Assembly (NCBI RefSeq): GCF_013149295.1 | Contig: NZ_JABGCB010000006.1 | Location: 62,001 to 126,000 of the forward strand | DNA from: Novosphingobium sp. SG751A | Lineage (GTDB): Bacteria; Pseudomonadota; Alphaproteobacteria; Sphingomonadales; Sphingomonadaceae | DNA: 64,000 nucleotides | Reading direction: 5' to 3' | Shown here: piece by piece, positions 1 to 64,000 of the stretch | How positions within the stretch are numbered: the first letter of the stretch is position 1 | Layout of the letters: every line of letters begins with the position of its first letter | Translations under genes and position numbers: made by a program | The notes under the pieces: model-generated | What the model was told of the DNA's origin: nothing | What the model saw: the letters and a program-made list of their open reading frames with translations, nothing else | The model's database searches: none

Positions 1-2
1 AT

Positions 3-269
3 TACACCGACTCGAACTATGACAGCGTGAACCGCTCGGTCCGCTTTGCTCAGCCCAAGGGCGACGCCGGACTGGTGTTCAACGGCCGCATTGCTCTGGC
101 CGACATTGAGGCTGCCAATACCGGCGCCAAGGTGACCATCGCCATCTGGGCGCGCAACCTGTTTAACGAAGAACACATGTTCTACAAATCGGGCAGTGCG
201 CAGGCAGGCGTGAGCGGTTTCTTTAACGACCCGCGCACCTTTGGCGGCGAAATCAACGTCAAGTTCTGA
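3..269 (+). CDS. TonB-dependent receptor, C-terminal fragment (5' end outside window)
   Basis: The frame is open from the first bases of the window and ends in TGA at 267-269. The last strands resemble a TBDR beta-barrel end: an amphipathic stretch with WARNLFNEEH, the usual penultimate-strand signature, then FFNDPRTFGGEINVKF ending in an aromatic residue, as outer-membrane proteins do for BAM recognition. The plug domain and most of the barrel lie outside the window, so the substrate cannot be assigned. The stop codon overlaps a possible ATG of the next gene (TGATG), so it probably forms an operon with the downstream phosphatase. Confidence 0.85.
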   Translation, partial: YTDSNYDSVNRSVRFAQPKGDAGLVFNGRIALADIEAANTGAKVTIAIWARNLFNEEHMFYKSGSAQAGVSGFFNDPRTFGGEINVKF

Positions 270-289
270 TGAAAACGGAGGGAATGGCC

Positions 290-1174
290 ATGCGTCAACG
301 CGCTTCTTTCGCTTTGCTGGGCGCTTTGGCGCTGGCTTTTTCCTCCAATCCTGCGTTGCAGGCGCGGCCCGTTGCGGCCGCGTCTGTTGCTGCGCCTGCG
401 GGCATCGCGCCCTCGCGCGTGGTGCCTTTGCAAGGCGGGCGCAATTTCCGCGATCTCGGCGGCTATCGCACGAGCGATGGGCGGATGGTCAAATGGGGCC
501 TGCTCTATCGTTCGGGTTCGATGACCGGGCTGACCGCCGATGATTACGCGGCGCTGGAAAAGCGCGGCATTCGCGTGGTCTGCGATCTGCGTTCCACCGC
601 CGAACGGCAGGCCGAGCCGGTGAACTGGCCCCACGCGCTGCCCCGCGTGCTGGCCGATGATTATGTGATGGATAATGGGCAATTCCTGCCCAAGGGCGAT
701 CCGCGCCAGTTTACCGCCGATCAGGTGCGCGGCGCGATGGCGTCTTCCTATCCGCGCCTGCTCACGCAATTCAACAGCCAGTATCGCCGCATGTTTGGCG
801 AGCTGCTGGCGGGTCATGCGCCGCTGGCCTTCAACTGCTCGGCGGGCAAGGATCGCACCGGCATTGGCGCGGCGCTGATCCTGACCGCGCTGGGCGTGCC
901 GCGTGAAACGGTGATTTCCGATTATATGCTGTCGAACCAGACGCTTGACCCGGCCAAGCTGATGGGCGGCAAGGCTATGGCGAACAGTCCTTTTGCCGCG
1001 CTCCCGCCTGAGGCGCTCAAGCTGCTGGTGGGCGTTGACCGCTCCTATATCGAGGCCGCCTTTACCGTGATCGATGCGCATCAGGGCGGTGCGATGGGCT
1101 ATCTGCGCGACGAACTGCGCCTTGGCGTCGGAGAAATCCAGCGCCTGCGCGGGTTTTATCTGACTCGTCGGTAA
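290..1174 (+). CDS. Secreted tyrosine-type protein phosphatase (Y_phosphatase3 family)
   Basis: The protein has 294 residues from the preferred ATG at 290. GGAGGG at 277-282 sits 7 bases before this ATG; the in-frame ATGs at 269 and 284 are worse placed. A signal peptide of about 25 residues ends near NPALQA. The family signature RNFRDLGGYRT follows. The catalytic P-loop is CSAGKDRTG, with nucleophile Cys about residue 183 and the CX5R arrangement of cysteine phosphatases. The family includes tyrosine and phosphoinositide phosphatases, so the substrate may be a phosphoprotein or a small phosphoester. It follows a TBDR and converges, 3 bases apart, on a PhoD phosphatase, which suggests phosphoester scavenging in the periplasm. 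The substrate is inference. Confidence 0.85.
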   Translation: MRQRASFALLGALALAFSSNPALQARPVAAASVAAPAGIAPSRVVPLQGGRNFRDLGGYRTSDGRMVKWGLLYRSGSMTGLTADDYAALEKRGIRVVCDLRSTAERQAEPVNWPHALPRVLADDYVMDNGQFLPKGDPRQFTADQVRGAMASSYPRLLTQFNSQYRRMFGELLAGHAPLAFNCSAGKDRTGIGAALILTALGVPRETVISDYMLSNQTLDPAKLMGGKAMANSPFAALPPEALKLLVGVDRSYIEAAFTVIDAHQGGAMGYLRDELRLGVGEIQRLRGFYLTRR

Positions 1175-1177
1175 AAC

Positions 1178-2791
1178 CTAGGCGGGCACCACGCCGGGAT
1201 GGCCGCGTTCGACGGCCAGCCGGCGCCAGGTGGACAGTGCGCCGTCAGGGCGGGTCACGCGGTCGATCACTTTGAGATCGGCATGCCAAACTTCGCGGCC
1301 CACATCACACAGAACATAGCCGCGCCGGTCGCATACGGCCTTAAGCGCTTGATTATGCGCCAGCGCGTGGCGGCTGTGCATCGTATCGTCGCCCTGACCA
1401 TCGGCGCCCGATGAAATCGAGGTGGCGAGAAATTCGCTGGCGATGATTTTGCCCGAACCCTGATCCTGCACCAGATCGCCCGCGTAATGCAGATGCGCGT
1501 CCCCGCTGACCGTCACGACATTGCCGGGGCAGGCGCGATCAATATGATCCAGCAGACGGCGGCGGCTGTGCAGATAGCCCGACCAGCGGTCGAGATTATA
1601 GCCTTGCGTCCCCGTAGCCTTATCCGCCAGCGACAGATGCATCAGCATCACCTGCTGCGCGATCAGGTTCCAGCGTGTGTCGGAACGGTTCAAGGCATTG
1701 AAAAGCCAGGCCTCCTGCTCCGCGCCCAGCATGGTGCGGCGTGGATCGGCCACCTCCGGCGTAATCGGCGCATAATAGGGGCCGGGGATTTGATCCGAGC
1801 GATGCTGGCGCGTGTCCAGCACAAAGCCATTGAGCAGATCGCCGTAACGCGCCGCCCGGTGCATCGCCATGCGCGGCCCGTCGGGCATGGACTGGCGGCG
1901 CAGCGGCATATGTTCATAATAGGCCTGAAATGCGGCGGCGCGGCGATAGAGGAAGACTTCGGGCGGGGTGCCGTCCTGATCCACCGCATCGGCCCAGTCA
2001 TTATCGACCTCGTGATCGTCGAAACTGACCCAGAAGGGCGCGGCGGCATGGGCGGCCTGCAAATCGGCGTCCTGTTTGCCCAGCGCATAGCGGCGGCGGT
2101 AATCGTCGAGCGAGATTGGTTCGGGCGCATTATGCCGCCGCGCGCGGGGATAGGAATTGCCCTGAAGGGTGATCGTATCATCGCCCTTCTCATTGGTTTC
2201 ATAGATGTAATCGCCATAGTGGAAGATGAAATCCACCGGTTCCGCGGCGATATGGCGCCATGCGGTGTAAAACCCATGCTCGTAATGCTGACACCCGGCC
2301 ACGGCAAAGCGCAGGCGATCGAGCCGCGCATGGGGCAGGGGCAGGCTGCGGCTGCGGCCGGTGGCGCTGACATGGCCCGCGATGCGAAAGCGGTAGAAAT
2401 AGGGTCGGTCCGGGCGCAGGCCGCCCACCTCGACATGGACGCTATGGGCCAGTTCGGGGCTGGCCAGAGCCGTGCCTTGAGCCGCCAGAACCGCGAAATT
2501 CTCCGCCTCGCTGACCTCCCATTGCACCAGCACCGGGGCAGGGGCCATGCCGCCATGGGGCTCGTTCGGGCGCGGGGCGATGCGGGTCCAGATGACAAAG
2601 CCATCCACCGCCGGATCGCCCGAGGCCACGCCCAGCGTAAAGGGATAATCGGCCAATTTCGGATTGGGATCGACATTGCGCGGCCATGCGCCCGCGATGC
2701 CTGCCAGAGGCAGACCCCCCGCCGCCAATCCCGCCCGCGCCATCCATGCCATCAGGCGGCGGCGGTCAAACTCGCGGGGGGGTCTGCTCAT
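1178..2791 (-). CDS. PhoD-type alkaline phosphatase D family protein, Tat signal
   Basis: The protein has 537 residues. The longer frame upstream (to 3007) overlaps the receptor gene. I chose the ATG at 2791 because AAGGG lies 9 bases before it and the N-terminus DRRRLMAWMARAGLAAGG resembles a Tat signal. An N-terminal PhoD domain (GVASGDP near residues 53-59, WTR) precedes the metallophosphatase core: AGCQHYEHG (about 165-173), HYGDYIYE (191-198), DDHEVDND (257-264) and GDAHLHYAG (429-437). These match the metal-binding motifs of PhoD, a Ca/Fe-dependent periplasmic phosphodiesterase/phosphomonoesterase. It starts 11 bases after the TBDR at 2803-5205, so the two are probably one operon: receptor for a phosphorylated compound, then phosphatase. 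The exact substrate is unknown. Confidence 0.9.
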   Translation of the reverse strand: MSRPPREFDRRRLMAWMARAGLAAGGLPLAGIAGAWPRNVDPNPKLADYPFTLGVASGDPAVDGFVIWTRIAPRPNEPHGGMAPAPVLVQWEVSEAENFAVLAAQGTALASPELAHSVHVEVGGLRPDRPYFYRFRIAGHVSATGRSRSLPLPHARLDRLRFAVAGCQHYEHGFYTAWRHIAAEPVDFIFHYGDYIYETNEKGDDTITLQGNSYPRARRHNAPEPISLDDYRRRYALGKQDADLQAAHAAAPFWVSFDDHEVDNDWADAVDQDGTPPEVFLYRRAAAFQAYYEHMPLRRQSMPDGPRMAMHRAARYGDLLNGFVLDTRQHRSDQIPGPYYAPITPEVADPRRTMLGAEQEAWLFNALNRSDTRWNLIAQQVMLMHLSLADKATGTQGYNLDRWSGYLHSRRRLLDHIDRACPGNVVTVSGDAHLHYAGDLVQDQGSGKIIASEFLATSISSGADGQGDDTMHSRHALAHNQALKAVCDRRGYVLCDVGREVWHADLKVIDRVTRPDGALSTWRRLAVERGHPGVVPA

Positions 2792-2802
2792 AGCTTGCGC
2801 CC

Positions 2803-5205
2803 TTAGAACGAGGTGCGGATCCGCAGGCCAAAGCTGCGCGGATTGCCGGGATAGCCCTGAACCAGACCAGTCGATTTGGTCAGGCCCAGCATATTGATAT
2901 AATAGGTTTTGTTCAAAAGATTGTCGGCCCAGAGCTGAACGTCGATCTTGCCGCCATTCATCCGCACCCCGGCCCGCGCATTGACCAGCGCATAGGGGGC
3001 GATCCATGCCGAAGGGTCAAGTGTGATCGTGGTGTTCTGGGCCGAGCGCCAGTTGACATCAACCAGCCCATAGACCTCGCGATCACCCCCGATGCGATGC
3101 GTGGCATCCACCGAGACATCGCCCGTCCATTTCGGCGCCCAAGCCACCTGCCGCCCGGTCAGATCGCACGAGGTCGCCGTGCTTTGGGCCGGGCAGACCG
3201 AGTTGGTGAAGCTGGAATAATAGGCATGATTATAGGCGATAAAGCCCTTGGCATGCAGGCCCAGCGGCAACCACGCCTCGCTTTCCAGTTCCACGCCGTT
3301 CGAGGTGAGCGAGCCGACATTCGAGAGGAATTTGATCGCGGTATTGCCCACGCCCACGGCCTGATTGGCCTGATAATTGCGGACAATCGTGTGATAGGCG
3401 GTCAGGTTGATCGTCAGATGGCGCTCGAACCATTCGCTTTTGATGCCGCCTTCAAAGGAATCGGCGGTTTCGCCCTTCACCGTCTGTCCGCCGCCCAGCG
3501 CGATCACCTGCGCGATGCTGCTGTCGGGGTTGGTGCTGTTGACGGGCAGGAGGTTGAAACCCTTGGACTTATAGCCGCGCGCATATTTGGCATAAAGCAT
3601 CAGTGCCGGGGTTACGCGGTAATTGATCCCGGCCTCGCCCGAGAGCGAGGAGTCGGACAGGCGTTGATCGACGCTGCCCAATTGCGCATTGGCGCCGCTG
3701 GAGGACAGCGCGTTGATCTGGGTCTGCGAGAGATTGCCCGCATTCGACGCGACCCAACCGGCGTAAAATTCCGAGCGCTGTTCCCACGTCTGGCGCAGGC
3801 CGAGGTCAATCGACAATTTGCGCGCGGCATCGGGGTGGATGGTCGCATTGGCAAACAGCGCCTGCGTTCCGGTATGGAACACCGCATGGCTGGCAAAGCC
3901 AAGCCCCGCCACCGCATTGGCATAGGCGCCCTGCGCCCAGGTCTTGCCGCCCGTGGTGGGGAAGGCCGTGGCCGAAGGATTGGCGGCCCAGATGTAATAT
4001 TGATCGCCAAAGCGGATGCGCGAATCCACCGCCAGTTGCTGGGCTGAGAAGAAGCCGCCGACCGTGGCTTCAACCAGGCCGCCCTTGGGCGTGGCCCAGC
4101 GCAATTCGCCGCTTTCCTGCTGAACATTGTTGCACGAGCCATAGTCCTGAATGGCGTTCAACTGGGTGTAGTCATTGTCATTGTTGGTCCAGCATTTCCA
4201 ATGCTCCCACGCGGCAATCGCGGTGATCGTGCCCGCCTTGCCCAGATTGTAATCCACCGTGGTGTTGGCGCTGTAGAAATCAGTGCGGGCGTTCAGAGGC
4301 GAATCGATATTGACCGCGCGGGCCGAAGCATCGCTGGTATTGAGAGTATAGCCCGCCGCCGTCATGCGCGCCTGAAGCGCGGCCGGGTTGTAGATCGACA
4401 CGGCAATCGGCGACATCGTGTTGAAACCCTGATGGTTCCATGTGCCGATCACCCGGATCGAGAGCTTGTCATTGGGCGTGGCCAGAATTTGCAGGCGCAG
4501 GCCTTCGCCTTGCCGGGCATTCTGATAGGCCCCGTTATAGAGGTTTTTGTAATTGCCGTCGGTCTGGCTGTAATAGCCCGACAGGCGCATGGCGATCTTG
4601 TCGGCCACGATCGGGCCGGAAATGCTGCCCTTGATTTCGCGCAGGCCCTGATTGCCCACCGCGCCTTCAAAGGCGGCTTCGGGTTTGAAGCTGGGCGCCT
4701 TGGTGTTGATGATGACCGCGCCCGCTGTGGTGTTCTTGCCGAACAGTGTACCCTGCGGGCCGCGCAGCAATTCGACATCAGCTATGTCGTTAAAATCCGC
4801 GCTGACCATGCCTTGACGCGCGGTATAGACGCCATCGACAAAGATGCCGACCGAGCCGTCGATGCCGTCGGTGTTGAAACCATTGTTGCCAATGCCGCGG
4901 ATGCCCAGATTGAGTTGCTTCGGGTTGGTCAGATAGACCGAGAAGGCGGGGAATTTGGCCTGAAAATTGGTGAAATTGGCCATGTTCTGATTGGACAATT
5001 CGGCCCCCGACAGGGCGGTGATGGCAATCGGCACAGTCTGGGCGCTTTCGGCCCGCTTGCGCGCCACCACGATGACATCGCCGCCGGGGCCGGCATCGGC
5101 TTCGGCAGTATTGCCCTCTGCGGCCCATGCGGGCGTGGAAAGCGCGAGCAGGGAGGCGGAGGCAAGCACGAGGCGGACAGACGCGCGGCGGCGAAGATGA
5201 AGCAT
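2803..5205 (-). CDS. TonB-dependent receptor paired with PhoD phosphatase
   Basis: The protein has 800 residues. A signal peptide (to about residue 28, TPAWAAE) is followed by the plug: GGDVIVVARKRAESAQTVPIAITALSG, a QNM..FTNFQAKFPAFSV segment and VELLRGPQGTLFGKNTTAGAVII, the classic TBDR plug box. A 22-strand barrel is expected from there, with the C-terminal SFGLRIRTSF ending in Phe. This plug type (VPIAITALSG) is typical of sphingomonad receptors for plant-derived or xenobiotic compounds rather than siderophores. The gene directly precedes the PhoD phosphatase on the same strand, so a phosphorylated nutrient is a reasonable ligand guess. No TonB-box sequence was identified with certainty. 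Confidence 0.92.
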   Translation of the reverse strand: MLHLRRRASVRLVLASASLLALSTPAWAAEGNTAEADAGPGGDVIVVARKRAESAQTVPIAITALSGAELSNQNMANFTNFQAKFPAFSVYLTNPKQLNLGIRGIGNNGFNTDGIDGSVGIFVDGVYTARQGMVSADFNDIADVELLRGPQGTLFGKNTTAGAVIINTKAPSFKPEAAFEGAVGNQGLREIKGSISGPIVADKIAMRLSGYYSQTDGNYKNLYNGAYQNARQGEGLRLQILATPNDKLSIRVIGTWNHQGFNTMSPIAVSIYNPAALQARMTAAGYTLNTSDASARAVNIDSPLNARTDFYSANTTVDYNLGKAGTITAIAAWEHWKCWTNNDNDYTQLNAIQDYGSCNNVQQESGELRWATPKGGLVEATVGGFFSAQQLAVDSRIRFGDQYYIWAANPSATAFPTTGGKTWAQGAYANAVAGLGFASHAVFHTGTQALFANATIHPDAARKLSIDLGLRQTWEQRSEFYAGWVASNAGNLSQTQINALSSSGANAQLGSVDQRLSDSSLSGEAGINYRVTPALMLYAKYARGYKSKGFNLLPVNSTNPDSSIAQVIALGGGQTVKGETADSFEGGIKSEWFERHLTINLTAYHTIVRNYQANQAVGVGNTAIKFLSNVGSLTSNGVELESEAWLPLGLHAKGFIAYNHAYYSSFTNSVCPAQSTATSCDLTGRQVAWAPKWTGDVSVDATHRIGGDREVYGLVDVNWRSAQNTTITLDPSAWIAPYALVNARAGVRMNGGKIDVQLWADNLLNKTYYINMLGLTKSTGLVQGYPGNPRSFGLRIRTSF

Positions 5206-5315
5206 GACGACCCTTTCAACGCCGATGCCTCATGACGGATGCGATTGCGAGGCATTGGCAGCAGGGGGCGAATGACTTGGATCTATTGTGGTTTTATGAC
5301 AGCCCCGCCGTGATT

Positions 5316-6539
5316 TTACCGTGCCTTGCGGCTGATCCTGCCACTGCGCTTTTTCATCCATATGACAATGCCGGTGATGCACAGCATCGTCACCATCGCC
5401 CCGATCATGCTGACCGCGATGCGCCATGCCGTGCCGCCGACATGGGCGGTGTGCAGCGCCTCGACCCATGTGGTGAAGGTGTTGGCGCCATGCCGCCCGG
5501 TGGGAATGCGCGTGGCGCGCAAGGCCCCGCTGTCGCCGTCAAAGCCGACGAAGCTGCCCCCGCCATGGTGCGAAATATCCGCGTCCGAGGTGAAGCCATA
5601 GATATAGGCGCCGGTGGCCGGGATATACCAGAGATAGCGCTCGCCATCGCTGCGCAGGGCCAGATGGAAGCGCGCGGCCTCGGCGCGGGCCAGCGCCTCG
5701 CCGCGCGATAGTGCGTCGTCAAAAGACAGGCGCGGCCTCCAGCGCGGCGCGGGCAGCAGGGCCGATTGATAGACCGCCCCATCATCCACCCCGCCCAGCG
5801 CCTGCATCACCGGGCCATAGACCTGCGGCAGGTTGAACGAGACGCTGGACACCGCAAAGACCAGCAGCAAGGGCCAGATCCACAGGCCCCCCGCGCGGTG
5901 GAGGTCAAAGTTCAGCTTATAGCTTGAGGCCCCCCAGCGGACCGCCCATGCCGGCGCCCAGCGGGAAAACCAGCCTTGCCGCGCGGGCGCCTTGGTCACC
6001 ACGGGCAGCGTGAGATAGAAGCCGACAAAGCAATCCAGCACCCAGACCAGCGCCGCCAGCCCAAAGGCCAGCAGGCCCCATTGCCCCAGCGCCAGACTGT
6101 AATGCAGGCGATAGGTAAAGGGCATCAGGTTCTTGATCCCTTGCGTGATATTGCCCCATTGGCGGCGGCCCAGTTCCGCGCCCGTATAGGGATCGACGAA
6201 AAGGTCATCCCACGCGGGCGCATCGGCGCGAGGCAGGCCGGTTTTGGCATCGGGCCATGTCAGATATAGGCGCAGCGAATGGCCTTCCTCAACCGCCATA
6301 GGCACATAATCGATCCGCGCGCCCGGATAGCGCGCCAGCACGCGCCGCCGCAATTCCAGCGTGGAGAGCGGCGCTGTGCCGGGCGAGGGCGGGGCGGCCA
6401 GTTGCAGATCGGGCGCTGCGGCAACTTCCAATTCGTCGATCCATGACAGGAAGATGCCGGTAAACCCCGCCACAGCCAGAAACAGCGCCAGCGTCAGCCC
6501 CGCCCAGCGATGCGCCACCACCCAGAATTGCCGCCCCAT
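5316..6539 (-). CDS. PepSY-associated membrane protein (siderophore-iron reductase type)
   Basis: The protein has 407 residues. It begins with GRQFWVVAHRWAGLTLALFLAVAGFTGIFLSWID, the first of about four transmembrane segments and the hallmark of PepSY_TM proteins, with His in the W-V-x-x-H-R-W-x-G motif. A PepSY-like periplasmic domain, further transmembrane segments around residues 135-170 and 210-240, and a last helix near 375-395 follow. The family includes FsrB/PiuB-type inner-membrane reductases that release iron from imported siderophores. The gene starts 3 bases after the siderophore receptor stop, so the two are translated as a unit under the Fur-like box at 8713. Reductase activity is inferred from family and context. 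Confidence 0.85.
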   Translation of the reverse strand: MGRQFWVVAHRWAGLTLALFLAVAGFTGIFLSWIDELEVAAAPDLQLAAPPSPGTAPLSTLELRRRVLARYPGARIDYVPMAVEEGHSLRLYLTWPDAKTGLPRADAPAWDDLFVDPYTGAELGRRQWGNITQGIKNLMPFTYRLHYSLALGQWGLLAFGLAALVWVLDCFVGFYLTLPVVTKAPARQGWFSRWAPAWAVRWGASSYKLNFDLHRAGGLWIWPLLLVFAVSSVSFNLPQVYGPVMQALGGVDDGAVYQSALLPAPRWRPRLSFDDALSRGEALARAEAARFHLALRSDGERYLWYIPATGAYIYGFTSDADISHHGGGSFVGFDGDSGALRATRIPTGRHGANTFTTWVEALHTAHVGGTAWRIAVSMIGAMVTMLCITGIVIWMKKRSGRISRKAR

Positions 6540-6542
6540 GGC

Positions 6543-8675
6543 TTAGAACGCCACCGTTACCGTGCCCGACACGCTGCGCGGGGCGGCGTAAAAGCCCTGA
6601 CCCCATTTCAGGCTGCCCAGATAATGCACATTGCCCACATTGCGCAGGTTGAGGCTGGCGCGGACATGGGGCGCGACCTGCGCGCCGGCCATCAGATCGA
6701 GCACGGCATAGGATTTCTGGGTAATGACGACAGGATCGCTGACGAGGCCATAGGCCACGACCGCGCTGTCGGTGGTGCGGATGTCATTTTGCCAGCGCAA
6801 TTGGCCGCCGAATTTCAGATCGTGAAAGGCCGGGATCGTGTATGTGCTGGCCATCTTGAACGATTTGGTGGGCAGGAAGGTGCGCGTGGGGGCGCCGGTC
6901 TGGTCATGGACTTCCAGGCCCGTGTAGCCGCCGCTGATCGACCATTGCGGGGTGATCATGCCGGTCACTTCCAGTTCGAACCCGCGCGAGGTCGTGTCCA
7001 CGCCCCGGTAATAGGTGGTGCCTACCCGGCCCGCATCGCCCACGCCAAACACGCCCGCGGCCTCGGCCAATCCGGTCTGGCGCGCGCGGAAAATCGCGGC
7101 GCTGGCGAACAGGCGCTTGTCGAACCATTCGGTCTTGATGCCGCCTTCAATGCTGGTGCCCTTGGCAGGGTTCAGGCGGACATTGTTGACGGTCACTTCC
7201 TTTTGCGGGTTATAGATGTCTGTATAGCTGGCATAGAAAGAGATGTTTCCGGTCGCATCGAACACAAGGCCCGCATAGGGGCTGAGCGCGGAATTGCGGC
7301 GGGTCTGGTCGACATCATAGGAGGTGCCCGACGAGCGCAGCCAGATCGCGCTGGCCCCGAACACGCCCTTCAGCCGGTCGGTGAAATTGGCATGGAGCGC
7401 GCCATAGACGCGGGTCAGCGTGTCGCGGCTGTCCTCGGACAGGACCTGCGCGGCATAGCCGCCTTCGGCAGGATAGACGCCGTTGACCGCCCAGTCCGTG
7501 ACCGAGGCATAGGCCGGATAGGAGAGCGTCGATTGCGAATATTCGCGGCCATGCATCGTGGCATGCGACACGCCCAGCGAAATCTGATGCTCGCGGCCAA
7601 AGAGTTTGACCGGGCCCGATGCCTGACCGTCGAACAGGTTCTGGTCATAGGGCGAATTATAGATCCCCGGCCATGCCCCATTGCCAAGGCCCGTGGCGGC
7701 ATCGGCATAGCCATAGCCGTAGAGCAGCTTGGCGTCCGAATCCCGGTGATTATAGGTATAGCGCCCGCGCGCCTGCCAGCCATTGTGCCCCTTCCATTCG
7801 AGTTCGGCAAAGGCGGTCTGGTCGGTGATGTTCCAATAGGTCCATGGTGCCGAAGTGCTGGCCGAGACGGGATAGGATACCCGCGTGCCATTGGTATAGA
7901 GCAGCGGCAGCGAGCCCCACAGGACGCCGCGCGCATTGTTTTCCTGACGCGTATAGCCGGTGTTGAGGGTCAGTTCGGGCGTGAAATCATAGGAGAGCAG
8001 CGCGCCGTAAACATTGCGGTTAACATGGTTGTAGCGCAGATAGGAATCGCGCTGGTCATGGGCATAGATCAGGCGGACAGCCAGCTTGCCGTCCTTGGTC
8101 AGCGCGCCCGAAACATCGCCGTCGACGCGCCACTGGTTCCAGCTTCCGCCTTGCGCATTGGCTTTGACGTGGAAGTCTTTGGTCGGGCGCTTGCGGACAT
8201 AGTTGATCGTGGCCGACGGATTGCCGATGCCGGTCATCAGCGCGTTGGCGCCGCGAATGGCCTCGACCCGTTCGTAGAGGATGGTGTCGATGTCGCCATA
8301 GGAAATGCCCCAGCGCAGCGGCAGGCCGATGCCGTCGATCTGGAAATTGGTCACGTCAAACCCGCGCGAAGTATATTCGGTGCGGTCGGTTTCGACGCGC
8401 TCGACATTGATGCCGACCGCCTGGGCCAACAGGTCGTTGACATTGGTGAGGGCGAAATCCTCGATCCGCTGGCGGTCGATCACGGTGATGGATTGCGGCG
8501 TTTCGCGCAGGGTCAGGGAAAGGCCGGTGGCCGAGGGGGTTTCGCGCTGGGCGCTGCCGGTGACGATGATCGAGTTGGCATCCTCGGCATTGTCCGCCGC
8601 GTTTTCTGCGGCAAGGGCAGGGGAGGCGAGCGCGCAAAGGGCAGCGGTGGACAGCAGGGCGAGACGCAGGGACAT
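6543..8675 (-). CDS. TonB-dependent siderophore receptor
   Basis: The protein has 710 residues with a signal peptide ending near ASPALAAE. The plug contains TPQSITVIDRQRIEDF and a NVNDLLAQAVGINVERVETDRTE region followed by SRGFDVTNFQIDGIGLP, the pattern of the TonB-siderophore receptor family (FhuA/FpvA/FoxA type), then VEAIRGANALMTGIGNPSATINYVRKRP. The barrel ends in VSGTVTVAF with a terminal Phe. It heads a two-gene operon with the PepSY reductase. The siderophore is not determinable from sequence; ferrichrome- or coprogen-like hydroxamates are common for this type. Confidence 0.93.
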   Translation of the reverse strand: MSLRLALLSTAALCALASPALAAENAADNAEDANSIIVTGSAQRETPSATGLSLTLRETPQSITVIDRQRIEDFALTNVNDLLAQAVGINVERVETDRTEYTSRGFDVTNFQIDGIGLPLRWGISYGDIDTILYERVEAIRGANALMTGIGNPSATINYVRKRPTKDFHVKANAQGGSWNQWRVDGDVSGALTKDGKLAVRLIYAHDQRDSYLRYNHVNRNVYGALLSYDFTPELTLNTGYTRQENNARGVLWGSLPLLYTNGTRVSYPVSASTSAPWTYWNITDQTAFAELEWKGHNGWQARGRYTYNHRDSDAKLLYGYGYADAATGLGNGAWPGIYNSPYDQNLFDGQASGPVKLFGREHQISLGVSHATMHGREYSQSTLSYPAYASVTDWAVNGVYPAEGGYAAQVLSEDSRDTLTRVYGALHANFTDRLKGVFGASAIWLRSSGTSYDVDQTRRNSALSPYAGLVFDATGNISFYASYTDIYNPQKEVTVNNVRLNPAKGTSIEGGIKTEWFDKRLFASAAIFRARQTGLAEAAGVFGVGDAGRVGTTYYRGVDTTSRGFELEVTGMITPQWSISGGYTGLEVHDQTGAPTRTFLPTKSFKMASTYTIPAFHDLKFGGQLRWQNDIRTTDSAVVAYGLVSDPVVITQKSYAVLDLMAGAQVAPHVRASLNLRNVGNVHYLGSLKWGQGFYAAPRSVSGTVTVAF

Positions 8676-8712
8676 GGCAACCTTTCGGGGAGACTATCTG
8701 TTGCCGAGACTC

Positions 8713-8736
8713 GCTATTGCAACTCACTCTCAATTT
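8713..8736 (-). promoter_or_regulatory. Fur-like box upstream of siderophore receptor
   Basis: The 19-bp core ATTGCAACTCACTCTCAAT (8716-8734) has outer arms ATTG/CAAT and resembles Fur boxes before bacterial siderophore receptors. It lies 38 bases upstream of the receptor start codon, where repressor binding would block transcription. The dyad is imperfect in the centre. Assignment to Fur (rather than RirA or Irr) is inference. Confidence 0.5.
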
Positions 8737-8820
8737 CAAGATTAATTATGCGGGCGCAGAAAGGCCTCGCCCAAGATCAGGACGCTATCGAAATCATTGG
8801 GAAATTATGGATGCCTCCGT

Positions 8821-9861
8821 TCAGGCGGGCGCAGGGCCCACCGAATCGCGCAGGATCAGTTCGAAACCCAACTCAATCTGGCGCGCGCCATCCTCACGGT
8901 CGATCATCATCAGCGCGGCGGCTTCGGCCATGCCTTCGATAGGCTGAAAAACCGTCGTCAGATAGGGCCATGTCGTGCGGGCCACCCAACTGTCGTCGAA
9001 GCCGCATACCGACACATCGCGCGGCACCGACAGGCCAAGCTGGCTGCATGCCACCATCACGCCTGCGGCCGAATCGTCATTGGTGGCGAAAATGGCGGTG
9101 GGGCGTTCGGGCGCGGACAGCAATTCGCGCCCCGCATGGATGCCCATTTCGAAGGCAAAGCCGCCCACCGCCTCGGAGATGACGACTGATGGGTCGATCT
9201 GATGCAACCTTTCGACAAAGCCCTTGCGGCGGGTATGGGCCGCGCCATGTTCGCGCGGCCCGTTGGCGATGCCCATGCGCCGGTGGCCGTTCTGATAGAA
9301 CAGATCGGCGATGCGCGCGGCGGCCCCGGCATCGTCGATCGTGACCGAAAGCGAACGCTGCGCATCGATAAACGGCGCAAGGCGGGCATAGCGCGCGCCG
9401 TAAGCCTCCAGCGCGTCGAGAACGCGCGGATCGTCGCTGATCGGTGGGGTCAGGACAAAGCCGTCGCAGCGCGCATTGCGGAAAATCGCCTCCAGCGCGG
9501 ATTGCAGTGCGGGCGTATCGGCGCTGGTGTCGATGGAATCGATGCGCAGGTGATACTGGCGCGCAACGCAGGCGCGATAGGCACCCGCCAGTACTTTCAT
9601 CGTGTAATTCGGGCTGGGATTGTCGAACAGCACGCTGATGGTGAAACTGCGCGCGCCCGCCAGCGAGCGCGCCGCCGTATCGGGCACGTAATTGAGCGCG
9701 GCGATGGCGGCCTCGACCTTGTCGCGCAGCTGGGCTGAGACGTGGGGCTCGTTGTTGATAACGCGCGACACGCTCTTGATCGCCACGCCCGCCGCTTTGG
9801 CCACATCGGCCATGGTGGCGTGGGCACGCGGGGCAATGTCATATCTGGTCTGGGTCATCAT
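8821..9861 (-). CDS. LacI-family transcriptional regulator
   Basis: The protein has 346 residues from the ATG at 9861, preceded by AAAAAGG; a longer in-frame ATG at 9894 exists. The N-terminal helix-turn-helix reads ATMADVAKAAGVAIKSVSRVINNEPHVS, followed by the hinge helix NYVPDTAARSLAGARS. The periplasmic-binding-protein-like sensor domain runs to the C-terminus (SVLFDNPSPNY, FATNDDSAAG, SVCGFDDSW). It is divergent from the TBDR-GH3-esterase genes and is probably their sugar-responsive repressor. Many sphingomonad LacI proteins in this arrangement respond to the monosaccharide released by the adjacent hydrolase; here that would be glucose or a glucoside (inference). Confidence 0.92.
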   Translation of the reverse strand: MMTQTRYDIAPRAHATMADVAKAAGVAIKSVSRVINNEPHVSAQLRDKVEAAIAALNYVPDTAARSLAGARSFTISVLFDNPSPNYTMKVLAGAYRACVARQYHLRIDSIDTSADTPALQSALEAIFRNARCDGFVLTPPISDDPRVLDALEAYGARYARLAPFIDAQRSLSVTIDDAGAAARIADLFYQNGHRRMGIANGPREHGAAHTRRKGFVERLHQIDPSVVISEAVGGFAFEMGIHAGRELLSAPERPTAIFATNDDSAAGVMVACSQLGLSVPRDVSVCGFDDSWVARTTWPYLTTVFQPIEGMAEAAALMMIDREDGARQIELGFELILRDSVGPAPA

Positions 9862-10297
9862 GCCTTTTTCCGGCAGCGGCAGGACCCCGCCCATCGGGCA
9901 AGAGCGCCGGTCCGGCCTTGGTGTTGCAGTTTTGTTGTGGTGGCCCTGTCCTGATTGTCAAGCATGCGTGGAAAGGATTCGATGGGTGCTCTTGCTGCAT
10001 TTGCGCTGTGCAGGCGCAATGCGAGGGGGAGGCGCAATCGATCACAAACGTTAGGGTGAATAGCAATGCGGAACACGCTGTTTTGGCGCGCGGCAAAGCG
10101 GCCAGATCGGAATTTTTGGTTAAAGACGATAAAAAATATCAATATAAAACAATACAATATTCTAAACAGGAAATATCCCTGTGCCCGCGAAGCCACACAA
10201 AAATCCTATTGCAAGGCCCTGCTTGACAGCGATGTCTGATTGAGGGACCAAGATGGACGAAACGACATGAGATCGTTTTCAAACATGGAGAGGGGCT
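9862..10297. promoter_or_regulatory. Divergent LacI/TBDR intergenic region
   Basis: This 436-bp gap between divergent genes contains no convincing ORF. An AT-rich block lies at about 10125-10170, and a TTGACA -35 candidate is at 10223-10228. An inverted repeat GAAACGA-N7-TCGTTTTC lies at 10259-10280, close to the receptor start codon (10298, preceded by GAGAGGGG). Part of this repeat (ATCGTTTTCAA) recurs in the leader of the isomerase gene at 17369-17379, which makes it a candidate LacI operator. No further structure was recognised. Confidence 0.45.
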
Positions 10298-12526
10298 ATG
10301 AAGAAAAACGTCTTTGCAGGCGTTGCGTCAGCTATGGCTTTGGCTGCGGCAACGCAGGCTTATGCACAAACCACCCAGGTCACCGCCGATGGCGACATCA
10401 TCGTGACCGCCACCCGCACCGAAACGCTTTTGTCCAAAACCCCGATCGCCATGACCGCCGTCAGCGGCGATCAGCTGGTGCAAAAGGGCATCACCAACAC
10501 CACGCAGCTGGCTGACTCGGTGCCCAACGTGTCGATCGTGCGCAGCAACGGTCTGCAGATCACCATCCGCGGCGTGACCAGCACCGACGGCACCGAAAAG
10601 GGCGATCCTTCGGCCGCCTTCCTTGCCGACGGCATCTATTTGGCCCGTCCTCAGGCGCAGGAAGTCAGCTTCTTTGACGTCGAGCGCGTCGAAGTGCTGC
10701 GCGGGCCTCAGGGCACGCTCTATGGCCGCAACACCACGGCGGGCGTGGTCAATGTCATCACGGCATCACCCAAGCAGAAGTTCGGCGCCTCGGCCGATGC
10801 GTCCTATGAAAGCTTCAACCACGTCAATGGCACGGCCACGCTCAACGTGCCGGTCACCGAAACTTTCGCCCTGCGCGCCGCCGTCAACTATGACCGCCGC
10901 GACACCTATGTGAAAAAGGCTTCGACCGACAATTACAATTGGGGCCCGTTCAAGAACGTGTTCGCGGCCCGCCTTTCGGCGCTGTGGCATGCGACCCCCA
11001 ACCTCAAGGTGCTGGTCAAGGGCGATTATTCGCTCGACGATGGCTACGGCGTCAACTCGGTGCCGATCACCAATTTCTTCTCCGGCAACGTGGGCAGCCA
11101 GTCGGCAGGCGTGATGGCCACGCCCACCTACAACATCAACGCTTCCTCCGACGCGCTGCGCACCAGCAACCTGAACGAACAGTGGCAGGGCAAGAACCAC
11201 AACAAGGGCGCGGGCGTGATGGGCCAGGTGGACTGGAACGTCTCGGATTCGCTGACCGCGACCTATCTGGGCTCCTATCGCACGATGGATCGCTACAGCC
11301 TCGCCTCGTTGGCCTCGGTCAGCGGCCCGACGGCGGGCAATCGCACTACCTTCACCGGCCATTACTGGCAGACCAGCCACGAAGCGCGTCTGGCCTTCAA
11401 GAAAGGGCCGGTCTTCCTGCAGGCGGGCGGTTACTACTTTAAGGAACAGTCGGGCATCGCCTTCTTTATCCTCGACTTCTTTGGCCCCAACAGCCAGTTC
11501 GGTTTCCCGCAGGACCCGACCAAGGCCGTGACCAAGGGCGCCTTTGCGCAAGGGTCGTATAATTTCACCGACAACCTGAAGCTGACCGCAGGCGTGCGCT
11601 ATTCCAGCGATGACAAGAGCCGCGTGGGCGCCACCGTCAATGATAACCTGCTGACCGGCGTGCGCACCACGTTCCAGACCAACAATGCAAGCCGCAATTT
11701 CAGCAAGACCACCTGGCGTGTGGGCGTGGACTATGACCTGCCCGGCATCGGCCTGCTCTATGCCAACGTGGCCACCGGCTATAAGGCCGGTGGTTTCAAC
11801 GACGGTTGCGAAATCGGCACCGGCACGGGCTGCGCCCTGCCTGCCTCGGCGCTCTATTATCAGCCCGAAACGCTGACCGCCTATGAAGCCGGTTTCAAGG
11901 TCCACACGCCCGACAACGTGCTGCGCTTCAACGGCAACTACTTCCACTACGACTATAACGGCCTGCAGGTGTCCTCGGTGCAGAATGTCTGCGGCGGTCC
12001 TTGCCAGGTGACGGCCAATGCCGCGACCGCCAAGGTCGATGGCGTGGAACTCGAAGCCGTGCTGCGCCCGGCCAAGAACCACACGATCGACGCGATGGTG
12101 ACCTTCCTCGACGCTCGCTATGGCAGCTATACGCCGCCGATCAACGGGGCGAATGCCAACTTCTCGGGCCTGCAGCTCAATCGCAGCCCCAAGTCGGTGG
12201 TCGCGCTGGGCTATACCTATAACCAGCCGCTCTCCAACGGCGGCGAAGTGGTGCTGAACGCGCGCACCCGCATCTCGGCCAGCTATGCGCTGACCGACGT
12301 GGGCAATGGCGCTTTCTTCCGTCAGCCCGGCTATAGCAAGACTGACATCACGGTGACCTACAATTCGCCTGACAAGAAATATTACGTCGGCGCCTTTGCC
12401 AAGAATCTGGAAAACCGCATCGTGCTGACCGGGGCGACCGGCCAGACGGCTTCGTCTTCCTTTGTGGGCACGGCGGTGTTTGAGGATCCGCGCACTTTCG
12501 GCGTTCGCGCTGGCGTAAAATTCTAA
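10298..12526 (+). CDS. TonB-dependent receptor of the glucoside module
   Basis: The protein has 742 residues. GAGAGGGG precedes the ATG, and a signal peptide ends at QAYAQ (about residue 24). The plug has DGDIIVTATRTETLLSKTPIAMTAVSG, TQLADSVPNVSIV and VEVLRGPQGTLYGRNTTAGVVNVIT, and the barrel ends FEDPRTFGVRAGVKF. It is divergent from the LacI regulator and upstream of GH3 and carboxylesterase genes on the same strand, so it likely imports the glycoside these enzymes attack. A strong hairpin (12553) separates it from the enzyme genes, so receptor and enzymes need not be expressed equally. Confidence 0.93.
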   Translation: MKKNVFAGVASAMALAAATQAYAQTTQVTADGDIIVTATRTETLLSKTPIAMTAVSGDQLVQKGITNTTQLADSVPNVSIVRSNGLQITIRGVTSTDGTEKGDPSAAFLADGIYLARPQAQEVSFFDVERVEVLRGPQGTLYGRNTTAGVVNVITASPKQKFGASADASYESFNHVNGTATLNVPVTETFALRAAVNYDRRDTYVKKASTDNYNWGPFKNVFAARLSALWHATPNLKVLVKGDYSLDDGYGVNSVPITNFFSGNVGSQSAGVMATPTYNINASSDALRTSNLNEQWQGKNHNKGAGVMGQVDWNVSDSLTATYLGSYRTMDRYSLASLASVSGPTAGNRTTFTGHYWQTSHEARLAFKKGPVFLQAGGYYFKEQSGIAFFILDFFGPNSQFGFPQDPTKAVTKGAFAQGSYNFTDNLKLTAGVRYSSDDKSRVGATVNDNLLTGVRTTFQTNNASRNFSKTTWRVGVDYDLPGIGLLYANVATGYKAGGFNDGCEIGTGTGCALPASALYYQPETLTAYEAGFKVHTPDNVLRFNGNYFHYDYNGLQVSSVQNVCGGPCQVTANAATAKVDGVELEAVLRPAKNHTIDAMVTFLDARYGSYTPPINGANANFSGLQLNRSPKSVVALGYTYNQPLSNGGEVVLNARTRISASYALTDVGNGAFFRQPGYSKTDITVTYNSPDKKYYVGAFAKNLENRIVLTGATGQTASSSFVGTAVFEDPRTFGVRAGVKF

Positions 12527-12552
12527 TATAAATCTAATAGTTACCTGTTGAT

Positions 12553-12592
12553 GAACAGCTGCAAGCCACCTATCCGGCTTGCGGCTGTTCTT
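12553..12592 (+). terminator. Hairpin between TBDR and GH3 gene
   Basis: A stem of GAACAGC/GCTGTTC stacked on GCAAGCC/GGCTTGC gives about 15 base pairs with one T-G wobble and an 8-base loop (12568-12575). Only TT and then GAGAAAAA follow, so it is a weak terminator or an mRNA-stability element rather than a full intrinsic terminator. Confidence 0.6.
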
Positions 12593-12638
12593 GAGAAAAA
12601 TTCCATCTACCGACCCACAGGAGTGGCAGGAGAAGACC

Positions 12639-14852
12639 ATGAAAATCCAGTTTCAATGTCTCGCAGGCGTGGCCATCATCGCGATGGGCTCGACCATGGT
12701 CCATGCTGCTGCTCCCACGGCCGCCGATGTGGCGGCCGCCGATACGCGCGCTGCCGCCACGGTCAAGGCGATGAAGGGTGAGGAAAAGACGATCCTGACC
12801 CATGGCATCATGCCGTTGCCCATGGGCCCCAATCCGCCCAAGGCGCCTGCCGATGCGATCCCCGGCGCGGGCTATATTGCGGGCATTCCCCGTTTGGGGG
12901 TTCCCGCGCTCAAGGAATCGGATGCTTCGCTGGGTGTTTCCTATGTCGGCGGCATCCGCAAGGATGGCTCGACCGCGCTGCCTTCGGGTCTGGCGCAGGC
13001 GGCCTCGTGGAACCCGGCGCTGCTGGAACAGGGCGGGGCGATGATCGGCTCCGAGGCGCGCGCCAAGGGTTTCAACGTGTTGCTGGCAGGCGGCGTCAAT
13101 TTGACCCGCGATCCGCGCAACGGGCGCACGTTTGAATATCTGTCCGAAGATCCGCTGCTCTCGGGCCATCTGGTGGGCGCGGCGATCCGGGGCATTCAGT
13201 CCAACGGCATCATTTCGACCATCAAACATTTCGCGCTGAACGGTCAGGAAACGGGCCGCAAATTTGTCGATATCCAGATCACCGACGCCAATGCGCGTGA
13301 AAGCGACCTGCTGGCTTTCAAGATCGGCATCGAACAGGGCCAGCCCCTTTCGGTGATGTGCGCCTATAACCGCGTCAATGGCGCGAATGCCTGCGACAAT
13401 GACTATCTGCTCAACACGGTGCTCAAGAAGGACTGGCGCTGGAAGGGCTTTGTCATGTCCGACTGGGGCGCGGTGCCGACGCTCGACACCGCGATCCACG
13501 GGCTGGATCAACAGTCGGGCGCCGAACTCGATCCCAAGCTGTTCTTCACCGACGATCTGGCCGCCAAGGCCAAGGCCGATCCCAAGTGGGCGGCGCGTCT
13601 GGATGACATGAACCGCCGCGTGCTGACCGCGATCTATGCCACCAATCTGGACAAGAGCGATGCCAAGCCGGGCGTGAAGATCGACTTTGCCAAGAATGGC
13701 GAAGTGGCGCTCGAAGCGGCCAAGCAGGGCATCGTTCTGCTGAAGAACAATGGCAACCTGCTGCCTCTGGCCAAGAATGCCAAGCGCATTGCGGTGATCG
13801 GCGGCTATGCCAATTCGGGTGTGCTCTCGGGCGGCGGCTCCAGCCAGACCGACCCCGAAGGCGGCCCCAAGGCGTCGATCCCGCTGGGCGGCGATGGCCC
13901 GTGGGCGGCCTTCTTCAGCCAGCATTATCATGGCGTTGCCCCCTATACCGCGATCAAGGCGCAGGCCAAGGACGCCAATGTCACCTATCGCGACGGCACG
14001 ATCATCGCCGATGCTGTGGATCAGGCGAAGAAGGCCGATGTCGCCATCATCTTTGCAACGAAGTGGTCGACCGAAGGGCAGGACCACGCCGATTTCAGCC
14101 TGCCCAATGGTCAGGACGCGCTGATCGCGGCGGTGGCGGCGGCCAATCCGCGCACCATCGTCGTGCTGGAAACCGGCAATCCGGTGGACATGCCCTGGCT
14201 GGACAAGGTGCCCGCCGTGGTCGAGGCATGGTATGGCGGCAGCCGCGGCGGCGATGCCATTGCCAGCGTGCTGTTTGGCGAAACCAACCCCTCGGGTCGC
14301 CTGCCGATCACCTTCCCGGCCAGCGCTTCGCAATTGCCGCGTCCGGTGGTCGATGGCTATTGGGATCTGGAAACCGACTTCATGGGCAACCCGCCCACGC
14401 CCGACACCAAGGTGACCGCCGATTACAATATCGAGGGTTCCGACGTCGGCTATCGCTGGTTCGCTCGCAAGGGTCAGAAGGCTTTGTTCCCCTTCGGCCA
14501 TGGTCTGAGCTACACCAGCTTTGCCGCTGACGGGCTGAGCGTGAAGGGGCTTTCGGCCAGCTTCACGGTCAAGAACACCGGAGCGCGCTCGGGCGCCTAT
14601 GTCGCCCAGCTTTACCTGACCGCGCGCGGCGGCGAGGCCAAGCAGCGTCTGGCCGGTTTCGCCCGTGTCGAGCTGAAGGCCGGCGAGGCCAAGCCCGTCA
14701 ACCTGACCATTGATCCGCGCATTCTGGCCGACTGGACGGCGAAAGGCTGGACACTCAAGGGCGGCGCCTACAGCTTCGCGTTGGGGCAGGATGCCGAGCA
14801 TCTGGGCTCGCCGGTTTCCACAACGATTGCCGCCAAGAACTGGAAGGACTAA
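12639..14852 (+). CDS. GH3 family beta-glucosidase, secreted
   Basis: The protein has 737 residues from the ATG at 12639, with AGGAGA 5 bases upstream; the longer frame from 12579 lacks a good site. A signal peptide ends near VHAAA. The GH3 N-domain shows KHFALN (about 196-201) and the nucleophile motif SDWGA with Asp about residue 275. The C-domain contains GSSQTDPEGGP and the fibronectin-III-like end (VKNTGARSGAYVAQLYL). The family retains anomeric configuration and hydrolyses beta-glucosides, also xylosides or arabinosides. It is 4 bases before the carboxylesterase, downstream of a TBDR and LacI pair, and probably removes glucose from aryl glucosides in the periplasm. Confidence 0.93.
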   Translation: MKIQFQCLAGVAIIAMGSTMVHAAAPTAADVAAADTRAAATVKAMKGEEKTILTHGIMPLPMGPNPPKAPADAIPGAGYIAGIPRLGVPALKESDASLGVSYVGGIRKDGSTALPSGLAQAASWNPALLEQGGAMIGSEARAKGFNVLLAGGVNLTRDPRNGRTFEYLSEDPLLSGHLVGAAIRGIQSNGIISTIKHFALNGQETGRKFVDIQITDANARESDLLAFKIGIEQGQPLSVMCAYNRVNGANACDNDYLLNTVLKKDWRWKGFVMSDWGAVPTLDTAIHGLDQQSGAELDPKLFFTDDLAAKAKADPKWAARLDDMNRRVLTAIYATNLDKSDAKPGVKIDFAKNGEVALEAAKQGIVLLKNNGNLLPLAKNAKRIAVIGGYANSGVLSGGGSSQTDPEGGPKASIPLGGDGPWAAFFSQHYHGVAPYTAIKAQAKDANVTYRDGTIIADAVDQAKKADVAIIFATKWSTEGQDHADFSLPNGQDALIAAVAAANPRTIVVLETGNPVDMPWLDKVPAVVEAWYGGSRGGDAIASVLFGETNPSGRLPITFPASASQLPRPVVDGYWDLETDFMGNPPTPDTKVTADYNIEGSDVGYRWFARKGQKALFPFGHGLSYTSFAADGLSVKGLSASFTVKNTGARSGAYVAQLYLTARGGEAKQRLAGFARVELKAGEAKPVNLTIDPRILADWTAKGWTLKGGAYSFALGQDAEHLGSPVSTTIAAKNWKD

Positions 14853-14856
14853 GCCG

Positions 14857-16350
14857 ATGCGTGCATCATTTTTGCTGGTCGCTGCTCTTATGACCTCTGT
14901 TTCTGCCCATGCCGAAAACGTGGCCGTGACTGGCGGTGCGGTCGCGGGTGTGCTTTCCGAAGGCGTCACTGCCTTCAAGGGCATCCCCTATGCCGCCGCG
15001 CCCACGGGCGCCAATCGCTGGCGCGCGCCGCAACCTGTCGTGGCGTGGCAAGGCGTGCGCGACGGCAGCGCCTTTGGCCATGACTGTGCGCAGGCGCCGT
15101 TCCCGCCCGACGCCGCGCCGATCACCACCACGCCTGCCGAGGACTGCCTTTACCTCAACGTGTGGAAGCCCGCCTCGGCCAAGGCCGGGGACAAGCTGCC
15201 GGTGATGGTGTGGATTCATGGCGGCGGTTTTGTGAATGGCGGCTCGTCGCCGGGCGTCTATTCGGGCCAGAATTTCGCGCGTGACGGCGTGGTTTTCGTC
15301 AGCCTCAACTATCGCCTCGGCCGCTTTGGTTTCTTTGCCCATCCGGGTCTGGCCTCCGAAGGGCTAGGGGGCAATTTCGGCTTCCTCGATCAGATCGCGG
15401 CTCTGAAATGGGTGCAGGCCAATGTCGCCAAATTCGGCGGTGACGCTTCGCGCGTGACTGTGTTTGGCGAAAGCGCGGGCGGCATGAGCATGCATATGCT
15501 GCTGCAATCCCCTCTGGCGCGCGGGCTGTTCAGCCAGGTCGTGATCGAGAGCGGTGGTGGGCGCAATGGCACCTTGCCCCAGCCGACGATGGCCAAGGCC
15601 GCGCGGGTGGGGGCCGAATTCGCCCCCGGCCTGAGTGCGGCCCAATTGCGCGCACTGCCCGAGGCGCAGGTGACCGGCGATCTGTCAATGTCGAGCATGG
15701 GCCAGAAGGGCTATTCCGGCCCGATGGTCGATGGGCGCACGATCCTTGGCGCGCCTGATGATGCGATTGCCGCCGGGCTGACCGCCGATGTGCCGGTGAT
15801 CGTGGGCGCCAATTCGGCCGATGGCTTTGCCTTTGGCACGGATAAGGACAAGGTCTTTGCCCAGTTCGGCGCCGATGCCGATGCCGCGCGCAAGGTCTAT
15901 GATGCCGATGGCACCAAGCCTGCGGGTCATATCGCCATGGGCATCAGCGCGGACAAGATGTTCATCGAGCCTTCGCGCCATGTCGCCCGGCTGATGGCGG
16001 CCCGAGGGCAGAAGGTCTGGCTCTATCGCTTTGGCTATGCTGTGCCCAAAATGGCGCAGGCCATCGGCGGTGCGGCCCATGCCAGCGAATTGCCCTATGT
16101 GTTTGACACAGTCCCCGCGCGCAAGGGCGATGCCCCGATTGCCGAGGAACAGCCCGTGGCCAGCATGACGCATCGCTATTGGGTGAATTTCGCCAAGACC
16201 GGCAAGCCCGATGCAGCGGGCGTTCCGGCTTGGCCGCAGGCGAGCGCCACGACGACGAGCGTGCAATGGATCGACGGCAAGGGCGCAAGCCATATCGAAG
16301 ATCCCTATACCGCGCGGCTGGATTTTACCGCCAGCAAGATCGGCGGGTAA
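14857..16350 (+). CDS. Type B carboxylesterase, secreted
   Basis: The protein has 497 residues; the start at 14857 follows the GH3 stop by 4 bases and opens a signal peptide (RASFLLVAALMTSVSAHAE). The alpha/beta hydrolase has oxyanion motif HGGGF (about 121-125), EDCLYLNVW (95-103), nucleophile GESAGG with Ser about 206, probable acid Asp about 322 (NSADG) and His about 408 (GAAHASELPYVF). The family cleaves carboxylic esters of aryl or acyl glycosides. Next to a beta-glucosidase it may remove acetyl, malonyl or phenolic acyl groups that block glucoside hydrolysis (inference). A bidirectional terminator follows. Confidence 0.88.
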   Translation: MRASFLLVAALMTSVSAHAENVAVTGGAVAGVLSEGVTAFKGIPYAAAPTGANRWRAPQPVVAWQGVRDGSAFGHDCAQAPFPPDAAPITTTPAEDCLYLNVWKPASAKAGDKLPVMVWIHGGGFVNGGSSPGVYSGQNFARDGVVFVSLNYRLGRFGFFAHPGLASEGLGGNFGFLDQIAALKWVQANVAKFGGDASRVTVFGESAGGMSMHMLLQSPLARGLFSQVVIESGGGRNGTLPQPTMAKAARVGAEFAPGLSAAQLRALPEAQVTGDLSMSSMGQKGYSGPMVDGRTILGAPDDAIAAGLTADVPVIVGANSADGFAFGTDKDKVFAQFGADADAARKVYDADGTKPAGHIAMGISADKMFIEPSRHVARLMAARGQKVWLYRFGYAVPKMAQAIGGAAHASELPYVFDTVPARKGDAPIAEEQPVASMTHRYWVNFAKTGKPDAAGVPAWPQASATTTSVQWIDGKGASHIEDPYTARLDFTASKIGG

Positions 16351-16355
16351 GCATG

Positions 16356-16387
16356 AAGGGGCGCCGGGTCAAACCGGCGCCCCTTTT
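16356..16387. terminator. Bidirectional intrinsic terminator
   Basis: GGGGCGCCGG (16358-16367), loop GTCAAA, then CCGGCGCCCC (16374-16383) and TTTT. AA on the left gives the other strand its own short T tract. It lies between convergent genes (esterase and isomerase). Confidence 0.9.
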
Positions 16388-16391
16388 CGCA

Positions 16392-17345
16392 TCAACGGAA
16401 ACCGTTCTTTTTCAGGAAGTCCGCGCTGCCCTTGATCGCGACCATCAGATCGTCGGCGCGGTCCTGTTCGACAAAGAAATGCTCGACGCCGGTGGCTTCG
16501 GCGGTCTTGATGATGCCTTTCATGTCCAGATTGCCATCGCCCAGATAGGTCAGATATTTGAACAATTCGATCCACTGGGTGGAATCGCCGCCATCATGGT
16601 CGAAGCGGTGGATGCCTTTCATATCCTTCAGGTGGACCATCTTGTAGCGGCCCTTGTAGCGGGTCAGATATTCCTTGGGATCGCCGCCGCCGGCAAAGTT
16701 CCAATAGACGTCGAGTTCGAGGAACACCGTTTTGGGATCAGTGGCGTCCAGCATGGTGCGCAGCGGGATCTTGCCATCGACCGGCATCAGGCCATAGCCA
16801 TGGTTGTGATAGCCAAAGCGGACGCCGTGCCGGGCGGCATCCTGCCCGATCTTGTTGAACAGATCGGCGGCGCGTTTGTAATCGTCAAACGTCTTGCGCA
16901 TGTCGGCGGGTAGCGAAGGCAGCGTCACATAGGTCGAACCAAGCGCATGGGCTGCCTCGGCCAGCCTGCCCATGCCGTCGCGCAGGGTGAAAATGTCGGT
17001 GTGGAGCGAGGGGACCGTCAGCCCGTGACGCTGCATGATGGTTTTGACCTGGGCTGCGGTATGGCCAAAGAAACCGCTGCCTGAAAAGCCGAGGCTGGGG
17101 GTCACGGCGGCCCAGCTCGCCTTGCCGCGATCATCGCTGAAATCATAGGGGCCGTACATTTCCAGTTCGCGGTAACCAAGCCCGGCCAGCATCGCGATGG
17201 TCTTTTCAAAATCCTGCGAGAGCAGCTTGGCCACAGTCCACAGCTGGATGCCAAAGGCGCGGCCCTTGGGGGCGGCCAAGGCGGGCGAAGCGGCGCTGAG
17301 CGCGGCCAAAGCGCCCGCACTTGCGAGGAAATTACGTCTGTCCAT
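16392..17345 (-). CDS. Tat-exported sugar phosphate isomerase/epimerase (AP_endonuc_2 TIM barrel)
   Basis: The protein has 317 residues from the ATG at 17345, preceded by AGAGGA. The Tat signal is DRRNFLASAGALAALSAASPALA. The xylose-isomerase-like TIM barrel follows, with FGYHNHGYG (about 177-185), FLELDVYW (208-215) and HLKD (238-241) as likely metal and substrate positions. Despite the family name, secreted members do not act on sugar phosphates. They recur beside DUF1080, GMC and Gfo/Idh/MocA genes in 3-oxo-glycoside pathways, where members act as isomerases or beta-eliminases. It converges on the GH3-esterase operon. A role on a 3-oxo-glycoside in the periplasm is inference. Confidence 0.82.
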   Translation of the reverse strand: MDRRNFLASAGALAALSAASPALAAPKGRAFGIQLWTVAKLLSQDFEKTIAMLAGLGYRELEMYGPYDFSDDRGKASWAAVTPSLGFSGSGFFGHTAAQVKTIMQRHGLTVPSLHTDIFTLRDGMGRLAEAAHALGSTYVTLPSLPADMRKTFDDYKRAADLFNKIGQDAARHGVRFGYHNHGYGLMPVDGKIPLRTMLDATDPKTVFLELDVYWNFAGGGDPKEYLTRYKGRYKMVHLKDMKGIHRFDHDGGDSTQWIELFKYLTYLGDGNLDMKGIIKTAEATGVEHFFVEQDRADDLMVAIKGSADFLKKNGFR

Positions 17346-17442
17346 GATTTCAGGTCCTCTGCTTGGTATCGTTTTCAAGTCCGCGCAAATTCCTCCAAGG
17401 CCCTTCTTGGGTCAAGGCCGCATTCGTATCTTTGCCGGGATT

Positions 17443-18399
17443 TTATACCCTCTCCCGTCCCCGATGCGCGGCCAGACAGGCCGTGATGCTGGCCACCAGC
17501 AGGCCAAAGGCGCCCAGCTCGGCCATGGTGGGCCAGCGCGCCTCCCACAGGAAGCCGTAAAGCAGCGCAAAGAGCGTTTCGAACAGGATCATCTGGCCCA
17601 CAAGGGTGAGAGGCAGCAGGCGGCTCATCCGGTTCCAGAGCGCATTGCCCGCAATCGAGGCCAGCAGCGCCACCCCGCCCGACACGATCAGAAACCGCGT
17701 CCAGTCCGCGCCATCGTGATGCGCCACGCCGATGATCAGCGCCACCGGCACAAGGCAGAGCGCCTGCGCGCCCGTCATCACCCCGATCAGCAGGTTCCAG
17801 TCCTGCGCGCCGATCGTGTGCAGCCGCACCAGCCAGCGCGCATTGCCTACCGCATAGGCGGTCCACGAGATCAGCGCCCCGGTGGCGCAGGCCATGCCAA
17901 TCAGCTGATTGAACGAATGGCCGGCTATGGCCTGGCCCACCGCCTGCCACCCGATGCACAATCCCCCGCCCGCACAGAGCAGCAGCGAAGGCACCAGCCG
18001 AACCAGCGGTACCGCATCATGGTCGCGGCTGCCGATGATGGTCACGGCCACGGGCAGGAAGCCGATGATGAGCGAGGTCATCGCGATCCCGCCCATCTGG
18101 ACGGCGGCCGAGAGCAGGAAATAATAGACCGTGTTGCCCGCCAGCGAGAGCCAGACCAGCGCGATCAGCCCTTGGCCGCCGATGTGATGCACAAGACGGC
18201 GCAGGCGCGGCGCAATCGCAACCAGCGCCATCAACCCATAGGCAATATAGCGCCCGATGGTCAGTTCGAGCGGACGAAACATGCCCGCCAATTCGGGCGC
18301 CAGAAACACCAGTCCCCACAGCGCCCCCGCGCCCATGCCGCAGCCTATGCCCAGCAAGGACATGCCTCGGCGCGAGGGGAGGGGTTGGACCATCTGCAT
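17443..18399 (-). CDS. EamA/DMT-type transporter (amino acid or metabolite exporter)
   Basis: The protein has 318 residues and ten predicted transmembrane segments, running from LLGIGCGMGAGALWGLVFLAP through LGAFGLLVASITACLAA. The two-repeat EamA architecture is visible (the second half starts near LIGMACATGALISWTAY). The start is ATG 18399 or 18393; the open frame upstream to 18417 begins with TTG. It is divergent from an Lrp/AsnC regulator about 110 bases away, the usual arrangement for exporters of amino acids controlled by an Lrp-type sensor. Substrate unknown. Confidence 0.85.
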   Translation of the reverse strand: MQMVQPLPSRRGMSLLGIGCGMGAGALWGLVFLAPELAGMFRPLELTIGRYIAYGLMALVAIAPRLRRLVHHIGGQGLIALVWLSLAGNTVYYFLLSAAVQMGGIAMTSLIIGFLPVAVTIIGSRDHDAVPLVRLVPSLLLCAGGGLCIGWQAVGQAIAGHSFNQLIGMACATGALISWTAYAVGNARWLVRLHTIGAQDWNLLIGVMTGAQALCLVPVALIIGVAHHDGADWTRFLIVSGGVALLASIAGNALWNRMSRLLPLTLVGQMILFETLFALLYGFLWEARWPTMAELGAFGLLVASITACLAAHRGRERV

Positions 18400-18509
18400 A
18401 AGACTTGTTCTCGCCAAAGGGGATGGTGCGGGTTATATCATCACCGTGCCGGTTTGTTGGCGCGAATTTTGGCAGTACAATGCAACAAAAACTCACCAAA
18501 GGGGGCGTA

Positions 18510-18983
18510 ATGGCTAAAAGCACCCGCTCGCTCGATGCTTTCGATTTGGCGATTCTGCGCATCATTCAACAGGACAACAAACGCCCCCAGCGCGAGATCG
18601 CGCAAGCGGTGAACCTGTCCGCCGCCGCCGTGCAAAGGCGGATTGCCGCGATGGAGGAGGCCGGCGTGATCGCCGCCAATGTCGCGCTGGTCGCGCCCGA
18701 TGCGCTGGCGCTGCCGATCACGGCGATTGTCGAGGTGCATCTGCGCGACGAACGCGCGGCAACGGTCGATGCGGCCAAGGCGCTGTTTTGCGCGGCGCAG
18801 GAGGTGCAGCAATGCTATTATGTGACCGGAGGCATCAGCTTTGTGCTGGTCATCATCAGTCAGGACATGCGCGCCTATGAGGCCCTGACGCGGCGGCTGT
18901 TTTCGGAAAGCGATCTGGTCCAGAGGTTCCACACATTGGTGGCGCTGGATCGGGTCAAAACCGGGATGATGTTGCCCATCTGA
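18510..18983 (+). CDS. Lrp/AsnC-family transcriptional regulator
   Basis: The protein has 157 residues; AAAGGGGG precedes the ATG at 18510. The N-terminal winged helix reads LDAFDLAILRIIQQDNKRPQREIA followed by VNLSAAAVQRRIAAMEEAGVI. The C-terminal RAM ligand-binding domain shows AQEVQQCYYVTGGISFVLVI. It probably senses an amino acid and controls the divergent EamA exporter and itself. The short intergenic region (18400-18509) must hold both promoters; no clear palindrome was picked out. Confidence 0.92.
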   Translation: MAKSTRSLDAFDLAILRIIQQDNKRPQREIAQAVNLSAAAVQRRIAAMEEAGVIAANVALVAPDALALPITAIVEVHLRDERAATVDAAKALFCAAQEVQQCYYVTGGISFVLVIISQDMRAYEALTRRLFSESDLVQRFHTLVALDRVKTGMMLPI

Positions 18984-18992
18984 TGCCGCCGA

Positions 18993-19035
18993 TCTGGCGC
19001 CGCACCGGGGGGAGAGGCCCCGATGCGGCGCCAGA
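18993..19035. terminator. Long GC-rich hairpin between convergent genes
   Basis: TCTGGCGCCGCA (18993-19004) pairs perfectly with TGCGGCGCCAGA (19024-19035), and inner CGGGG/CCCCG extend the stem. There is no T tract. It sits between the Lrp gene and the GMC gene stop codons, so it likely stops or protects both transcripts. Confidence 0.6.
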
Positions 19036-19037
19036 CA

Positions 19038-20657
19038 TCAACGCGCGTCCTGAAGGATCAATTCGGCCGCCCGCGCGGCCACCAGCATGGCGGGACCATT
19101 GGTGTTGCCCGAAACCGGCGTGGGCATGATCGAGCAATCGACCACGCGCAGCCCATCGACCCCATGCACCCGGCAGCGGCCATCGGTGACCGAAGTGGCC
19201 CGGTCGGTGCCCATGGCGCAGGTGCCCATGCCATGCAGGCCCGGTTCGGCCATGGCGCGCACGGCATCGATCAATTCGGCCTCGCTCTGGATATGATTGC
19301 CCGGCACGCGCTCGTCGCCCACATAGGCCGAGAGCGCCTCGGCCCCGGCAAAGCGACGCAGCAGGTGGAACAGTTCGATGGCCTTTTCCTGATCGAAGGG
19401 ATCGGACCAGATTGCCGGGTCGACCAGCGGCGAAACTCGGAAATCGGGCGAGGTCACCGTGACATGTCCTCGGCTGCGCGGGCGCAGGTGATAGGCCGAG
19501 AAGGTGATGCCGGGGCGGTTGCTGATCGGGCTGCCGGGCTTTTCGGTCATTTCCTGCACCGTGCGCATGGCAAAGGCGGCGGCGGCAAGCTGGAAATCGG
19601 GCCACTCGGGCGCGGTGCCCTTCGATGGCACCAGCAAAGTGATCGGCAGGCCCACGCGCGCCAGCGGGCCGCTGCGCGTCAGGAAATAGCGCAAGGCATT
19701 GGCATAGAGGCGCGGCGCGACATATTCGCGGTTGGTGCCCGGATTGTTGTGCAGATCATAGGAAATGCCCATCTTCTGATGGTCAACCAGATTGCGCCCC
19801 ACCATCGCCAGATCGGCCTGCACCGCCACACCCAGACGCTGAAGCTCCGCCCCCGGACCCACGCCCGACAATTGCAGCATTTGCGGCGAGCCATAGACGC
19901 CCGCCGACAGGATCACTTCGCCGCGCGCATGAATGGCGATCTCCGCGCCATCGCGCTCGACGATCACGCCCTTGGCGCGGCCCTGCTCGATGGTGATGCG
20001 CTTGACCGGATTGTTGGTCAGGATGGTGAGATTGGGCCGGTTGCGGATGGGCGCGACAAAGGCCTCATAGCTGGAGGCGCGCTGGCCGGTTCGGCTGACA
20101 GTATATTGGGTGCGGCCGGCGCCGGGTGCGCCCGGCGTGGTGATGTCATCGGTCCATGGCGCGCCGATCGAGGCTGCGGCCTGCGCAATCGCGTCGAACA
20201 CGGGCGATTGATAGGTCGAGGGCGTGATCTGCAATTCGCCGTCGCGACCGCGGCCTGCATGGGCGCCGGGCGCGCGATAGGATTCAATGCTCTTGATGCA
20301 GCGCGCCATTTCGTCCCAGCCCCAGCCGGTCAGGCCGCGCGCGACCCAGTCGTTGTAATCGCCGGGCTGTCCGGGCAGATACCATGTGCCGTTAATCGCC
20401 GAAGAGCCGCCAAGGCCCCGGCCATAGGCCTGCATTTCCTTGCGGCGGCCCGGTTGCTGGACAACGGGATAAGCGCGAAAATAGTCCGGCTTGCCCATGA
20501 TTTTGACAAAGCCGCCGGCCATTTTGATGAACGGGTGCTGGTTGTCGCCGCCTTCCTCGATCAGCAGAACCTGATGGCGCGGATCGGCGCTGAGACGGTT
20601 GGCCAGCACGCAGCCTGCCGAGCCTGCGCCCACGATAATATAGTCGAAACTGGCCAT
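19038..20657 (-). CDS. GMC-family FAD-dependent oxidoreductase (candidate glycoside C3-oxidase)
   Basis: The protein has 539 residues from the ATG at 20657 (GGGGA 5 bases upstream); the frame continues upstream to 20678 but MASFDYIIVGAGSAGCVLANRL is the natural FAD-binding N-terminus (GxGxxG at 10-15). GMC signature 1 (YGRGLGGSSAINGTWYLPG) and the C-terminal GMGTCAMGT and NTNGPAMLVAARAAELI blocks are present. There is no signal peptide, so it is cytosolic. It is annotated by similarity as choline dehydrogenase-like. It is divergent from a CGD beta/alpha pair, and in CarA-type systems a GMC enzyme makes the 3-oxo-C-glycoside that the deglycosidase then cleaves. That role is inferred here from position and a shared operator. 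Confidence 0.85.
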   Translation of the reverse strand: MASFDYIIVGAGSAGCVLANRLSADPRHQVLLIEEGGDNQHPFIKMAGGFVKIMGKPDYFRAYPVVQQPGRRKEMQAYGRGLGGSSAINGTWYLPGQPGDYNDWVARGLTGWGWDEMARCIKSIESYRAPGAHAGRGRDGELQITPSTYQSPVFDAIAQAAASIGAPWTDDITTPGAPGAGRTQYTVSRTGQRASSYEAFVAPIRNRPNLTILTNNPVKRITIEQGRAKGVIVERDGAEIAIHARGEVILSAGVYGSPQMLQLSGVGPGAELQRLGVAVQADLAMVGRNLVDHQKMGISYDLHNNPGTNREYVAPRLYANALRYFLTRSGPLARVGLPITLLVPSKGTAPEWPDFQLAAAAFAMRTVQEMTEKPGSPISNRPGITFSAYHLRPRSRGHVTVTSPDFRVSPLVDPAIWSDPFDQEKAIELFHLLRRFAGAEALSAYVGDERVPGNHIQSEAELIDAVRAMAEPGLHGMGTCAMGTDRATSVTDGRCRVHGVDGLRVVDCSIMPTPVSGNTNGPAMLVAARAAELILQDAR

Positions 20658-20683
20658 GTGTCCCCGCCCGAATCCCACAAATG

Positions 20684-20704
20684 ATAATAGAACCTCTATT
20701 CGCT
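20684..20704. promoter_or_regulatory. Operator A-like half-conserved site (upstream of GMC gene)
   Basis: ATAGAAC-CTCT-ATTCGCT matches the TTAGAAT-N4-ATTCTAA pattern at 9 of 14 positions. It lies 30 bases upstream of the GMC start codon, in the divergent region shared with the CGD pair. Confidence 0.4.
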
Positions 20705-20743
20705 TTCTTTCAGCACGACCCTTGACCCCCTGTCAAGCATCAA

Positions 20744-20761
20744 TTAGAAGTGAAATTCCAA
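20744..20761. promoter_or_regulatory. Operator A site (TTAGAAG-N4-ATTCCAA)
   Basis: It matches 12 of 14 positions of the shared dyad TTAGAAT-N4-ATTCTAA. A -35 candidate TTGACC (20722-20727) lies 17 bases before TAGAAG (20745-20750), so the -10 of the CGD beta/alpha promoter would overlap the dyad, as expected for repressor control. The same dyad recurs before four other genes up to 27.1 kb. Confidence 0.6.
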
Positions 20762-20821
20762 TTATTCAAATCCGCCCCTCATCAGGGCCGTTGAAATCCA
20801 GCGATAAAGGGAGAGTGCGTT

Positions 20822-21202
20822 ATGCTGCCTGTTGAACGAATCATCGGAGAGGAGGGCCTGACCGCCACCCCGCGAGGGGCAAGGCTGGCGATGCGCCTGC
20901 CTTGGTATCGCTCCTTGCCGTTTTCGACGGTTGAGGTCGCGGGCGTGACGCTGGACGGGGCGCCGGTCGATCTGACCGATGCGGTCGTCGAATTTGACGA
21001 CGCCAGCTTCCCGCTTGCCGAGATCGGCGAGCAGACCAATGCGTTCTGGTTCGTGCGCGACAGCGCGTTTCTGGTGCTGCCGGGCGTGCAGCTGGCGGCC
21101 GACAGCGAGCATGAAGTCTCGCTGCTGCTGCATGTGAACCCGCCCTATATTCCGGGCATGAAGCGCGTGAACCCGCAAACCGCCACGCTGCGCGTCAACT
21201 GA
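20822..21202 (+). CDS. C-glycoside deglycosidase beta subunit (DgpB/CarC-like, DUF6379), copy 1
   Basis: The protein has 126 residues. It shares with two other small proteins in the window the core LPWYRSLPFSTVEVAGVTLDG (pattern LPxYRxxxxS..V..DG), a Trp/Phe-containing middle (FWFVRDSAFLVLPG) and a beta-rich end with PPYIPG. The family partners a TIM-barrel alpha subunit in enzymes that cleave the C-C bond between sugar and aglycone of 3-oxo-C-glycosides. The beta subunit completes the active site and the assembly. It lies 19 bases upstream of its alpha partner (order beta-alpha). Recognition is from the conserved pattern and partner, not a database search. Confidence 0.8.
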   Translation: MLPVERIIGEEGLTATPRGARLAMRLPWYRSLPFSTVEVAGVTLDGAPVDLTDAVVEFDDASFPLAEIGEQTNAFWFVRDSAFLVLPGVQLAADSEHEVSLLLHVNPPYIPGMKRVNPQTATLRVN

Positions 21203-21221
21203 TCCGACAGGAGTTGCCATA

Positions 21222-22232
21222 ATGACTGTTGCCAATGGCCCGCAGATGGGCGTTACGCTTTATTCCTTCACCAACGAATGGCTGACCCGCCAGTTCGAGC
21301 TGGACACGCTTCTGCGCGAGGTTGCCAAGCGCAATCTGGGGCCGAACATTGAAATCATCGGGTTTCAGAGCTTCAAGGAATTTCCCGATGTTTCGGATGA
21401 TTTCGCATCCTATTTCAAGGATCTGATTGCCGAAACCGGGCTTAACCCGGTGTCCTGCGCGATCAATTCGGATCGCTTTATGAAGCCCGGTCAGCAGCCG
21501 ATCGACGATGCTGATCTGGTCGAATATCATAAGCGCCAGTTGCGCAGCGCCAAGAAGCTGGGCTTCAAACTGGCGCGCGGGCAATTCGCGCTGCCGGCGC
21601 ATCTGCTGCCCGAACTGGCGCCTTTCTGCGAAGATCTCGGTATGCAGATGGGGGTTGAGGTTCACGCCCCGATGTGGGCACGCCACCCGGCCGTGCTGGA
21701 ATATCGCGAGATGTATGAAAAGCTGGATTCGCCCGCCTTGGGCTGGATTCCCGATTTCGGCGGCACGGCCCGCGCCATTCCGCCCAGCCTGCTGGACGCC
21801 GCGCGTGCGATCGGCACGCCCGAGGCGCTGATCGAGATCACCAAGGAGATCTGGGCCGAGGATGGTCCGTCCTATGTCAAGGCGGGCAAGCTGCGCGAAA
21901 TCGCAGCGGCCAAGGGCTATGAGCAGGCGCATCTTCAGGCCTGCACGCTGTCCTTCTTCATCCTGTCGAACAATGATCCCAAGAGCTGGGCCGAACTGGT
22001 GGACCGCACGATCCATATTCACGGCAAGTTCTATGGCGTGAGCGACGAGGGCGTGGAAGAAGCGATCCCCTATGAGGAGATCCTGCCGCTGTTCCGCGAC
22101 GGCGGGTTTACCGGCACGATCGTGTCGGAATGGGAAGGCCATGCCTATTGCGCCGTCGACGCCTTTGAGCAGGTGCGCCGCCATCAGGCGATGTGCCGCC
22201 GCATTCTGGCCGAGGCGCCGGTTGCGGCCTGA
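21222..22232 (+). CDS. C-glycoside deglycosidase alpha subunit (TIM barrel), copy 1
   Basis: The protein has 336 residues in the sugar phosphate isomerase/epimerase fold. Expected metal ligands are in order: Glu146 (VEVHAP), Asp178 (WIPDFG), His267 (IHIHGKF) and Glu303 (SEWEGH). The N-terminus MGVTLYSFTNEW is shared with copies 2 and 3 (GVSLYSYQNE, GVSLYSFTED). In characterised DgpC/CarB-type enzymes the metal-bound TIM barrel deprotonates the 3-oxo sugar and breaks the C-C glycosidic bond. An intrinsic terminator follows at 22257, ending a two-gene operon opposite the GMC oxidoreductase. Aglycone preference (6-C versus 8-C flavones) cannot be read from the sequence. Confidence 0.82.
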   Translation: MTVANGPQMGVTLYSFTNEWLTRQFELDTLLREVAKRNLGPNIEIIGFQSFKEFPDVSDDFASYFKDLIAETGLNPVSCAINSDRFMKPGQQPIDDADLVEYHKRQLRSAKKLGFKLARGQFALPAHLLPELAPFCEDLGMQMGVEVHAPMWARHPAVLEYREMYEKLDSPALGWIPDFGGTARAIPPSLLDAARAIGTPEALIEITKEIWAEDGPSYVKAGKLREIAAAKGYEQAHLQACTLSFFILSNNDPKSWAELVDRTIHIHGKFYGVSDEGVEEAIPYEEILPLFRDGGFTGTIVSEWEGHAYCAVDAFEQVRRHQAMCRRILAEAPVAA

Positions 22233-22254
22233 GGCCGGGATTGCGTGAAAATCG

Positions 22255-22290
22255 AAGGGGGCGGCGGGGCATCAACCCGCCGCCCTTTTT
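22255..22290. terminator. Bidirectional intrinsic terminator
   Basis: GGGCGGCGGG (22259-22268), loop GCATCAA, CCCGCCGCCC (22276-22285), then TTTTT. It lies between the convergent CGD operon and TetR gene. Confidence 0.9.
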
Positions 22291-22294
22291 CGTA

Positions 22295-22948
22295 TCAGGC
22301 CGAGCGAAGATAGGCGATGCACATGCGCGCCAACTCGCCTTTCAGAATGTCCCAGTCCTGCGTCGGGCTCGATTCACTGGTCGAACCAAGGCTGAGCCGC
22401 CGCGCCAATGTTGCGAAGATGATCTGATAGACTGACTGGGCGCGCAATTGCGCGTCTGCCCCGCCTATTTCCCCGCTATATTCCAAAAAGGCCCGCGTCG
22501 AGGCGGCCACGGCATCATCGGCGGCCTGTTTGCCAAGGCCGGAAATCTGCCCGTCCTGTTCGGCGCGCAACATGGCAAGGCGCAGCAGCGGTGCATGCAG
22601 GCGCAGGACCTCGGCATAATCGGCGACGTAGTTTTCGACAAAATCGCCCAGATTATCGCAACTGCGCACCAGCTGTTCGAACATCGCATCCTCGGCATCG
22701 CGCAGGTCCTGCATCGCCTGCACCAATACCGCGCGCACCAGCGCATCCTTGCCTTCGAAACGCAGATAGATCGAGCCGATGGAAACCTGCCCCCGGCTGC
22801 TCACCTCCTGCAGCGTGAAATCCTCATTGCCGCGTTCCAGCATCAATTCGCGCGCAGTGGCCTGCATTCGCTCCAGCGAGGCCTTGCTGCGGCCCTGCAA
22901 AGGCGCGCGGGCGAGGGGCAGGGAGGAAGCGGGGGTTTCTTCGGACAT
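22295..22948 (-). CDS. TetR-family regulator (candidate regulator of the 19-27 kb CGD regulon)
   Basis: The protein has 217 residues from the ATG at 22948; the frame upstream starts with TTG. The helix-turn-helix region is MQATARELMLERGNEDFTLQEVSSRGQVSIGSIYLRFEGKDALVRAV. The all-helical C-terminal ligand domain ends with LARMCIAYLRSA. It starts 54 bases after the MFS gene stop on the same strand and sits in the middle of genes that carry operator A (20744, 25813, 26942, 27044), which makes it the best candidate for the cognate repressor. The natural effector could be a glycoside or aglycone (inference). Confidence 0.88.
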   Translation of the reverse strand: MSEETPASSLPLARAPLQGRSKASLERMQATARELMLERGNEDFTLQEVSSRGQVSIGSIYLRFEGKDALVRAVLVQAMQDLRDAEDAMFEQLVRSCDNLGDFVENYVADYAEVLRLHAPLLRLAMLRAEQDGQISGLGKQAADDAVAASTRAFLEYSGEIGGADAQLRAQSVYQIIFATLARRLSLGSTSESSPTQDWDILKGELARMCIAYLRSA

Positions 22949-23002
22949 CAAGGGCAACCTGCATGGGACCGGCGGAAGCTATGGCCCATAACCTTAATCG
23001 TC

Positions 23003-24217
23003 CTAGGCGCCAAACGGCTTTTGGAGCGCGGGTTTGCCGATCTGCATGGCCAGCAGGCCGCAGATGACAGCGCCGGCCAAAGCCGCCCCGCCCGCGGCCA
23101 GAAAGGCCATCTGCATCGTGCCCAGAGCGCGTGCGACAAAGCCGACGATGATGGGCGAAACGGCCTGTCCCAGAAAGAAGGCGCTGGTCCACAGACCCAT
23201 GCCGCGCCCGCGATGGGCAAAGGAGAATTTGGACTGCGCCCATGCGATCAGCGCCGGGACCGCCATGCCCGCGCCGGTCTGTTGCAAGATGAGGCCCGCC
23301 TGCATCGAAAGCACATTATGCGCCAGGCCGATTCCACCCAGCCCCAGCCCCAGCATCGCCAGAAAACCCCCGATCTGAACCGCATTGCCATAGCGCGACA
23401 GGATGCGAAACAGCACCGATCCGGCCAGAATGAAGAAGCTGGGCACGAAGGTGGCTTTGCTGATCGCCATAGGATCGCTCAGGCCCACCTCGTGCCAGAC
23501 GATGCTGCCATTCACGATGAACACGTAATAAAGCACCGAGGCAAACAGCGTCAGCCCCCCCACGGCCAGCGCCGAACCCATCGGAAAGGGCTGGGCCGGT
23601 TCGCTGGCGACGGTGATCTCGGCCTTGGGGCGGTTGGGTTCGAACAGGAAGAAGTACATCGAGATGAAGATCGGAAAGGCGATCAGATAGACGAGGAAGC
23701 CGCCATTCCAGCGCACCGCCGCGACGGCCGCCACCAGAATGAACACCAGAGGCTGAAAGAACGGTCCGACCAACCCTTGCAGCATCAGCCAGTTGCGCCG
23801 CCCATTGTCATCCCAGTAATCGGCGATAAGCGTGTTGACGATGGTCAGAATGCCCGCCTCGCACACACCCAGCAGGATGCGCGAGGCGATGATCGCATCC
23901 AGATTTTCCATCAGGAACGGCGCCGCCCCCACCACGCCATAGGCCAGCGTACAGGCCAGCAGCAGCGGCCGTCGCCCATAGCGATCCGCCAGCGCCCCGG
24001 CAAATGGCGCCAGCAGCGCAATCGCATAGCCCGGCGCCGTCACCATCGCGGGCACCCGGATCGCCGCATCGGGCAGATCCTTGAAATGGCCGATGATGGC
24101 CGCGACCACCGGAAACATCGCGATGATCGCAAAGACCGGCAGAAAGCCCGCCACGATCATCGTGAAACCCTGCGGCTTCAAGGTCAGGCTGCGATAGAAA
24201 TGGCGCAAAAAGAGCAT
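23003..24217 (-). CDS. MFS transporter of the CGD module
   Basis: The protein has 404 residues from the ATG at 24217 (GAGG 8 bases upstream); the open frame to 24286 runs through a terminator stem and was not used. Twelve transmembrane segments are expected; the loop 2-3 motif appears as GALADRYGRRPLLLA and a second-half signature as WAQSKFSFAHRGRGMGLW. It is downstream of a CGD pair on the same strand, so it likely moves the glycoside, aglycone or released sugar across the inner membrane. A hairpin just upstream (24241-24275) means it is expressed at a different level from the enzymes or from its own promoter. Confidence 0.87.
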   Translation of the reverse strand: MLFLRHFYRSLTLKPQGFTMIVAGFLPVFAIIAMFPVVAAIIGHFKDLPDAAIRVPAMVTAPGYAIALLAPFAGALADRYGRRPLLLACTLAYGVVGAAPFLMENLDAIIASRILLGVCEAGILTIVNTLIADYWDDNGRRNWLMLQGLVGPFFQPLVFILVAAVAAVRWNGGFLVYLIAFPIFISMYFFLFEPNRPKAEITVASEPAQPFPMGSALAVGGLTLFASVLYYVFIVNGSIVWHEVGLSDPMAISKATFVPSFFILAGSVLFRILSRYGNAVQIGGFLAMLGLGLGGIGLAHNVLSMQAGLILQQTGAGMAVPALIAWAQSKFSFAHRGRGMGLWTSAFFLGQAVSPIIVGFVARALGTMQMAFLAAGGAALAGAVICGLLAMQIGKPALQKPFGA

Positions 24218-24240
24218 TGGGCTTGCCTCATCCGGTCTTA

Positions 24241-24275
24241 TAAAAAGGGCGACGGTGATTGCCTCACCGCCGCCC
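24241..24275 (-). terminator. Intrinsic terminator after CGD beta copy 2
   Basis: Read on the minus strand: GGGCGGCGGTGA, loop GGCAA, TCACCGTCGCCC, then TTTTT (24246-24241). There is one mismatch in the stem. It separates the CGD genes from the MFS gene, whose start codon is 24 bases further on. Confidence 0.8.
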
Positions 24276-24282
24276 AGAGGCC

Positions 24283-24657
24283 TCACGCAGCAAGCGCGAG
24301 TTGCTTGGTGTCCTTTGTGGTGGGCACAAAGGGCAGATAGGATACGCGCATCCGCACGGCGAAGGTGATCGCATGGGTGCCTGCGGGCAGCCCCCCGTTC
24401 AGCGCGACGATCCGGGCCTTTTCGCCGAAATTCCAGCGATTGTCATAGACCGTCTCCATTTCGTCCAGCGTATAGGTCTGGCCGCGCACCGAGAAGCGGA
24501 TGGCTTCACGCGGGATCGCCGCGCCATCGACCGAGACGATAATGTCCTCGATCATGGAAAGGCCAAGGCCGCGATAATAGGGCAGGCGGCCAAGGAAGGA
24601 AAAGCCGCCCTCTTCGCGCTGAAGGCTGCCTTCGACGATCATCTTGTTGTCCATCAT
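24283..24657 (-). CDS. C-glycoside deglycosidase beta subunit, copy 2
   Basis: The protein has 124 residues, starting at ATG 24657 or 24654 after AAAGGAA. It shows the family core LPYYRGLGLSMIEDIIVSVDG, a middle WNFGEKARIVALNGG and the end MRVSYLPFVPTTKDTKQL. It is clearly related to copies 1 and 3 but differs at most non-core positions, so it is not a recent duplicate. The gene follows its alpha subunit by 15 bases (order alpha-beta, opposite to copy 1). It contributes the small lid or active-site subunit of the C-C bond-cleaving complex. Confidence 0.8.
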   Translation of the reverse strand: MMDNKMIVEGSLQREEGGFSFLGRLPYYRGLGLSMIEDIIVSVDGAAIPREAIRFSVRGQTYTLDEMETVYDNRWNFGEKARIVALNGGLPAGTHAITFAVRMRVSYLPFVPTTKDTKQLALAA

Positions 24658-24672
24658 GGGCTTGGGTTCCTT

Positions 24673-25695
24673 TCAGGCCGCGACGGTGGTGTTGAGGGAA
24701 GGCTCGACGCTTTCGCCCAGCAGGCGGGCCAGCATCACCTGCTGCCGGCGGACCTGCTCGACCGAGTCCGGCTCCTGCGCATCTTCGATCCAGCGGTTGC
24801 CTTCATATTCAGAGCAGATATAGCCCTGATAATTGCCCTGTTTCAGCACCTTGACGATCTGGTCATAGGGGATCGAGGGTTCGACATATTCCTCGTCCAT
24901 CTGATAGAACTTGCCGTGGATATTGTGGATGCGCGGCATGTAATCCAGCATCCGCTTGGGCTCAAACGCGGCATTGTGGCGCAGCGTTTCGGCCATGGCG
25001 ATGGCCGGACCCGTGCCGCCCATCTGCTGTACGTTCAGGATCACATATTCGGACAGCACGCGGTCCTCATAGGCCTGCTCGACATAATCGGCGATCGCTT
25101 TGGGTACGCCGATGCGCAGGAACTTTTCCTTCCACACGGGCGGAAACCTGAACAGGAACATGCCCATGTCGGGCAGGAAGCCCAGCGCGTCAGAGCCCGA
25201 CTTTTCAAAGGCTTCGGCATGGCGGATGATCCAGGGGTGGTCGAAATGCAGCGGAGCATGGACCTCGATCAGGATCTTGATGTTCTTTTCCTGCGCATAA
25301 TCCGCAGCGGCCACCAGCACCGCCGGATCAATCGAGACCAGAGCGCGGATAAATTTCATGCCAAGCCGGGCGCCAAAGTCGATGTCGTTCTTCACGCTGG
25401 CGACCTGCTCGTCAAAGGGCATCTCGCGGCCCTTGTAACGCTTGTAATCCAGCATGAAATCGTGGCTGACGGGCACGCAATCATATTTGGCCATCAGCCG
25501 GTGCCAGTTGTCGACATCGTCCTGCGCCACGCCGCATTCGGGCCAGCCCCAGAAGGTCTGTTCACCGATGATCTCGATGCCATGGGCGCCCAGCGCCGCG
25601 CTGGTGCGGATGCAGTCTTCAAGGCTCATTTTGCCCTGAAACGTCTCGTTCTGATAGGAATAGAGGCTGACGCCCCGCTTGATAGTGTTGCTCAC
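24673..25695 (-). CDS. C-glycoside deglycosidase alpha subunit, copy 2 (GTG start)
   Basis: The protein has 340 residues with GTG at 25695, chosen because GGAGG lies 5 bases upstream and the sequence then begins IKRGVSLYSYQNETF like its paralogs; an ATG at 25740 would add 15 unrelated residues. Metal ligands are Glu144 (IEVHAP), Asp176 (FLPDMG), His260 (NIHGKF) and Glu296 (CSEYEG). The C-terminal QVRRQQVMLARLL matches the QVRR tail of copies 1 and 3. Operator A lies upstream at 25813-25830. It forms an operon with the beta subunit. Confidence 0.82.
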   Translation of the reverse strand: MSNTIKRGVSLYSYQNETFQGKMSLEDCIRTSAALGAHGIEIIGEQTFWGWPECGVAQDDVDNWHRLMAKYDCVPVSHDFMLDYKRYKGREMPFDEQVASVKNDIDFGARLGMKFIRALVSIDPAVLVAAADYAQEKNIKILIEVHAPLHFDHPWIIRHAEAFEKSGSDALGFLPDMGMFLFRFPPVWKEKFLRIGVPKAIADYVEQAYEDRVLSEYVILNVQQMGGTGPAIAMAETLRHNAAFEPKRMLDYMPRIHNIHGKFYQMDEEYVEPSIPYDQIVKVLKQGNYQGYICSEYEGNRWIEDAQEPDSVEQVRRQQVMLARLLGESVEPSLNTTVAA

Positions 25696-25812
25696 AGCAA
25701 CCTCCGTCTCATACGCGGTTTCGTTCGAGCGGGTAGGCAAAGCGATACGACCACGGCCGCGATGGCGGTCATGACGGCATTCTCTCTCCCCTGGGGCTTC
25801 TTTGTGCCCTAT

Positions 25813-25830
25813 TTAGAATTAACATTCCTA
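25813..25830. promoter_or_regulatory. Operator A site (TTAGAAT-N4-ATTCCTA)
   Basis: The left arm is perfect and the right arm 5 of 7. On the minus strand a TTGACG (25850-25845) precedes it, so the dyad covers the spacer/-10 region of the promoter for CGD alpha copy 2. The region 25696-25855 holds no gene. Confidence 0.55.
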
Positions 25831-25855
25831 TATTTGCCAGGGGCCGTCAAGCCTA

Positions 25856-26800
25856 TTATCGACGCCCATCATCCCGGCTTTCATCATGCAGCGGCAAGGT
25901 GACCTTGCCGGTCGCCGCCCATTCGGCCCCGCGCAGCATCATGTCCTGAAGCCCGGCGAAATGCAGCGAGACCTCATCATGGCCCACCGTCATCGAAAAG
26001 ACGCGGCCCTTGCCGTAATCGGCGGTCCATAATTGCGGATGGTCGGCGTCTATGCCCTTCATGGCTTTCAGCTTTTCGGGCGTATAGGCGGTCGGATCAT
26101 ATTTGTTGCTCATCAGCTTGGGCGCATAATCGGCCGCGCCATCGCGCGCGGTGGCCAGAACGTGGATCTTGGCCTCCGGGTCGATGCTCATGTTGGTGTA
26201 CATGTCATCGTTGAAGGTCCAGATATAGTCACGCATCCCCGCCGTGATGGGGTGGCTCTTGTCGATGATATGAATGGGGAAGGAACCGGGCGGCGCGCGG
26301 CGGCTCGATCCGGGCTGCATCACCGCGCCCACCAGCCGCTTATATTCGGGAATGTCGCGGCCCCAAGTAAACGAAGAGTGATAGGCCACCAGTCCGCCGC
26401 CTTCGCGCACATATTGGTAAAGCGCCTTGAAGGCCTCATCCGACCACAGGTGTTGTTCCGGATCGGCATAGTTCCAGCGGCTGGAATAATTGAGCAGCAC
26501 CACGTCATACGATTTGAGCATGGCCGGCGTGCCATGGTCGAAATCCTCGGTCACGCGCACGTCGAAGCGGCCGCTTTCCTGCATCAAACCGCGCAGCATG
26601 TTGTTCATGCCGGTCCAGTCATGTTCATACGAGTTCTGGCCGGAGATGATGAGAACACGCAGTCGCTTTTCCGCCGGATTGACCGGGATGGCGACCTTCT
26701 GCACCGTTTCGGGCGGGCGGTAATTGATGGTGACGATGGGCTGCGCGCCCGCCACCGAGGCCCATGCACCCGCCAGCGCCATCCAGAGATGTCGTTTCAT
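25856..26800 (-). CDS. ThuA-domain protein, secreted
   Basis: The protein has 314 residues from the ATG at 26800 (GGGAGAAGGAAG upstream); the open frame further upstream is intergenic. A signal peptide ends at ASVAGAQ. The class I glutamine-amidotransferase-like ThuA fold shows RVLIISGQNSYEHDW, YDVVLLNYSSRWNY, GGGLVAYHSSFTWGRD and HPITAGM. ThuA proteins are linked to trehalose utilisation and to 3-oxo-sugar pathways with Gfo/Idh/MocA and TIM-barrel enzymes, but the reaction is not settled. It is divergent from the TBDR at 27178 and precedes the CGD genes on the same strand. Operator A upstream suggests membership of that regulon. Confidence 0.83.
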   Translation of the reverse strand: MKRHLWMALAGAWASVAGAQPIVTINYRPPETVQKVAIPVNPAEKRLRVLIISGQNSYEHDWTGMNNMLRGLMQESGRFDVRVTEDFDHGTPAMLKSYDVVLLNYSSRWNYADPEQHLWSDEAFKALYQYVREGGGLVAYHSSFTWGRDIPEYKRLVGAVMQPGSSRRAPPGSFPIHIIDKSHPITAGMRDYIWTFNDDMYTNMSIDPEAKIHVLATARDGAADYAPKLMSNKYDPTAYTPEKLKAMKGIDADHPQLWTADYGKGRVFSMTVGHDEVSLHFAGLQDMMLRGAEWAATGKVTLPLHDESRDDGRR

Positions 26801-26941
26801 GCTTCCTTCTCCCTTGTGGTTTTGATCGTGCTCGCCGCCTAGCCGACAGGCGCAAGTCGCCTTGAGAAATGCCATTGGATACATGGGGATAGATGCATAT
26901 CTCTCTCCACTGTGCGGCACCGCTTTGGCGCGGCTTATAAT

Positions 26942-26959
26942 TAGAATAATGATTATTGT
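26942..26959. promoter_or_regulatory. Operator A site upstream of ThuA gene
   Basis: TTAGAAT-AATG-ATTATTG: the left arm is perfect, the right arm weak (3 of 7). It lies about 140 bases upstream of the ThuA start codon. Confidence 0.4.
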
Positions 26960-26964
26960 TACAG

Positions 26965-26989
26965 CGGTTGCACGGCCGTTGCAACCGCC
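26965..26989. promoter_or_regulatory. Perfect 9+7+9 inverted repeat
   Basis: GCGGTTGCA, seven bases CGGCCGT, then TGCAACCGC. It is distinct from operator A, has a CG-rich centre like LacI- or GntR-type operators, and lies in the divergent ThuA/TBDR region. No matching copy was noticed elsewhere in the window. Confidence 0.5.
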
Positions 26990-27043
26990 TTTGCCGCGTA
27001 ATCCCTCCCATTCATGGCATTTATGAAAATGCATCCAAAGAAA

Positions 27044-27061
27044 TTAGAATTATTATTCTTG
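27044..27061. promoter_or_regulatory. Operator A site upstream of TBDR
   Basis: TTAGAAT-TATT-ATTCTTG matches 12 of 14 positions. TTGACA (27059-27064), the likely -35 of the receptor promoter, overlaps its right arm, so binding would occlude RNA polymerase. Confidence 0.6.
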
Positions 27062-27079
27062 ACAGTCCACCGCGATGGA

Positions 27080-27097
27080 TCATAACCATAATTCTAA
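27080..27097. promoter_or_regulatory. Second operator A-like site upstream of TBDR
   Basis: TCATAAC-CATA-ATTCTAA: the right arm is perfect, the left arm 4 of 7. It is spaced 36 bases from the previous dyad. Confidence 0.4.
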
Positions 27098-27177
27098 TTT
27101 AGTGATTCATCGGATACACCGTCAACCGGGCCTCCGGCGTCAAGAAATCACAAATTGCAAAAGAGGGAGGATTGCCA

Positions 27178-29478
27178 ATGAACTACAGGAAAATTGTGCC
27201 CATTCTGCTTGCGGGCGGCGCGTTGATCGGCGCCAACCCGGCCATGGCCCAGAACCAGAACGGACAGAAGGTTGCCGAGCCCGATGCCCGGGAAATCATC
27301 GTCACCGCGCAAAACCGCAAGGAAAACGTCCAGAACGTTCCCATCGCCATCTCGGTGGTCACCGGCGCTGCGCTGGCTGCCCAGGGCGTGACCGATTTCA
27401 CCTCGGTCCAGAAGGTTTCGCCGGCCCTCAACATCACCAACGACACCAACAACACCCGCGTCACCGTGCGCGGCGTCGGCTCGCTGACCAACAATGAGGC
27501 GCAGGATCAGTCGATTGCCGTCAATATCGACGGCGAATATCTGAACCGCCCGACCATCCTGAATGCCGCGATTTTCGACATCGACCGTGTTGAAGTGCTG
27601 CGCGGGCCTCAGGGCACGCTCTATGGCCGCAACTCCACCGGCGGCGCGGTCAATTTCATCACCCGCAAGCCTGGCGACCACACCGCCGTCAACGGCTCGG
27701 TGTCCTATGGCAATTTCAATTCGGTGCTGGTCGATGGCGGCGCGGATCTGGTGCTGAGCGAGGGCGCAGCGGTGCGCGTGGCGGGCTTCTATCGCAGCCA
27801 TGACGGGTATAATTATCACCCCAACACGCCCTTCAGCCCGACCTCAGCCTTTACCCCTTCGACCGCCAATCGTTCGGACACTGACAACACGGGCGGCGGC
27901 CGCATCAGCCTGCGTTTGAAGCCGCTCAGCGGCCTGACGATGGACGGCTCGGTCGAGCATGTCGAACAGAACATCATCCCGGCTGCTCAGATGTGGAGCG
28001 ACATGACCGCTGCGGGCAACAACCCCGGCACCAGCACCACCTCCTGCGGCAATGGCTGGTCGGTGGCGGCGGCGCGCACGGGCGGGGTTTCTTGCGTTCC
28101 GGCCAATATCAACGTTTTGGCCGGGCGGGATCGCTCGACCTATAATTCGCCCCTGATCGGCGTTGGCAGCCTTCACCAGATCTCGACGGCGGTGCGCGGG
28201 CGGCTGGCCTATGACATGGGCTTTGCCACGCTGACCTACACCGGCGGCTATCGCACCACCAAGAACACCGGGGGCAACACGCTCTCGCCCGCTTTCTATT
28301 TCAGCAATTTCGGCGGGACGGTGAAAACCAACAGCCACGAATTGCGCCTCAATGGCCTGACCCATGGCGTGCAATGGCAGGGCGGCGTGTTCTACTTCTA
28401 TGAACAGCTCAATTCCAATGGCGGGCTCTATTCGCCCTTCATCGGCGCGACCGGCTCCTATGTGAACTATTTCCGCCATCCCACCAACACCAAGAGCCTT
28501 TCCGCTTTCGGTCAGGCCGAAGTGCCGCTGACCGATACGCTGACCGCCGTGGTGGGCGGGCGTTATACACAGGATGATCGCGACGCGGCCTTCACCAATT
28601 ACGCCTTCGCCTTTGGCAGCGGGCCGATTGAATTGACCAACCAGCCCTCGACCACCAGCCCGCTCAAATATTCGGGCAACAAGTTCACCTGGCTGGCCGG
28701 GCTGAATTACAAGCCCAATTCGGCCACGCTGATCTACGGCAAGGTTTCGACCGGCTATAAGGCGGGCGGTTTCGACGGTGCGGGCACGGCGTTCCGCCCT
28801 GAAACCAACACTGCCTACGAGGGTGGGGCCAAGCTCAAGCTGGGGCGCCATATCCTGAATCTTGCCGGGTTCTATTATGATTACAAGGACCTGCAAAATG
28901 ACGTGCTGCTCAATCCGGCCATTGGCGCGCAGACGTTCAACGCGGGCAAGGCGCAGATCTATGGTCTGGAGGTTGAAACCACGCTGCGTCTGACCGACAA
29001 TGACACGATCACCGGTTCGGCCAATCTGATGCATGCCAAATATACCGATTTCACCGCGAGCGTTGCCTCCTATGACATCGGCGCCTCTTCGGCCACGCCG
29101 CTGACCGCCAATCTCAAGGGCAACCGTCTGCCCCAGACGCCCAATGTCGTGATCACGCTGGGTTATGACCATATCTTCCGTCTGGGCGAGGCGGGCACGC
29201 TGACCTTCTCTGCCTTCAGCCGGTATAAGGGCGACTATTATCTCGATTTCTACAATTACGCCTCGGCGCGTCAGGATGCGCGCACCCAGACCGACCTGAG
29301 CCTTGAATACAAGCCGCAGAACAAGCGGTTCAGCGTTCAGGCCTTTGTCCGCAATCTCGAGGATTACCGCTCGCTGGCCTATGCCGGCAACACGGTGGTG
29401 CCGGGCGTGGCCAATATCTACAATTTCCAATTCACCCCTCCGCGCACCTATGGCGTCCGGTTGGGTGTGGATTTCTGA
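27178..29478 (+). CDS. TonB-dependent receptor of the CGD/GMC module
   Basis: The protein has 766 residues from the ATG at 27178; GAGGGAGG is 7 bases upstream. A signal peptide ends at NPAMAQ. The plug shows AREIIVTAQNRKENVQNVPIAISVVTG, VQKVSPALNITNDTNNTRVTVRG and VEVLRGPQGTLYGRNSTGGAVNFIT; the barrel ends FTPPRTYGVRLGVDF. It is the VPIAIS-plug class common for plant polyphenol and xenobiotic uptake in sphingomonads. Operator A dyads lie in its promoter, and a strong terminator separates it from the dehydrogenase genes. It probably imports the C- or O-glycoside used by the flanking enzymes (inference). Confidence 0.92.
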   Translation: MNYRKIVPILLAGGALIGANPAMAQNQNGQKVAEPDAREIIVTAQNRKENVQNVPIAISVVTGAALAAQGVTDFTSVQKVSPALNITNDTNNTRVTVRGVGSLTNNEAQDQSIAVNIDGEYLNRPTILNAAIFDIDRVEVLRGPQGTLYGRNSTGGAVNFITRKPGDHTAVNGSVSYGNFNSVLVDGGADLVLSEGAAVRVAGFYRSHDGYNYHPNTPFSPTSAFTPSTANRSDTDNTGGGRISLRLKPLSGLTMDGSVEHVEQNIIPAAQMWSDMTAAGNNPGTSTTSCGNGWSVAAARTGGVSCVPANINVLAGRDRSTYNSPLIGVGSLHQISTAVRGRLAYDMGFATLTYTGGYRTTKNTGGNTLSPAFYFSNFGGTVKTNSHELRLNGLTHGVQWQGGVFYFYEQLNSNGGLYSPFIGATGSYVNYFRHPTNTKSLSAFGQAEVPLTDTLTAVVGGRYTQDDRDAAFTNYAFAFGSGPIELTNQPSTTSPLKYSGNKFTWLAGLNYKPNSATLIYGKVSTGYKAGGFDGAGTAFRPETNTAYEGGAKLKLGRHILNLAGFYYDYKDLQNDVLLNPAIGAQTFNAGKAQIYGLEVETTLRLTDNDTITGSANLMHAKYTDFTASVASYDIGASSATPLTANLKGNRLPQTPNVVITLGYDHIFRLGEAGTLTFSAFSRYKGDYYLDFYNYASARQDARTQTDLSLEYKPQNKRFSVQAFVRNLEDYRSLAYAGNTVVPGVANIYNFQFTPPRTYGVRLGVDF

Positions 29479-29510
29479 TCTGAAATATAGGCTTATGGCC
29501 TGAATTTTTG

Positions 29511-29545
29511 GGGTGGCTCCATCGCATGGGGCCACCCTGATTTTT
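29511..29545 (+). terminator. Intrinsic terminator after TBDR
   Basis: GGGTGGC (29511-29517) pairs with GCCACCC (29531-29537), and inner CCAT/ATGG extends the stem around the loop CGC; TGATTTTT follows. The downstream dehydrogenase genes start 36 bases later on the same strand. Confidence 0.85.
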
Positions 29546-29580
29546 CCGGCCTGATTTTTCCAATCCGGAGCATCCCCCTT

Positions 29581-30114
29581 ATGCCCAAGATTCAAAGCCC
29601 CATGGCGCGCCGGGAATTTATGGCTGGAATGGCGCTGCTGATGGCGGTGGCGCCCTCGCTGGCGCAGGCCAAAATCGCGCCCAGTCCCTATCAGCCCTTG
29701 CTGCGCGAGGTGGCGCAACTGGTGATCCCGCGCAGCGCCACGTCGGGCGCGGGCGAGGTGGGCGTGGGGGCCTTCGTCCTGCTGGCGCTGGCGCACGGGC
29801 TGGAGGGGACCAAGGGGGTTGACCATGCGGCATGGCTGAAATCAACGCTGGGCGCCGGTTTTCTGGCGCAACCTTTGCCCAAACGCCGCGCCGCGCTGGC
29901 CGCTCTGGACGCGCGCGCCTTTGCCGGGGATGTGTCGGCCAAGCCGTGGCTGGCGATCAAGCGCCTCATTCTGCTGGGCTATTACACGTCCGAAACCGGC
30001 GGCTCGAAAGAACTGCAATATGTTCATGTGCCGGGCCGCTGGGATCCGGATCTGCCGCTCAAGCCCAGTGACCGCGCTTTTTCCAGCGACTGGTCGGCGG
30101 TGGATTTCGGATAA
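29581..30114 (+). CDS. Gluconate 2-dehydrogenase subunit 3-like small subunit, Tat signal
   Basis: The protein has 177 residues. A Tat signal (ARREFMAGMALLMAVAPSLAQA) precedes a small helical domain of the gluconate_2-dh3 family (LREVAQLVIPRS, VGVGAFVLLALAHG, LILLGYYTSETGGSKELQY, PGRWD). In FAD-dependent gluconate, fructose and glucoside 3-dehydrogenases this subunit carries the signal-less catalytic GMC subunit across the membrane by hitch-hiking and stabilises it. Here it is 13 bases upstream of such a GMC subunit. No cytochrome c subunit follows, so the electron acceptor is unknown. Confidence 0.87.
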   Translation: MPKIQSPMARREFMAGMALLMAVAPSLAQAKIAPSPYQPLLREVAQLVIPRSATSGAGEVGVGAFVLLALAHGLEGTKGVDHAAWLKSTLGAGFLAQPLPKRRAALAALDARAFAGDVSAKPWLAIKRLILLGYYTSETGGSKELQYVHVPGRWDPDLPLKPSDRAFSSDWSAVDFG

Positions 30115-30127
30115 GGGGAGCGAGGCG

Positions 30128-31798
30128 ATGGAATTCGATGCAATCGTGGTGGGCTCGGGCATCACCGGGGGCTGGGCGGCCAAGGAGCTGACCGAGGCGG
30201 GATTGAAAGTGCTGATGATCGAGCGCGGGCGCGAGATCCGGCATCAGCAGGATTACACCACCGAGATGAAGATGCCATGGGACATGCCGTTCCGGGGCCA
30301 TGGCGACAGCGACCTGTATGATCGCGAATATGCGGTCCAGCGTCTGAACCGCCATTTCACAGAATTCACCCAGCCCAACTTCGTCAATGACGCGCAAAAC
30401 CCCTATCAGACCGGCGAGGACACGCGCTTCACATGGTTCCGCTCCTATCAACTGGGCGGGCGGTCGCTGACATGGGGGCGGCAGTGTTATCGTTGGTCGG
30501 ACTATGACTTTGGCGCCAATGCGCGCGATGGGCACGGCACCGACTGGCCGATCCGCTATGCCGACATCGCGCCATGGTATGACAAGGTGGAAAGCTTCAT
30601 CGGCGTTTCGGGCGCCAAGGAAGGGCTGAAACAACTGCCCGATGGCCAGTTTCAGCCGCCGATGGCGTTGAACGCGGTTGAAACCCATGTGCGCAAGGTG
30701 ATCGCCGGTCGCTGGCCCGAACGCTGTCTGACCGTGGGCCGCACGGCCAACATGACCGAGGGCAAGCCGGAGGAAGGCCGCGCACCGTGTCAGTATCGCT
30801 CGCTCTGCGCGCGGGGCTGTTCTTACGGCGCCTATTTCTCGACCCAATCCAGCACTTTGCCTGCCGCGATGAAGACCGGCAATCTGACCGTCATCACCGA
30901 TGCCGTGGTCGAGGCGCTGGACTATGACCCGGCCACCAAGCGCGTGACCGGCGTACGTTATATCGACGCCAAGAAGCAGCGCCAGACCGCCCGCGCGCGG
31001 ATTGTGTTCCTTAACGCCGGCGCGTTCAATTCGGTCCACATCCTGCTCAATTCCGTGCCGGGCGGTCTGGCCAACAGCAGCGGCGTGCTGGGCACGCATA
31101 TCATGGACCATGCCAATACGCTCTCGGCCGCCGCGCTGATGCCCGGCTTTGAAACCCACACCAGTTTCGGCAATCGGCCCACAGGCGTGGTGATCCCGCG
31201 CTATCGCAATATGGATCAGATGGACGGCATCGGCCACACGCGCGGCTTTTCCTTTCAGGGCGGGGCGCTGCAAAGCACATGGACGCAGGGCAACCGCATG
31301 GAGGGCATCGGCGCAGCGTATAAGGACAAGCTGCGCCATCCCGGCCCGTGGCGCATGGTGCTGGTGGGCTTTGCCGATTGCGTGCCGCGCGCCGACAACC
31401 GGCTGACGCTGGATCGGACCAAGCTGGATGCCCATGGCCTGCCTCAGCTCAAGGTCGATTTCGCCTTTGGCAAAGAGGAACATGCCGCATTGGCGCAGGC
31501 CAAGGCCGAGGCGGCCGAAATGCTGACGGCTGCGGGCGGCAAGGTCATCATGGGCTTTGACCAGCCGGGGCCGGGGGGCACCGCGATCCACGAAATGGGC
31601 GGCGCGCGCATGGGCCATGATCCCAAGACCAGCGTGCTGAACAAATGGAGCCAGTCGCACGACATCGCCAATCTCTTCGTCACCGATGGCGCACAAATGA
31701 GTTCCTCTGCCTGCCAAAACCCATCGCTCACTTATATGGCCCTGACCGCGCGGGCGGCCCATGCGGCGGTGGGCATGCTGCGCGAGGGGCGGATTTGA
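30128..31798 (+). CDS. GMC dehydrogenase catalytic subunit (glucoside 3-dehydrogenase type)
   Basis: The protein has 556 residues from the ATG at 30128. The FAD motif VVGSGITGGWAAKEL opens the sequence with no signal peptide, as expected for a Tat hitch-hiker. A Cys motif C221-X5-C227-X3-C231 matches the type that binds a 3Fe-4S cluster in FAD-glucose and gluconate dehydrogenases. The C-terminal catalytic blocks are HEMGGARMG and SACQNPSLTYMALTARAA. Known relatives oxidise C3 of glucosides in the periplasm, giving 3-oxo-glycosides. It is followed 1 base later by an MFS gene and then a Hyi-like isomerase. Substrate is inferred from the neighbourhood. Confidence 0.87.
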   Translation: MEFDAIVVGSGITGGWAAKELTEAGLKVLMIERGREIRHQQDYTTEMKMPWDMPFRGHGDSDLYDREYAVQRLNRHFTEFTQPNFVNDAQNPYQTGEDTRFTWFRSYQLGGRSLTWGRQCYRWSDYDFGANARDGHGTDWPIRYADIAPWYDKVESFIGVSGAKEGLKQLPDGQFQPPMALNAVETHVRKVIAGRWPERCLTVGRTANMTEGKPEEGRAPCQYRSLCARGCSYGAYFSTQSSTLPAAMKTGNLTVITDAVVEALDYDPATKRVTGVRYIDAKKQRQTARARIVFLNAGAFNSVHILLNSVPGGLANSSGVLGTHIMDHANTLSAAALMPGFETHTSFGNRPTGVVIPRYRNMDQMDGIGHTRGFSFQGGALQSTWTQGNRMEGIGAAYKDKLRHPGPWRMVLVGFADCVPRADNRLTLDRTKLDAHGLPQLKVDFAFGKEEHAALAQAKAEAAEMLTAAGGKVIMGFDQPGPGGTAIHEMGGARMGHDPKTSVLNKWSQSHDIANLFVTDGAQMSSSACQNPSLTYMALTARAAHAAVGMLREGRI

Positions 31799-31799
31799 G

Positions 31800-33188
31800 A
31801 TGAGGACTCCGGCTGACCTTTCGCCCCGGCAAAAGACGCTGGCGCTGATTACGCTGATTATCGCGCTGGTGCTGGAGATCGTCGATATGACGATCGTCAA
31901 CACCGCGCTGCCCTCGATCAAGGCCAGCCTTGGCGCCGATGCGCGCGCCTCGCAATGGATCGTGGCGGGCTATTCGCTGGCCTTTGCGCTCTTGCTGATG
32001 GCGGGGGGGAGGCTGGGCGATTCCTATGGCTATCGGCGCATGTTCGTGTTGGGGGTGATTGGTTTCACGTTTTCCTCGGCGGCCTGCGGCATGGCCACGA
32101 CGGGCACGGGCCTTGTCGCCGCGCGGCTGATGCAGGGGGCGACCGGCGCGATCATGGCACCCCAATCCATGGCGCTGGTGCAGGTGTTGTTCAGCCCGCT
32201 CGAGCGGGTGTCGCGCATGGCGATGTTTGGCGTGATCGGCGGGCTGGCGGCGATTGCCGGGCCCATTCTGGGCGGCATGCTGATCGAGGCCAATCTGTTC
32301 GAACTGGGCTGGCGGGCGGTGTTTCTCATCAATCTGCCGGTGGGGATCGGTGCGGTGATCGCCGGGCTGATGCTGTTGCCCGAGGCGCGTTCTGGGCGGC
32401 CTGCGGGTTATGATTTCGTCGGCATGGGCCTGTTTGGGCTGGCGATGGCGGCCTTGTTCTGGCCGTTGATAGGTGCGGGCGAGGCGGGGCGCGGGCCGCT
32501 CCATTTCCTCACGCTGCTGGCGGCGGGGCCGCTGGGGTTTGCGGCGTGGCGCCATGTCGCGCGGCGGGTGAGGGCGGGGGATTCGGCCCTGTTCGACCCG
32601 GCGCTTTTCACCATCCCCACCTTTCGCAAAGGGCTGGCGCTTTCGGTGGTCTTTGCAGCGGCGGGGGCGGGCTTCCTGCTGGTCTTTGCCTTCGCGCTTC
32701 AGGCCGAGCGGGGGCAGAGCCCGCTGTTCACCGGGCTTTTGCATATGCCCTATGGCTTTGGCGCGATGTTCGGCATCGGGGTCATGAGCCGCAATTTTCT
32801 GCCCCGGCTGGGCCGCTGGGTGCTGGTGATCGGGGCAGGGCTGATGCTGCCTGCCTCTACGGCGGTGCTTTATGGCGCGACCTTTGCGCAATGGCCGTGG
32901 GGGCTGATCGGCGCGCTGCTGGTGCTGTCGGGTGCGGGCATGGGGATGACCAGCGGCTGCATCGGCCCCATCGTCGTCTCGCGGGTCGAGCGCGACCATG
33001 CGGGCGCGGCCAGCGCCTTGCTCAAAACCAGCCAGCAATTGGGCAGCGCGCTGGGCGTGGCGCTGGTGGGCAGTCTCTATTTCGCATGGGGTCACGCGTT
33101 TCCCGCGCTCGCGGCGGCGGGGGCGATTGATGCGATGCTGGCGATCTGTGTGGTTCTGGCACTGCGTTTGCCGGCGCGGCTGTTCTGA
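31800..33188 (+). CDS. MFS transporter, DHA2 (EmrB/QacA) type, copy 1
   Basis: The protein has 462 residues; the ATG at 31800 follows the GMC stop by 1 base. Start region LALITLIIALVLEIVDMTIVNTALPSI carries the DHA2 motif D-x-T-I-V-N-x-A-L-P. The loop motif is GGRLGDSYGYRRMF and motif C is GPILGGMLIEANLFELGWRAVFLINLP. About 12-14 membrane segments are expected. It is a clear paralog of the transporter at 60791-62248. Both precede a TIM-barrel gene, so export of an aglycone or movement of a sugar intermediate seems likelier than drug efflux (inference). Confidence 0.87.
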   Translation: MRTPADLSPRQKTLALITLIIALVLEIVDMTIVNTALPSIKASLGADARASQWIVAGYSLAFALLLMAGGRLGDSYGYRRMFVLGVIGFTFSSAACGMATTGTGLVAARLMQGATGAIMAPQSMALVQVLFSPLERVSRMAMFGVIGGLAAIAGPILGGMLIEANLFELGWRAVFLINLPVGIGAVIAGLMLLPEARSGRPAGYDFVGMGLFGLAMAALFWPLIGAGEAGRGPLHFLTLLAAGPLGFAAWRHVARRVRAGDSALFDPALFTIPTFRKGLALSVVFAAAGAGFLLVFAFALQAERGQSPLFTGLLHMPYGFGAMFGIGVMSRNFLPRLGRWVLVIGAGLMLPASTAVLYGATFAQWPWGLIGALLVLSGAGMGMTSGCIGPIVVSRVERDHAGAASALLKTSQQLGSALGVALVGSLYFAWGHAFPALAAAGAIDAMLAICVVLALRLPARLF

Positions 33189-33206
33189 TATTGGAAAGGT
33201 TTTTCT

Positions 33207-33986
33207 ATGGCTTACGAAATCTCTGTCAATCTTGAATATATGTTCCACGAAGCGGGCGAACGGCTGGAGGATCGCATTGCCGCCGCCGCTGCTGCCGGTT
33301 TCACCAAGGCCGAGATGTTCACCACCGCCGGGCGCGATCTGGCCTCGCTGGGGCGGGCGCTGGGCGATCATGGGGTGGCGCTGATCTCGGTGTTGGCCGA
33401 TCCGCGCACGCGCCTGATCGAGCGCGATACCCATGCTGCTTTCCGCGACCTGTTTCGTCAGGCCGCAGAGGATGCGCTGGCGCTGGGCTGCAACCGCGTG
33501 GTGGTGGGTTCGGGGCCGGGCGTGCCCTATATGAAGCGCGCGATGCAATTGGACATCGTGGCCGAGGCTGTCGCGGGCATCGTGCCGATTGCGCAGGAAC
33601 TGGGCGTGACGGCGATGCTGGAGCCGGTCAACACCCGCGTCGATCACCCCGGCGTGCTGTTCAGCCAGACCATCGATGCGGTGAACGTCATCAAGGCGAT
33701 CAATTCGTCCCATGTCCGCCTGCTCTATGACCTCTATCACTCGGTGGTCGAGGGCGAGAATCCCGCCGAGCAAGTGGCGCAGCATATCGGCCTGATCGAG
33801 CACGTCCAGATTGCCGACGCGCCGGGCCGGGGCGAGCCGGGATCGGGCGGCATTGACTGGGCCGCGATGCTGGGGCTGCTGCGCGGGGCCGGTTACACCG
33901 GGGCCATCGGCGTTGAGTGCAACCCCACGCAGCCCTCCACCGCGCAGGCGCTGGAATATATCCGGGAACTAGCCGCCGCGATCTGA
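33207..33986 (+). CDS. Hydroxypyruvate isomerase-like TIM-barrel protein
   Basis: The protein has 259 residues; GGAAAGG precedes the ATG. It matches the Hyi/OtnI type in length and in metal-site motifs: Glu139 (MLEPVN), Asp175 (LLYDLYH), Gln201 (HVQIAD) and Glu237 (GVECNP), with the family signature PGRGEPGSG (207-215). The family isomerises hydroxypyruvate, tartronate semialdehyde or related 2-oxo/3-oxo sugars and acids. As the last gene of a TBDR-GMC-MFS block it probably isomerises the oxidised sugar after aglycone release. A strong terminator follows. Confidence 0.85.
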   Translation: MAYEISVNLEYMFHEAGERLEDRIAAAAAAGFTKAEMFTTAGRDLASLGRALGDHGVALISVLADPRTRLIERDTHAAFRDLFRQAAEDALALGCNRVVVGSGPGVPYMKRAMQLDIVAEAVAGIVPIAQELGVTAMLEPVNTRVDHPGVLFSQTIDAVNVIKAINSSHVRLLYDLYHSVVEGENPAEQVAQHIGLIEHVQIADAPGRGEPGSGGIDWAAMLGLLRGAGYTGAIGVECNPTQPSTAQALEYIRELAAAI

Positions 33987-34007
33987 TTTGTAGAGTCAGG
34001 ACGGGGA

Positions 34008-34042
34008 GAGGCGCTCATCCGTTATGGATGGGCGCCTCTTTT
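34008..34042 (+). terminator. Intrinsic terminator
   Basis: GAGGCGC/GCGCCTC and CATCC/GGATG form a 13-bp stem with one T-G wobble and loop GTTAT; TTTT follows. It closes the dehydrogenase operon. Confidence 0.88.
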
Positions 34043-34093
34043 CATGTCCGGGCGGTTTGCGGCGATATACGTAAAATTCACTTTGTCGTTTTC

Positions 34094-34123
34094 ATGTATA
34101 CGCTTTGGCAAATTGCGATACAT
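34094..34123. promoter_or_regulatory. Candidate GntR operator before malonyl-CoA decarboxylase gene
   Basis: An inverted ATGTAT-N18-ATACAT lies 39 bases upstream of the start codon. A related inverted pair, GTGTATGC/GCATACAC, lies between matB and the GntR gene (37100-37140). Shared TGTAT/ATACA arms suggest one regulator for the malonate genes. Confidence 0.45.
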
Positions 34124-34161
34124 TGCGCGCACTCAATGCGACTCTTGCCAAAGGTCCGTCC

Positions 34162-35535
34162 ATGACAGCTCATGATCGTAATCGCCCCGCGAAGGATCTG
34201 CTCGAAACGCTGTTTCGCCGCCTGCGCAAAATTGCGCGGGCGGGGGGGCGGCCCGTTGCCGCGCCATCCGACCCCGAAGCGCTGATGGCGCAATGTCAGG
34301 CCCTGCTCGATGAACGCAGCCAGTCCTCGGGCGTTCATCTGGCGGGCGATATCCTGGCCGCCTATGGCGCGCTGGAGGATGAGGACAAGCATGGCTTCCT
34401 GAGCGCGCTGGCGCAGGGTTTCGCCCCCGATGCCGAGGTGATCCGGGGCGCGGTGGCCGCCTATGACGCCGATCCCTCGCCCCTGCGCATGGCCGCCATT
34501 TCGCGCGCCGCCGAAGCGCCGCGTCAGGAGGTGCTGCGCCGCCTCAATCAGGCGCCGATGGCCACCGGGGCGTTGGTCAATATGCGCGCCGATCTGCTGC
34601 GTTTCCTGCGCGATGATTCCACCTTGCGCGTGCTCGATCAGGATTTGTCCCATCTGCTGCGTTCATGGTTCAACCGGGGCTTTCTGGTGATGCGGCGGAT
34701 CGACTGGTCCAGCCCTGCCGATCTGCTCGAACGGATCATCCGCTATGAAGCGGTGCATTCCATCGCCACATGGGACGAATTGCGCGCGCGGCTGCTGCCT
34801 TCCGACCGGCGCTGCTATGGCTTTTTCCATCCGGCGCTGGGCGATGAGCCGCTGATCTTCGTGGAAGTCGCCTTGTGCGATGTCATTCCCTCCTCGATCC
34901 AGTCCTTGTTGGCGCAGGGGCGCGACGAACTGGACCCGGCGCAGGCCAAGGTCGCGGTTTTCTACTCGATCTCCAATTGTCAGGCGGGCCTTGCGGGCAT
35001 TTCCTTTGGCCAGTTCCTGATCAAACAGGTGGTCGAGGATCTGGGCGCGGAATATCCCGGCCTTGAAACCTATGTGACGCTTTCGCCCATTCCCGGTTTC
35101 GCCCGCTGGCTCAAAAAGGCGGCGGGCGATGGCGATGAGGCCGCGCAGGCCGCGCTCGATCATGGGCCGATGCATGAATGGCACGCCCATGATCCGCGCC
35201 GCGCGGGGCTGATGCGGCTGGGCGCGCGCTATCTGCTGGGCGAGCGTGACGGGGAGGGGCGGTTGCTCGATCCTGTCGCGCGGTTTCATGTCGGCAATGG
35301 CGCGCGGGTCGAACGCCTGTGCTGGATGGCCGACACCAGCGCGCGGGGTATGGCGCAATCCCACGCGCTGATGGTCAACTATCTCTATGATCTGGACAAT
35401 GTGGAGAGCAACCACAATGCCTATGCCCGTCACCGCGTGGTCAATGCCAGTGCGGCGATCAACGGATTGCTGGCCCCGCCGCGCAAATTATGGCGCGCGG
35501 CGGGCGAAGCTTATTTTGCGAAAAGGTCGGCGTAG
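34162..35535 (+). CDS. matA: Malonyl-CoA decarboxylase
   Basis: The protein has 457 residues from the ATG at 34162 (AAAGG upstream). It converts malonyl-CoA to acetyl-CoA and CO2. The N-terminal helical domain is followed by the acetyltransferase-like domain; YSISNCQAGLAGISFG carries the catalytic-serine region and VESNHNAYARHRVVNASAAI the catalytic His. No targeting peptide. It converges on the malonyl-CoA synthetase gene, and their 3' ends overlap by 25 bases. With MatB, GntR and MadLM it makes a full malonate utilisation unit. Confidence 0.93.
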   Translation: MTAHDRNRPAKDLLETLFRRLRKIARAGGRPVAAPSDPEALMAQCQALLDERSQSSGVHLAGDILAAYGALEDEDKHGFLSALAQGFAPDAEVIRGAVAAYDADPSPLRMAAISRAAEAPRQEVLRRLNQAPMATGALVNMRADLLRFLRDDSTLRVLDQDLSHLLRSWFNRGFLVMRRIDWSSPADLLERIIRYEAVHSIATWDELRARLLPSDRRCYGFFHPALGDEPLIFVEVALCDVIPSSIQSLLAQGRDELDPAQAKVAVFYSISNCQAGLAGISFGQFLIKQVVEDLGAEYPGLETYVTLSPIPGFARWLKKAAGDGDEAAQAALDHGPMHEWHAHDPRRAGLMRLGARYLLGERDGEGRLLDPVARFHVGNGARVERLCWMADTSARGMAQSHALMVNYLYDLDNVESNHNAYARHRVVNASAAINGLLAPPRKLWRAAGEAYFAKRSA

Positions 35536-37028
35536 GTCTCGCGCAGGGCTTTCTTCTGGATCTTGCCCATCGTGTTGCGCGGCAGTTCGGGCAGGAAGAT
35601 CACCCGGCGCGGTTGCTTGAAGCGCGCCAGTTCGCCCGCGATGGCCGACAGTACGGCGGCCTCGTCCAGCGCGGCGTCGCGTGCCTGCACCACGGCCACC
35701 ACGCCTTCGCCCATATCCTTGTGCGGGATGCCTATGACGGCGCTTTCGGCAATGCCGGGGATGGCGTCGATCAGCGCCTCGACCTCGGCAGGATAGACGT
35801 TGAACCCGCCGCAGATGATCAGATCCTTGGCCCGGCCCACGATCGAGACATAGCCGCGCGGGTCAATCACGCCCAGATCGCCGGTGATGAAGAAGCCGTT
35901 CTCGCGCAATTCCTCGGCAGTCTTTTCGGGCAATTGCCAATAGCCCTTGAACACGTTGGGCCCGCGCACCTCGATCACGCCCACTTCGCCCTGGGCCAAG
36001 TTGTCGCCCGTTTCGGGATCGGCGATGCGCAATTCGACGCCGGGCAGGGGAAAGCCCACGCTGCCCGGAACCCGGTCGCCCTCATAGGGGTTCGAGGTGT
36101 TCATATTGGTTTCGGTCATGCCATAGCGTTCGAGGATGGCGTGACCGGTGCGCGCGGAAAACTCCTTATGCGTCTCGGCCGAAAGCGGGGCCGAGCCCGA
36201 CACGAACAGGCGCATATGCGAAACCAGTTCTCGGGTGAAATCCGCCTCGCCCAGCAGGCGCGAATAGAAGGTCGGCACGCCCATCAGCACAGTGGCGCGC
36301 GGCATCAGGCGGATCAGTTCGCGCACGTCGAATTTGGGCAGCAGGATGATCGCGCTGCCCGCCGTGATGGTGATGTTCGTGGCCACGAACAACCCGTGCG
36401 TGTGGAAAATCGGCAGGGCATGGAGCAGGACATCGCCCTCGGTAAAGCGCCAGTAATCCTTGAGCGTGGCCGAATTGGAGGCCAGATTGCACTGTGTCAG
36501 CATCGCGCCCTTCGACCGGCCCGTGGTGCCCGAGGTGTAGAGGATCGCGGCCAGATCATCCATCGCCACCGGATGGATCTCGGCCTGCGCGCTCTGCGCA
36601 TCGGCGCCGACGGGCAGGCTGCCTTCGCCATGGCTGCCCAGCGTCAGGCGTGCGCCAATGCCAAGGTCGGCGCAGAGCGCGGCCATCGCGGCCTCATCCT
36701 CGGGGCGATGGATGAACAGGGCGGGCGTGGCGTCTGACAGGAAGAAACGCACTTCCGCCGCTGTATACGCCGTGTTGAGCGGCAGATAGACCGCCCCGAT
36801 CCGCAAGGATGCCAGATAGGTCAGCAGCGCATCGGGGCTTTTTTCCACCTGCACCGCGATACGGTCGCCCGGCTTGACGCCGGAGGCGCGAAACAGATTG
36901 GCCATCTGCCCGCTGCGCGCGACGGCTTGGGCATAGGTGATCGCGCCGAGTTCGGGCAGGATCAGAAAGGGCGCATCGGGCGCGGCGATGCTGCGGTTGA
37001 GGAAGATCGAGAAGAGGTCTTGCGCCAT
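35511..37028 (-). CDS. matB: Malonyl-CoA synthetase (acyl-CoA ligase)
   Basis: The protein has 505 residues from the ATG at 37028 (AAGGGA 7 bases upstream); the frame open to 37109 was not used. It ligates malonate to CoA with ATP. ANL-family motifs are present: LYTSGTTGRSKGAM (P-loop), ERYGMTETNMN, the hinge GDLGVIDPRGY and GRAKDLIICGG, and the C-terminal lysine in MGKIQKKAL. TETNMN and VPTFYSRLL are typical of MatB. It is divergent from the GntR regulator and overlaps the decarboxylase gene tail to tail. Confidence 0.92.
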   Translation of the reverse strand: MAQDLFSIFLNRSIAAPDAPFLILPELGAITYAQAVARSGQMANLFRASGVKPGDRIAVQVEKSPDALLTYLASLRIGAVYLPLNTAYTAAEVRFFLSDATPALFIHRPEDEAAMAALCADLGIGARLTLGSHGEGSLPVGADAQSAQAEIHPVAMDDLAAILYTSGTTGRSKGAMLTQCNLASNSATLKDYWRFTEGDVLLHALPIFHTHGLFVATNITITAGSAIILLPKFDVRELIRLMPRATVLMGVPTFYSRLLGEADFTRELVSHMRLFVSGSAPLSAETHKEFSARTGHAILERYGMTETNMNTSNPYEGDRVPGSVGFPLPGVELRIADPETGDNLAQGEVGVIEVRGPNVFKGYWQLPEKTAEELRENGFFITGDLGVIDPRGYVSIVGRAKDLIICGGFNVYPAEVEALIDAIPGIAESAVIGIPHKDMGEGVVAVVQARDAALDEAAVLSAIAGELARFKQPRRVIFLPELPRNTMGKIQKKALRETYADLFAK

Positions 37029-37099
37029 AATGTGTCCCTTGAACCGATTTTGGGAATCCGTGATCGCACGCCCATACAACATGGTTGATTGCGGTTCTA

Positions 37100-37140
37100 G
37101 TGTATGCAAGAAGTGCGAATGAGAAAATTATCGCATACAC
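37100..37140. promoter_or_regulatory. Inverted repeat between matB and GntR gene
   Basis: GTGTATGC (37100-37107) and GCATACAC (37133-37140) are perfectly inverted, 33 bases centre to centre (about three helical turns). It lies in the 139-bp divergent region and is a candidate operator for the adjacent GntR protein. Confidence 0.55.
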
Positions 37141-37167
37141 GCGGCGCGATGGCAAACGGGGTGGATC

Positions 37168-37827
37168 ATGTCTGAGGAAGCCCCGAACCTGCTGCTTTCC
37201 GAACGCATCCGCATCGCGCTGGCCGATGAGATCACCACCGGGCAACTGGCGCCGGGGAGCGCGCTGGACGAGCAGCAGATCGGCGACCGATTTGGCGCTT
37301 CACGGACCCCCGTGCGCGAGGCGATCCGGCAATTGTCGGCGGTGGGCCTGGTCGAAATGCGGCCCCGGCGCGGCGCGGTCGTCTCGGGCGTCAGCACCCA
37401 GCGCATCATCGACATGTTCGAAATGAGCGCCGAGATCGAGGCCATGTGCGTGCGCCTTGCCACCTATCGCATGAACCCGGTGGAACGCAGCCGATTGGCG
37501 CAATTACATGAGGATTCCGAGGCGATGGTGGCGGCGGGCGACATTGACGCCTATGACCGGATGAACTGGGATTTCCACCAGACGATCTATGAAGGCACGC
37601 ATAATGCCTTCATCGCCGAACAGGCGCTGGCGCTGCGCGACCGGATGGCGGCCTTTCGGCGCACGCAATTGCGCGGGGGCGGCCGCCCGGCCAAATCGCG
37701 GGCCGAACATGGCGAATTGCTGGCCGCGATCATGCGCGGTGATGGCGAGGAGGCCGCGCGCTGCATGCGCTCGCATATGTTCCACGCCTCGCTGGCGCTC
37801 GAACGATTTACCGCCGGACGATCATAA
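37168..37827 (+). CDS. GntR-family regulator of malonate genes (MatR-like)
   Basis: The protein has 219 residues. The winged helix reads LLSERIRIALADEITTGQLAPGSALDEQQIGDRFGASRTPVREAIRQLSAVGLVEMRPRRGAVV. The C-terminal FCD/FadR-type domain has metal-site residues (D in YDRMNWDFH, H in DFHQTIYEGTHN, H in SHMFHASLAL). It is divergent from matB and 21 bases upstream of madL. By analogy with MatR it likely binds malonate or malonyl-CoA and releases the promoters flanking it. Confidence 0.9.
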   Translation: MSEEAPNLLLSERIRIALADEITTGQLAPGSALDEQQIGDRFGASRTPVREAIRQLSAVGLVEMRPRRGAVVSGVSTQRIIDMFEMSAEIEAMCVRLATYRMNPVERSRLAQLHEDSEAMVAAGDIDAYDRMNWDFHQTIYEGTHNAFIAEQALALRDRMAAFRRTQLRGGGRPAKSRAEHGELLAAIMRGDGEEAARCMRSHMFHASLALERFTAGRS

Positions 37828-37848
37828 AAAGCCGGGGAGAGGAACACA

Positions 37849-38214
37849 ATGGCAATCTATGGAACCGCGCTGCTCGCGCTCTGCACGCTGATCGGCGTGG
37901 CGCTGGGCGAGGCTTTGGGCATGGCGCTGCATGTAAAGGCCAATGTCGGCGGGGTGGGCATCGCCATGATGCTGCTGATCGCCGCGCGGCTGTGGCTGGC
38001 GCGGACGGGGCGGCTGACGCCGGGGCTGAAGCTGGGGGTCGAATTCTGGGCCCTGATGTATATTCCCATCGTGGTGGCCATGGCCGCGCAGCAAAATGTG
38101 CTGGCCGCGCTGGAAGGCGGGCCGATGGCGGTGCTGACCGGCGTGGTCGTCGTGGCGATCTGCTTTTGCCTTGTCGCGCTGCTCAGCCGGAGCGCAGGAG
38201 CCCATCATGATTGA
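37849..38214 (+). CDS. madL: Malonate transporter subunit MadL
   Basis: The protein has 121 residues and four predicted membrane helices (start AIYGTALLALCTLIGVALGEALGMAL). It shows the MadL pattern LHVKANVGGVGIAMMLLI and FWALMYIPIVVAMAAQQNV. With MadM it forms a sodium-dependent malonate carrier in the inner membrane. Its stop overlaps the madM start by 8 bases, so the subunits are translationally coupled. Confidence 0.9.
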   Translation: MAIYGTALLALCTLIGVALGEALGMALHVKANVGGVGIAMMLLIAARLWLARTGRLTPGLKLGVEFWALMYIPIVVAMAAQQNVLAALEGGPMAVLTGVVVVAICFCLVALLSRSAGAHHD

Positions 38215-38968
38215 GATTGCCCACAAAGTCATTGCCGACCAGTCGCTGGTCCTCGCCTTTGCAGCGGTCGGCGCGCTGATGTGGATCAGCGCGATGGTCT
38301 CGCGCCTGTTGTTTCGCGGGCGCATCCATGCCAGCGCGATTGCGATCATGGCCGCGCTGGCGTTGGCCTGGTATGGCGGGATCATCACCGGGGGCAAGAA
38401 GGGGCTGGCCGATGTGCCCGCTTTTGCGGGCCTGCTGCTGATGGGCGGGGCGATGCTGCGCGACTTTGCCATTGTCGCCACCGCTTTTGAGGTCGACCCC
38501 ATCGAGGCGCGCAAGGCGGGCCTGCTTGGCGCTTTCGCCTTGCTGCTGGGCACGGTGGTGCCCTTTGCCGTGGGCGCCGGGATTGCGTGGAGTTTCGGCT
38601 ATCGCGATGCCGTCTCGCTGGCCACTTTGGGGGCGGGGGCGGTCACCTATATCGTCGGGCCGGTGACGGGGGCGGCGCTGGGCGCGTCCTCGCCGGTGAT
38701 GGCGCTTTCCATTGCCACGGGTGTGCTCAAGGCTGTGCTGGTGATGGCCACCACGCCCATGGCCGCGCGTTTCATGGGCCTGAACAATCCGCGCAGCGCG
38801 ATGATCTTTGGCGGCCTGGCCGGAACGGTCAGCGGGGTGGCAGGCGGGCTTGCCGCCACCGATGAGAAGCTGGTGCCTTATGGCGCATTGACGGCCACGT
38901 TCCACACCGGCCTTGGCTGTCTGCTCGCGCCCTCAGTACTGTTCCTGATCGTCAAGGCGCTGGTCTAG
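38207..38968 (+). CDS. madM: Malonate transporter subunit MadM
   Basis: The protein has 253 residues, starting at ATG 38207 within the end of madL. It has about eight membrane helices with the MadM features YGGIITGGKKGLADVPAFAGLLLMGGAMLRDFAIVATAFEVD, ATLGAGAVTYIVGPVTGAALGASS and GGLAGTVSGVAGGLAATD. It partners MadL in malonate/Na+ symport. Its 3' end overlaps the convergent MFS gene by 17 bases. Confidence 0.92.
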   Translation: MIEIAHKVIADQSLVLAFAAVGALMWISAMVSRLLFRGRIHASAIAIMAALALAWYGGIITGGKKGLADVPAFAGLLLMGGAMLRDFAIVATAFEVDPIEARKAGLLGAFALLLGTVVPFAVGAGIAWSFGYRDAVSLATLGAGAVTYIVGPVTGAALGASSPVMALSIATGVLKAVLVMATTPMAARFMGLNNPRSAMIFGGLAGTVSGVAGGLAATDEKLVPYGALTATFHTGLGCLLAPSVLFLIVKALV

Positions 38969-40115
38969 GCCGCATCATCAACGCCGCTACCACCCCCAGC
39001 GCCAACCCGGCGCCCAGCGCTGCCCCGCCAAAGGGCGCGGCATAGGTCGCATGTTGGGCCAGCGCGCCCGCCAGCGGCCCGGTCAGACACAGCGCCACGT
39101 CGATGAACAGCGCAAAAGTGCTGAGCGCCGTGCCTCGGCTCTGTTCGGGCACGCGCGCGATCACCAGCACGCCCAGCGCCGGGAACACCATCGCAAAGCC
39201 AAAGCCCGTGACCGCCGCCCCGGCAATCGCCAGATGCGCGCTGGGCGCGGAGGCCATGACCGCGAGGCCTGCCAGTTCGATCGCGATGAATACAGCCGAG
39301 ACCGGCAGGCCGCCATGGCGCGCCACGCTGCGCACGAACAGCAGGCGCGAGACGATGAAAGCGCAGCCAAAAGCGGTCAGCGCCATCCACGCATCGGCCC
39401 AGCCAAAGGCGTTGAAATAGAGCGTGACGAAAGAGGTGATGACCCCAAAGCCGATGGTCGCCATGGCCAGCGCCGCGCCAAAGGGCAGCACCGCGCCAAA
39501 CACCGTACGCATGGGCCAGCGTTGGGCCGCAGGAACGCACGCAGCCGGTTGCGGCCAGACGAAAGCCAACCCCGCCGCGCCAAGCAGCAGCAGCGCCATG
39601 CCCAGCGCCATCACTCCGCCCAGCCCGAAAATCCACACGCCCGCAGGCGCCCCGCCCGCAATCGCGGCATAGGTGGCAATGCCGTTCCACGAGATCATCC
39701 GCGCCGATTGCCCTGCGCCCAGCCGCATGATGCCCCATGCCATCGCGCTGGTGCTGACCAGGCTTTCGCTGAAACCCAGCAGAATGCGCGAAGCCATCAT
39801 CACCGCCATGGCCGCCATGGGCGCGGTGATCCACAGTGCGGCAATGGTGGTGGCGCCCGCGCCAAGGCAGCAGACAAAGCCCAGCACGATCGCCTGGCGC
39901 GGCCCCGAGCGGTCGATCATCGGGCCGACTACGATGCGGCTGAGCACCGTGGCGACATATTGCGCGGAAATGAGAAAACCGGCCACCACCGGGCCAAAGC
40001 CCAGTTTCAGCGCCCATCTCGGCAGCACCGCCAGAGGCAGGCCCACTGCGAAATAGGCAAGGCCCGTGCATCCCGCGCAGAGGAAGATACTGCGCGCTGG
40101 GGAATCTTTGGTCAT
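38952..40115 (-). CDS. MFS transporter (arabinose-efflux type)
   Basis: The protein has 387 residues from the ATG at 40115 (GGAGATT before it); the frame upstream includes the leader inverted repeat and was not used. Twelve helices; loop motif VVGPMIDRSGPRQAIVLGF and LLGFSESLVSTSAMAWG. It resembles YfcJ/YhhS-type sugar or metabolite exporters. A TetR gene ends 82 bases upstream on the same strand. Its leader carries a long inverted repeat (40121-40157) abutting the ribosome-binding site. Substrate unknown. Confidence 0.85.
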   Translation of the reverse strand: MTKDSPARSIFLCAGCTGLAYFAVGLPLAVLPRWALKLGFGPVVAGFLISAQYVATVLSRIVVGPMIDRSGPRQAIVLGFVCCLGAGATTIAALWITAPMAAMAVMMASRILLGFSESLVSTSAMAWGIMRLGAGQSARMISWNGIATYAAIAGGAPAGVWIFGLGGVMALGMALLLLGAAGLAFVWPQPAACVPAAQRWPMRTVFGAVLPFGAALAMATIGFGVITSFVTLYFNAFGWADAWMALTAFGCAFIVSRLLFVRSVARHGGLPVSAVFIAIELAGLAVMASAPSAHLAIAGAAVTGFGFAMVFPALGVLVIARVPEQSRGTALSTFALFIDVALCLTGPLAGALAQHATYAAPFGGAALGAGLALGVVAALMMRPRPAP

Positions 40116-40120
40116 AATCT

Positions 40121-40157
40121 CCGTTCCGGTTGAGCCTGTCGGGCTTAACCGGAACGG
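40121..40157. promoter_or_regulatory. Long inverted repeat in MFS leader
   Basis: CCGTTCCGGTT (40121-40131) pairs perfectly with AACCGGAACGG (40147-40157), and four further pairs inside make a stem near 15 bp. There is no T tract. It ends directly at the GGAG of the MFS start, so it could be an operator or an RNA hairpin affecting translation. Confidence 0.55.
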
Positions 40158-40197
40158 TACACGAAACCGGGCGATAATCATCGCCCAAATGACACCG

Positions 40198-40791
40198 CTA
40201 GCCATAGGCGCGCAGGAAAGCATCCACTGCGCCCGTCACCATGGTCTTGGTGTCCAGTTCGGGCTCTGCGCCATAGAGCATCGGATAGAGCGCGCCCGAT
40301 TCCAGCATGCCCTTGAAATGCATCGCGGCCATCTTCGCGTCCCCTTTGGGCAGGTTGCCTCGCTCCATCACGGCGGCAATATAGCCCGCGATTTCTTCCC
40401 ATCCGCGCTTGGGACCAAGGCGGTAGAGCGTGGCGCCAAGACCGTTATTGGTCCCGCCCTCGGCAATCGCCGTGCGTACGCAGCACAGATGCTGAGGCAG
40501 CGCGATGAAGTTCACATAGGTCTCGCCAAAGCACTGCAAGACCTTGCGAACATCGGGTTCGCTGGGGTCCAGCAGGTCGATCATGGCCTGCCCCTGTTCC
40601 TCCATGGCTTCGATCATGGCGGTGGCAAACAGCTCCTCCTTGGACTGGAAATAGCTGTAAAGAGTAGCTTTTGAACCACCAACACGCGCCGAGATCTGGG
40701 CCATGCTGACCCGTCCGAAGCCGACTTCGCGAAACAGGCTTGTGGCCGCTTCCAGAATGCATTGGCGGCGGGAATCAGATTTCTGCCGCAT
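40198..40791 (-). CDS. TetR/AcrR-family regulator of the efflux operon
   Basis: The protein has 197 residues. The helix-turn-helix is ILEAATSLFREVGFGRVSMAQISARVGGSKATLYSYFQSKEELF. The C-terminal domain (LDPSEPDVRKVLQCFGETYVNF, VRTAIAEG) resembles the TetR_C_7/AefR-like type. It is divergent from the NodT-EmrA-EmrB operon, with a palindrome ACTGAA-CCG-TTCAGT (40856) between them, the usual arrangement of an efflux repressor. Confidence 0.92.
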   Translation of the reverse strand: MRQKSDSRRQCILEAATSLFREVGFGRVSMAQISARVGGSKATLYSYFQSKEELFATAMIEAMEEQGQAMIDLLDPSEPDVRKVLQCFGETYVNFIALPQHLCCVRTAIAEGGTNNGLGATLYRLGPKRGWEEIAGYIAAVMERGNLPKGDAKMAAMHFKGMLESGALYPMLYGAEPELDTKTMVTGAVDAFLRAYG

Positions 40792-40855
40792 GTTTTCCTC
40801 TCTTTTCTAAACCAGCCTGTACAGTTTTCTCTTGACGAGGCAAGCAAAATCGATA

Positions 40856-40870
40856 ACTGAACCGTTCAGT
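40856..40870. promoter_or_regulatory. TetR-type operator, perfect palindrome
   Basis: ACTGAA-CCG-TTCAGT lies 20 bases before the NodT start codon. A TTGACG -35 candidate is at 40832-40837, and a smaller palindrome CTGTACAG lies at 40817-40824. This position would let the divergent TetR protein block both genes. Confidence 0.6.
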
Positions 40871-40890
40871 ATGGTTTTAAAGGTGAGCAA

Positions 40891-42324
40891 ATGAGTCGCT
40901 TCCTCCCCCCGGCGTGGCACCCCACAGCAGCCCTGACCCTTTTGGCGGGCAGTCTGCTGGCCACGCCTGCCTTGGGCGCCAACCCCCTCCCATCCCCGGC
41001 GCCCAAGGCCCCCCAAACTTTCGCCGCCAGTCAGAGCCTGTCCGCGCCCCAAGGGCAGTGGCCGGTCGATGGCTGGTGGCGGGCCTATGGGGACGAGCAG
41101 CTCTCGGCGCTGATCGCCGAAGGGATGGAGGGCGCGACCGATCTGCGCGTGGCGCAGGCGCGCTATGCCGCCGCCGCCGCCACGGTGGGCGATGCACGCG
41201 GCGCGCTCTTTCCGCGCGTGTCGGGCAATGCCGATGGCGGCTTGGCCAAGCAGAGCTACAACTACCTCTTCCCCGCCGCCTTTGCCCCCAAGGGCTGGCG
41301 CGAGACGGGTCAGGCCTCGCTCAACCTGAACTGGGAAATCGACTTCTGGGGCAAGAACCGCGCCGCTCTGCGAGCGGCCAAGGCCGACCGCTCGGCCGCC
41401 GAGGCCGAGGCGGCCGCCGCGCGTCTGGCGGTTTCGACCGGCATCGCCACGGCCTATGCCGATTTGGCTGCGGCCTATGCCGAACAGGATGCTGCGCAAG
41501 AGGCCGCCAAGATCCGCGCCCAAACGCTTTCGCTGATTGAACAGCGCCGCGATCAGGGGCTGGAAAATGAGGGCGCCGTGGCCCGCGCCCGCGCCAATCT
41601 GGCCAGCGCGCAAGGTGATCTGGCTGCGATTGACGAACAGATCGCGCTAGGTCGCCACCGGCTTGCCGCGCTGGTCGGCGCGGGGCCGGATCGCGGCCTG
41701 TCGATTGCGCGCCCCGCCGTGTCCAAGCTGGCCAGCCCCGGCCTGCCCGAAAACATCCCGGCGCAATTGCTGGGCCGCCGCCCTGATATGGTCGCCGCGC
41801 GCGCCCATGCCGAGGCCGCCGGGGAACGGATCAAGGTGGCACGCGCTGCCTTCTATCCCAATATCAACCTGTCGGCGCTGATCGGCCTGCAATCTTTGGG
41901 CCTGTCCAATCTGGTCAAATCGGGTTCGGAATATGGCTCGGTCGGCCCGGCGGTCACCTTGCCGATCTTTGACGGCGGGCGTCTGGTGGCGCGCAAGCGC
42001 GGGGCGCAGGCCGATTATGCGGTGGCCGTCGCGCAATATGACGGCACGCTGGTCCATGCGCTTCAGGAGATTGCGGACGCCGCCACCAGCCGTCAAGAAC
42101 TGACCCGCCGCCTTTCCAGCGCGGAGGCCGCGCAGGCCGCCGCCCAGTCGGCCTGGGATGTCGCCAATAACCGCTATCGCGGCGGATTGGCCACGGTGCT
42201 CGATGTGCTGGTGGCCGAAGATTCACTGATTGCCGCGCGCCGCGCCACGGCTGCCCTCAAAACACGTGCTTTCGCTCTGGATGTCGCGCTGGTGCGCGCG
42301 CTGGGCGGCGGCTTTCAGGCTTAA
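40891..42324 (+). CDS. Outer-membrane efflux protein, NodT/TolC type
   Basis: The protein has 477 residues with a signal peptide (TLLAGSLLATPALGA). No lipobox cysteine is seen, unlike many NodT lipoproteins. The outer-membrane factor repeats are present: WWRAYGDEQLSALIAEGM, LNWEIDFWGKNRAALRAAKADRSAAEAEAAAARL and the second-half copy ITLPIFDGG-like (VTLPIFDGGRLVARKRGAQADY). It forms the trimeric exit duct for the EmrA/EmrB pump encoded next; EmrA starts 13 bases later. Confidence 0.92.
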   Translation: MSRFLPPAWHPTAALTLLAGSLLATPALGANPLPSPAPKAPQTFAASQSLSAPQGQWPVDGWWRAYGDEQLSALIAEGMEGATDLRVAQARYAAAAATVGDARGALFPRVSGNADGGLAKQSYNYLFPAAFAPKGWRETGQASLNLNWEIDFWGKNRAALRAAKADRSAAEAEAAAARLAVSTGIATAYADLAAAYAEQDAAQEAAKIRAQTLSLIEQRRDQGLENEGAVARARANLASAQGDLAAIDEQIALGRHRLAALVGAGPDRGLSIARPAVSKLASPGLPENIPAQLLGRRPDMVAARAHAEAAGERIKVARAAFYPNINLSALIGLQSLGLSNLVKSGSEYGSVGPAVTLPIFDGGRLVARKRGAQADYAVAVAQYDGTLVHALQEIADAATSRQELTRRLSSAEAAQAAAQSAWDVANNRYRGGLATVLDVLVAEDSLIAARRATAALKTRAFALDVALVRALGGGFQA

Positions 42325-42337
42325 GGAGTTTCCCCCC

Positions 42338-43528
42338 ATGTCCTCTCCCGCGTCCTCTCCTCACTCGACTGTCGCCCGTATCCACGAACATGATGTGGAG
42401 CCCGAAGTGGAAACCATCGACGCCCGGAATGACGCCGCCAATACGGCCAAGCGCAAGCAGATGTTCACCCGGCTGGGCCTTGGCATCGCCGCGATCGCGC
42501 TGGCTTACGGCGCCTATGACGTACTTTATGCGTCGAACCATGTCGAAACCGACAATGCCTATGTCGGCGCCGATGTGGCGCAGATCACCACACAGGTGAC
42601 CGCCCCGGTGCGCGAAGTGCTGGTGTCCGACACGCAGGCGGTTAAAAAGGGCGATGTGCTGGTGCGTCTGGACGACACCGATGCGCGCATCGCTCTGGCC
42701 AAGGCCGAAGCCAATCTGGCGCTGACCGAGCGGCGAGTGAAGGGCCTTTCGGCCACCGATCTGGGCCTTGGCGCGCAAATTGCCGCGCGCGCCGCCGATG
42801 AAACCCGCGCCGCCGCCAGCCTGACCGCCGCCCGCGCCGATCTGGAAAAGGCCGGCGTGGATATGAAGCGCCGCGAGGCTCTGGCCGCCTCCGGCTCGGT
42901 ATCGGGCGAGGAACTGACCGTTGCGCGCAGCGCTCTGGCCACGGCCACCGCCAATTTGCGCGCCGCCGAGGCCGCCGTTTCGCTGGCCGGGGCCAATCGC
43001 GAGGCGGCCAATGGCACGCGTGAGGCCAACCGGGTGCTGATCGAAAACACCACGCCCGAGACGAACCCCGAAGTCCTTGCCGCCCGCGCTACGCGCGATC
43101 AGGCCAAGGTGGACCTTGACCGCACGATCATCCGCGCGCCCTTTGACGGTGTGGTCGCGCGCCGCTCGGTTCAGGTGGGCCAGCGCGCCGAGCCGGGCAA
43201 GAGCCTGATGTCGGTCGTGCCGGTCAATGCCGCCTATGTCGATGCCAATTACAAGGAAGTTCAGCTCTCCAAGGTCCATGCCGGTCAGAACGTGACGCTC
43301 AAGAGCGATCTCTATGGCTCCTCGGTCACCTATCACGGCAAGGTCGTGGGCTTTTCGGGCGGCACGGGCGCGGCTTTTGCCGTGGTTCCGGCGCAGAACG
43401 CCACGGGCAACTGGATCAAGGTGGTTCAGCGCCTTCCCGTGCGCGTGGCGCTTGATCCGAAAGAACTGGCCGCGCATCCCTTGCGCGTGGGCCTGTCGAT
43501 GACGGCCGATATTGACGTGTCCAAATGA
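42338..43528 (+). CDS. emrA: HlyD-family periplasmic adaptor, EmrA type
   Basis: The protein has 396 residues from the ATG at 42338 (AAGGAG upstream); the frame open from 42230 belongs to the previous gene region. One N-terminal membrane helix (LGLGIAAIALAYGAYDVLYA), the barrel-sandwich start HVETDNAYVGADVAQITTQV, a long coiled coil (about 115-220) and the return half DRTIIRAPFDGVVARRSVQVG are visible. The stop overlaps the emrB start (ATGA). It bridges EmrB and the NodT channel. Confidence 0.92.
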   Translation: MSSPASSPHSTVARIHEHDVEPEVETIDARNDAANTAKRKQMFTRLGLGIAAIALAYGAYDVLYASNHVETDNAYVGADVAQITTQVTAPVREVLVSDTQAVKKGDVLVRLDDTDARIALAKAEANLALTERRVKGLSATDLGLGAQIAARAADETRAAASLTAARADLEKAGVDMKRREALAASGSVSGEELTVARSALATATANLRAAEAAVSLAGANREAANGTREANRVLIENTTPETNPEVLAARATRDQAKVDLDRTIIRAPFDGVVARRSVQVGQRAEPGKSLMSVVPVNAAYVDANYKEVQLSKVHAGQNVTLKSDLYGSSVTYHGKVVGFSGGTGAAFAVVPAQNATGNWIKVVQRLPVRVALDPKELAAHPLRVGLSMTADIDVSK

Positions 43529-45057
43529 TCGCCACAACCTCTCCTGACCGGCCCTTGGAGGGGGCGCAATTATGGCTGGTGGTGCTGGCCATTGCGCTGG
43601 GCAATTTTCTGGTGGTGCTCGACACCACCATCGCCAACGTCTCGGTGCCCACCATTGCCGGATCGCTGGGCGTTTCGGCCTCGCAGGGCAGTTGGGTCAT
43701 CACTTCCTATGCCGTGGCCGAGGCGATCACGGTGCCGCTGACCGGCTGGCTTTCGGCGCGGTTCGGGGCGCAGCGGGTGTTTCTCACCTGCTATCTGGCC
43801 TTTGCGGTGCTTTCCGCTCTTTGCGGCATGTCCACCTCGCTGGGCATGCTGGTGGCCTGCCGCGTGGCGCTGGGCCTGTGCGGGGGGCCGATCATGCCTC
43901 TGGCTCAGACCTTGATGCTGCGCCTTTTGCCGCCTGAAAAGCAGGTGCTGGGCACGGTGATCTGGGCGATGACCACGCTGATCGGGCCGATTGTCGGGCC
44001 GGTGCTGGGCGGAACCTTGTGCGATAATGTCGGCTGGCCCTCGATCTTCTTCATCGGCGCGCCGGTGGCGGCGGGCGGCGGCCTGATGCTGATGGCGCTG
44101 CTGCGCGGTCGGCGCGATGAAATCATCAAGGCTCCCATCGACAAGGTCGGGCTTGCTCTGCTGATCGTCTGGGTCGGTGCGCTTCAGATCCTGCTCGATG
44201 AAGGGCGCAACCATGACTGGTTCGCCTCGGTCGAAATTCAGGCCCTGGCGGTGATTGCCGCGATCGGCTTTGCCTGTTTCATGATCTGGGAACTGACCGA
44301 AAAGAACCCGATTGTTGACCTGCGCATCTTTCGCCATCGCGGCTTTACCGCCTCGGCGCTGACCTATTCGGTGGGCTTTGGCGCCTTCTTTGCCACGGTC
44401 GTCATCCTGCCTTTGTGGTTGCAGCAAAACCTTGGCTATACCGCCACCTGGGCGGGCTATGCCACCGGGGTGATGGGGGTGTTCGCCGTCCTTTCCGCGC
44501 CCATCGTCGGCCAATTGGCGGCCAAGATGGACCCGCGCAAGATCATCTTCACCGGCATCATGGGGCTGGCGGGCCTTGCGGCATGGCGCACGACCTTTAA
44601 CAGCGACGTCACCTTCTGGCAGGCGGCGATGCCGACCTTGCTGACCGGCCCTTTCATGGTGATGTTCTTCATCCCCACCATCGGCCTGGCCATGGCCAGC
44701 GTCGATCCGGGCGAGGAAGCCAATGCGGCGGGCGTGTCCAATTTCATGCGCACCGTGGCGGGGGCCTTTGCCACCTCGCTGGTCCAGACGGGATGGGAAA
44801 ACGAGGCCACCCGCGCGCAAAGCGCGATTGCAGGCGCCATGCCGCAGGGGCAGGCCACCATCGACGGCATGGTCGATGGCGGACAAAGCAACGAGGGCGC
44901 CATCGCCTCGCTGACCCAATTGGTTCAGGGGCAGAGTGTGATGGTGGCCACGGTGCATATATTCGCGATCATCGCGGTGTGTTTTGTGGTCGCCGCGTTG
45001 ATTGTCTGGCTGGTGCCAAAGCCCAAGGGGCCGATTGACACTGCCGCCGCGCATTAA
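43525..45057 (+). CDS. emrB: DHA2 MFS efflux transporter, EmrB type
   Basis: The protein has 510 residues and 14 predicted helices. Motifs: FLVVLDTTIANVSVPTIAGSLG (D-x-T-I-x-N-x-A/S-x-P), GWLSARFGAQRVFL and the motif C region GPIVGPVLGGTLCDNVGWPSIFFI. It pumps hydrophobic compounds through EmrA and the outer-membrane factor. In this context it may also expel toxic phenolic aglycones (inference). An intrinsic terminator follows at 45063. Confidence 0.93.
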   Translation: MIATTSPDRPLEGAQLWLVVLAIALGNFLVVLDTTIANVSVPTIAGSLGVSASQGSWVITSYAVAEAITVPLTGWLSARFGAQRVFLTCYLAFAVLSALCGMSTSLGMLVACRVALGLCGGPIMPLAQTLMLRLLPPEKQVLGTVIWAMTTLIGPIVGPVLGGTLCDNVGWPSIFFIGAPVAAGGGLMLMALLRGRRDEIIKAPIDKVGLALLIVWVGALQILLDEGRNHDWFASVEIQALAVIAAIGFACFMIWELTEKNPIVDLRIFRHRGFTASALTYSVGFGAFFATVVILPLWLQQNLGYTATWAGYATGVMGVFAVLSAPIVGQLAAKMDPRKIIFTGIMGLAGLAAWRTTFNSDVTFWQAAMPTLLTGPFMVMFFIPTIGLAMASVDPGEEANAAGVSNFMRTVAGAFATSLVQTGWENEATRAQSAIAGAMPQGQATIDGMVDGGQSNEGAIASLTQLVQGQSVMVATVHIFAIIAVCFVVAALIVWLVPKPKGPIDTAAAH

Positions 45058-45062
45058 TGCTT

Positions 45063-45091
45063 AAAGGGGTCGGAGATTTCCGGCCCCTTTT
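45063..45091 (+). terminator. Intrinsic terminator after emrB
   Basis: AAAGGGG-T-CGG, loop AGATTT, CCG-G-CCCC, then TTTT. It isolates the efflux operon from the riboswitch. Confidence 0.88.
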
Positions 45092-45136
45092 CAATTTGAC
45101 CTTTGCCGCCGCGCCCGATACCCACACGCCCAAGCG

Positions 45137-45294
45137 ACAGGTTCCCTGCGAGGGGATCAAAAGGGAACACGGGTTCAAGACCCGGGCTGCCCCTGCAACT
45201 GTGAGCGGATAGCCATCGGCCCGATGCCATTGAGGGGAACCCCCTTGAGAAGGCGGCCGAACCGGCATGGACCCGCAAGCCAGGAGACCTGCCT
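45137..45294 (+). ncRNA. Cobalamin riboswitch
   Basis: Conserved elements occur in order: CAGGTTCCCTGCGAGGGGA and AAAAGGGAA (P2/P3 region), CCCTGCAACTGTGAGCGGA, GATGCCATTG with GGGGAACCCCC, and the 3' B12 box AGCCAGGAGACCTGCC (45278-45293). It heads the eight-gene cobalamin operon and should lower expression when adenosylcobalamin is plentiful. The expression platform (45295-45485) has no clear intrinsic terminator, so control of translation initiation is likelier. Confidence 0.93.
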
Positions 45295-45485
45295 GACGCC
45301 GTCGTTTTTCGCTCCGACAGGGTGTGCGGCGCGGACGGGGTTTTCCTCGAGAGCGACATTGTGGCTCTGCCGGATGGGCTTTCGGGCGGGATGCTTATGC
45401 ATGTCGTTCTGGGCGCATCGGGCGGGGCGTGATCGTCTGGCCGAGGGAACATGAACATGCCCGAATTGATTGCGGATTTCCGGTA
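45295..45485 (+). promoter_or_regulatory. Riboswitch expression platform with short leader ORFs
   Basis: This 191-base leader lies between the aptamer and the first gene. One frame is open from the aptamer to TGA 45430 and includes an ATG at 45391 (MLMHVVLGASGGA). A second mini-ORF starts at ATG 45451/45457 after GAGGGA and stops at TAA 45484-45486, which overlaps the next start as TAATG. These could be leader peptides for translational coupling or simply chance. Confidence 0.35.
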
Positions 45486-45893
45486 ATGCTGCGCGTGGTG
45501 GATCATAGGCCCTGCGTGGTGGTCTGTTCAACATGCCGGGTTTCGGCCGACGCGCGCGAGGATGAGCAGGGGCGGCGCGGCGGTGCCTTGCTGGCCGATG
45601 CATTGCGTCAGGCGCAAGAGGATGATCCGGCCTTGGCCGGGGTCGGGGTGGAGGAAATGCCCTGCCTGTTTGCGTGCCAGCGGCACTGCGTGGTGCAGAT
45701 CCGCGCGCCGGGGCGGATCGGCTATGTGCTGGGCGATTTTGCGCCCGATGCCGATGCCGCCCGCGCGATCCTCGATTATGCCGCGCTCCACGCCGCCAGC
45801 GACCATGGACAGGTGCCCTATCGCCAATGGCCCGCAGGCGTGAAGGGCCATTTCATCACCCGCACCCCGCCCGAAGGATTTGTTGTCGCATGA
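45486..45893 (+). CDS. DUF1636 protein of cobalamin operon
   Basis: The protein has 135 residues. It contains VVVCSTCRV near the N-terminus and PCLFACQRHCVVQI in the middle, giving four or five conserved cysteines plus His that suggest a metal or Fe-S site (thioredoxin-like ferredoxin appearance). The family is found in cobalamin gene clusters; its role, perhaps in cobalt handling, is not established. It starts within the TAATG overlap with a leader mini-ORF, and its TGA overlaps the cobT start (ATGA). Start choice is uncertain because no strong ribosome-binding site precedes 45486. Confidence 0.78.
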   Translation: MLRVVDHRPCVVVCSTCRVSADAREDEQGRRGGALLADALRQAQEDDPALAGVGVEEMPCLFACQRHCVVQIRAPGRIGYVLGDFAPDADAARAILDYAALHAASDHGQVPYRQWPAGVKGHFITRTPPEGFVVA

Positions 45894-46906
45894 GCCTGTT
45901 TGCAACCCGCGCGGATTTCCTCGCCGCTCTTTCATCCATGCCCGCCGCCGATGCCGGGGCGATTGCCGCCGCCGCCGCGCGGCAGGCGCAATTGACCAAA
46001 CCCGCCGGATCGCTGGGCCGTCTGGAGGAGATCGCCCTTTTCATGGCCGGGTGGAGCGGGCGTGAAATCCCCGCGCTTGACCATCTTCAGGGCATCGTCT
46101 TTGCAGGCAACCACGGCGTGGCGGCACGCGGCGTCAGTGCCTATCCGCCCGAGGTGACCGCCCAGATGGTGGGTAATTTCCATCAGGGCGGCGCGGCGAT
46201 CAACGCTCTGGCGCGGGCCTGCGGAGCGCATCTGACGATTGTTCCGATAGACCTGCATCGCCCGACGCAGGACATTTCGCAGGCCCCGGCCATGAGCGAG
46301 GATGAATGCCTTGCCGCCCTGAACGCGGGGGCAGGCGCGGTCGATCCACGCGCCGATCTGCTGTTCGTGGGCGAGATGGGGATCGGCAACACCACGCCCG
46401 CCGCCGCGCTTTGCGCGCAGGCATTTGGCGGGGGCGGGGCGGATTGGGCCGGGCGGGGCACGGGGCTTGATGCGCCGGGCGTGGCTCGCAAAGTTGCGGT
46501 GGTGGATGAGGCTCTGGCGCTGCATAGCGCCGACATCCGCGATCCGTTCGAGGCATTGCGCCGCCTGGGCGGGCGTGAGATCGCGGCCATGGCGGGGGCC
46601 ATTCTGGCGGCGCGGGGAATGCGGATCCCGGTGCTGCTCGATGGCTTCATCGCCTGCGCCTCGCTGGCTCCCATCGCGGCGGCTGTGCCGGAGATCACCG
46701 CGCATTGCATGGCCGCCCATTGTTCGGCCGAAGGGGGCCATGCCCGCCTGCTGGCCTGTCTTGGCCTCGATCCGCTGCTGCATCTGGGCATGCGTCTGGG
46801 CGAGGGCAGCGGGGCGGCGGTGGCTGCGCAACTGGTACGCTCGGCCCTTGCCGCCCATGGCGAAATGGCCACCTTTGCGCAGGCCGAAGTGGCTGAGGCC
46901 CTGTGA
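45890..46906 (+). CDS. cobT: Nicotinate-nucleotide--dimethylbenzimidazole phosphoribosyltransferase
   Basis: The protein has 338 residues, starting in the ATGA overlap. It activates the lower ligand by transferring phosphoribose from nicotinate mononucleotide to dimethylbenzimidazole, giving alpha-ribazole phosphate. Signature blocks: TKPAGSLGRLEEIALFMAGW, FAGNHGVAARGVSAYPPEVTAQMV, GEMGIGNTTPAAAL and the C-terminal catalytic-base motif RLGEGSGAA. Cytosolic. Length is typical. Confidence 0.95.
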   Translation: MSLFATRADFLAALSSMPAADAGAIAAAAARQAQLTKPAGSLGRLEEIALFMAGWSGREIPALDHLQGIVFAGNHGVAARGVSAYPPEVTAQMVGNFHQGGAAINALARACGAHLTIVPIDLHRPTQDISQAPAMSEDECLAALNAGAGAVDPRADLLFVGEMGIGNTTPAAALCAQAFGGGGADWAGRGTGLDAPGVARKVAVVDEALALHSADIRDPFEALRRLGGREIAAMAGAILAARGMRIPVLLDGFIACASLAPIAAAVPEITAHCMAAHCSAEGGHARLLACLGLDPLLHLGMRLGEGSGAAVAAQLVRSALAAHGEMATFAQAEVAEAL

Positions 46907-47469
46907 AGAATGGGGTGAAGGCGCTGACGCTCCACCTGATCCGCCATGGCGCGGTGGAGGGGGCGGGGCGCCTCAATGGCCATAAAGATGTGGCGCCAAC
47001 GACGGAGGGGATGATCGCCTGCCGGGCGCGGGCGCATGGATTGTCGGCGGCCCATGTCATCGCCTCGGACCTGTCGCGCGCGCGGATGGCGGGCGAGGGC
47101 ATTGCGCAGGATCTGGGCCTGCCCCTCCGGCTCGACAAGCGCTGGCGCGAGCTGAATTTCGGCGCGTGGGAAGGCCGCGATCCGCGCGAACTGGGCGGGG
47201 CCATCGCGCCATTCTGGGATGACCCGCAGGCCAATCCGCCACCCGGCGGTGAAAGCTGGGGCGATATGCAGGGGCGCGTGGCACAGGCCCTGCTGGCCAT
47301 TGAGGAGGACGCACTGGTCATCACCCATGGCGGGCCGATGCGGGCGGCGCTGGGCCTGCTGCTGGGCCTGACCTATCGCCAGACCTGGGCCTTTCACCTG
47401 CCCTATGCCGCGCGGATCAGCCTGCGCCTGTGGGGCGATGGGGCGCAGGTGACGGAACTGACCGCATGA
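46903..47469 (+). CDS. cobC: Histidine phosphatase (alpha-ribazole phosphatase type), GTG start
   Basis: The protein has 188 residues. GTG 46903 overlaps the cobT stop (GTGA); no ATG is available nearby in frame. The phosphoglycerate-mutase-like fold shows the phosphohistidine motif LIRHGAVEG, ELNFGAWEG and the second His in VITHGGPMRA. It dephosphorylates alpha-ribazole phosphate or the adenosylcobalamin phosphate product. It is coupled to cobS by an ATGA overlap. Confidence 0.88.
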   Translation: MKNGVKALTLHLIRHGAVEGAGRLNGHKDVAPTTEGMIACRARAHGLSAAHVIASDLSRARMAGEGIAQDLGLPLRLDKRWRELNFGAWEGRDPRELGGAIAPFWDDPQANPPPGGESWGDMQGRVAQALLAIEEDALVITHGGPMRAALGLLLGLTYRQTWAFHLPYAARISLRLWGDGAQVTELTA

Positions 47470-48167
47470 AACATCTGATCCTCGCGCTGCAATTCATGAC
47501 GCGTCTGCCGCTGCCCGCGGTGGAGGCGGATCGGGCGGATTATGCCAAAGCGATGCGCTGGTTTCCTGCTGCCGGGCTGGTGGTGGGAGGGGGCGTGGCA
47601 GGCGCAATCTGGGCGTTGGGGCGGGTCGATCCGTGGCTGGGCGCGCTGGGCGGGCTGGCGGCTTGGGTGGGGATGACAGGCGCGCTCCATCTCGACGGGC
47701 TGGGCGATATGGCCGATGCGGCGGGCGCGGCGCATAAGGACCCTGCGCGCATTAAGGCCGTCTTGTCCGACCCCCATATCGGCAGTTTCGGCGTGGTGGC
47801 CATCGTCATGCAATTGCTGGCCAAGCTGGTGCTGCTCCATAATGCGGGCGATGCGCTCTGGCTGGTGCCGATCGCCACGGCGGCGCGGATCGGGCCTTTG
47901 GTCTGGACGCTGATCCTGCCTCCGCTGCATGACGGGCTGGGCACGCTGTTTCGCGATGGCGTGGGCTGGCGGCATGTGGGGGTTTGGGGCGGCGTTTTGG
48001 CTTTGGCCTTGCCCTTTGCGCCTTGGCTGGCCTTGGGGGCTCCGGCCATCGCGCTTTGGGCGCTGTGGATCAGGCGGCGGATCGGCGGCATTTCGGGCGA
48101 TGGGCACGGCGCGGGGATCGAGCTGGTCGAAACCGCGCTGTTGCTCGCCATGGTCTGCGCGCGATGA
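47466..48167 (+). CDS. cobS: Adenosylcobinamide-GDP ribazoletransferase (cobalamin synthase)
   Basis: The protein has 233 residues and is polytopic. It joins alpha-ribazole (phosphate) to adenosylcobinamide-GDP in the inner membrane. Typical blocks are ALQFMTRLPLP at the start, GALHLDGLGDMADA (acidic metal-binding segment), AVLSDPHIGSFGVVA and the late GGISGDGHGAGIELVE. Starts ATGA with cobC, ends ATGA with the next gene. Confidence 0.94.
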   Translation: MKHLILALQFMTRLPLPAVEADRADYAKAMRWFPAAGLVVGGGVAGAIWALGRVDPWLGALGGLAAWVGMTGALHLDGLGDMADAAGAAHKDPARIKAVLSDPHIGSFGVVAIVMQLLAKLVLLHNAGDALWLVPIATAARIGPLVWTLILPPLHDGLGTLFRDGVGWRHVGVWGGVLALALPFAPWLALGAPAIALWALWIRRRIGGISGDGHGAGIELVETALLLAMVCAR

Positions 48168-49117
48168 GCGGCGGCTTTACCTATCACGGCGGCGCTCTGG
48201 CGGCGGCGGCGCGGCATTTCGGCGGCCAAGATTGGCTCGACCTGTCCACCGGGATCAACCCCACGCCATGGCCCGGCGTCATCGAGGCCGACTGGCAACG
48301 CCTGCCCGAACGAGAGGCGCTGGTCGCGCTGGAGGCGGCGGCGGCGGCGCATTTTGGCGTTTCGCCCGAATATTGCTGCGCCGTGCCGGGCAGCGAGATG
48401 GCGCTGCGAGTGATCGGGCAATGGTTGGGGCGGGGGGCCTATCGCTGGCCCTCCTATCGCACCCATGCGGCAGCCTTTCCCGATGGCGCGGCGGGTGATG
48501 GGCCGGGCAGCACGCGGGCTTTTTTGCTGGCCAATCCGAACAATCCCGATGGGCGGATCACCCCGGCGCGGGATTTGCAGGTATGGCATGATGATCTGGC
48601 CGCGCGCGATGGCTGGCTGGTAGTGGACGAGGCCTTTGCCGATGCCACGCCTGAAGTCTCGCTGGCGGGGCGGGTTGGCGAGTGGCCCCGGCTGATCGTG
48701 CTGCGATCCTTTGGCAAATTCTTTGGCCTTGCCGGTCTGCGCCTCGGCTTTGTGTTGGGGCCGGAGCCGGTGATGGCGATGCTGCGCGGTATTCTGGGCG
48801 ACTGGCCGCTGGGGGCGGGGGCCTTGGCGGCGGGCCATGCGGCCTATCGCGATGGGCCGTGGATCGCACAGGCGCGGCGCGATCTGGCGGCGCGCGCGGG
48901 GCGGATGGACGATCTGCTGGCGTCTCATGGTTTCAAGGTTCTGGGCGAATGTCCGCATTTTCGTCTGATCGAAGGGGTGGATAGCCTGTTTGGCCGACTG
49001 GCCCGGCATCGCATTTTGACCCGTCCGTTTGATTATGATCCGCGCTGGCTGCGTCTGGGCATTCCGGCGGCGCAGGAGGATTGGTTGAGGCTGGATAGGG
49101 CGTTGGGCAATGGCTGA
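48164..49117 (+). CDS. cobC/cobD: Threonine-phosphate decarboxylase (PLP)
   Basis: The protein has 317 residues. A class I/II aminotransferase fold shows LDLSTGINPTPWPG (typical of L-threonine-O-3-phosphate decarboxylases), LANPNNPDGR, VVDEAFAD and the PLP lysine in RSFGKFFGLAGLRLG. It makes (R)-1-amino-2-propanol phosphate, the linker for the nucleotide loop. Naming differs between systems (cobD in Salmonella, cobC in Pseudomonas denitrificans). Overlaps cobS by ATGA and the next gene by 8 bases. Confidence 0.92.
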   Translation: MSGGFTYHGGALAAAARHFGGQDWLDLSTGINPTPWPGVIEADWQRLPEREALVALEAAAAAHFGVSPEYCCAVPGSEMALRVIGQWLGRGAYRWPSYRTHAAAFPDGAAGDGPGSTRAFLLANPNNPDGRITPARDLQVWHDDLAARDGWLVVDEAFADATPEVSLAGRVGEWPRLIVLRSFGKFFGLAGLRLGFVLGPEPVMAMLRGILGDWPLGAGALAAGHAAYRDGPWIAQARRDLAARAGRMDDLLASHGFKVLGECPHFRLIEGVDSLFGRLARHRILTRPFDYDPRWLRLGIPAAQEDWLRLDRALGNG

Positions 49118-50030
49118 TCCTGTAGCCTTGGCGGCGATGGCGCTGGAGGCGGCGCTGGGCTGGCCGGGATGGCTCTATCGTCGGGTGGGCCATCCGGTGG
49201 GCCTGTTTGCGCGGATCATCAACGCGGCGCAGCATATCGGCAATCGCGGCGGCGCGGCGGCGCGGCGCGTGGCAGGCGTGGCCACGGTGGTGCTGTTGCT
49301 GATCGTAGCGGGGGGCGGGGCGTGGGTGCTGCAATATGCGGCCCTGTCACTGGGCCCGGCCGGATGGGTGCTGGTGGCGGTTATGGCATGGCCTGCGCTG
49401 GCGATGCGCAGTCTGGACGATCATGTCCGCGCGGTCTGGCGGGCTTTGCGGATGGGCGATCCGGCGGCGGCGCGGCGCGCGGTGGGGATGATCGTCGGGC
49501 GCGATACGGAGGCGTTGGACGAAGATGGCGTGGCACGCGCCGCCATCGAAAGTCTGGCCGAAAGCCTTTGCGATGGTGTGCTGGCCCCGCTGTTCTGGTT
49601 GCTGGTGCTGGGCCTGCCGGGGGCATGGGCCTATAAGGCCTTGAATACGGCGGACAGTCTGATCGGCCACCCGGAGCCGGACCTGCGCGATTTCGGCTGG
49701 GCGGCGGCGCGGGCGGACGATCTGGCCAATCTGATCCCGGCGCGATTGTCCGGGGTGGCGCTATGTCTGATGGGCGGCGGATGGCGGATTATGCTGCGCG
49801 ATTGCCGACGGCACGCCTCGCCCAATGCGGGGTGGCCCGAGGCGGCGATGGCGGGGGCGCTGGGCGTGCGTCTGGCCGGGCCGATCAGCTATGATGGCAT
49901 CTTGCGCGACAAGGCGTGGATCGGCGATGGACCGCCTGCGCGCTGGGCGGATCTGGGGCGGGCGTTGGCGATTTATCGGCGGGCTTGCGTGATGGTGTTT
50001 GTGGTCGTGGGGGCAATATGGCTGCGATAA
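49110..50030 (+). CDS. cbiB: Adenosylcobinamide-phosphate synthase (CbiB/CobD type)
   Basis: The protein has 306 residues with several membrane helices. It attaches aminopropanol phosphate to adenosylcobyric acid. Family blocks: WLYRRVGHPVGLFARI at the start, VGMIVGRDTEALDEDGVARAAIESLAESLCDGVLAPLF, YKALNTADSLIGH, DDLANLIPARLSG and a GPISYDGIL-like end. Overlaps the decarboxylase gene by 8 and cobQ by 13 bases. Confidence 0.94.
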   Translation: MADPVALAAMALEAALGWPGWLYRRVGHPVGLFARIINAAQHIGNRGGAAARRVAGVATVVLLLIVAGGGAWVLQYAALSLGPAGWVLVAVMAWPALAMRSLDDHVRAVWRALRMGDPAAARRAVGMIVGRDTEALDEDGVARAAIESLAESLCDGVLAPLFWLLVLGLPGAWAYKALNTADSLIGHPEPDLRDFGWAAARADDLANLIPARLSGVALCLMGGGWRIMLRDCRRHASPNAGWPEAAMAGALGVRLAGPISYDGILRDKAWIGDGPPARWADLGRALAIYRRACVMVFVVVGAIWLR

Positions 50031-51481
50031 TGTTGCAAGGCACAGGTTCGGATGTCGGCAAATCGGTGCTGGTGGCCGGGATCTGCCGGGCGCTGAGCAA
50101 TCGGGGCCTGCGCGTCATGCCTTTCAAGCCGCAGAATATGTCGAACAATGCCGCGGTCACCGTCGATGGCGGCGAGATCGGACGGGCGCAGGCGCTGCAG
50201 GCCTTGGCCGCGCGGGTGCCTTTGCATACCGATATGAACCCGGTTTTGCTGAAACCTCAGGCCGACCGCACATCGCAACTGGTGGTGCATGGGCGGGTGC
50301 GCGGCACGCTGGGATCGGGCAATTTTCGCGAGGGGCGACGGGGGCTGCTGCCTGAAGTGCTGGAGAGTTTTGCGCGGTTAAAGGGCCAATGCGATATCGT
50401 TGTGGTCGAGGGCGCGGGATCGCCCGCCGAAATCAACCTGCGCGAGGGCGATATTGCCAATATGGGCTTTGCCCGTGCGGCGGGCGTGCCGGTGGTGCTG
50501 GTGGGCGATATTGACCGGGGCGGAGTGATCGCCTCGGTGGTGGGGACGCGGGCGGTGATTGCGGCGGAGGATGCCGCGATCATCTATGGCTTTATCATCA
50601 ACAAGTTTCGCGGCGATCCGGCTTTGTTTACTGATGGTTATGCCGCGATCGAACAGCTTTCGGGATGGCGCGGTTTTGGGCTGGTGCCGTGGCTGGCCGA
50701 TGTGTTGCGCCTGCCCAGCGAGGATGCGGTGGTGCTGGAAAAGGGGCGGCGGGTGACGGGCGACCGGCTGATCGTGGCCTGTCCGATCCTGCCGCGCATC
50801 GCCAATTTCGACGATCTCGATCCGTTCAAGATGGAGAGCGGCGTCGAGGTGGTGATGATCCCGCCCGGCACGCCGATCCCGGCGGAGGCCGGGCTGATCG
50901 TACTGCCCGGATCGAAGGCGACTTTGGCCGATCTGGCGGCGATCCGGGCGCAGGGGTGGGATATTGATATTCTGGCCCATCATCGGCGCGGCGGCGCGGT
51001 TCTGGGGATTTGCGGCGGTTATCAGATGCTGGGGCGCAGCATTGCCGATCCTTTGGGCATCGAGGGCGCGCCCGGCGAGGCGGCGGGGCTGGGGCTGCTC
51101 GATGTGACCACGGTGCTGGGTGAGAGCAAGATGCTGCGCGAGGTGCGGGGCGAGGCGCTGGGTGCGGGTTTTGCCGGATATGAGATGCATATGGGCCAGA
51201 CCAGCGGCGCGGCGCGGAGCTTTGCCCGGTTTGATGATGGGCAGCAGGATGGCGCAATCAGCGCGGATGGGCGGGTGATGGGCACCTATTGCCACGGACT
51301 GTTCGGCTCGACCGATTTGCGCGGCGCTTTGCTGGCGCGGCTGGGGGGGGTATCGGATGGGAGCGATTATGCCGCCGGGGTCGATGCGGCGCTGGATGCC
51401 GTGGCCGCCGCGTTGGAGGAGCATCTGGATATGGACGGGCTGATCGCTTTGGCCGGGATGCGGATGGATGGGGCGGCATGA
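50018..51481 (+). CDS. cobQ: Cobyric acid synthase
   Basis: The protein has 487 residues from the ATG at 50018; the open frame upstream is inside cbiB. It amidates four side chains of the corrin using glutamine and ATP. The N-terminal dethiobiotin-synthetase-like domain has the P-loop GTGSDVGKS and MPFKPQNMSNNAAVT; the C-terminal class I glutaminase has the nucleophile Cys in GICGGYQMLG and the His in GTYCHGLFG. Overlaps cobU by ATGA. Confidence 0.95.
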   Translation: MAAIMLQGTGSDVGKSVLVAGICRALSNRGLRVMPFKPQNMSNNAAVTVDGGEIGRAQALQALAARVPLHTDMNPVLLKPQADRTSQLVVHGRVRGTLGSGNFREGRRGLLPEVLESFARLKGQCDIVVVEGAGSPAEINLREGDIANMGFARAAGVPVVLVGDIDRGGVIASVVGTRAVIAAEDAAIIYGFIINKFRGDPALFTDGYAAIEQLSGWRGFGLVPWLADVLRLPSEDAVVLEKGRRVTGDRLIVACPILPRIANFDDLDPFKMESGVEVVMIPPGTPIPAEAGLIVLPGSKATLADLAAIRAQGWDIDILAHHRRGGAVLGICGGYQMLGRSIADPLGIEGAPGEAAGLGLLDVTTVLGESKMLREVRGEALGAGFAGYEMHMGQTSGAARSFARFDDGQQDGAISADGRVMGTYCHGLFGSTDLRGALLARLGGVSDGSDYAAGVDAALDAVAAALEEHLDMDGLIALAGMRMDGAA

Positions 51482-51987
51482 AATCGCTGCTGATCCTTGG
51501 CGGGGCGCGGTCGGGCAAGAGCCGCTATGGGCAGGCGCGGATTGAAAGCATGGCGGGGCCGCTGACCTATATCGCCACTGCGCAGGCGTTTGACGAGGAA
51601 ATGGCCGAGCGCATCGCCCACCACCGCGTCGACCGGGGGCGGCGATGGCGCACGGTTGAGGCGCCGCTCGATCTGCCCGAGGCGATCGGGATGGTGCAGG
51701 AGGGGGCGGTGCTGGTCGATTGCCTGACGCTCTGGGTGTCGAACCTTATTCTGGCGGAGCGGGATTGCGATGCGGCGGGCGAGGCCTTGTGCGCGGCGGT
51801 GGCTGATTGCCGCGTGCCGATTGCGCTGATCGCCAATGAAGTGGGGCTGGGCATCGTGCCCGACAATGCGCTGGCGCGGCGATTTCGCGATGCGGCCGGA
51901 TGGCTCAATCAGCGTCTTGCTAAAACGGTGGATGAGGTCGTATTCGTTGCCGCCGGATTGCCGTTATTTCTCAAGTCTGAAGCATAA
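51478..51987 (+). CDS. cobU: Adenosylcobinamide kinase / phosphate guanylyltransferase
   Basis: The protein has 169 residues. P-loop LGGARSGKSRYGQ, the guanylylated-His region ERIAHHRVDRGRRW, CLTLWVSNL and ANEVGLGIVPDNALARRFRDAAG are all present. It phosphorylates cobinamide and adds GMP, preparing for CobS. It is the last gene of the riboswitch operon; corrin-ring genes are absent from the window, so this operon serves late assembly and salvage. Confidence 0.94.
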   Translation: MKSLLILGGARSGKSRYGQARIESMAGPLTYIATAQAFDEEMAERIAHHRVDRGRRWRTVEAPLDLPEAIGMVQEGAVLVDCLTLWVSNLILAERDCDAAGEALCAAVADCRVPIALIANEVGLGIVPDNALARRFRDAAGWLNQRLAKTVDEVVFVAAGLPLFLKSEA

Positions 51988-52266
51988 GTGGGTCAATATC
52001 GGCTTCTCCTTTGATGCTGATCGGTTCACCCAGCCCTCCGGGCGCTTGAAGTCGACCCTATTGGGCAGCGGCCACCCGGCAGCCATTCTGAGGGGGCCAC
52101 AGATCGGCTTCAAATTTGCCATCCATGTTTGCGCCTGAAGGTATGAGCAAAGCTGGGGTGGGCGTGATTGGGCCGGGTGCGTCCGTAATCGGTCCGTTCG
52201 TCAGGGCTGACCTCTCACAGTCTCCAATCAAAATTTCGCTGCCTGCCACGCTTCGAGTTGACTCGT
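51988..52266. other. Unassigned intergenic segment after cobU
   Basis: There is no recognisable gene here. A 45-codon ORF on the plus strand (ATG 52143, GVGVIGPGASVIGPF) and a 73-codon minus ORF (52279-52058) overlap each other and lack known motifs. No intrinsic terminator was found after cobU. It may be a remnant of an older gene or a dispersed intergenic repeat. Confidence 0.3.
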
Positions 52267-52298
52267 GTTTAGATAACAATTAAACGACGTTTAGATAA
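52267..52298. promoter_or_regulatory. Operator B: tandem GTTTAGATAA sites
   Basis: GTTTAGATAA occurs at 52267-52276 and 52289-52298, exactly 22 bases apart. The second copy forms the palindrome TAAAC-GAC-GTTTA with the bases before it. Close relatives occur at 60496-60518 and 60671-60699. It lies about 85 bases before the TBDR start codon. Confidence 0.65.
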
Positions 52299-52381
52299 GG
52301 CGTGGACCGGCCGATAGCACGGTACCCAAAAGCCTATGAGGAGCGCGCTCGAAAAATGAGCGGCAAAATGGGAGGAGCGAT

Positions 52382-54595
52382 ATGAACAAAATTTTCAACG
52401 TCATAATGGCCTCGACGGCGCTTGCTGTCTGTTCGCCTGCGTTGGCGCAGACCGCGCCGGGCAAGCAGGCAAAGGGCGAGGACAAAGGCGTGCCTGACAT
52501 TGTTGTGACCGCCAATCGCGTGGAATCCAGCGCGCAAAAGACGCCGGTCGCGCTCACCGTTTATCGAGGCGCGGAACTGACCGCGGCGGGCGTCACCAGC
52601 GTTGCCAATCTCTCGCGCGTCGATCCCAGCGTCAATTTCACCGCGCGCAATGGTGCGGGCTATATCGCGGTGCGCGGCATTGCCTCGACCGACGTAACCG
52701 AAATCGGCGATCCTTCGGTGCCGATTGCCCGCGACGGGTTTTTTACCAACCGTTCCTTCAGCATCAACACATCCATGTATGACCTTCAGCGCGTCGAAGT
52801 CCTGAAAGGACCGCAAGGCACGTTGTTTGGTCGTAATTCCACCGGCGGTCTGGTCAGCCTGATCACCGCGCGCCCGGGCAAGCAACTGGGGGGCTTTGTC
52901 ACGATCGAGGCAGGCAATTACCGGGAAATGAATGTCGATGCAGCGGTCGACCTGCCCTTGTCCGACAAGGTGCAGTTGAGGTTGGCAGGGATTTCCCATC
53001 GCCATGACGGCTATCGCGAACTGCTCTCGATCGGCGGTCGCGGCGACGATGATGCAACGCTTTCTGGCCGCGCCACGCTGGCCTTTCAACCCTTCGAGAA
53101 TTTTGAAGGCCTGATCCAGTATCAGCATGATGATATCGACAATGTGGGCGACGTGGCCTTTAATACGACCATCGCCACGGTGCCGACCAATTACGATCCC
53201 AAGCGCTTTGCCAGCTATGCGCCGACCAGCAACCGCCTGACGGGTGATCGCATTCGCTGGGAATTTGCGCTGCACGGCCTGCCGCTGGACGCTACCCTGT
53301 CCTATGCGGGCGGCTATGATAAGCAGAAGTGGGCGCACAAGCTGGACGGTTCGGGTTCGGCCTCGTCGCCTGCCACTTTCATTCAGAGCGAGCAGCCCGC
53401 GACATGGAACCATGAGGTTCGCATCGCCACGCCGCAGGACCGCATGGTGTCGGCGCAGGTGGGCTATTTCCACTTTGACGAAACCAGCCCGCTTTCAGCC
53501 GGTTTCCAGAACCTGTCGGGCGCCTATGCCGGTCAGTATCTGGTCCACTTCAATTATTTGACGAAGACCCAATCGGACGCCGTTTTTGGCCAGTTCGGCT
53601 TTAAGCCGGCCGAAACGATCCGTCTGACCGCCGGCGCGCGCTACACCTGGGACAAGAAACAGCGGACGGGCGACTCCCAGTTGCGCTGTGATATCGCGGG
53701 CATTCCGCCGTTTCTGTATGGCGTCATCGGTTGCTCGGGTACGCCGCCGATCCATCCTGCCACGGATGCGGGCAACATTGCCCAGTCCAAGCCGACATGG
53801 CTGCTGGGTGCCGACTGGACGCCGACCAACCGCAATATGGTCTATGCCAAATTCTCGACTGGCTACAAATCGGGCGGCTTTAATTCCAACGGCTCTGCGC
53901 CGCCGGTGCCCTATGGCGCCGAAAATATCACCTCGTGGGAACTGGGCACCAAGAACCGGCTGCTGGATGGGCAATTGCTGCTCAACGGCGATGTGTTTTA
54001 TCAGACCTATCGCGGGTATCAGGCATCGCAGGCCACCCCGGCGGTTTCCAGCGGCAGCGGCGTGTTTAACGTCGGCAATGCCACGATCTATGGCGCCGAA
54101 GCGCAGGCCGTGTTCAATGCGGGCGATCTTCGTTTTGAGCTGAACGGCACCTACCTGCACACCGAATTCGGTGCGGGCACTCAACCAATCCTGACCACCG
54201 ATCCGGCCACCGGAAATGGCATCTCGCGCAATGTGGTTGGCCATCGCCTGCCCAACGCGCCGGGGCTGGCGGTCTCGGCCTCGCTGGAATACCGTTTCGA
54301 CATGGGCAAGTCGGGGTCGCTCACCCCCCGCATCGACGGCAAGTATAGCTCGACCTATTATTTCGATGTGTTCAACGATGTGGACACCGCGCAAAAGAGC
54401 TATGCCACCGGCAATCTCAGCCTGACCTATCAGCCGACGAGCAGCAAGTTGCAGATCGCCGTTTTTGTCCGCAATTTCACTGACAAGACCGTGTTCGCCA
54501 GCGCCCAGCGCAACTTTACGCCCACGCCATTCGTCAACGCCTATCAGTTTCAGGCGCCCCGCACATTTGGCGCGCGTGTGAACTACTCCTTCTAA
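52382..54595 (+). CDS. TonB-dependent receptor of the rhamnoside/CGD module
   Basis: The protein has 737 residues; GGGAGGAG precedes the ATG. A signal peptide ends at PALAQ. The plug has PDIVVTANRVESSAQKTPVALTVYRG, VANLSRVDPSVNFT and VEVLKGPQGTLFGRNSTGGLVSLIT; the barrel ends in FGARVNYSF. Its promoter carries operator B. The next gene is a GH106 rhamnosidase after a terminator, so the likely ligand is a rhamnosylated plant glycoside. Although it follows the cobalamin operon it is not BtuB-like and has its own control region. Confidence 0.92.
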   Translation: MNKIFNVIMASTALAVCSPALAQTAPGKQAKGEDKGVPDIVVTANRVESSAQKTPVALTVYRGAELTAAGVTSVANLSRVDPSVNFTARNGAGYIAVRGIASTDVTEIGDPSVPIARDGFFTNRSFSINTSMYDLQRVEVLKGPQGTLFGRNSTGGLVSLITARPGKQLGGFVTIEAGNYREMNVDAAVDLPLSDKVQLRLAGISHRHDGYRELLSIGGRGDDDATLSGRATLAFQPFENFEGLIQYQHDDIDNVGDVAFNTTIATVPTNYDPKRFASYAPTSNRLTGDRIRWEFALHGLPLDATLSYAGGYDKQKWAHKLDGSGSASSPATFIQSEQPATWNHEVRIATPQDRMVSAQVGYFHFDETSPLSAGFQNLSGAYAGQYLVHFNYLTKTQSDAVFGQFGFKPAETIRLTAGARYTWDKKQRTGDSQLRCDIAGIPPFLYGVIGCSGTPPIHPATDAGNIAQSKPTWLLGADWTPTNRNMVYAKFSTGYKSGGFNSNGSAPPVPYGAENITSWELGTKNRLLDGQLLLNGDVFYQTYRGYQASQATPAVSSGSGVFNVGNATIYGAEAQAVFNAGDLRFELNGTYLHTEFGAGTQPILTTDPATGNGISRNVVGHRLPNAPGLAVSASLEYRFDMGKSGSLTPRIDGKYSSTYYFDVFNDVDTAQKSYATGNLSLTYQPTSSKLQIAVFVRNFTDKTVFASAQRNFTPTPFVNAYQFQAPRTFGARVNYSF

Positions 54596-54618
54596 ACCCA
54601 ATCGAAATTCTCACCTTC

Positions 54619-54653
54619 GGGCCTGCCGACGATCCTGCGGCAGGCCCATTTTT
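54619..54653 (+). terminator. Intrinsic terminator after TBDR
   Basis: GGGCCTGCCG, loop ACGATCCTG, CGGCAGGCCC, then ATTTTT. The GH106 gene starts 30 bases later on the same strand. Confidence 0.88.
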
Positions 54654-54683
54654 CTGTAATTCCATGTCATTGGGGAGAAATCC

Positions 54684-57600
54684 GTGGCCCAATTGTCCAG
54701 ATCCTCCATGCCCAGATTCTCCATGCATCACCTGCTTTGCGGCGTCGCGGTGTTTTCGATGTTTGTGGCGGGCGACCATGCGCGCGCCGCCTCGCCGCTA
54801 CCGGCTTCTCCCGATGCCGATCGCATGGAGGAGGGGTTCCGCGCCCCGCCCGCTTCGGCGCGCCCGCGGGTATGGTGGCATTGGATGAACGGCAATATTA
54901 CCAAAGAAGGCATTGCGGCCGACCTTGCATGGATGAAGCGCGTGGGCATCGGCGGTGTCCAGAATTTCGATATCGATCTGGATACACAGCAGATAGTCGA
55001 CCAGCGCCTCGTCTATATGACCCCGCCATGGAAAGACGCCTTCCGCTTTGCCGCCTCCGAGGCCGAGCGTTTGGGGCTGGAACTGGCCATTGCCTCTTCG
55101 CCCGGCTGGTCCGAAACCGGGGGGCCTTGGGTCGCGCCGGAAGATGGGCTCAAGAAACTGGTTTGGAGCGAGACACTTGTCCAGGGCGGTCGGCGCCAGA
55201 CTATTCGCCTCAAACAGCCTCCATCAGTTGCCGGACCTTTTCAAGATCTGGGCAGCCAGGTTGAGGTGACGGAGCTGATTTCGGGCGCAGCGCCCAAGGC
55301 CGGACCCGCCTTCTATCGCGATGTGAAGGTGTTGGCCGTGCCGGTCCAGTTGGCTGAGCCATTGCCTGCGCCGCAATTGACCGATGGCGAAGGCAAGGCG
55401 CTGGTGGCCGCAAAAGATCAAAGGGGGGCGCTGGTCGCCAATGTTCAGCTTGGGCCGGTGATCGCAAAGAAGGCGCCTGAGCTTAGATTGGATTTTGGCC
55501 GTCCCGTCACCGTCCGCACTGTCACGCTGCATATTCCGGGCGGAGCCATCCCCCTCATCGGCCCGCTCCTCGCCCCGGTCTTGCAATCAAGCGCAGACGG
55601 CAAGACATGGTCCGACATCGCCACCGTTCCGCTCGAAGCGACCCCGAGCACGCTGGCCCTCAACCCGGTCACCGCCCGCTATTTCCGGCTGGTGATCAAG
55701 CCCGCTCACGCCGCCGCCAACGGCAATCCGGCGCCCGACGAGCACACCGGCGATCTGGCCATGGGCGATGTGTTCGGCAAGGGCATGGGCCGTCTGATCT
55801 CTGCGCCGGTCACCATTGGATTGCTGGATTTCGGCGTGGAAACAAAGATCGACCGCTATGAGGTCAAGGCGGGTTTTTCCATCGCCCCGGACTATTACGC
55901 GCTACCTGGCGTGAAAGACGGCGCCACCGGCCCGGCGGCGGACCGCACGCTCGATCTGACCGATCGGATGAAGCCGGATGGCACGCTGGACTGGACCCCG
56001 CCGCCTGGAACGTGGAAAGTCTTGCGCTTTGGCTCCTCGCTGGTGGGCAAGACCAACCATCCGGCCCCGGCAGAGGCCACGGGATTGGAGGTCGACAAAT
56101 ATGACGCCGGTGCCGTCCGCCGCTATCTTGAACATTACCTTGCCAATTACCGGGATGCGGCAGGGGAGGGCATGATGGGCGCGCAGGGCGTGCGGGCGCT
56201 GCTGAACGATTCCATCGAGATCGGCGCGGCCAACTGGACGCCGCGCATGATCGAACGGTTCAAAAGCCTGCGCGGCTATGATCCGGTGCCGTGGATGCCG
56301 ACGCTGGCCGGAACGCTGATGGGCACGCGCGAGGAAAGCGAGCGCTTTCTGTTCGACTATCGCCGCACCCTGTCCGACCTGATGGCCAGCGAGCATTACG
56401 GCACCATCGCCGATGTGGCCCATCACCACGGCCTGAAAGTCTACGGCGAGGCGATTGAGGGTAACCGGTCGAGCTTTGGCGACGACATGGCCATGCGCCG
56501 CTTTGCTGATTATCCGATGGCGGCCATGTGGGCCTTTCCGGCAAAGCAAGGCCCCGCGCCGTCCTATGTGATCGATGTTCGCGGGGCGGCCTCGGTCGGC
56601 CATCTGTATGGCCAAAACATCATTGCGGCGGAATCGATGACCGCCGGCATGGCGCCCTGGGCGTTCGGACCCTCCGATCTTAAACATATTGCCGATCAGG
56701 AATTCGTGCTGGGCGTCAACCGGCCGGTCGTCCACACCTCGGTGCATGTGCCGGTCGAGGATCGCAAGCCGGGCCTGTCGCTGGGCGGGATCGGACAATT
56801 CTTCAACCGCAACGAAAGCTGGGCCGAACTGGCCAAACCCTGGGTGGATTACCTGTCGCGCAATGCCTTTATGCTGCAACAGGGGCGCAACTGGGCCGAT
56901 GTCGCCTATTTCTATGGCGAGGAGGCGCCTCTTTCGGGCCTGTACGGCACGCGGCCCGTGGCCGACGCGCCGAGCCGTTACGCCTATGATTTCGTCAATG
57001 TCGATGCCCTGACTTCGGCGCTGACCAATGATGGGGATGGATTGGTCTCGCCCGGTGGCGCGCGCTATCGCGTCCTTTATCTGGGTGGATCATCGCGCCG
57101 GATGACATTGCCGACCTTGCGCCGGATTGCCGAATTGGTCGAAGGCGGGGCGACGGTGATCGGTATGGCGCCGGAAAGCTCGCCGGGGCTGATGAACGAC
57201 CGGGCGGAATATGATGCGCTGGTGCGCAAACTGTGGCCCGCATCGGGCGGGACAGGCGCGGCGGTCCGTGTCGGCAAGGGGCAGGTCATCGCCTCGGCCT
57301 ATATTGACGGGGCGCTGGCGGATCTGGGTATTGCGCCGGACTTTCTTGCCGTGGGCGCCTCCGACAAGGCCGATATCGCCTTTGCCCACCGCCACTTTGC
57401 CGATGGCGAAAGCTATTTTCTGGTTAACCGCACCGGGCGGACCGAGCGCTTCGAGGCCCATTTCGCGGTATCCGGCAAGGCGCCGCAGCTGTGGCATGCC
57501 GAAACTGGTGCGATTGAGGAGGCATCCTATCGGATTGCCGGGAATGAAACCATTGTCCCGATGGAGCTTAAGGCTGGCGATGCCGTGCATGTGGTGTTCC

Positions 57601-58136
57601 GCCGCCCGGCCGAAAGCGGCGGGCGGCGCACCGCACCGGCCACCGGGGGTGCAGTGGCCACACTGACCGGCCGATGGGAGGTGCGGTTTGAAGCGGGACG
57701 CGGCGCCCCGGTGCAGATCGACATGGCGGCTCTGGCGCCGCTTGATCAGAATGCCGATCCACGGGTCCGCTATTTCTCCGGCATCGCCACCTATTCCACG
57801 AGCTTTGCTCCGCCCAAAGGATGGCGCCCGGGTCAACCGCTTTCCCTCGATCTGGGCGAAGCGCGGGAAATTGCCGAAGTGACGGTGAACGGAAAAGCGG
57901 CAGGCGCTGTCTGGCGGGCGCCCTATACGGTCGAGGTGGGCGCCTTCACCCGGCCGGGCAAGGCCAACCGTTTGGAGATCCGCGTGGCGAACCTGTGGGT
58001 CAACCGCCTGATTGCGGATGCCGATCCTGCGGTGAAGGACAAGGTTTCGTGGACATCTGTGCGTACCTACAAACCTACTGCGGCCTTGCGCCGTTCCGGT
58101 CTGATCGGGCCGGTCACGCTTCAGACGGGGCGGTGA
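54684..58136 (+). CDS. GH106 alpha-L-rhamnosidase, GTG start
   Basis: The protein has 1150 residues, close to the length of Sphingomonas RhaM. GTG 54684 follows GGGGAGAAATCC; an ATG at 54708 is an alternative. A signal peptide ends near DHARA. Family features: VWWHWMNGNITKEGIAADLAWMKRVGIGGVQNFDID, ASSPGWSETGGPWV, a jelly-roll insertion (about 170-370), then NDSIEIGAANWTPRMIERFKSLRGYDPVPWMPTLAG and the C-terminal galactose-binding-like domain (VTVNGKAAGAVWRAPYTVEVG). It removes terminal alpha-L-rhamnose from flavonoid or saponin glycosides (for example rutin- or naringin-type). Probably periplasmic. Confidence 0.92.
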   Translation: MAQLSRSSMPRFSMHHLLCGVAVFSMFVAGDHARAASPLPASPDADRMEEGFRAPPASARPRVWWHWMNGNITKEGIAADLAWMKRVGIGGVQNFDIDLDTQQIVDQRLVYMTPPWKDAFRFAASEAERLGLELAIASSPGWSETGGPWVAPEDGLKKLVWSETLVQGGRRQTIRLKQPPSVAGPFQDLGSQVEVTELISGAAPKAGPAFYRDVKVLAVPVQLAEPLPAPQLTDGEGKALVAAKDQRGALVANVQLGPVIAKKAPELRLDFGRPVTVRTVTLHIPGGAIPLIGPLLAPVLQSSADGKTWSDIATVPLEATPSTLALNPVTARYFRLVIKPAHAAANGNPAPDEHTGDLAMGDVFGKGMGRLISAPVTIGLLDFGVETKIDRYEVKAGFSIAPDYYALPGVKDGATGPAADRTLDLTDRMKPDGTLDWTPPPGTWKVLRFGSSLVGKTNHPAPAEATGLEVDKYDAGAVRRYLEHYLANYRDAAGEGMMGAQGVRALLNDSIEIGAANWTPRMIERFKSLRGYDPVPWMPTLAGTLMGTREESERFLFDYRRTLSDLMASEHYGTIADVAHHHGLKVYGEAIEGNRSSFGDDMAMRRFADYPMAAMWAFPAKQGPAPSYVIDVRGAASVGHLYGQNIIAAESMTAGMAPWAFGPSDLKHIADQEFVLGVNRPVVHTSVHVPVEDRKPGLSLGGIGQFFNRNESWAELAKPWVDYLSRNAFMLQQGRNWADVAYFYGEEAPLSGLYGTRPVADAPSRYAYDFVNVDALTSALTNDGDGLVSPGGARYRVLYLGGSSRRMTLPTLRRIAELVEGGATVIGMAPESSPGLMNDRAEYDALVRKLWPASGGTGAAVRVGKGQVIASAYIDGALADLGIAPDFLAVGASDKADIAFAHRHFADGESYFLVNRTGRTERFEAHFAVSGKAPQLWHAETGAIEEASYRIAGNETIVPMELKAGDAVHVVFRRPAESGGRRTAPATGGAVATLTGRWEVRFEAGRGAPVQIDMAALAPLDQNADPRVRYFSGIATYSTSFAPPKGWRPGQPLSLDLGEAREIAEVTVNGKAAGAVWRAPYTVEVGAFTRPGKANRLEIRVANLWVNRLIADADPAVKDKVSWTSVRTYKPTAALRRSGLIGPVTLQTGR

Positions 58137-58179
58137 GAATCCGGGCGACGTTGGAAAGTCCCGCGTCGCACGAATATAC

Positions 58180-58216
58180 AAAAACCGGCGGACCCTGTTG
58201 GGACCTGCCGGTTTTT
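58180..58216. terminator. Bidirectional intrinsic terminator
   Basis: AAAAACCGGC and GCCGGTTTTT flank an imperfect 17-base interior. It lies between the convergent GH106 and DUF1080 genes and works in both directions because A and T runs flank the stem. Confidence 0.82.
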
Positions 58217-58239
58217 ATTTGCCGCTATGATCGCTGTGA

Positions 58240-59226
58240 TCAAGGCTTGCGCGTGATCCTGGGCAGATGGTCGATGGGTTGCAGGGTGATATTGCGGAAA
58301 TAGGTTTCCGCGCCTTCCGATTGCAGTTGGATGCGTCCTGCCGTCAGCGGGATCACCTTGCCGGTCTTTTCATCCTTGGTGGTCAGCGCGCCTGCCGCCA
58401 TCACCGGCACGCCATTGACCACGTGGATCGACTTGTCCCCATACACATAGAGATCAAGCGTGTTCCATTCGCCCAACGGCTTTTCGGCATCGGTGCCCGC
58501 ATCCACATTATAGGCGGGGAACTGCACCGGAGCCAGCTTGCCCCCCGGCATGTAGCGGCGGCCGGGATAGATGATGGCGGGATCATGCGCCACTTCCACC
58601 TTGGCCCCCACGCGCCAGTCCACCGTGGTGAAGGAATGCGTGCCCTTGGAATCGCCCACTGTCAGCAACATGCCCACCGAATGAGGCACGATCTCGAATT
58701 CCACCGCCGACATCCATGTGCCGAAAAACGCGCCATAGCCGCCATGTGAATGATAGAGCACGCCATTGTTGCGCGGCATGGGCATCCATTGGCCCGCGCC
58801 CCATTTGAACTGCAGGTGCAGATGGTAATTGCGATAGGGCTGTTTGGTGATCAGGCCGCCGAACAGCTTGCCGCTGGAATAGATTGCCGGGGTGCCATCC
58901 TCCTTCACGACCTTGAAGACACCATAAGTATCATGGTTGAGGCCGATGGGCTCGCTGCTGGGCGTGCCATAGGTGGTGGCGGGCACTGTATAGCCCAGCC
59001 AACTGTCCCAGCCGGTCAGATCGCGCCCGTTGAACAACGCCACCGGCTTTGCCTTGCCCTTGGGCAGGTCGGTCAGCGTCAGGTGCATCGGCTGATAGGC
59101 AGGATCAGCCGCGATGGCCGCCTTCTGCTCCGGGGTGGAGCCATCGGGCGGCCCCTCCTGGGCATGGGCGGGGGTAAGGGTGGCCGTCAGCAAAGTGCAG
59201 CCCAGCAGGGACTTGCGAAAAAGCAT
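58240..59226 (-). CDS. DUF1080 family protein (3-keto-disaccharide hydrolase domain), secreted
   Basis: The protein has 328 residues from the ATG at 59226 (GGAGATATTTG before it; the codon at 59229 is TTG). A signal peptide ends at AHAQ. The concanavalin-like domain begins with PVALFNGRDLTGWDSW, a DUF1080 hallmark, followed by NNGVLYHSHGGYGAFFGTWMSAVEFEI and GEWNTLDLYVYGDKSIHVVNGVPV. Members hydrolyse 3-oxo-O-glycosides, such as 3-keto-trehalose or 3-keto-aryl glucosides. It is 33 bases downstream of the Gfo/Idh/MocA gene on the same strand, so oxidation and cleavage of O-glycosides could be coupled, but the two may work in different compartments. Confidence 0.88.
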   Translation of the reverse strand: MLFRKSLLGCTLLTATLTPAHAQEGPPDGSTPEQKAAIAADPAYQPMHLTLTDLPKGKAKPVALFNGRDLTGWDSWLGYTVPATTYGTPSSEPIGLNHDTYGVFKVVKEDGTPAIYSSGKLFGGLITKQPYRNYHLHLQFKWGAGQWMPMPRNNGVLYHSHGGYGAFFGTWMSAVEFEIVPHSVGMLLTVGDSKGTHSFTTVDWRVGAKVEVAHDPAIIYPGRRYMPGGKLAPVQFPAYNVDAGTDAEKPLGEWNTLDLYVYGDKSIHVVNGVPVMAAGALTTKDEKTGKVIPLTAGRIQLQSEGAETYFRNITLQPIDHLPRITRKP

Positions 59227-59259
59227 CAAATATCTCCGATAGGATCAAAAGAGGGGCGA

Positions 59260-60477
59260 TCAGGACGCTTCGGCATCCAGCGGGGTCAGATGTGGCTTTG
59301 CCTGTGACAGTGCATCGGCCAGATCAAAGGGCGATGGCGTCAGCGCGATCAGATCGGCATCGGCCACCGGATCGATTGGGTCGGGGCGGCGGCACCGGGT
59401 TTGCATGGCGATCGATTGGCCGATGCGTGCCGATTGCGCGATGGCTTCCATCACTTCCACCGCATGGACGATGAAGTCGGGCGCGGTACGGTGTCGGCGG
59501 CCATTGCGCAGCGCAAGGACCAGATCGGTCAGACCGACGCCGCGGTAATCGGCCACGGGCTGGCCCGCGTGGTTCAGGCGATTGGGCTGGGAAAAGGGCA
59601 GATCATTGCCGGGCAGGGCGGTGCGTCCTTCGCCGGGGCGCAGCAGCGACGGCTCGCCGCTGAAAAAGATCGGATCGGCCAGCGAGAGAATGCCCTGCGC
59701 GCCATACAGTTCGCCCGGCCGCTGGATCGGCGCCACCACATCCAGCGACATGGTCAGATTGACGAAGCCGGTTTCAAATTCCAGCGTGGCATTAAAGGTG
59801 GTGTCGACCTCAACGTTAAAGGAGGTGCCCTGCAGCGGCCCGCGCCGGATGGTGCGTTGCGCCTGCCCGTTGCCCGATGCGGCGAACACACGGCGCACGG
59901 GCCCCAGCAGATGCAGCCACATCGTGATGTAGTACGGGCCTACATCGAAGGGCGGCTCGCCGCCAGGTTGATAGAAGGCCGCCGGATTGGGGTGGAAATG
60001 TTCCAGCCCCGGCAGGCCCAACAGCGATGTGCCGAACACCGGGCGGCCAATCGCGCCGCCATCCAGCGCGCGGCGCGCGGCCTGATGTGCGCTGCCATAG
60101 AACGTGTCGGGCGCCGATCCGATCAGCACGCCGCGCGCTTCGGCCCGTTCGGCCAGTTCCTCTGCCACTCTGCGCGACAGGGCGAAGGGCTTTTCGGAAT
60201 AGACATGTTTACCCGCCTCAATCGCGGCGCGGTTGATCTCTTCATGCGCGCTGCCGGGGGTCAGGTTGACGACCAGTTCGATCGCGTCATCGGCCAGCAA
60301 TTCCGCCACGCTGCACCCGGTTGCGCCATAGGGCGCGGCGATGGCTTGAACATTGTCGCGGTTGCGGGTGGCGATCTTGCGCAGCGTCACGGCCGACGAG
60401 CGCGCGATGGCGCCCAGATACACCGCACTGATGTCGCCTGCACCGATCACGCCGATGCAGACCGGATCGATAGCCAT
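59260..60477 (-). CDS. Gfo/Idh/MocA-family NAD(P)-dependent oxidoreductase (DgpA-like role)
   Basis: The protein has 405 residues. The Rossmann motif is GVIGAGDISAVYLG (9-22), the catalytic Lys is in SEKPFAL (EKP at 95-97) and the substrate motif DVGPYYITMWLHLLG lies at 178-192. No signal peptide, so cytosolic. In Dgp-type pathways an enzyme of this family oxidises C3 of the glucosyl unit before C-C bond cleavage. Here it is divergent from an MFS-CGD operon, with operator B on both promoters. It is therefore the most likely oxidation partner of CGD copy 3 (inference). Confidence 0.87.
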   Translation of the reverse strand: MAIDPVCIGVIGAGDISAVYLGAIARSSAVTLRKIATRNRDNVQAIAAPYGATGCSVAELLADDAIELVVNLTPGSAHEEINRAAIEAGKHVYSEKPFALSRRVAEELAERAEARGVLIGSAPDTFYGSAHQAARRALDGGAIGRPVFGTSLLGLPGLEHFHPNPAAFYQPGGEPPFDVGPYYITMWLHLLGPVRRVFAASGNGQAQRTIRRGPLQGTSFNVEVDTTFNATLEFETGFVNLTMSLDVVAPIQRPGELYGAQGILSLADPIFFSGEPSLLRPGEGRTALPGNDLPFSQPNRLNHAGQPVADYRGVGLTDLVLALRNGRRHRTAPDFIVHAVEVMEAIAQSARIGQSIAMQTRCRRPDPIDPVADADLIALTPSPFDLADALSQAKPHLTPLDAEAS

Positions 60478-60495
60478 AATTTCTCTCCCGGACTG

Positions 60496-60518
60496 TTATC
60501 TAAACAATGTTTAAATAA
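60496..60518. promoter_or_regulatory. Operator B: TTATCTAAAC-AAT-GTTTAAATAA
   Basis: A near-perfect 10+3+10 palindrome (one mismatch). The left arm is the exact complement of the GTTTAGATAA repeated at 52267 and 52289. It lies 19 bases upstream of the Gfo/Idh/MocA start codon. Confidence 0.7.
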
Positions 60519-60670
60519 ATCCGTTTCACTGTCAATGGCGAAACTGTGTCTGGCGATCAAAGAGGGAGGGATGGCCTTCGCATCGTCAAAACGCGGCTGG
60601 TTCGGCCCCGCAATTCAAGGGAGAAGCTGCGCCTGCCGGCCCAGCTTGCGCGCATTTGACATTGCCCGCC
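60519..60670. other. Intergenic spacer between operator B sites
   Basis: The spacer holds no clear gene. A 36-codon ORF (ATG 60571) follows GAGGGAGGG with almost no spacing and has no recognisable motif; it ends inside the next operator. Confidence 0.3.
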
Positions 60671-60699
60671 CCTTAATCTAAACGACGGTTAGATTAAGG
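60671..60699. promoter_or_regulatory. Operator B: 29-bp palindrome before MFS gene
   Basis: CCTTAATCTAAACG, centre A, CGGTTAGATTAAGG: arms of 14 with one mismatch. The core TCTAAAC-GAC-GGTTAGA matches the other operator B sites. It lies 91 bases upstream of the MFS start codon. Confidence 0.72.
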
Positions 60700-60790
60700 G
60701 GCGCCGCTCTATCCATAGCTTGGCCCGAACTGCGGGGCGCGTCGGTTATGGCGTCTCCCGCGATTTGCCCGAAGGTTGAGGTTTGTCATC

Positions 60791-62248
60791 ATGAAGACCC
60801 CAGTGGCGCCTGCCCCACTGTCGATATCCTTGCATCGCCATGGCGAGGCGGCGGCGGAACTGTCGGCGCGGCAGAAGTCGCTGGCGTTTTTTACGCTGCT
60901 GACGGCTCTGGCGCTGGAAATCATCGACCTCACCATCGTCAACACGGTGCTGCCGGCCATCGAACATGACCTCAGGGCCGATTCTGCTCAGTCGCAATGG
61001 GTGATCGCGGCCTATTCGCTCAGCTTTGCCGTACTGCTCATTCTGGGCGGACGGCTGGGCGATCTGTTTGGCGGGCGGCGGATGTTCCTGGTGGGCGTGG
61101 GCGGGTTTACGGCATCCTCGCTGCTCTGCGGACTTGCTTCAACGCCGCATCATCTGATCGCCGCTCGCGCGCTGCAAGGCATGACCGGCGCGATGATGGC
61201 GCCTCAGGTGATGACCATGATCCAGCTGCTTTATGATCCGGTGGAGCGCATCGGGCGGATTGCGTGGTTTGGCGTGGTGGGAGGCCTGTCGGCCATCGTC
61301 GGGCCTTTGCTGGGCGGGGTGTTGATCGCGCTGAACCTGTTCGGGCTGGGATGGCGGGCGGTGTTCCTGCTGAATGTGCCGATCGGGCTGTTGGCGGTGC
61401 TGGCGGGGATCGTTTTGCTGCCTCGTGCCGAGCGCCACCCGGATCGCAGGATAGATATTGTCGGCACGGCACTGTTTGGCGCGGGCTTGTTCGCCTTCCT
61501 TTTTCCGATGATTCAGGAAAAGCGCCATGGTTTTGATGCGGCGATGGTGGTGTGGTGGCTGGCCGCACTGGGTTTGGCCGGGGCAGGGCTGATTCATCAA
61601 CGCCGCCGTCAGCGCAAGCGACAGGCCACCGTTATCGAGCCGGGCATGTTTGCCAACGATACTTTTCGTCTGGGCGTCCTGATCTCGTTGAGCTTTTCGG
61701 CAGCCAACACGGGGTTTCTTTTCGTGTTCGCCTATGCGCTGCAACGCGAACTGGGCTTTTCCGCCTTGCAGACCGGCCTGTTGCACGTGCCTTTCAGCGC
61801 CGGGGTGATGTTTGCCATGGCCTTTCTGGTGCGCCGGTTTCTCACGCAATATGGCCGTATGGTGCTGATCGTTGGCGCCATCATCATGGGCGCAGGGTGC
61901 ATGGGCATTCTGGGGTGGATGGCTCTTGGCGCTGTCCGGCCGGTGCTGCTCATTCCGGTTCTCTTGCTGGCCGGGGTGGGCATGGGGCTGGTTTCGGGGC
62001 CTTTGGGCGCGGTTTCGGTGGCGCGGGTGGAGCGACAGCAGGCAGGATCGGCCAGCGGCATCATCAAGACTGTCCAGCAAATGGGCGGGGCGCTGGGCAT
62101 TGCCTTGGTCGGCTCGGCCTATCTCCAGTTTGCCGAAAACGGGCGGGGCGAGGCGGCTGCGCTTGCCGTGATGCTCGCCCTGTTGGCGCTGTGCCTGTTC
62201 TGGGCTGCGCGGCTGCCGCAGGAAATTTTCCCGCGCAAGGCGGGTTGA
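60791..62248 (+). CDS. MFS transporter, DHA2 type, copy 2
   Basis: The protein has 485 residues from the ATG at 60791 (GAGG upstream; 60776 is a TTG). The motifs EIIDLTIVNTVLPAIEHDL, GGRLGDLFGGRRMF and GPLLGGVLIALNLFGLGWRAVFLLN match copy 1 at 31800 almost position by position, so the two are paralogs. A CGD alpha/beta pair follows 33 bases later. It probably moves the glycoside, aglycone or a sugar product under operator B control. Confidence 0.87.
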   Translation: MKTPVAPAPLSISLHRHGEAAAELSARQKSLAFFTLLTALALEIIDLTIVNTVLPAIEHDLRADSAQSQWVIAAYSLSFAVLLILGGRLGDLFGGRRMFLVGVGGFTASSLLCGLASTPHHLIAARALQGMTGAMMAPQVMTMIQLLYDPVERIGRIAWFGVVGGLSAIVGPLLGGVLIALNLFGLGWRAVFLLNVPIGLLAVLAGIVLLPRAERHPDRRIDIVGTALFGAGLFAFLFPMIQEKRHGFDAAMVVWWLAALGLAGAGLIHQRRRQRKRQATVIEPGMFANDTFRLGVLISLSFSAANTGFLFVFAYALQRELGFSALQTGLLHVPFSAGVMFAMAFLVRRFLTQYGRMVLIVGAIIMGAGCMGILGWMALGAVRPVLLIPVLLLAGVGMGLVSGPLGAVSVARVERQQAGSASGIIKTVQQMGGALGIALVGSAYLQFAENGRGEAAALAVMLALLALCLFWAARLPQEIFPRKAG

Positions 62249-62281
62249 ATATCAAACCATTGAAGAAAAGGAGAGTTTCAG

Positions 62282-63184
62282 GTGGAGGATCGCTTCAAAT
62301 ACGGCGTGTCTCTTTACAGCTTTACCGAGGATTTCGGCAGCGTCATGTCGATCGAGGAAGGCTTTGACCATATTGCCGACACTGGCGCCACAGGTATCGA
62401 GATCCTGGGTGAAACCCATGTGACGGGCTATCCCACGCCGGACAAGGCGTGGCTGGACCGCTGGTTCGGCCTGCTGGACCGTACCGGGCTGGAGCCGACC
62501 AACATGTGCTCGTGGGTGGACACCAAGCTGCGCCTTGGCCAGTCGCTGTCGGTGGACGAGGGGGCGGCCGAGCTGGTGCGCGATCTGACGCTGGCGCATC
62601 AGTTGGGCTTCAAGTTTCTGCGGCCCAAATTCGGCGTGATCTCCGCCGATCTGGTGCCGGACCCGATCTGGGCGCCCGCGGTAGAGCGCGTGCTGGATCT
62701 GGCGCACAAGCTGGACATCGTGATCTGTCCTGAAATCCATTCGCCAACGCCGATCAACCATCCGGTCGTCCATGGCTATATCGATTTCATCGAACGCACC
62801 GGCACCAAGAACTTCGCCTTGCTGATCGACACCGGAATCTTTCAGGACCGGCCGCTGAAGAGCTGGGTACATGAGGTGCCCGAAGGCGACAGCGACCATG
62901 CCAAGCTGATCAACGGCATGAAGGTGAACCCCGAGGAACTGGTGGGCATCGCGCCCTACATCGCCTTTATCCAGGCCAAGTTCCATCACATCGACGACAA
63001 CCTCCATGACGAGAACATCCCGTGGGAAAAGGTGATCCCGGTGCTCAAGCGCATTGGCTACACCGGCTATCTGTCGAGTGAATATGAGGGCGTGCGCGAA
63101 CCGTGGGTGGCGATCGACCAGGTGCGCCGACAGCATGTGCTGCTGCGCCGGCTTGAGGCTGCCTGCGACGCTGTGCCCGCCTAA
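62282..63184 (+). CDS. C-glycoside deglycosidase alpha subunit, copy 3 (GTG start)
   Basis: The protein has 300 residues; GTG 62282 follows AAAAGGAGAG. It is 36-40 residues shorter than copies 1 and 2, mostly in the region after the second metal ligand. Ligand positions: Glu151 (CPEIHSP), Asp183 (LLIDTG), Gln231 (FIQAKF) where the other copies have His, and Glu267 (SSEYEG). Gln at this place is used by hydroxypyruvate isomerases, so the site is probably still metal-binding. N-terminus GVSLYSFTED and tail QVRRQHVLLRRL match the paralogs. Confidence 0.8.
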   Translation: MEDRFKYGVSLYSFTEDFGSVMSIEEGFDHIADTGATGIEILGETHVTGYPTPDKAWLDRWFGLLDRTGLEPTNMCSWVDTKLRLGQSLSVDEGAAELVRDLTLAHQLGFKFLRPKFGVISADLVPDPIWAPAVERVLDLAHKLDIVICPEIHSPTPINHPVVHGYIDFIERTGTKNFALLIDTGIFQDRPLKSWVHEVPEGDSDHAKLINGMKVNPEELVGIAPYIAFIQAKFHHIDDNLHDENIPWEKVIPVLKRIGYTGYLSSEYEGVREPWVAIDQVRRQHVLLRRLEAACDAVPA

Positions 63185-63196
63185 CCCCTCTTCAGG

Positions 63197-63610
63197 ATGA
63201 CCATCATGTATGAATTCCAATTGATCCAAAGCACCGGTTTTCGCAACCACGGACCAGAGGGCGCGCGCGATGGCGTTGAAGTGCGCCTGCGCCTGCCCAA
63301 TTATCGCGGCATGCGCCTCTCGCTGCTGGACGGTATCGACGTTACGCTCGACGGCGAGTTCTTCAGCCACGAAGTCACCAGCCTGATCCTGGGCGGCACG
63401 GTGTATGACCTTGCCGCCATGCGCGATGCCACCACTGTGCGCTGGGCGATGGGCGAACATGCCAGCGTGCTGGTGCCCAAGCCGGGCGGGCTCCTGCCCG
63501 GCATTCACCATGTCAAGGTGGCCGCCCTGGTGCGCTCGCCCTATTTCCCGCCGCATCTGCAACCTTTGCCGGTGCATGGCGAGCGTCTGGCCACCATCGT
63601 GCTGCCCTGA
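63197..63610 (+). CDS. C-glycoside deglycosidase beta subunit, copy 3
   Basis: The protein has 137 residues, 12 bases after the alpha subunit. The family core is LPNYRGMRLSLLDGIDVTLDG, followed by FFSHEVTSLILGGTVYDL, VRWAMGEHASVLVPKPGGLLPG and RSPYFPPHLQPLP. The order alpha-beta is as in copy 2. It forms the small subunit of the third putative C-C bond-cleaving enzyme. Confidence 0.8.
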   Translation: MTIMYEFQLIQSTGFRNHGPEGARDGVEVRLRLPNYRGMRLSLLDGIDVTLDGEFFSHEVTSLILGGTVYDLAAMRDATTVRWAMGEHASVLVPKPGGLLPGIHHVKVAALVRSPYFPPHLQPLPVHGERLATIVLP

Positions 63611-63702
63611 CGATTGCCGGGAGTGGGTCGGGGCCGGTCAATTCTGGCTGGCCCCGATCCGATTTGCTGCTAAGGGAACCGGCATATCGCAGGAAAGACA
63701 TC

Positions 63703-64000
63703 ATGGCGGAAAAGAAGCCCTATCACCGTGAAAACCTAAAACGGGATCTGTTTGAGGCAGGGCGGGACTTTGTGCAGAAGCACGGCCACCATGAGCTTTC
63801 CATGCGCACGCTGGCCCAGTTGGCAAGCGTATCGCCGGGCGCCGCCTACCATCACTTCGCTGATCGACGGGCGATCCTTTTGGCTGTGGCGATCGACGGT
63901 TTCGAACGGTTGCTCCATCAGGTCATCGAGCCGCAGGAAACCGAGCTTTCGCCGGTGGAGATGATCAAGGCCGGGGCATCGCGCTTTGTCCGCTTCGCAT
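63703..64000 (+). CDS. TetR-family regulator, N-terminal part (runs off window)
   Basis: The frame is open from ATG 63703 (AGGAAAGACATC upstream) to the window end, 99 codons. The helix-turn-helix is LFEAGRDFVQKHGHHELSMRTLAQLASVSPGAAYHHFADRRAILLAV, a standard TetR DNA-binding domain. The ligand domain is cut off. It is the nearest regulator to the operator B sites and lies downstream of the CGD copy 3 operon, so it is the leading candidate for binding them. Confidence 0.85.
   Translation, partial: MAEKKPYHRENLKRDLFEAGRDFVQKHGHHELSMRTLAQLASVSPGAAYHHFADRRAILLAVAIDGFERLLHQVIEPQETELSPVEMIKAGASRFVRFA

What the first reader, a model, noticed from the sequence alone, without database searches (positions are those of the whole stretch)
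19038..63610. Three divergent C-glycoside deglycosidase pairs with three kinds of oxidoreductase in one island
Seen: three alpha/beta gene pairs (20822-22232, 24283-25695, 62282-63610) with TIM-barrel metal-site motifs and a shared small-subunit core LPxYRxxxxS. They stand near a cytosolic GMC enzyme (19038), a Tat-exported GMC dehydrogenase (29581-31798) and a Gfo/Idh/MocA enzyme (59260). Known: DgpBC/CarBC-type enzymes cleave 3-oxo-C-glycosides made by GMC (CarA) or Gfo/Idh/MocA (DgpA) enzymes. Inference: one strain carries parallel 3-oxo-C-glycoside pathways, each with its own importer, oxidiser, cleaver and repressor, perhaps for different aglycones or 6-C versus 8-C attachment. Such multiplicity in one locus would be unusual and worth biochemical study.
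Basis: partly seen in the sequence, partly recalled or inferred. Interest (0 to 1): 0.9.

Follow-up and report, generated by a model that had tools for sequence, protein, structure and literature searches.

The report
Three ancient C-glycoside lyases, two switches
A Novosphingobium bacterium carries, within 45,000 bases, three distantly related two-part enzymes of a family known to cut sugars off plant compounds at a carbon-carbon bond; they are likely run by two separate genetic switches rather than three, and the first would work with an oxidising enzyme of a different type from the one known in other soil bacteria.

Summary
Observation confirmed: three real gene pairs; all three small subunits pass Pfam's CGDB cut-off; the catalytic His, Glu and small-subunit Tyr are kept. 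Predicted structures of the most divergent pair match solved C-glycoside deglycosidases (CGDs) far above other folds. The large subunits fall in three old branches; nearest solved enzymes come from Arthrobacter, Deinococcus and Microbacterium.

Interpretation partly supported. (1) Two modules, not three pathways: a palindrome TTAGAAn6TTCTAA stands before pairs 1 and 2, another (CTAAACn3GTTTAG) before pair 3's genes; a second TetR lies outside the window. (2) In N. humi the modules lie roughly 600 kb apart. (3) The GMC enzyme beside pair 1 is choline-dehydrogenase-like, not CarA-like; it stands divergently beside pair 1 in 33 of 37 related loci, and none of the 37 shows a CarA-type enzyme in its flanks. 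(4) The 'Tat-exported GMC' is two genes laid out like GlycDH and its Tat partner. (5) Several CGDs per genome is common: 25 of 195 Novosphingobium genomes have three or more matches.

Substrates, 6-C versus 8-C preference and the GMC enzyme's role are untested.

The parts
19038..20678 (-). Choline-dehydrogenase-like GMC oxidoreductase, divergent from pair 1; candidate oxidiser for pair 1 (inferred)
   Evidence: GMC_oxred_N/C; NF002550 395 bits (below that model's cut-off of 605), pyranose_ox only 27 bits; divergent neighbour in 33 of 37 loci
20744..20761 (.). Operator A site in the divergent promoter region GMC | beta1
   Evidence: a site within 3 mismatches in 34 of 34 regions
20822..21202 (+). 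CGD beta1, LPWYR core
21222..22232 (+). CGD alpha1, TIM barrel
22295..22957 (-). TetR regulator, likely repressor of module A; downstream of alpha2-beta2-MFS on the same strand
   Evidence: TetR_N
23003..24286 (-). MFS transporter of module A
   Evidence: MFS_1
24283..24657 (-). CGD beta2, LPYYR core
   Evidence: PF19906 115.5 bits; 8qvc_B 80 bits
24673..25740 (-). CGD alpha2, TIM barrel (start may be 25695)
   Evidence: 8qvc (Deinococcus aerius CGD) 356 bits
25813..25830 (.). Operator A site upstream of alpha2
   Evidence: a site within 3 mismatches upstream of alpha2 in 15 of 15 tested
25856..27034 (-). ThuA-domain protein, module A, role unknown
   Evidence: PF06283
27044..27061 (.). Operator A site, ThuA | TonB receptor; weaker copies at 26941 and 27080
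27172..29478 (+). TonB-dependent receptor, module A
29581..30114 (+). Gluconate_2-dh3-type small subunit with twin-arginine signal
   Evidence: PF13618; MARREFMAGMALL
30128..31798 (+). GMC catalytic subunit without its own signal; likely periplasmic glycoside 3-dehydrogenase with the small subunit
31761..33188 (+). MFS transporter
33207..33986 (+). Hydroxypyruvate-isomerase-like TIM barrel; candidate for a later sugar step
   Evidence: kin in the flanks of alpha1 in 17 of 37 loci
16392..17378 (-). TIM barrel related to O-glycoside eliminase AtOGE (8bvk) and to the 8tcd chain; not in either operator set
   Evidence: 8tcd 91 bits, 8bvk 75 bits
52276..52298 (.). Operator B site upstream of TonB receptor 52382
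   Evidence: 4 mismatches to the 23-base form; core with 1 mismatch
52382..54595 (+). TonB-dependent receptor, module B
54684..58136 (+). GH106 alpha-L-rhamnosidase, module B
   Evidence: PF17132 990 bits
58240..59229 (-). PF06439 protein (3-keto-disaccharide hydrolase family); candidate lyase or hydratase
   Evidence: no solved relative by sequence
59260..60477 (-). Gfo/Idh/MocA oxidoreductase, module B
60496..60518 (.). Operator B site, Gfo promoter side
60674..60696 (.). Operator B site, MFS-alpha3-beta3 promoter side
60776..62248 (+). MFS transporter, module B
62282..63184 (+). CGD alpha3, short TIM barrel
   Evidence: 8qrz (Microbacterium testaceum CGD) 368 bits
63197..63610 (+). CGD beta3, LPNYR core
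   Evidence: PF19906 108.7 bits

Best explanation
The island holds three alpha/beta gene pairs of the C-glycoside deglycosidase family, from three old branches of that family, and they are likely run as two separately switched modules that would oxidise plant glycosides at sugar C3 and then split the aglycone off by beta-elimination. Module A (about 19 to 32 kb, perhaps to 34) has pairs 1 and 2, a TonB receptor, MFS carriers and one TetR; its operator TTAGAAn6TTCTAA stands in the promoter regions of the GMC enzyme and pair 1, of pair 2, and of ThuA and the receptor (motif shown; binding inferred). Two enzymes could make the 3-keto substrate: a likely periplasmic GlycDH-like complex (29581-31798), and a cytosolic choline-dehydrogenase-like GMC enzyme that shares a promoter region with pair 1 (role inferred from fixed linkage); an MFS carrier would bring in the keto-glycoside or the unoxidised substrate. 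Module B (52.2-63.6 kb plus a TetR about 4.5 kb beyond the window) has a TonB receptor, a GH106 rhamnosidase that would trim rhamnose, a Gfo/Idh/MocA enzyme, a PF06439 protein, an MFS carrier and pair 3, under operator CTAAACn3GTTTAG. In each pair the alpha-subunit metal and His would take the C2 proton of the 3-keto sugar while the beta-subunit Tyr stabilises the phenolate (mechanism from PuCGE and AgCGD2; residues shown here, activity not). PF06439 or hydroxypyruvate-isomerase-like TIM barrels would hydrate the resulting 2-hydroxy-3-keto-glucal (inferred).
Against: No activity, substrate or expression data. CGD-type enzymes can also cleave 3-keto O-glycosides (PMC10628242), so C-glycosides need not be the natural substrate. 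alpha1 is about 31% identical to its nearest solved CGD, and its wider branch has sub-threshold support (83/94). alpha3 has Gln where alpha1 and alpha2 have His in I(H/Q)xKF, as does solved 8qrz. The Gfo enzyme is no nearer to DgpA than to inositol dehydrogenases. Operator-to-TetR assignment is by proximity: of 33 loci with the operator, 14 show no TetR1 homologue in their flanks. Operator B was found in N. humi but not clearly in four of the five other alpha3 loci from other species that I scanned, and once, with 4 mismatches, in SG707; its 23-base form at 3 mismatches or fewer gave no match in the downstream flank, only the 15-base core did. 77 of 298 gene-upstream windows in the 15 tested loci reach 3 or fewer mismatches to operator A, including regulon genes and overlapping neighbours that I did not sort. 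The operator A consensus was drawn from window sites, so only sites in other species are independent.
Confidence: 0.72

Rival explanations
1. The pairs are 3-keto-O-glycoside eliminases in nature: the island degrades O-linked (for example rhamnosylated) flavonoid glucosides, and C-glycoside cleavage is a side activity.
For: PuCGE cleaves both 3-keto O- and C-glucosides; a GH106 rhamnosidase, a GH3 and an AtOGE-like TIM barrel lie in the window.
Against: The beta-subunit Tyr, whose change in PuCGE abolishes C- but hardly O-cleavage, is invariant in the 19-row beta alignments and in 41 of 42 loci; the other has no readable beta.
Confidence: 0.15
2. One reading: three fully parallel pathways, each with its own importer, oxidiser, cleaver and repressor.
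For: Three pairs, several MFS carriers and three oxidoreductase types are present.
Against: Pairs 1 and 2 have the same operator type and one TetR gene lies between them; pair 2 lies within 10 kb of alpha1 in 16 of 37 loci, and a pair-4-type alpha in 3 more.
Confidence: 0.05
3. Pair 1 is not a cleaver but acts on the product of pair 2, for example hydrating 2-hydroxy-3-keto-glucal.
For: Pair 1 is often linked to pair 2; [quoted passage not shown]
Against: His, Glu and Tyr of cleavage are kept; other hydratase candidates are near; 18 of 37 alpha1 loci show neither pair 2 nor a pair-4-type alpha in their flanks, though some flanks are cut by contig ends.
Confidence: 0.08

Closest known systems
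AgCGD2 / AgCarB2-C2 (7dnm, 7dnn; accepts the C8-glycoside)
   Same: Same alpha/beta folds, His149/Glu307 and Tyr equivalents; nearest solved relative of pair 1
   Different: About 31% alpha identity and a separate long branch; Arthrobacter CGD loci read here have a pyranose-oxidase-type GMC, pair 1 has a choline-dehydrogenase-like one
Deinococcus aerius TR0125 CGD (8qvc, 8umc)
   Same: Nearest solved relative of pair 2, 356 bits
   Different: The near-identical D. aetherius gene sits beside a pyranose-oxidase-type GMC; pair 2 sits with a TetR, an MFS carrier and a GlycDH-like complex
Microbacterium testaceum CGD (8qrz, 8un2) and EuCGD (7bvs; C6)
   Same: Nearest solved relatives of pair 3; same branch at 100/100
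   Different: 8qrz is a beta-alpha fusion; pair 3 is two genes in a Gfo/PF06439/GH106 module
PUE dgpABC
   Same: Gfo/Idh/MocA oxidiser with a CGD, as in module B
   Different: Gfo here is not clearly DgpA (50 bits); a PF06439 protein, GH106 and a TonB receptor are added
GlycDH + TAT protein (Rhizobium GIN611) and AtOGE/AtHYD
   Same: GMC subunit plus Tat-signal protein; GlycDH oxidises orientin, vitexin, isovitexin, puerarin; AtOGE-like TIM barrel at 16392
   Different: Here combined with alpha/beta CGDs; sequence identity to GlycDH itself not measured
Multi-CGD strains: Arthrobacter globiformis AgCGD1/2, P. siccitolerans cluster, Catenibacillus
   Same: Several CGDs per genome
   Different: Other phyla; oxidisers named there are PsG3Ox (pyranose-oxidase group) or DgpA type

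Membership tests
C-glycoside deglycosidase (CGD/CGE) | Small subunit of the CGDB family | tested here: met
   PF19906 over cut-off in all three
C-glycoside deglycosidase (CGD/CGE) | TIM-barrel alpha of CGD type with catalytic His and Glu | tested here: met
C-glycoside deglycosidase (CGD/CGE) | Beta-subunit Tyr needed for C-cleavage | tested here: met
   Invariant Tyr in LPxYR; equivalence to PuCGE Tyr39 by counting along the match
C-glycoside deglycosidase (CGD/CGE) | Alpha and beta genes side by side | tested here: met
   Gaps of 19, 15 and 12 bases
C-glycoside deglycosidase (CGD/CGE) | Cleaves 3-keto-C-glycoside, metal dependent, forms a heterocomplex | not testable with these tools
   Needs purified protein
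CarA / C-glycoside 3-oxidase (pyranose oxidase type GMC), for 19038-20678 | Homology to the pyranose-oxidase group over its length | tested here: not met
   TIGR02462 27 bits over 65 C-terminal residues, against 210-214 bits for CGD-linked GMCs of D. aetherius and Arthrobacter NicSoilB11; BLAST to these gives only short matches
GlycDH-type glycoside 3-dehydrogenase, for 29581-31798 | GMC catalytic subunit paired with a small Tat-signal subunit | tested here: met
GlycDH-type glycoside 3-dehydrogenase, for 29581-31798 | Close sequence relation to GlycDH AEX01166 | not tested
   Reference sequence not at hand
DgpA, for 59260-60477 | Gfo/Idh/MocA enzyme nearest to DgpA | tested here: inconclusive
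   DgpA 50 bits, inositol/L-glucose dehydrogenase 61 bits

The most novel reading that the evidence does not exclude
The choline-dehydrogenase-like GMC beside pair 1 is a new class of glycoside 3-oxidase/dehydrogenase that takes CarA's place in sphingomonads, locked to its lyase by a shared divergent operator; with pair 2 under the same operator, the two lyases form a relay that strips both sugars from 6,8-di-C-glycosyl flavonoids or takes 6-C and 8-C isomers together.
Probability: 0.3. Interest if true: 0.72.

Novelty: new variant of a known kind. Interest (0 to 1): 0.5.

Why it matters
C-glycosides resist ordinary glycosidases, and how plant C-glycosyl flavonoids return to the carbon cycle is poorly known. 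The work here gives a testable module map, two specific operators and a candidate oxidiser of a type not tied to this chemistry in the paper passages I read. Orthologues in Novosphingobium aromaticivorans DSM 12444 (SARO_RS18730/35, RS18755/60, RS18765) make knock-out tests practical. Three separate lyase lineages in one cell also allow a direct comparison of 6-C and 8-C preference, useful for enzymatic C-glycosylation run in reverse (PMC13273386, passages).

Tried and rejected
Recent duplication of one pair: rejected; alpha2 and alpha3 are 31% and 25% identical to alpha1, beta2 and beta3 22% and 23% to beta1, and the alphas fall in separate branches. CarA-type enzyme elsewhere in the genome: the best TIGR02462 match is 61 bits over the last quarter of the profile, against about 210 for CGD-linked ones, so no clear CarA homologue was seen. 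Catalase beside the locus as a hint of H2O2 production: present on N. aromaticivorans pNL2 but found in only 1 of 37 loci and not in the window or the four flanking or N. humi stretches searched; dropped. AtOGE-type cleaver as the main enzyme: a relative exists at 16392 but no operator site was found beside it. C6/C8 prediction from the tree: alpha3 groups with C6-acting EuCGD at 100/100, alpha1 with C8-acting AgCGD2 only below threshold; too weak to claim. Papers on the W974-1/P581a DgpABC sets behind PDB 9m3a/9m3b: three listings, none evidently about them. Papers on CGDs in Novosphingobium: none seen in the listings (20 of 401 listed; 15 of 19 listed). The J Mol Biol paper on the D. aerius cluster is recalled only, not read.
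Full report
Setting. The window is part of a 334-kb contig of a 5.7-Mb genome. In several other Novosphingobium the same genes lie on large plasmids.

They are old, separate lineages. In a 40-row alpha tree alpha2 sits with the Deinococcus enzyme (98/98) and alpha3 with M. testaceum CGD and EuCGD (100/100). alpha1 sits in a wider AgCGD2-containing group with support below the mark (83/94). A fourth pair of the alpha2 branch is on contig C43.

Multiplicity is not unusual here. PF19906 matches occur in 72 of 195 Novosphingobium genomes; from the listing I count 25 with three or more matches, up to six. They occur in 17 of 298 genomes sampled across the family and in 4 of 398 across the phylum, own genome included and one below cut-off. 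Arthrobacter sp. StoSoilB13 has five CGD-like alpha ORFs in about 20 kb, two of them beta-alpha fusions, one short and one very divergent. A Gaiellaceae MAG, a Marmoricola and Parahaliea maris also cluster several. Papers report two CGDs in A. globiformis, two pairs beside PsG3Ox in P. siccitolerans (PMC10646112, passages) and three to six in several Catenibacillus species (PMC11170127, passages).

The island is two modules. In N. humi KACC 19094 window 5326-29199 and 52222-64000 match the same circular plasmid roughly 600 kb apart. In N. sp. SG707 the pair-3-like genes also lie hundreds of kb from pair 2. I saw these three pairs together within 45 kb in this genome and N. sediminicola; I did not check every genome, and another genome (G312) has three PF19906 matches within about 32 kb of one contig, whose lineages I did not determine.

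Two operators. Comparing intergenic regions gave two palindromes. Operator A (TTAGAATnnnnATTCYAA, up to 3 mismatches) gives 11 rows, six places, in the window against 2.0 rows expected; five of the six places lie at 20744-27097. The GMC|beta1 region has a site within 3 of 14 fixed positions in 34 of 34 regions tested, the window and 33 loci (16 with one mismatch, 14 with two, 4 with three), against 0.7% of composition-keeping shuffles. The 200 bases upstream of alpha2 have one in 15 of 15, window included, against 0.5%; two further alpha2 loci (L044, L054) were not in that set. In the whole genome, at 1 mismatch or fewer, operator A occurs at five places: three in the island, one just upstream of another TetR + small subunit + GMC (75% identical) set on C27, and one at the 5' end of a PF06439-like gene, inside its called start, on C8. 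Operator B (CTAAACn3GTTTAG core) occurs at five places in the genome, all around module B: before the TonB receptor and GH106, twice between Gfo and MFS, and twice between an MFS-TetR gene pair and a TIM-barrel gene beyond the window. Its 23-base form at 3 mismatches or fewer did not match in that downstream flank. Across species operator B is less general: found in N. humi, once with 4 mismatches in SG707, and not clearly in four of the five other alpha3 loci scanned (L029, L033, L088, L089, L099 and the distant L079 gave 4-6 mismatches or none). That pairs 1 and 2 carry one motif and pair 3's genes another is shown by sequence; that the two TetR proteins read them is inference from position, and 14 of 33 operator-bearing loci show no TetR1 homologue in their flanks.

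Oxidisers. The GMC at 19038 is choline-dehydrogenase-like (395 bits, below that model's own cut-off of 605) and not pyranose-oxidase-like, whereas the GMC genes beside CGDs in Arthrobacter NicSoilB11 and D. aetherius are. It stands divergently 504-643 bases from alpha1 in 33 of 37 loci with alpha1 at 61% identity or more. Of the other four, one contig ends before the place (L048), two lack it (L071, L076) and one has only a partial alpha1 (L078). None of the 37 shows a CarA-type GMC at 30% identity or more within its flanks of up to 10 kb. Five more distant loci (L077, L079-L082) were not in this count and lack the choline-type GMC. PurABC-type sets, with a CarA-like oxidase, are reported for some Pseudomonadota (PMC12724307, passages), so CarA-type enzymes are not absent from the phylum. 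This fixed coupling is the strongest new lead. The 29581-31798 stretch is a small twin-arginine subunit plus a GMC subunit like fructose dehydrogenase, the layout of GlycDH and its Tat protein; GlycDH oxidises orientin, vitexin, isovitexin and puerarin. The Gfo enzyme is not clearly DgpA.

Further steps. PF06439 and TIM-barrel proteins near each module, and an AtOGE relative at 16392, are candidates for hydration or O-cleavage; their roles are guesses.

Verdict. Observation right; enzyme family right; the picture of three parallel, unusual pathways should be replaced by two regulated modules with three lyase lineages and a possible new oxidiser type.

Noticed in passing
window 34105-38968: Malonate block: malonyl-CoA decarboxylase, AMP-binding (malonyl-CoA synthetase-like) enzyme, GntR, MadL, MadM; might use malonate from malonylated glycosides.
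   Followed up: no
L050:9599-10996 (Novosphingobium sp. MW5): beta1 and alpha1 read as one 465-aa frame, a possible natural fusion or a sequencing error.
   Followed up: partly
L083 (Arthrobacter sp. StoSoilB13 plasmid): Five CGD-like alpha ORFs in about 20 kb, two of them beta-alpha fusions; one is nearly identical to AgCGD2.
   Followed up: partly
L107:7938-11019 (contig C27): Operator A-like site before a TetR, a Tat-type small subunit and a 75% identical GMC enzyme: a second GlycDH-like set, perhaps in the same regulon.
   Followed up: partly
L109:4191-8731 (contig C5): A third small subunit + GMC set (50% identical) beside an AtOGE-like TIM barrel, LacI and TonB receptor.
   Followed up: no
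L025 (contig C43): Fourth CGD pair with an alpha/beta-hydrolase gene between alpha and beta, a GH1 gene, MFS and TonB receptor.
   Followed up: partly
window 46903-51481: Cobalamin genes (histidine phosphatase, CobS, class I/II aminotransferase, CobD/CbiB, CbiA/CobB-type) between the two modules.
   Followed up: no
window 1178-12526: PhoD phosphatase, PepSY protein, LacI and three TonB receptors upstream of module A.
   Followed up: no
L076 (Nitrospira MAG): alpha1/beta1-like genes of sphingomonad type in a Nitrospira bin; contamination or transfer not resolved.
   Followed up: no
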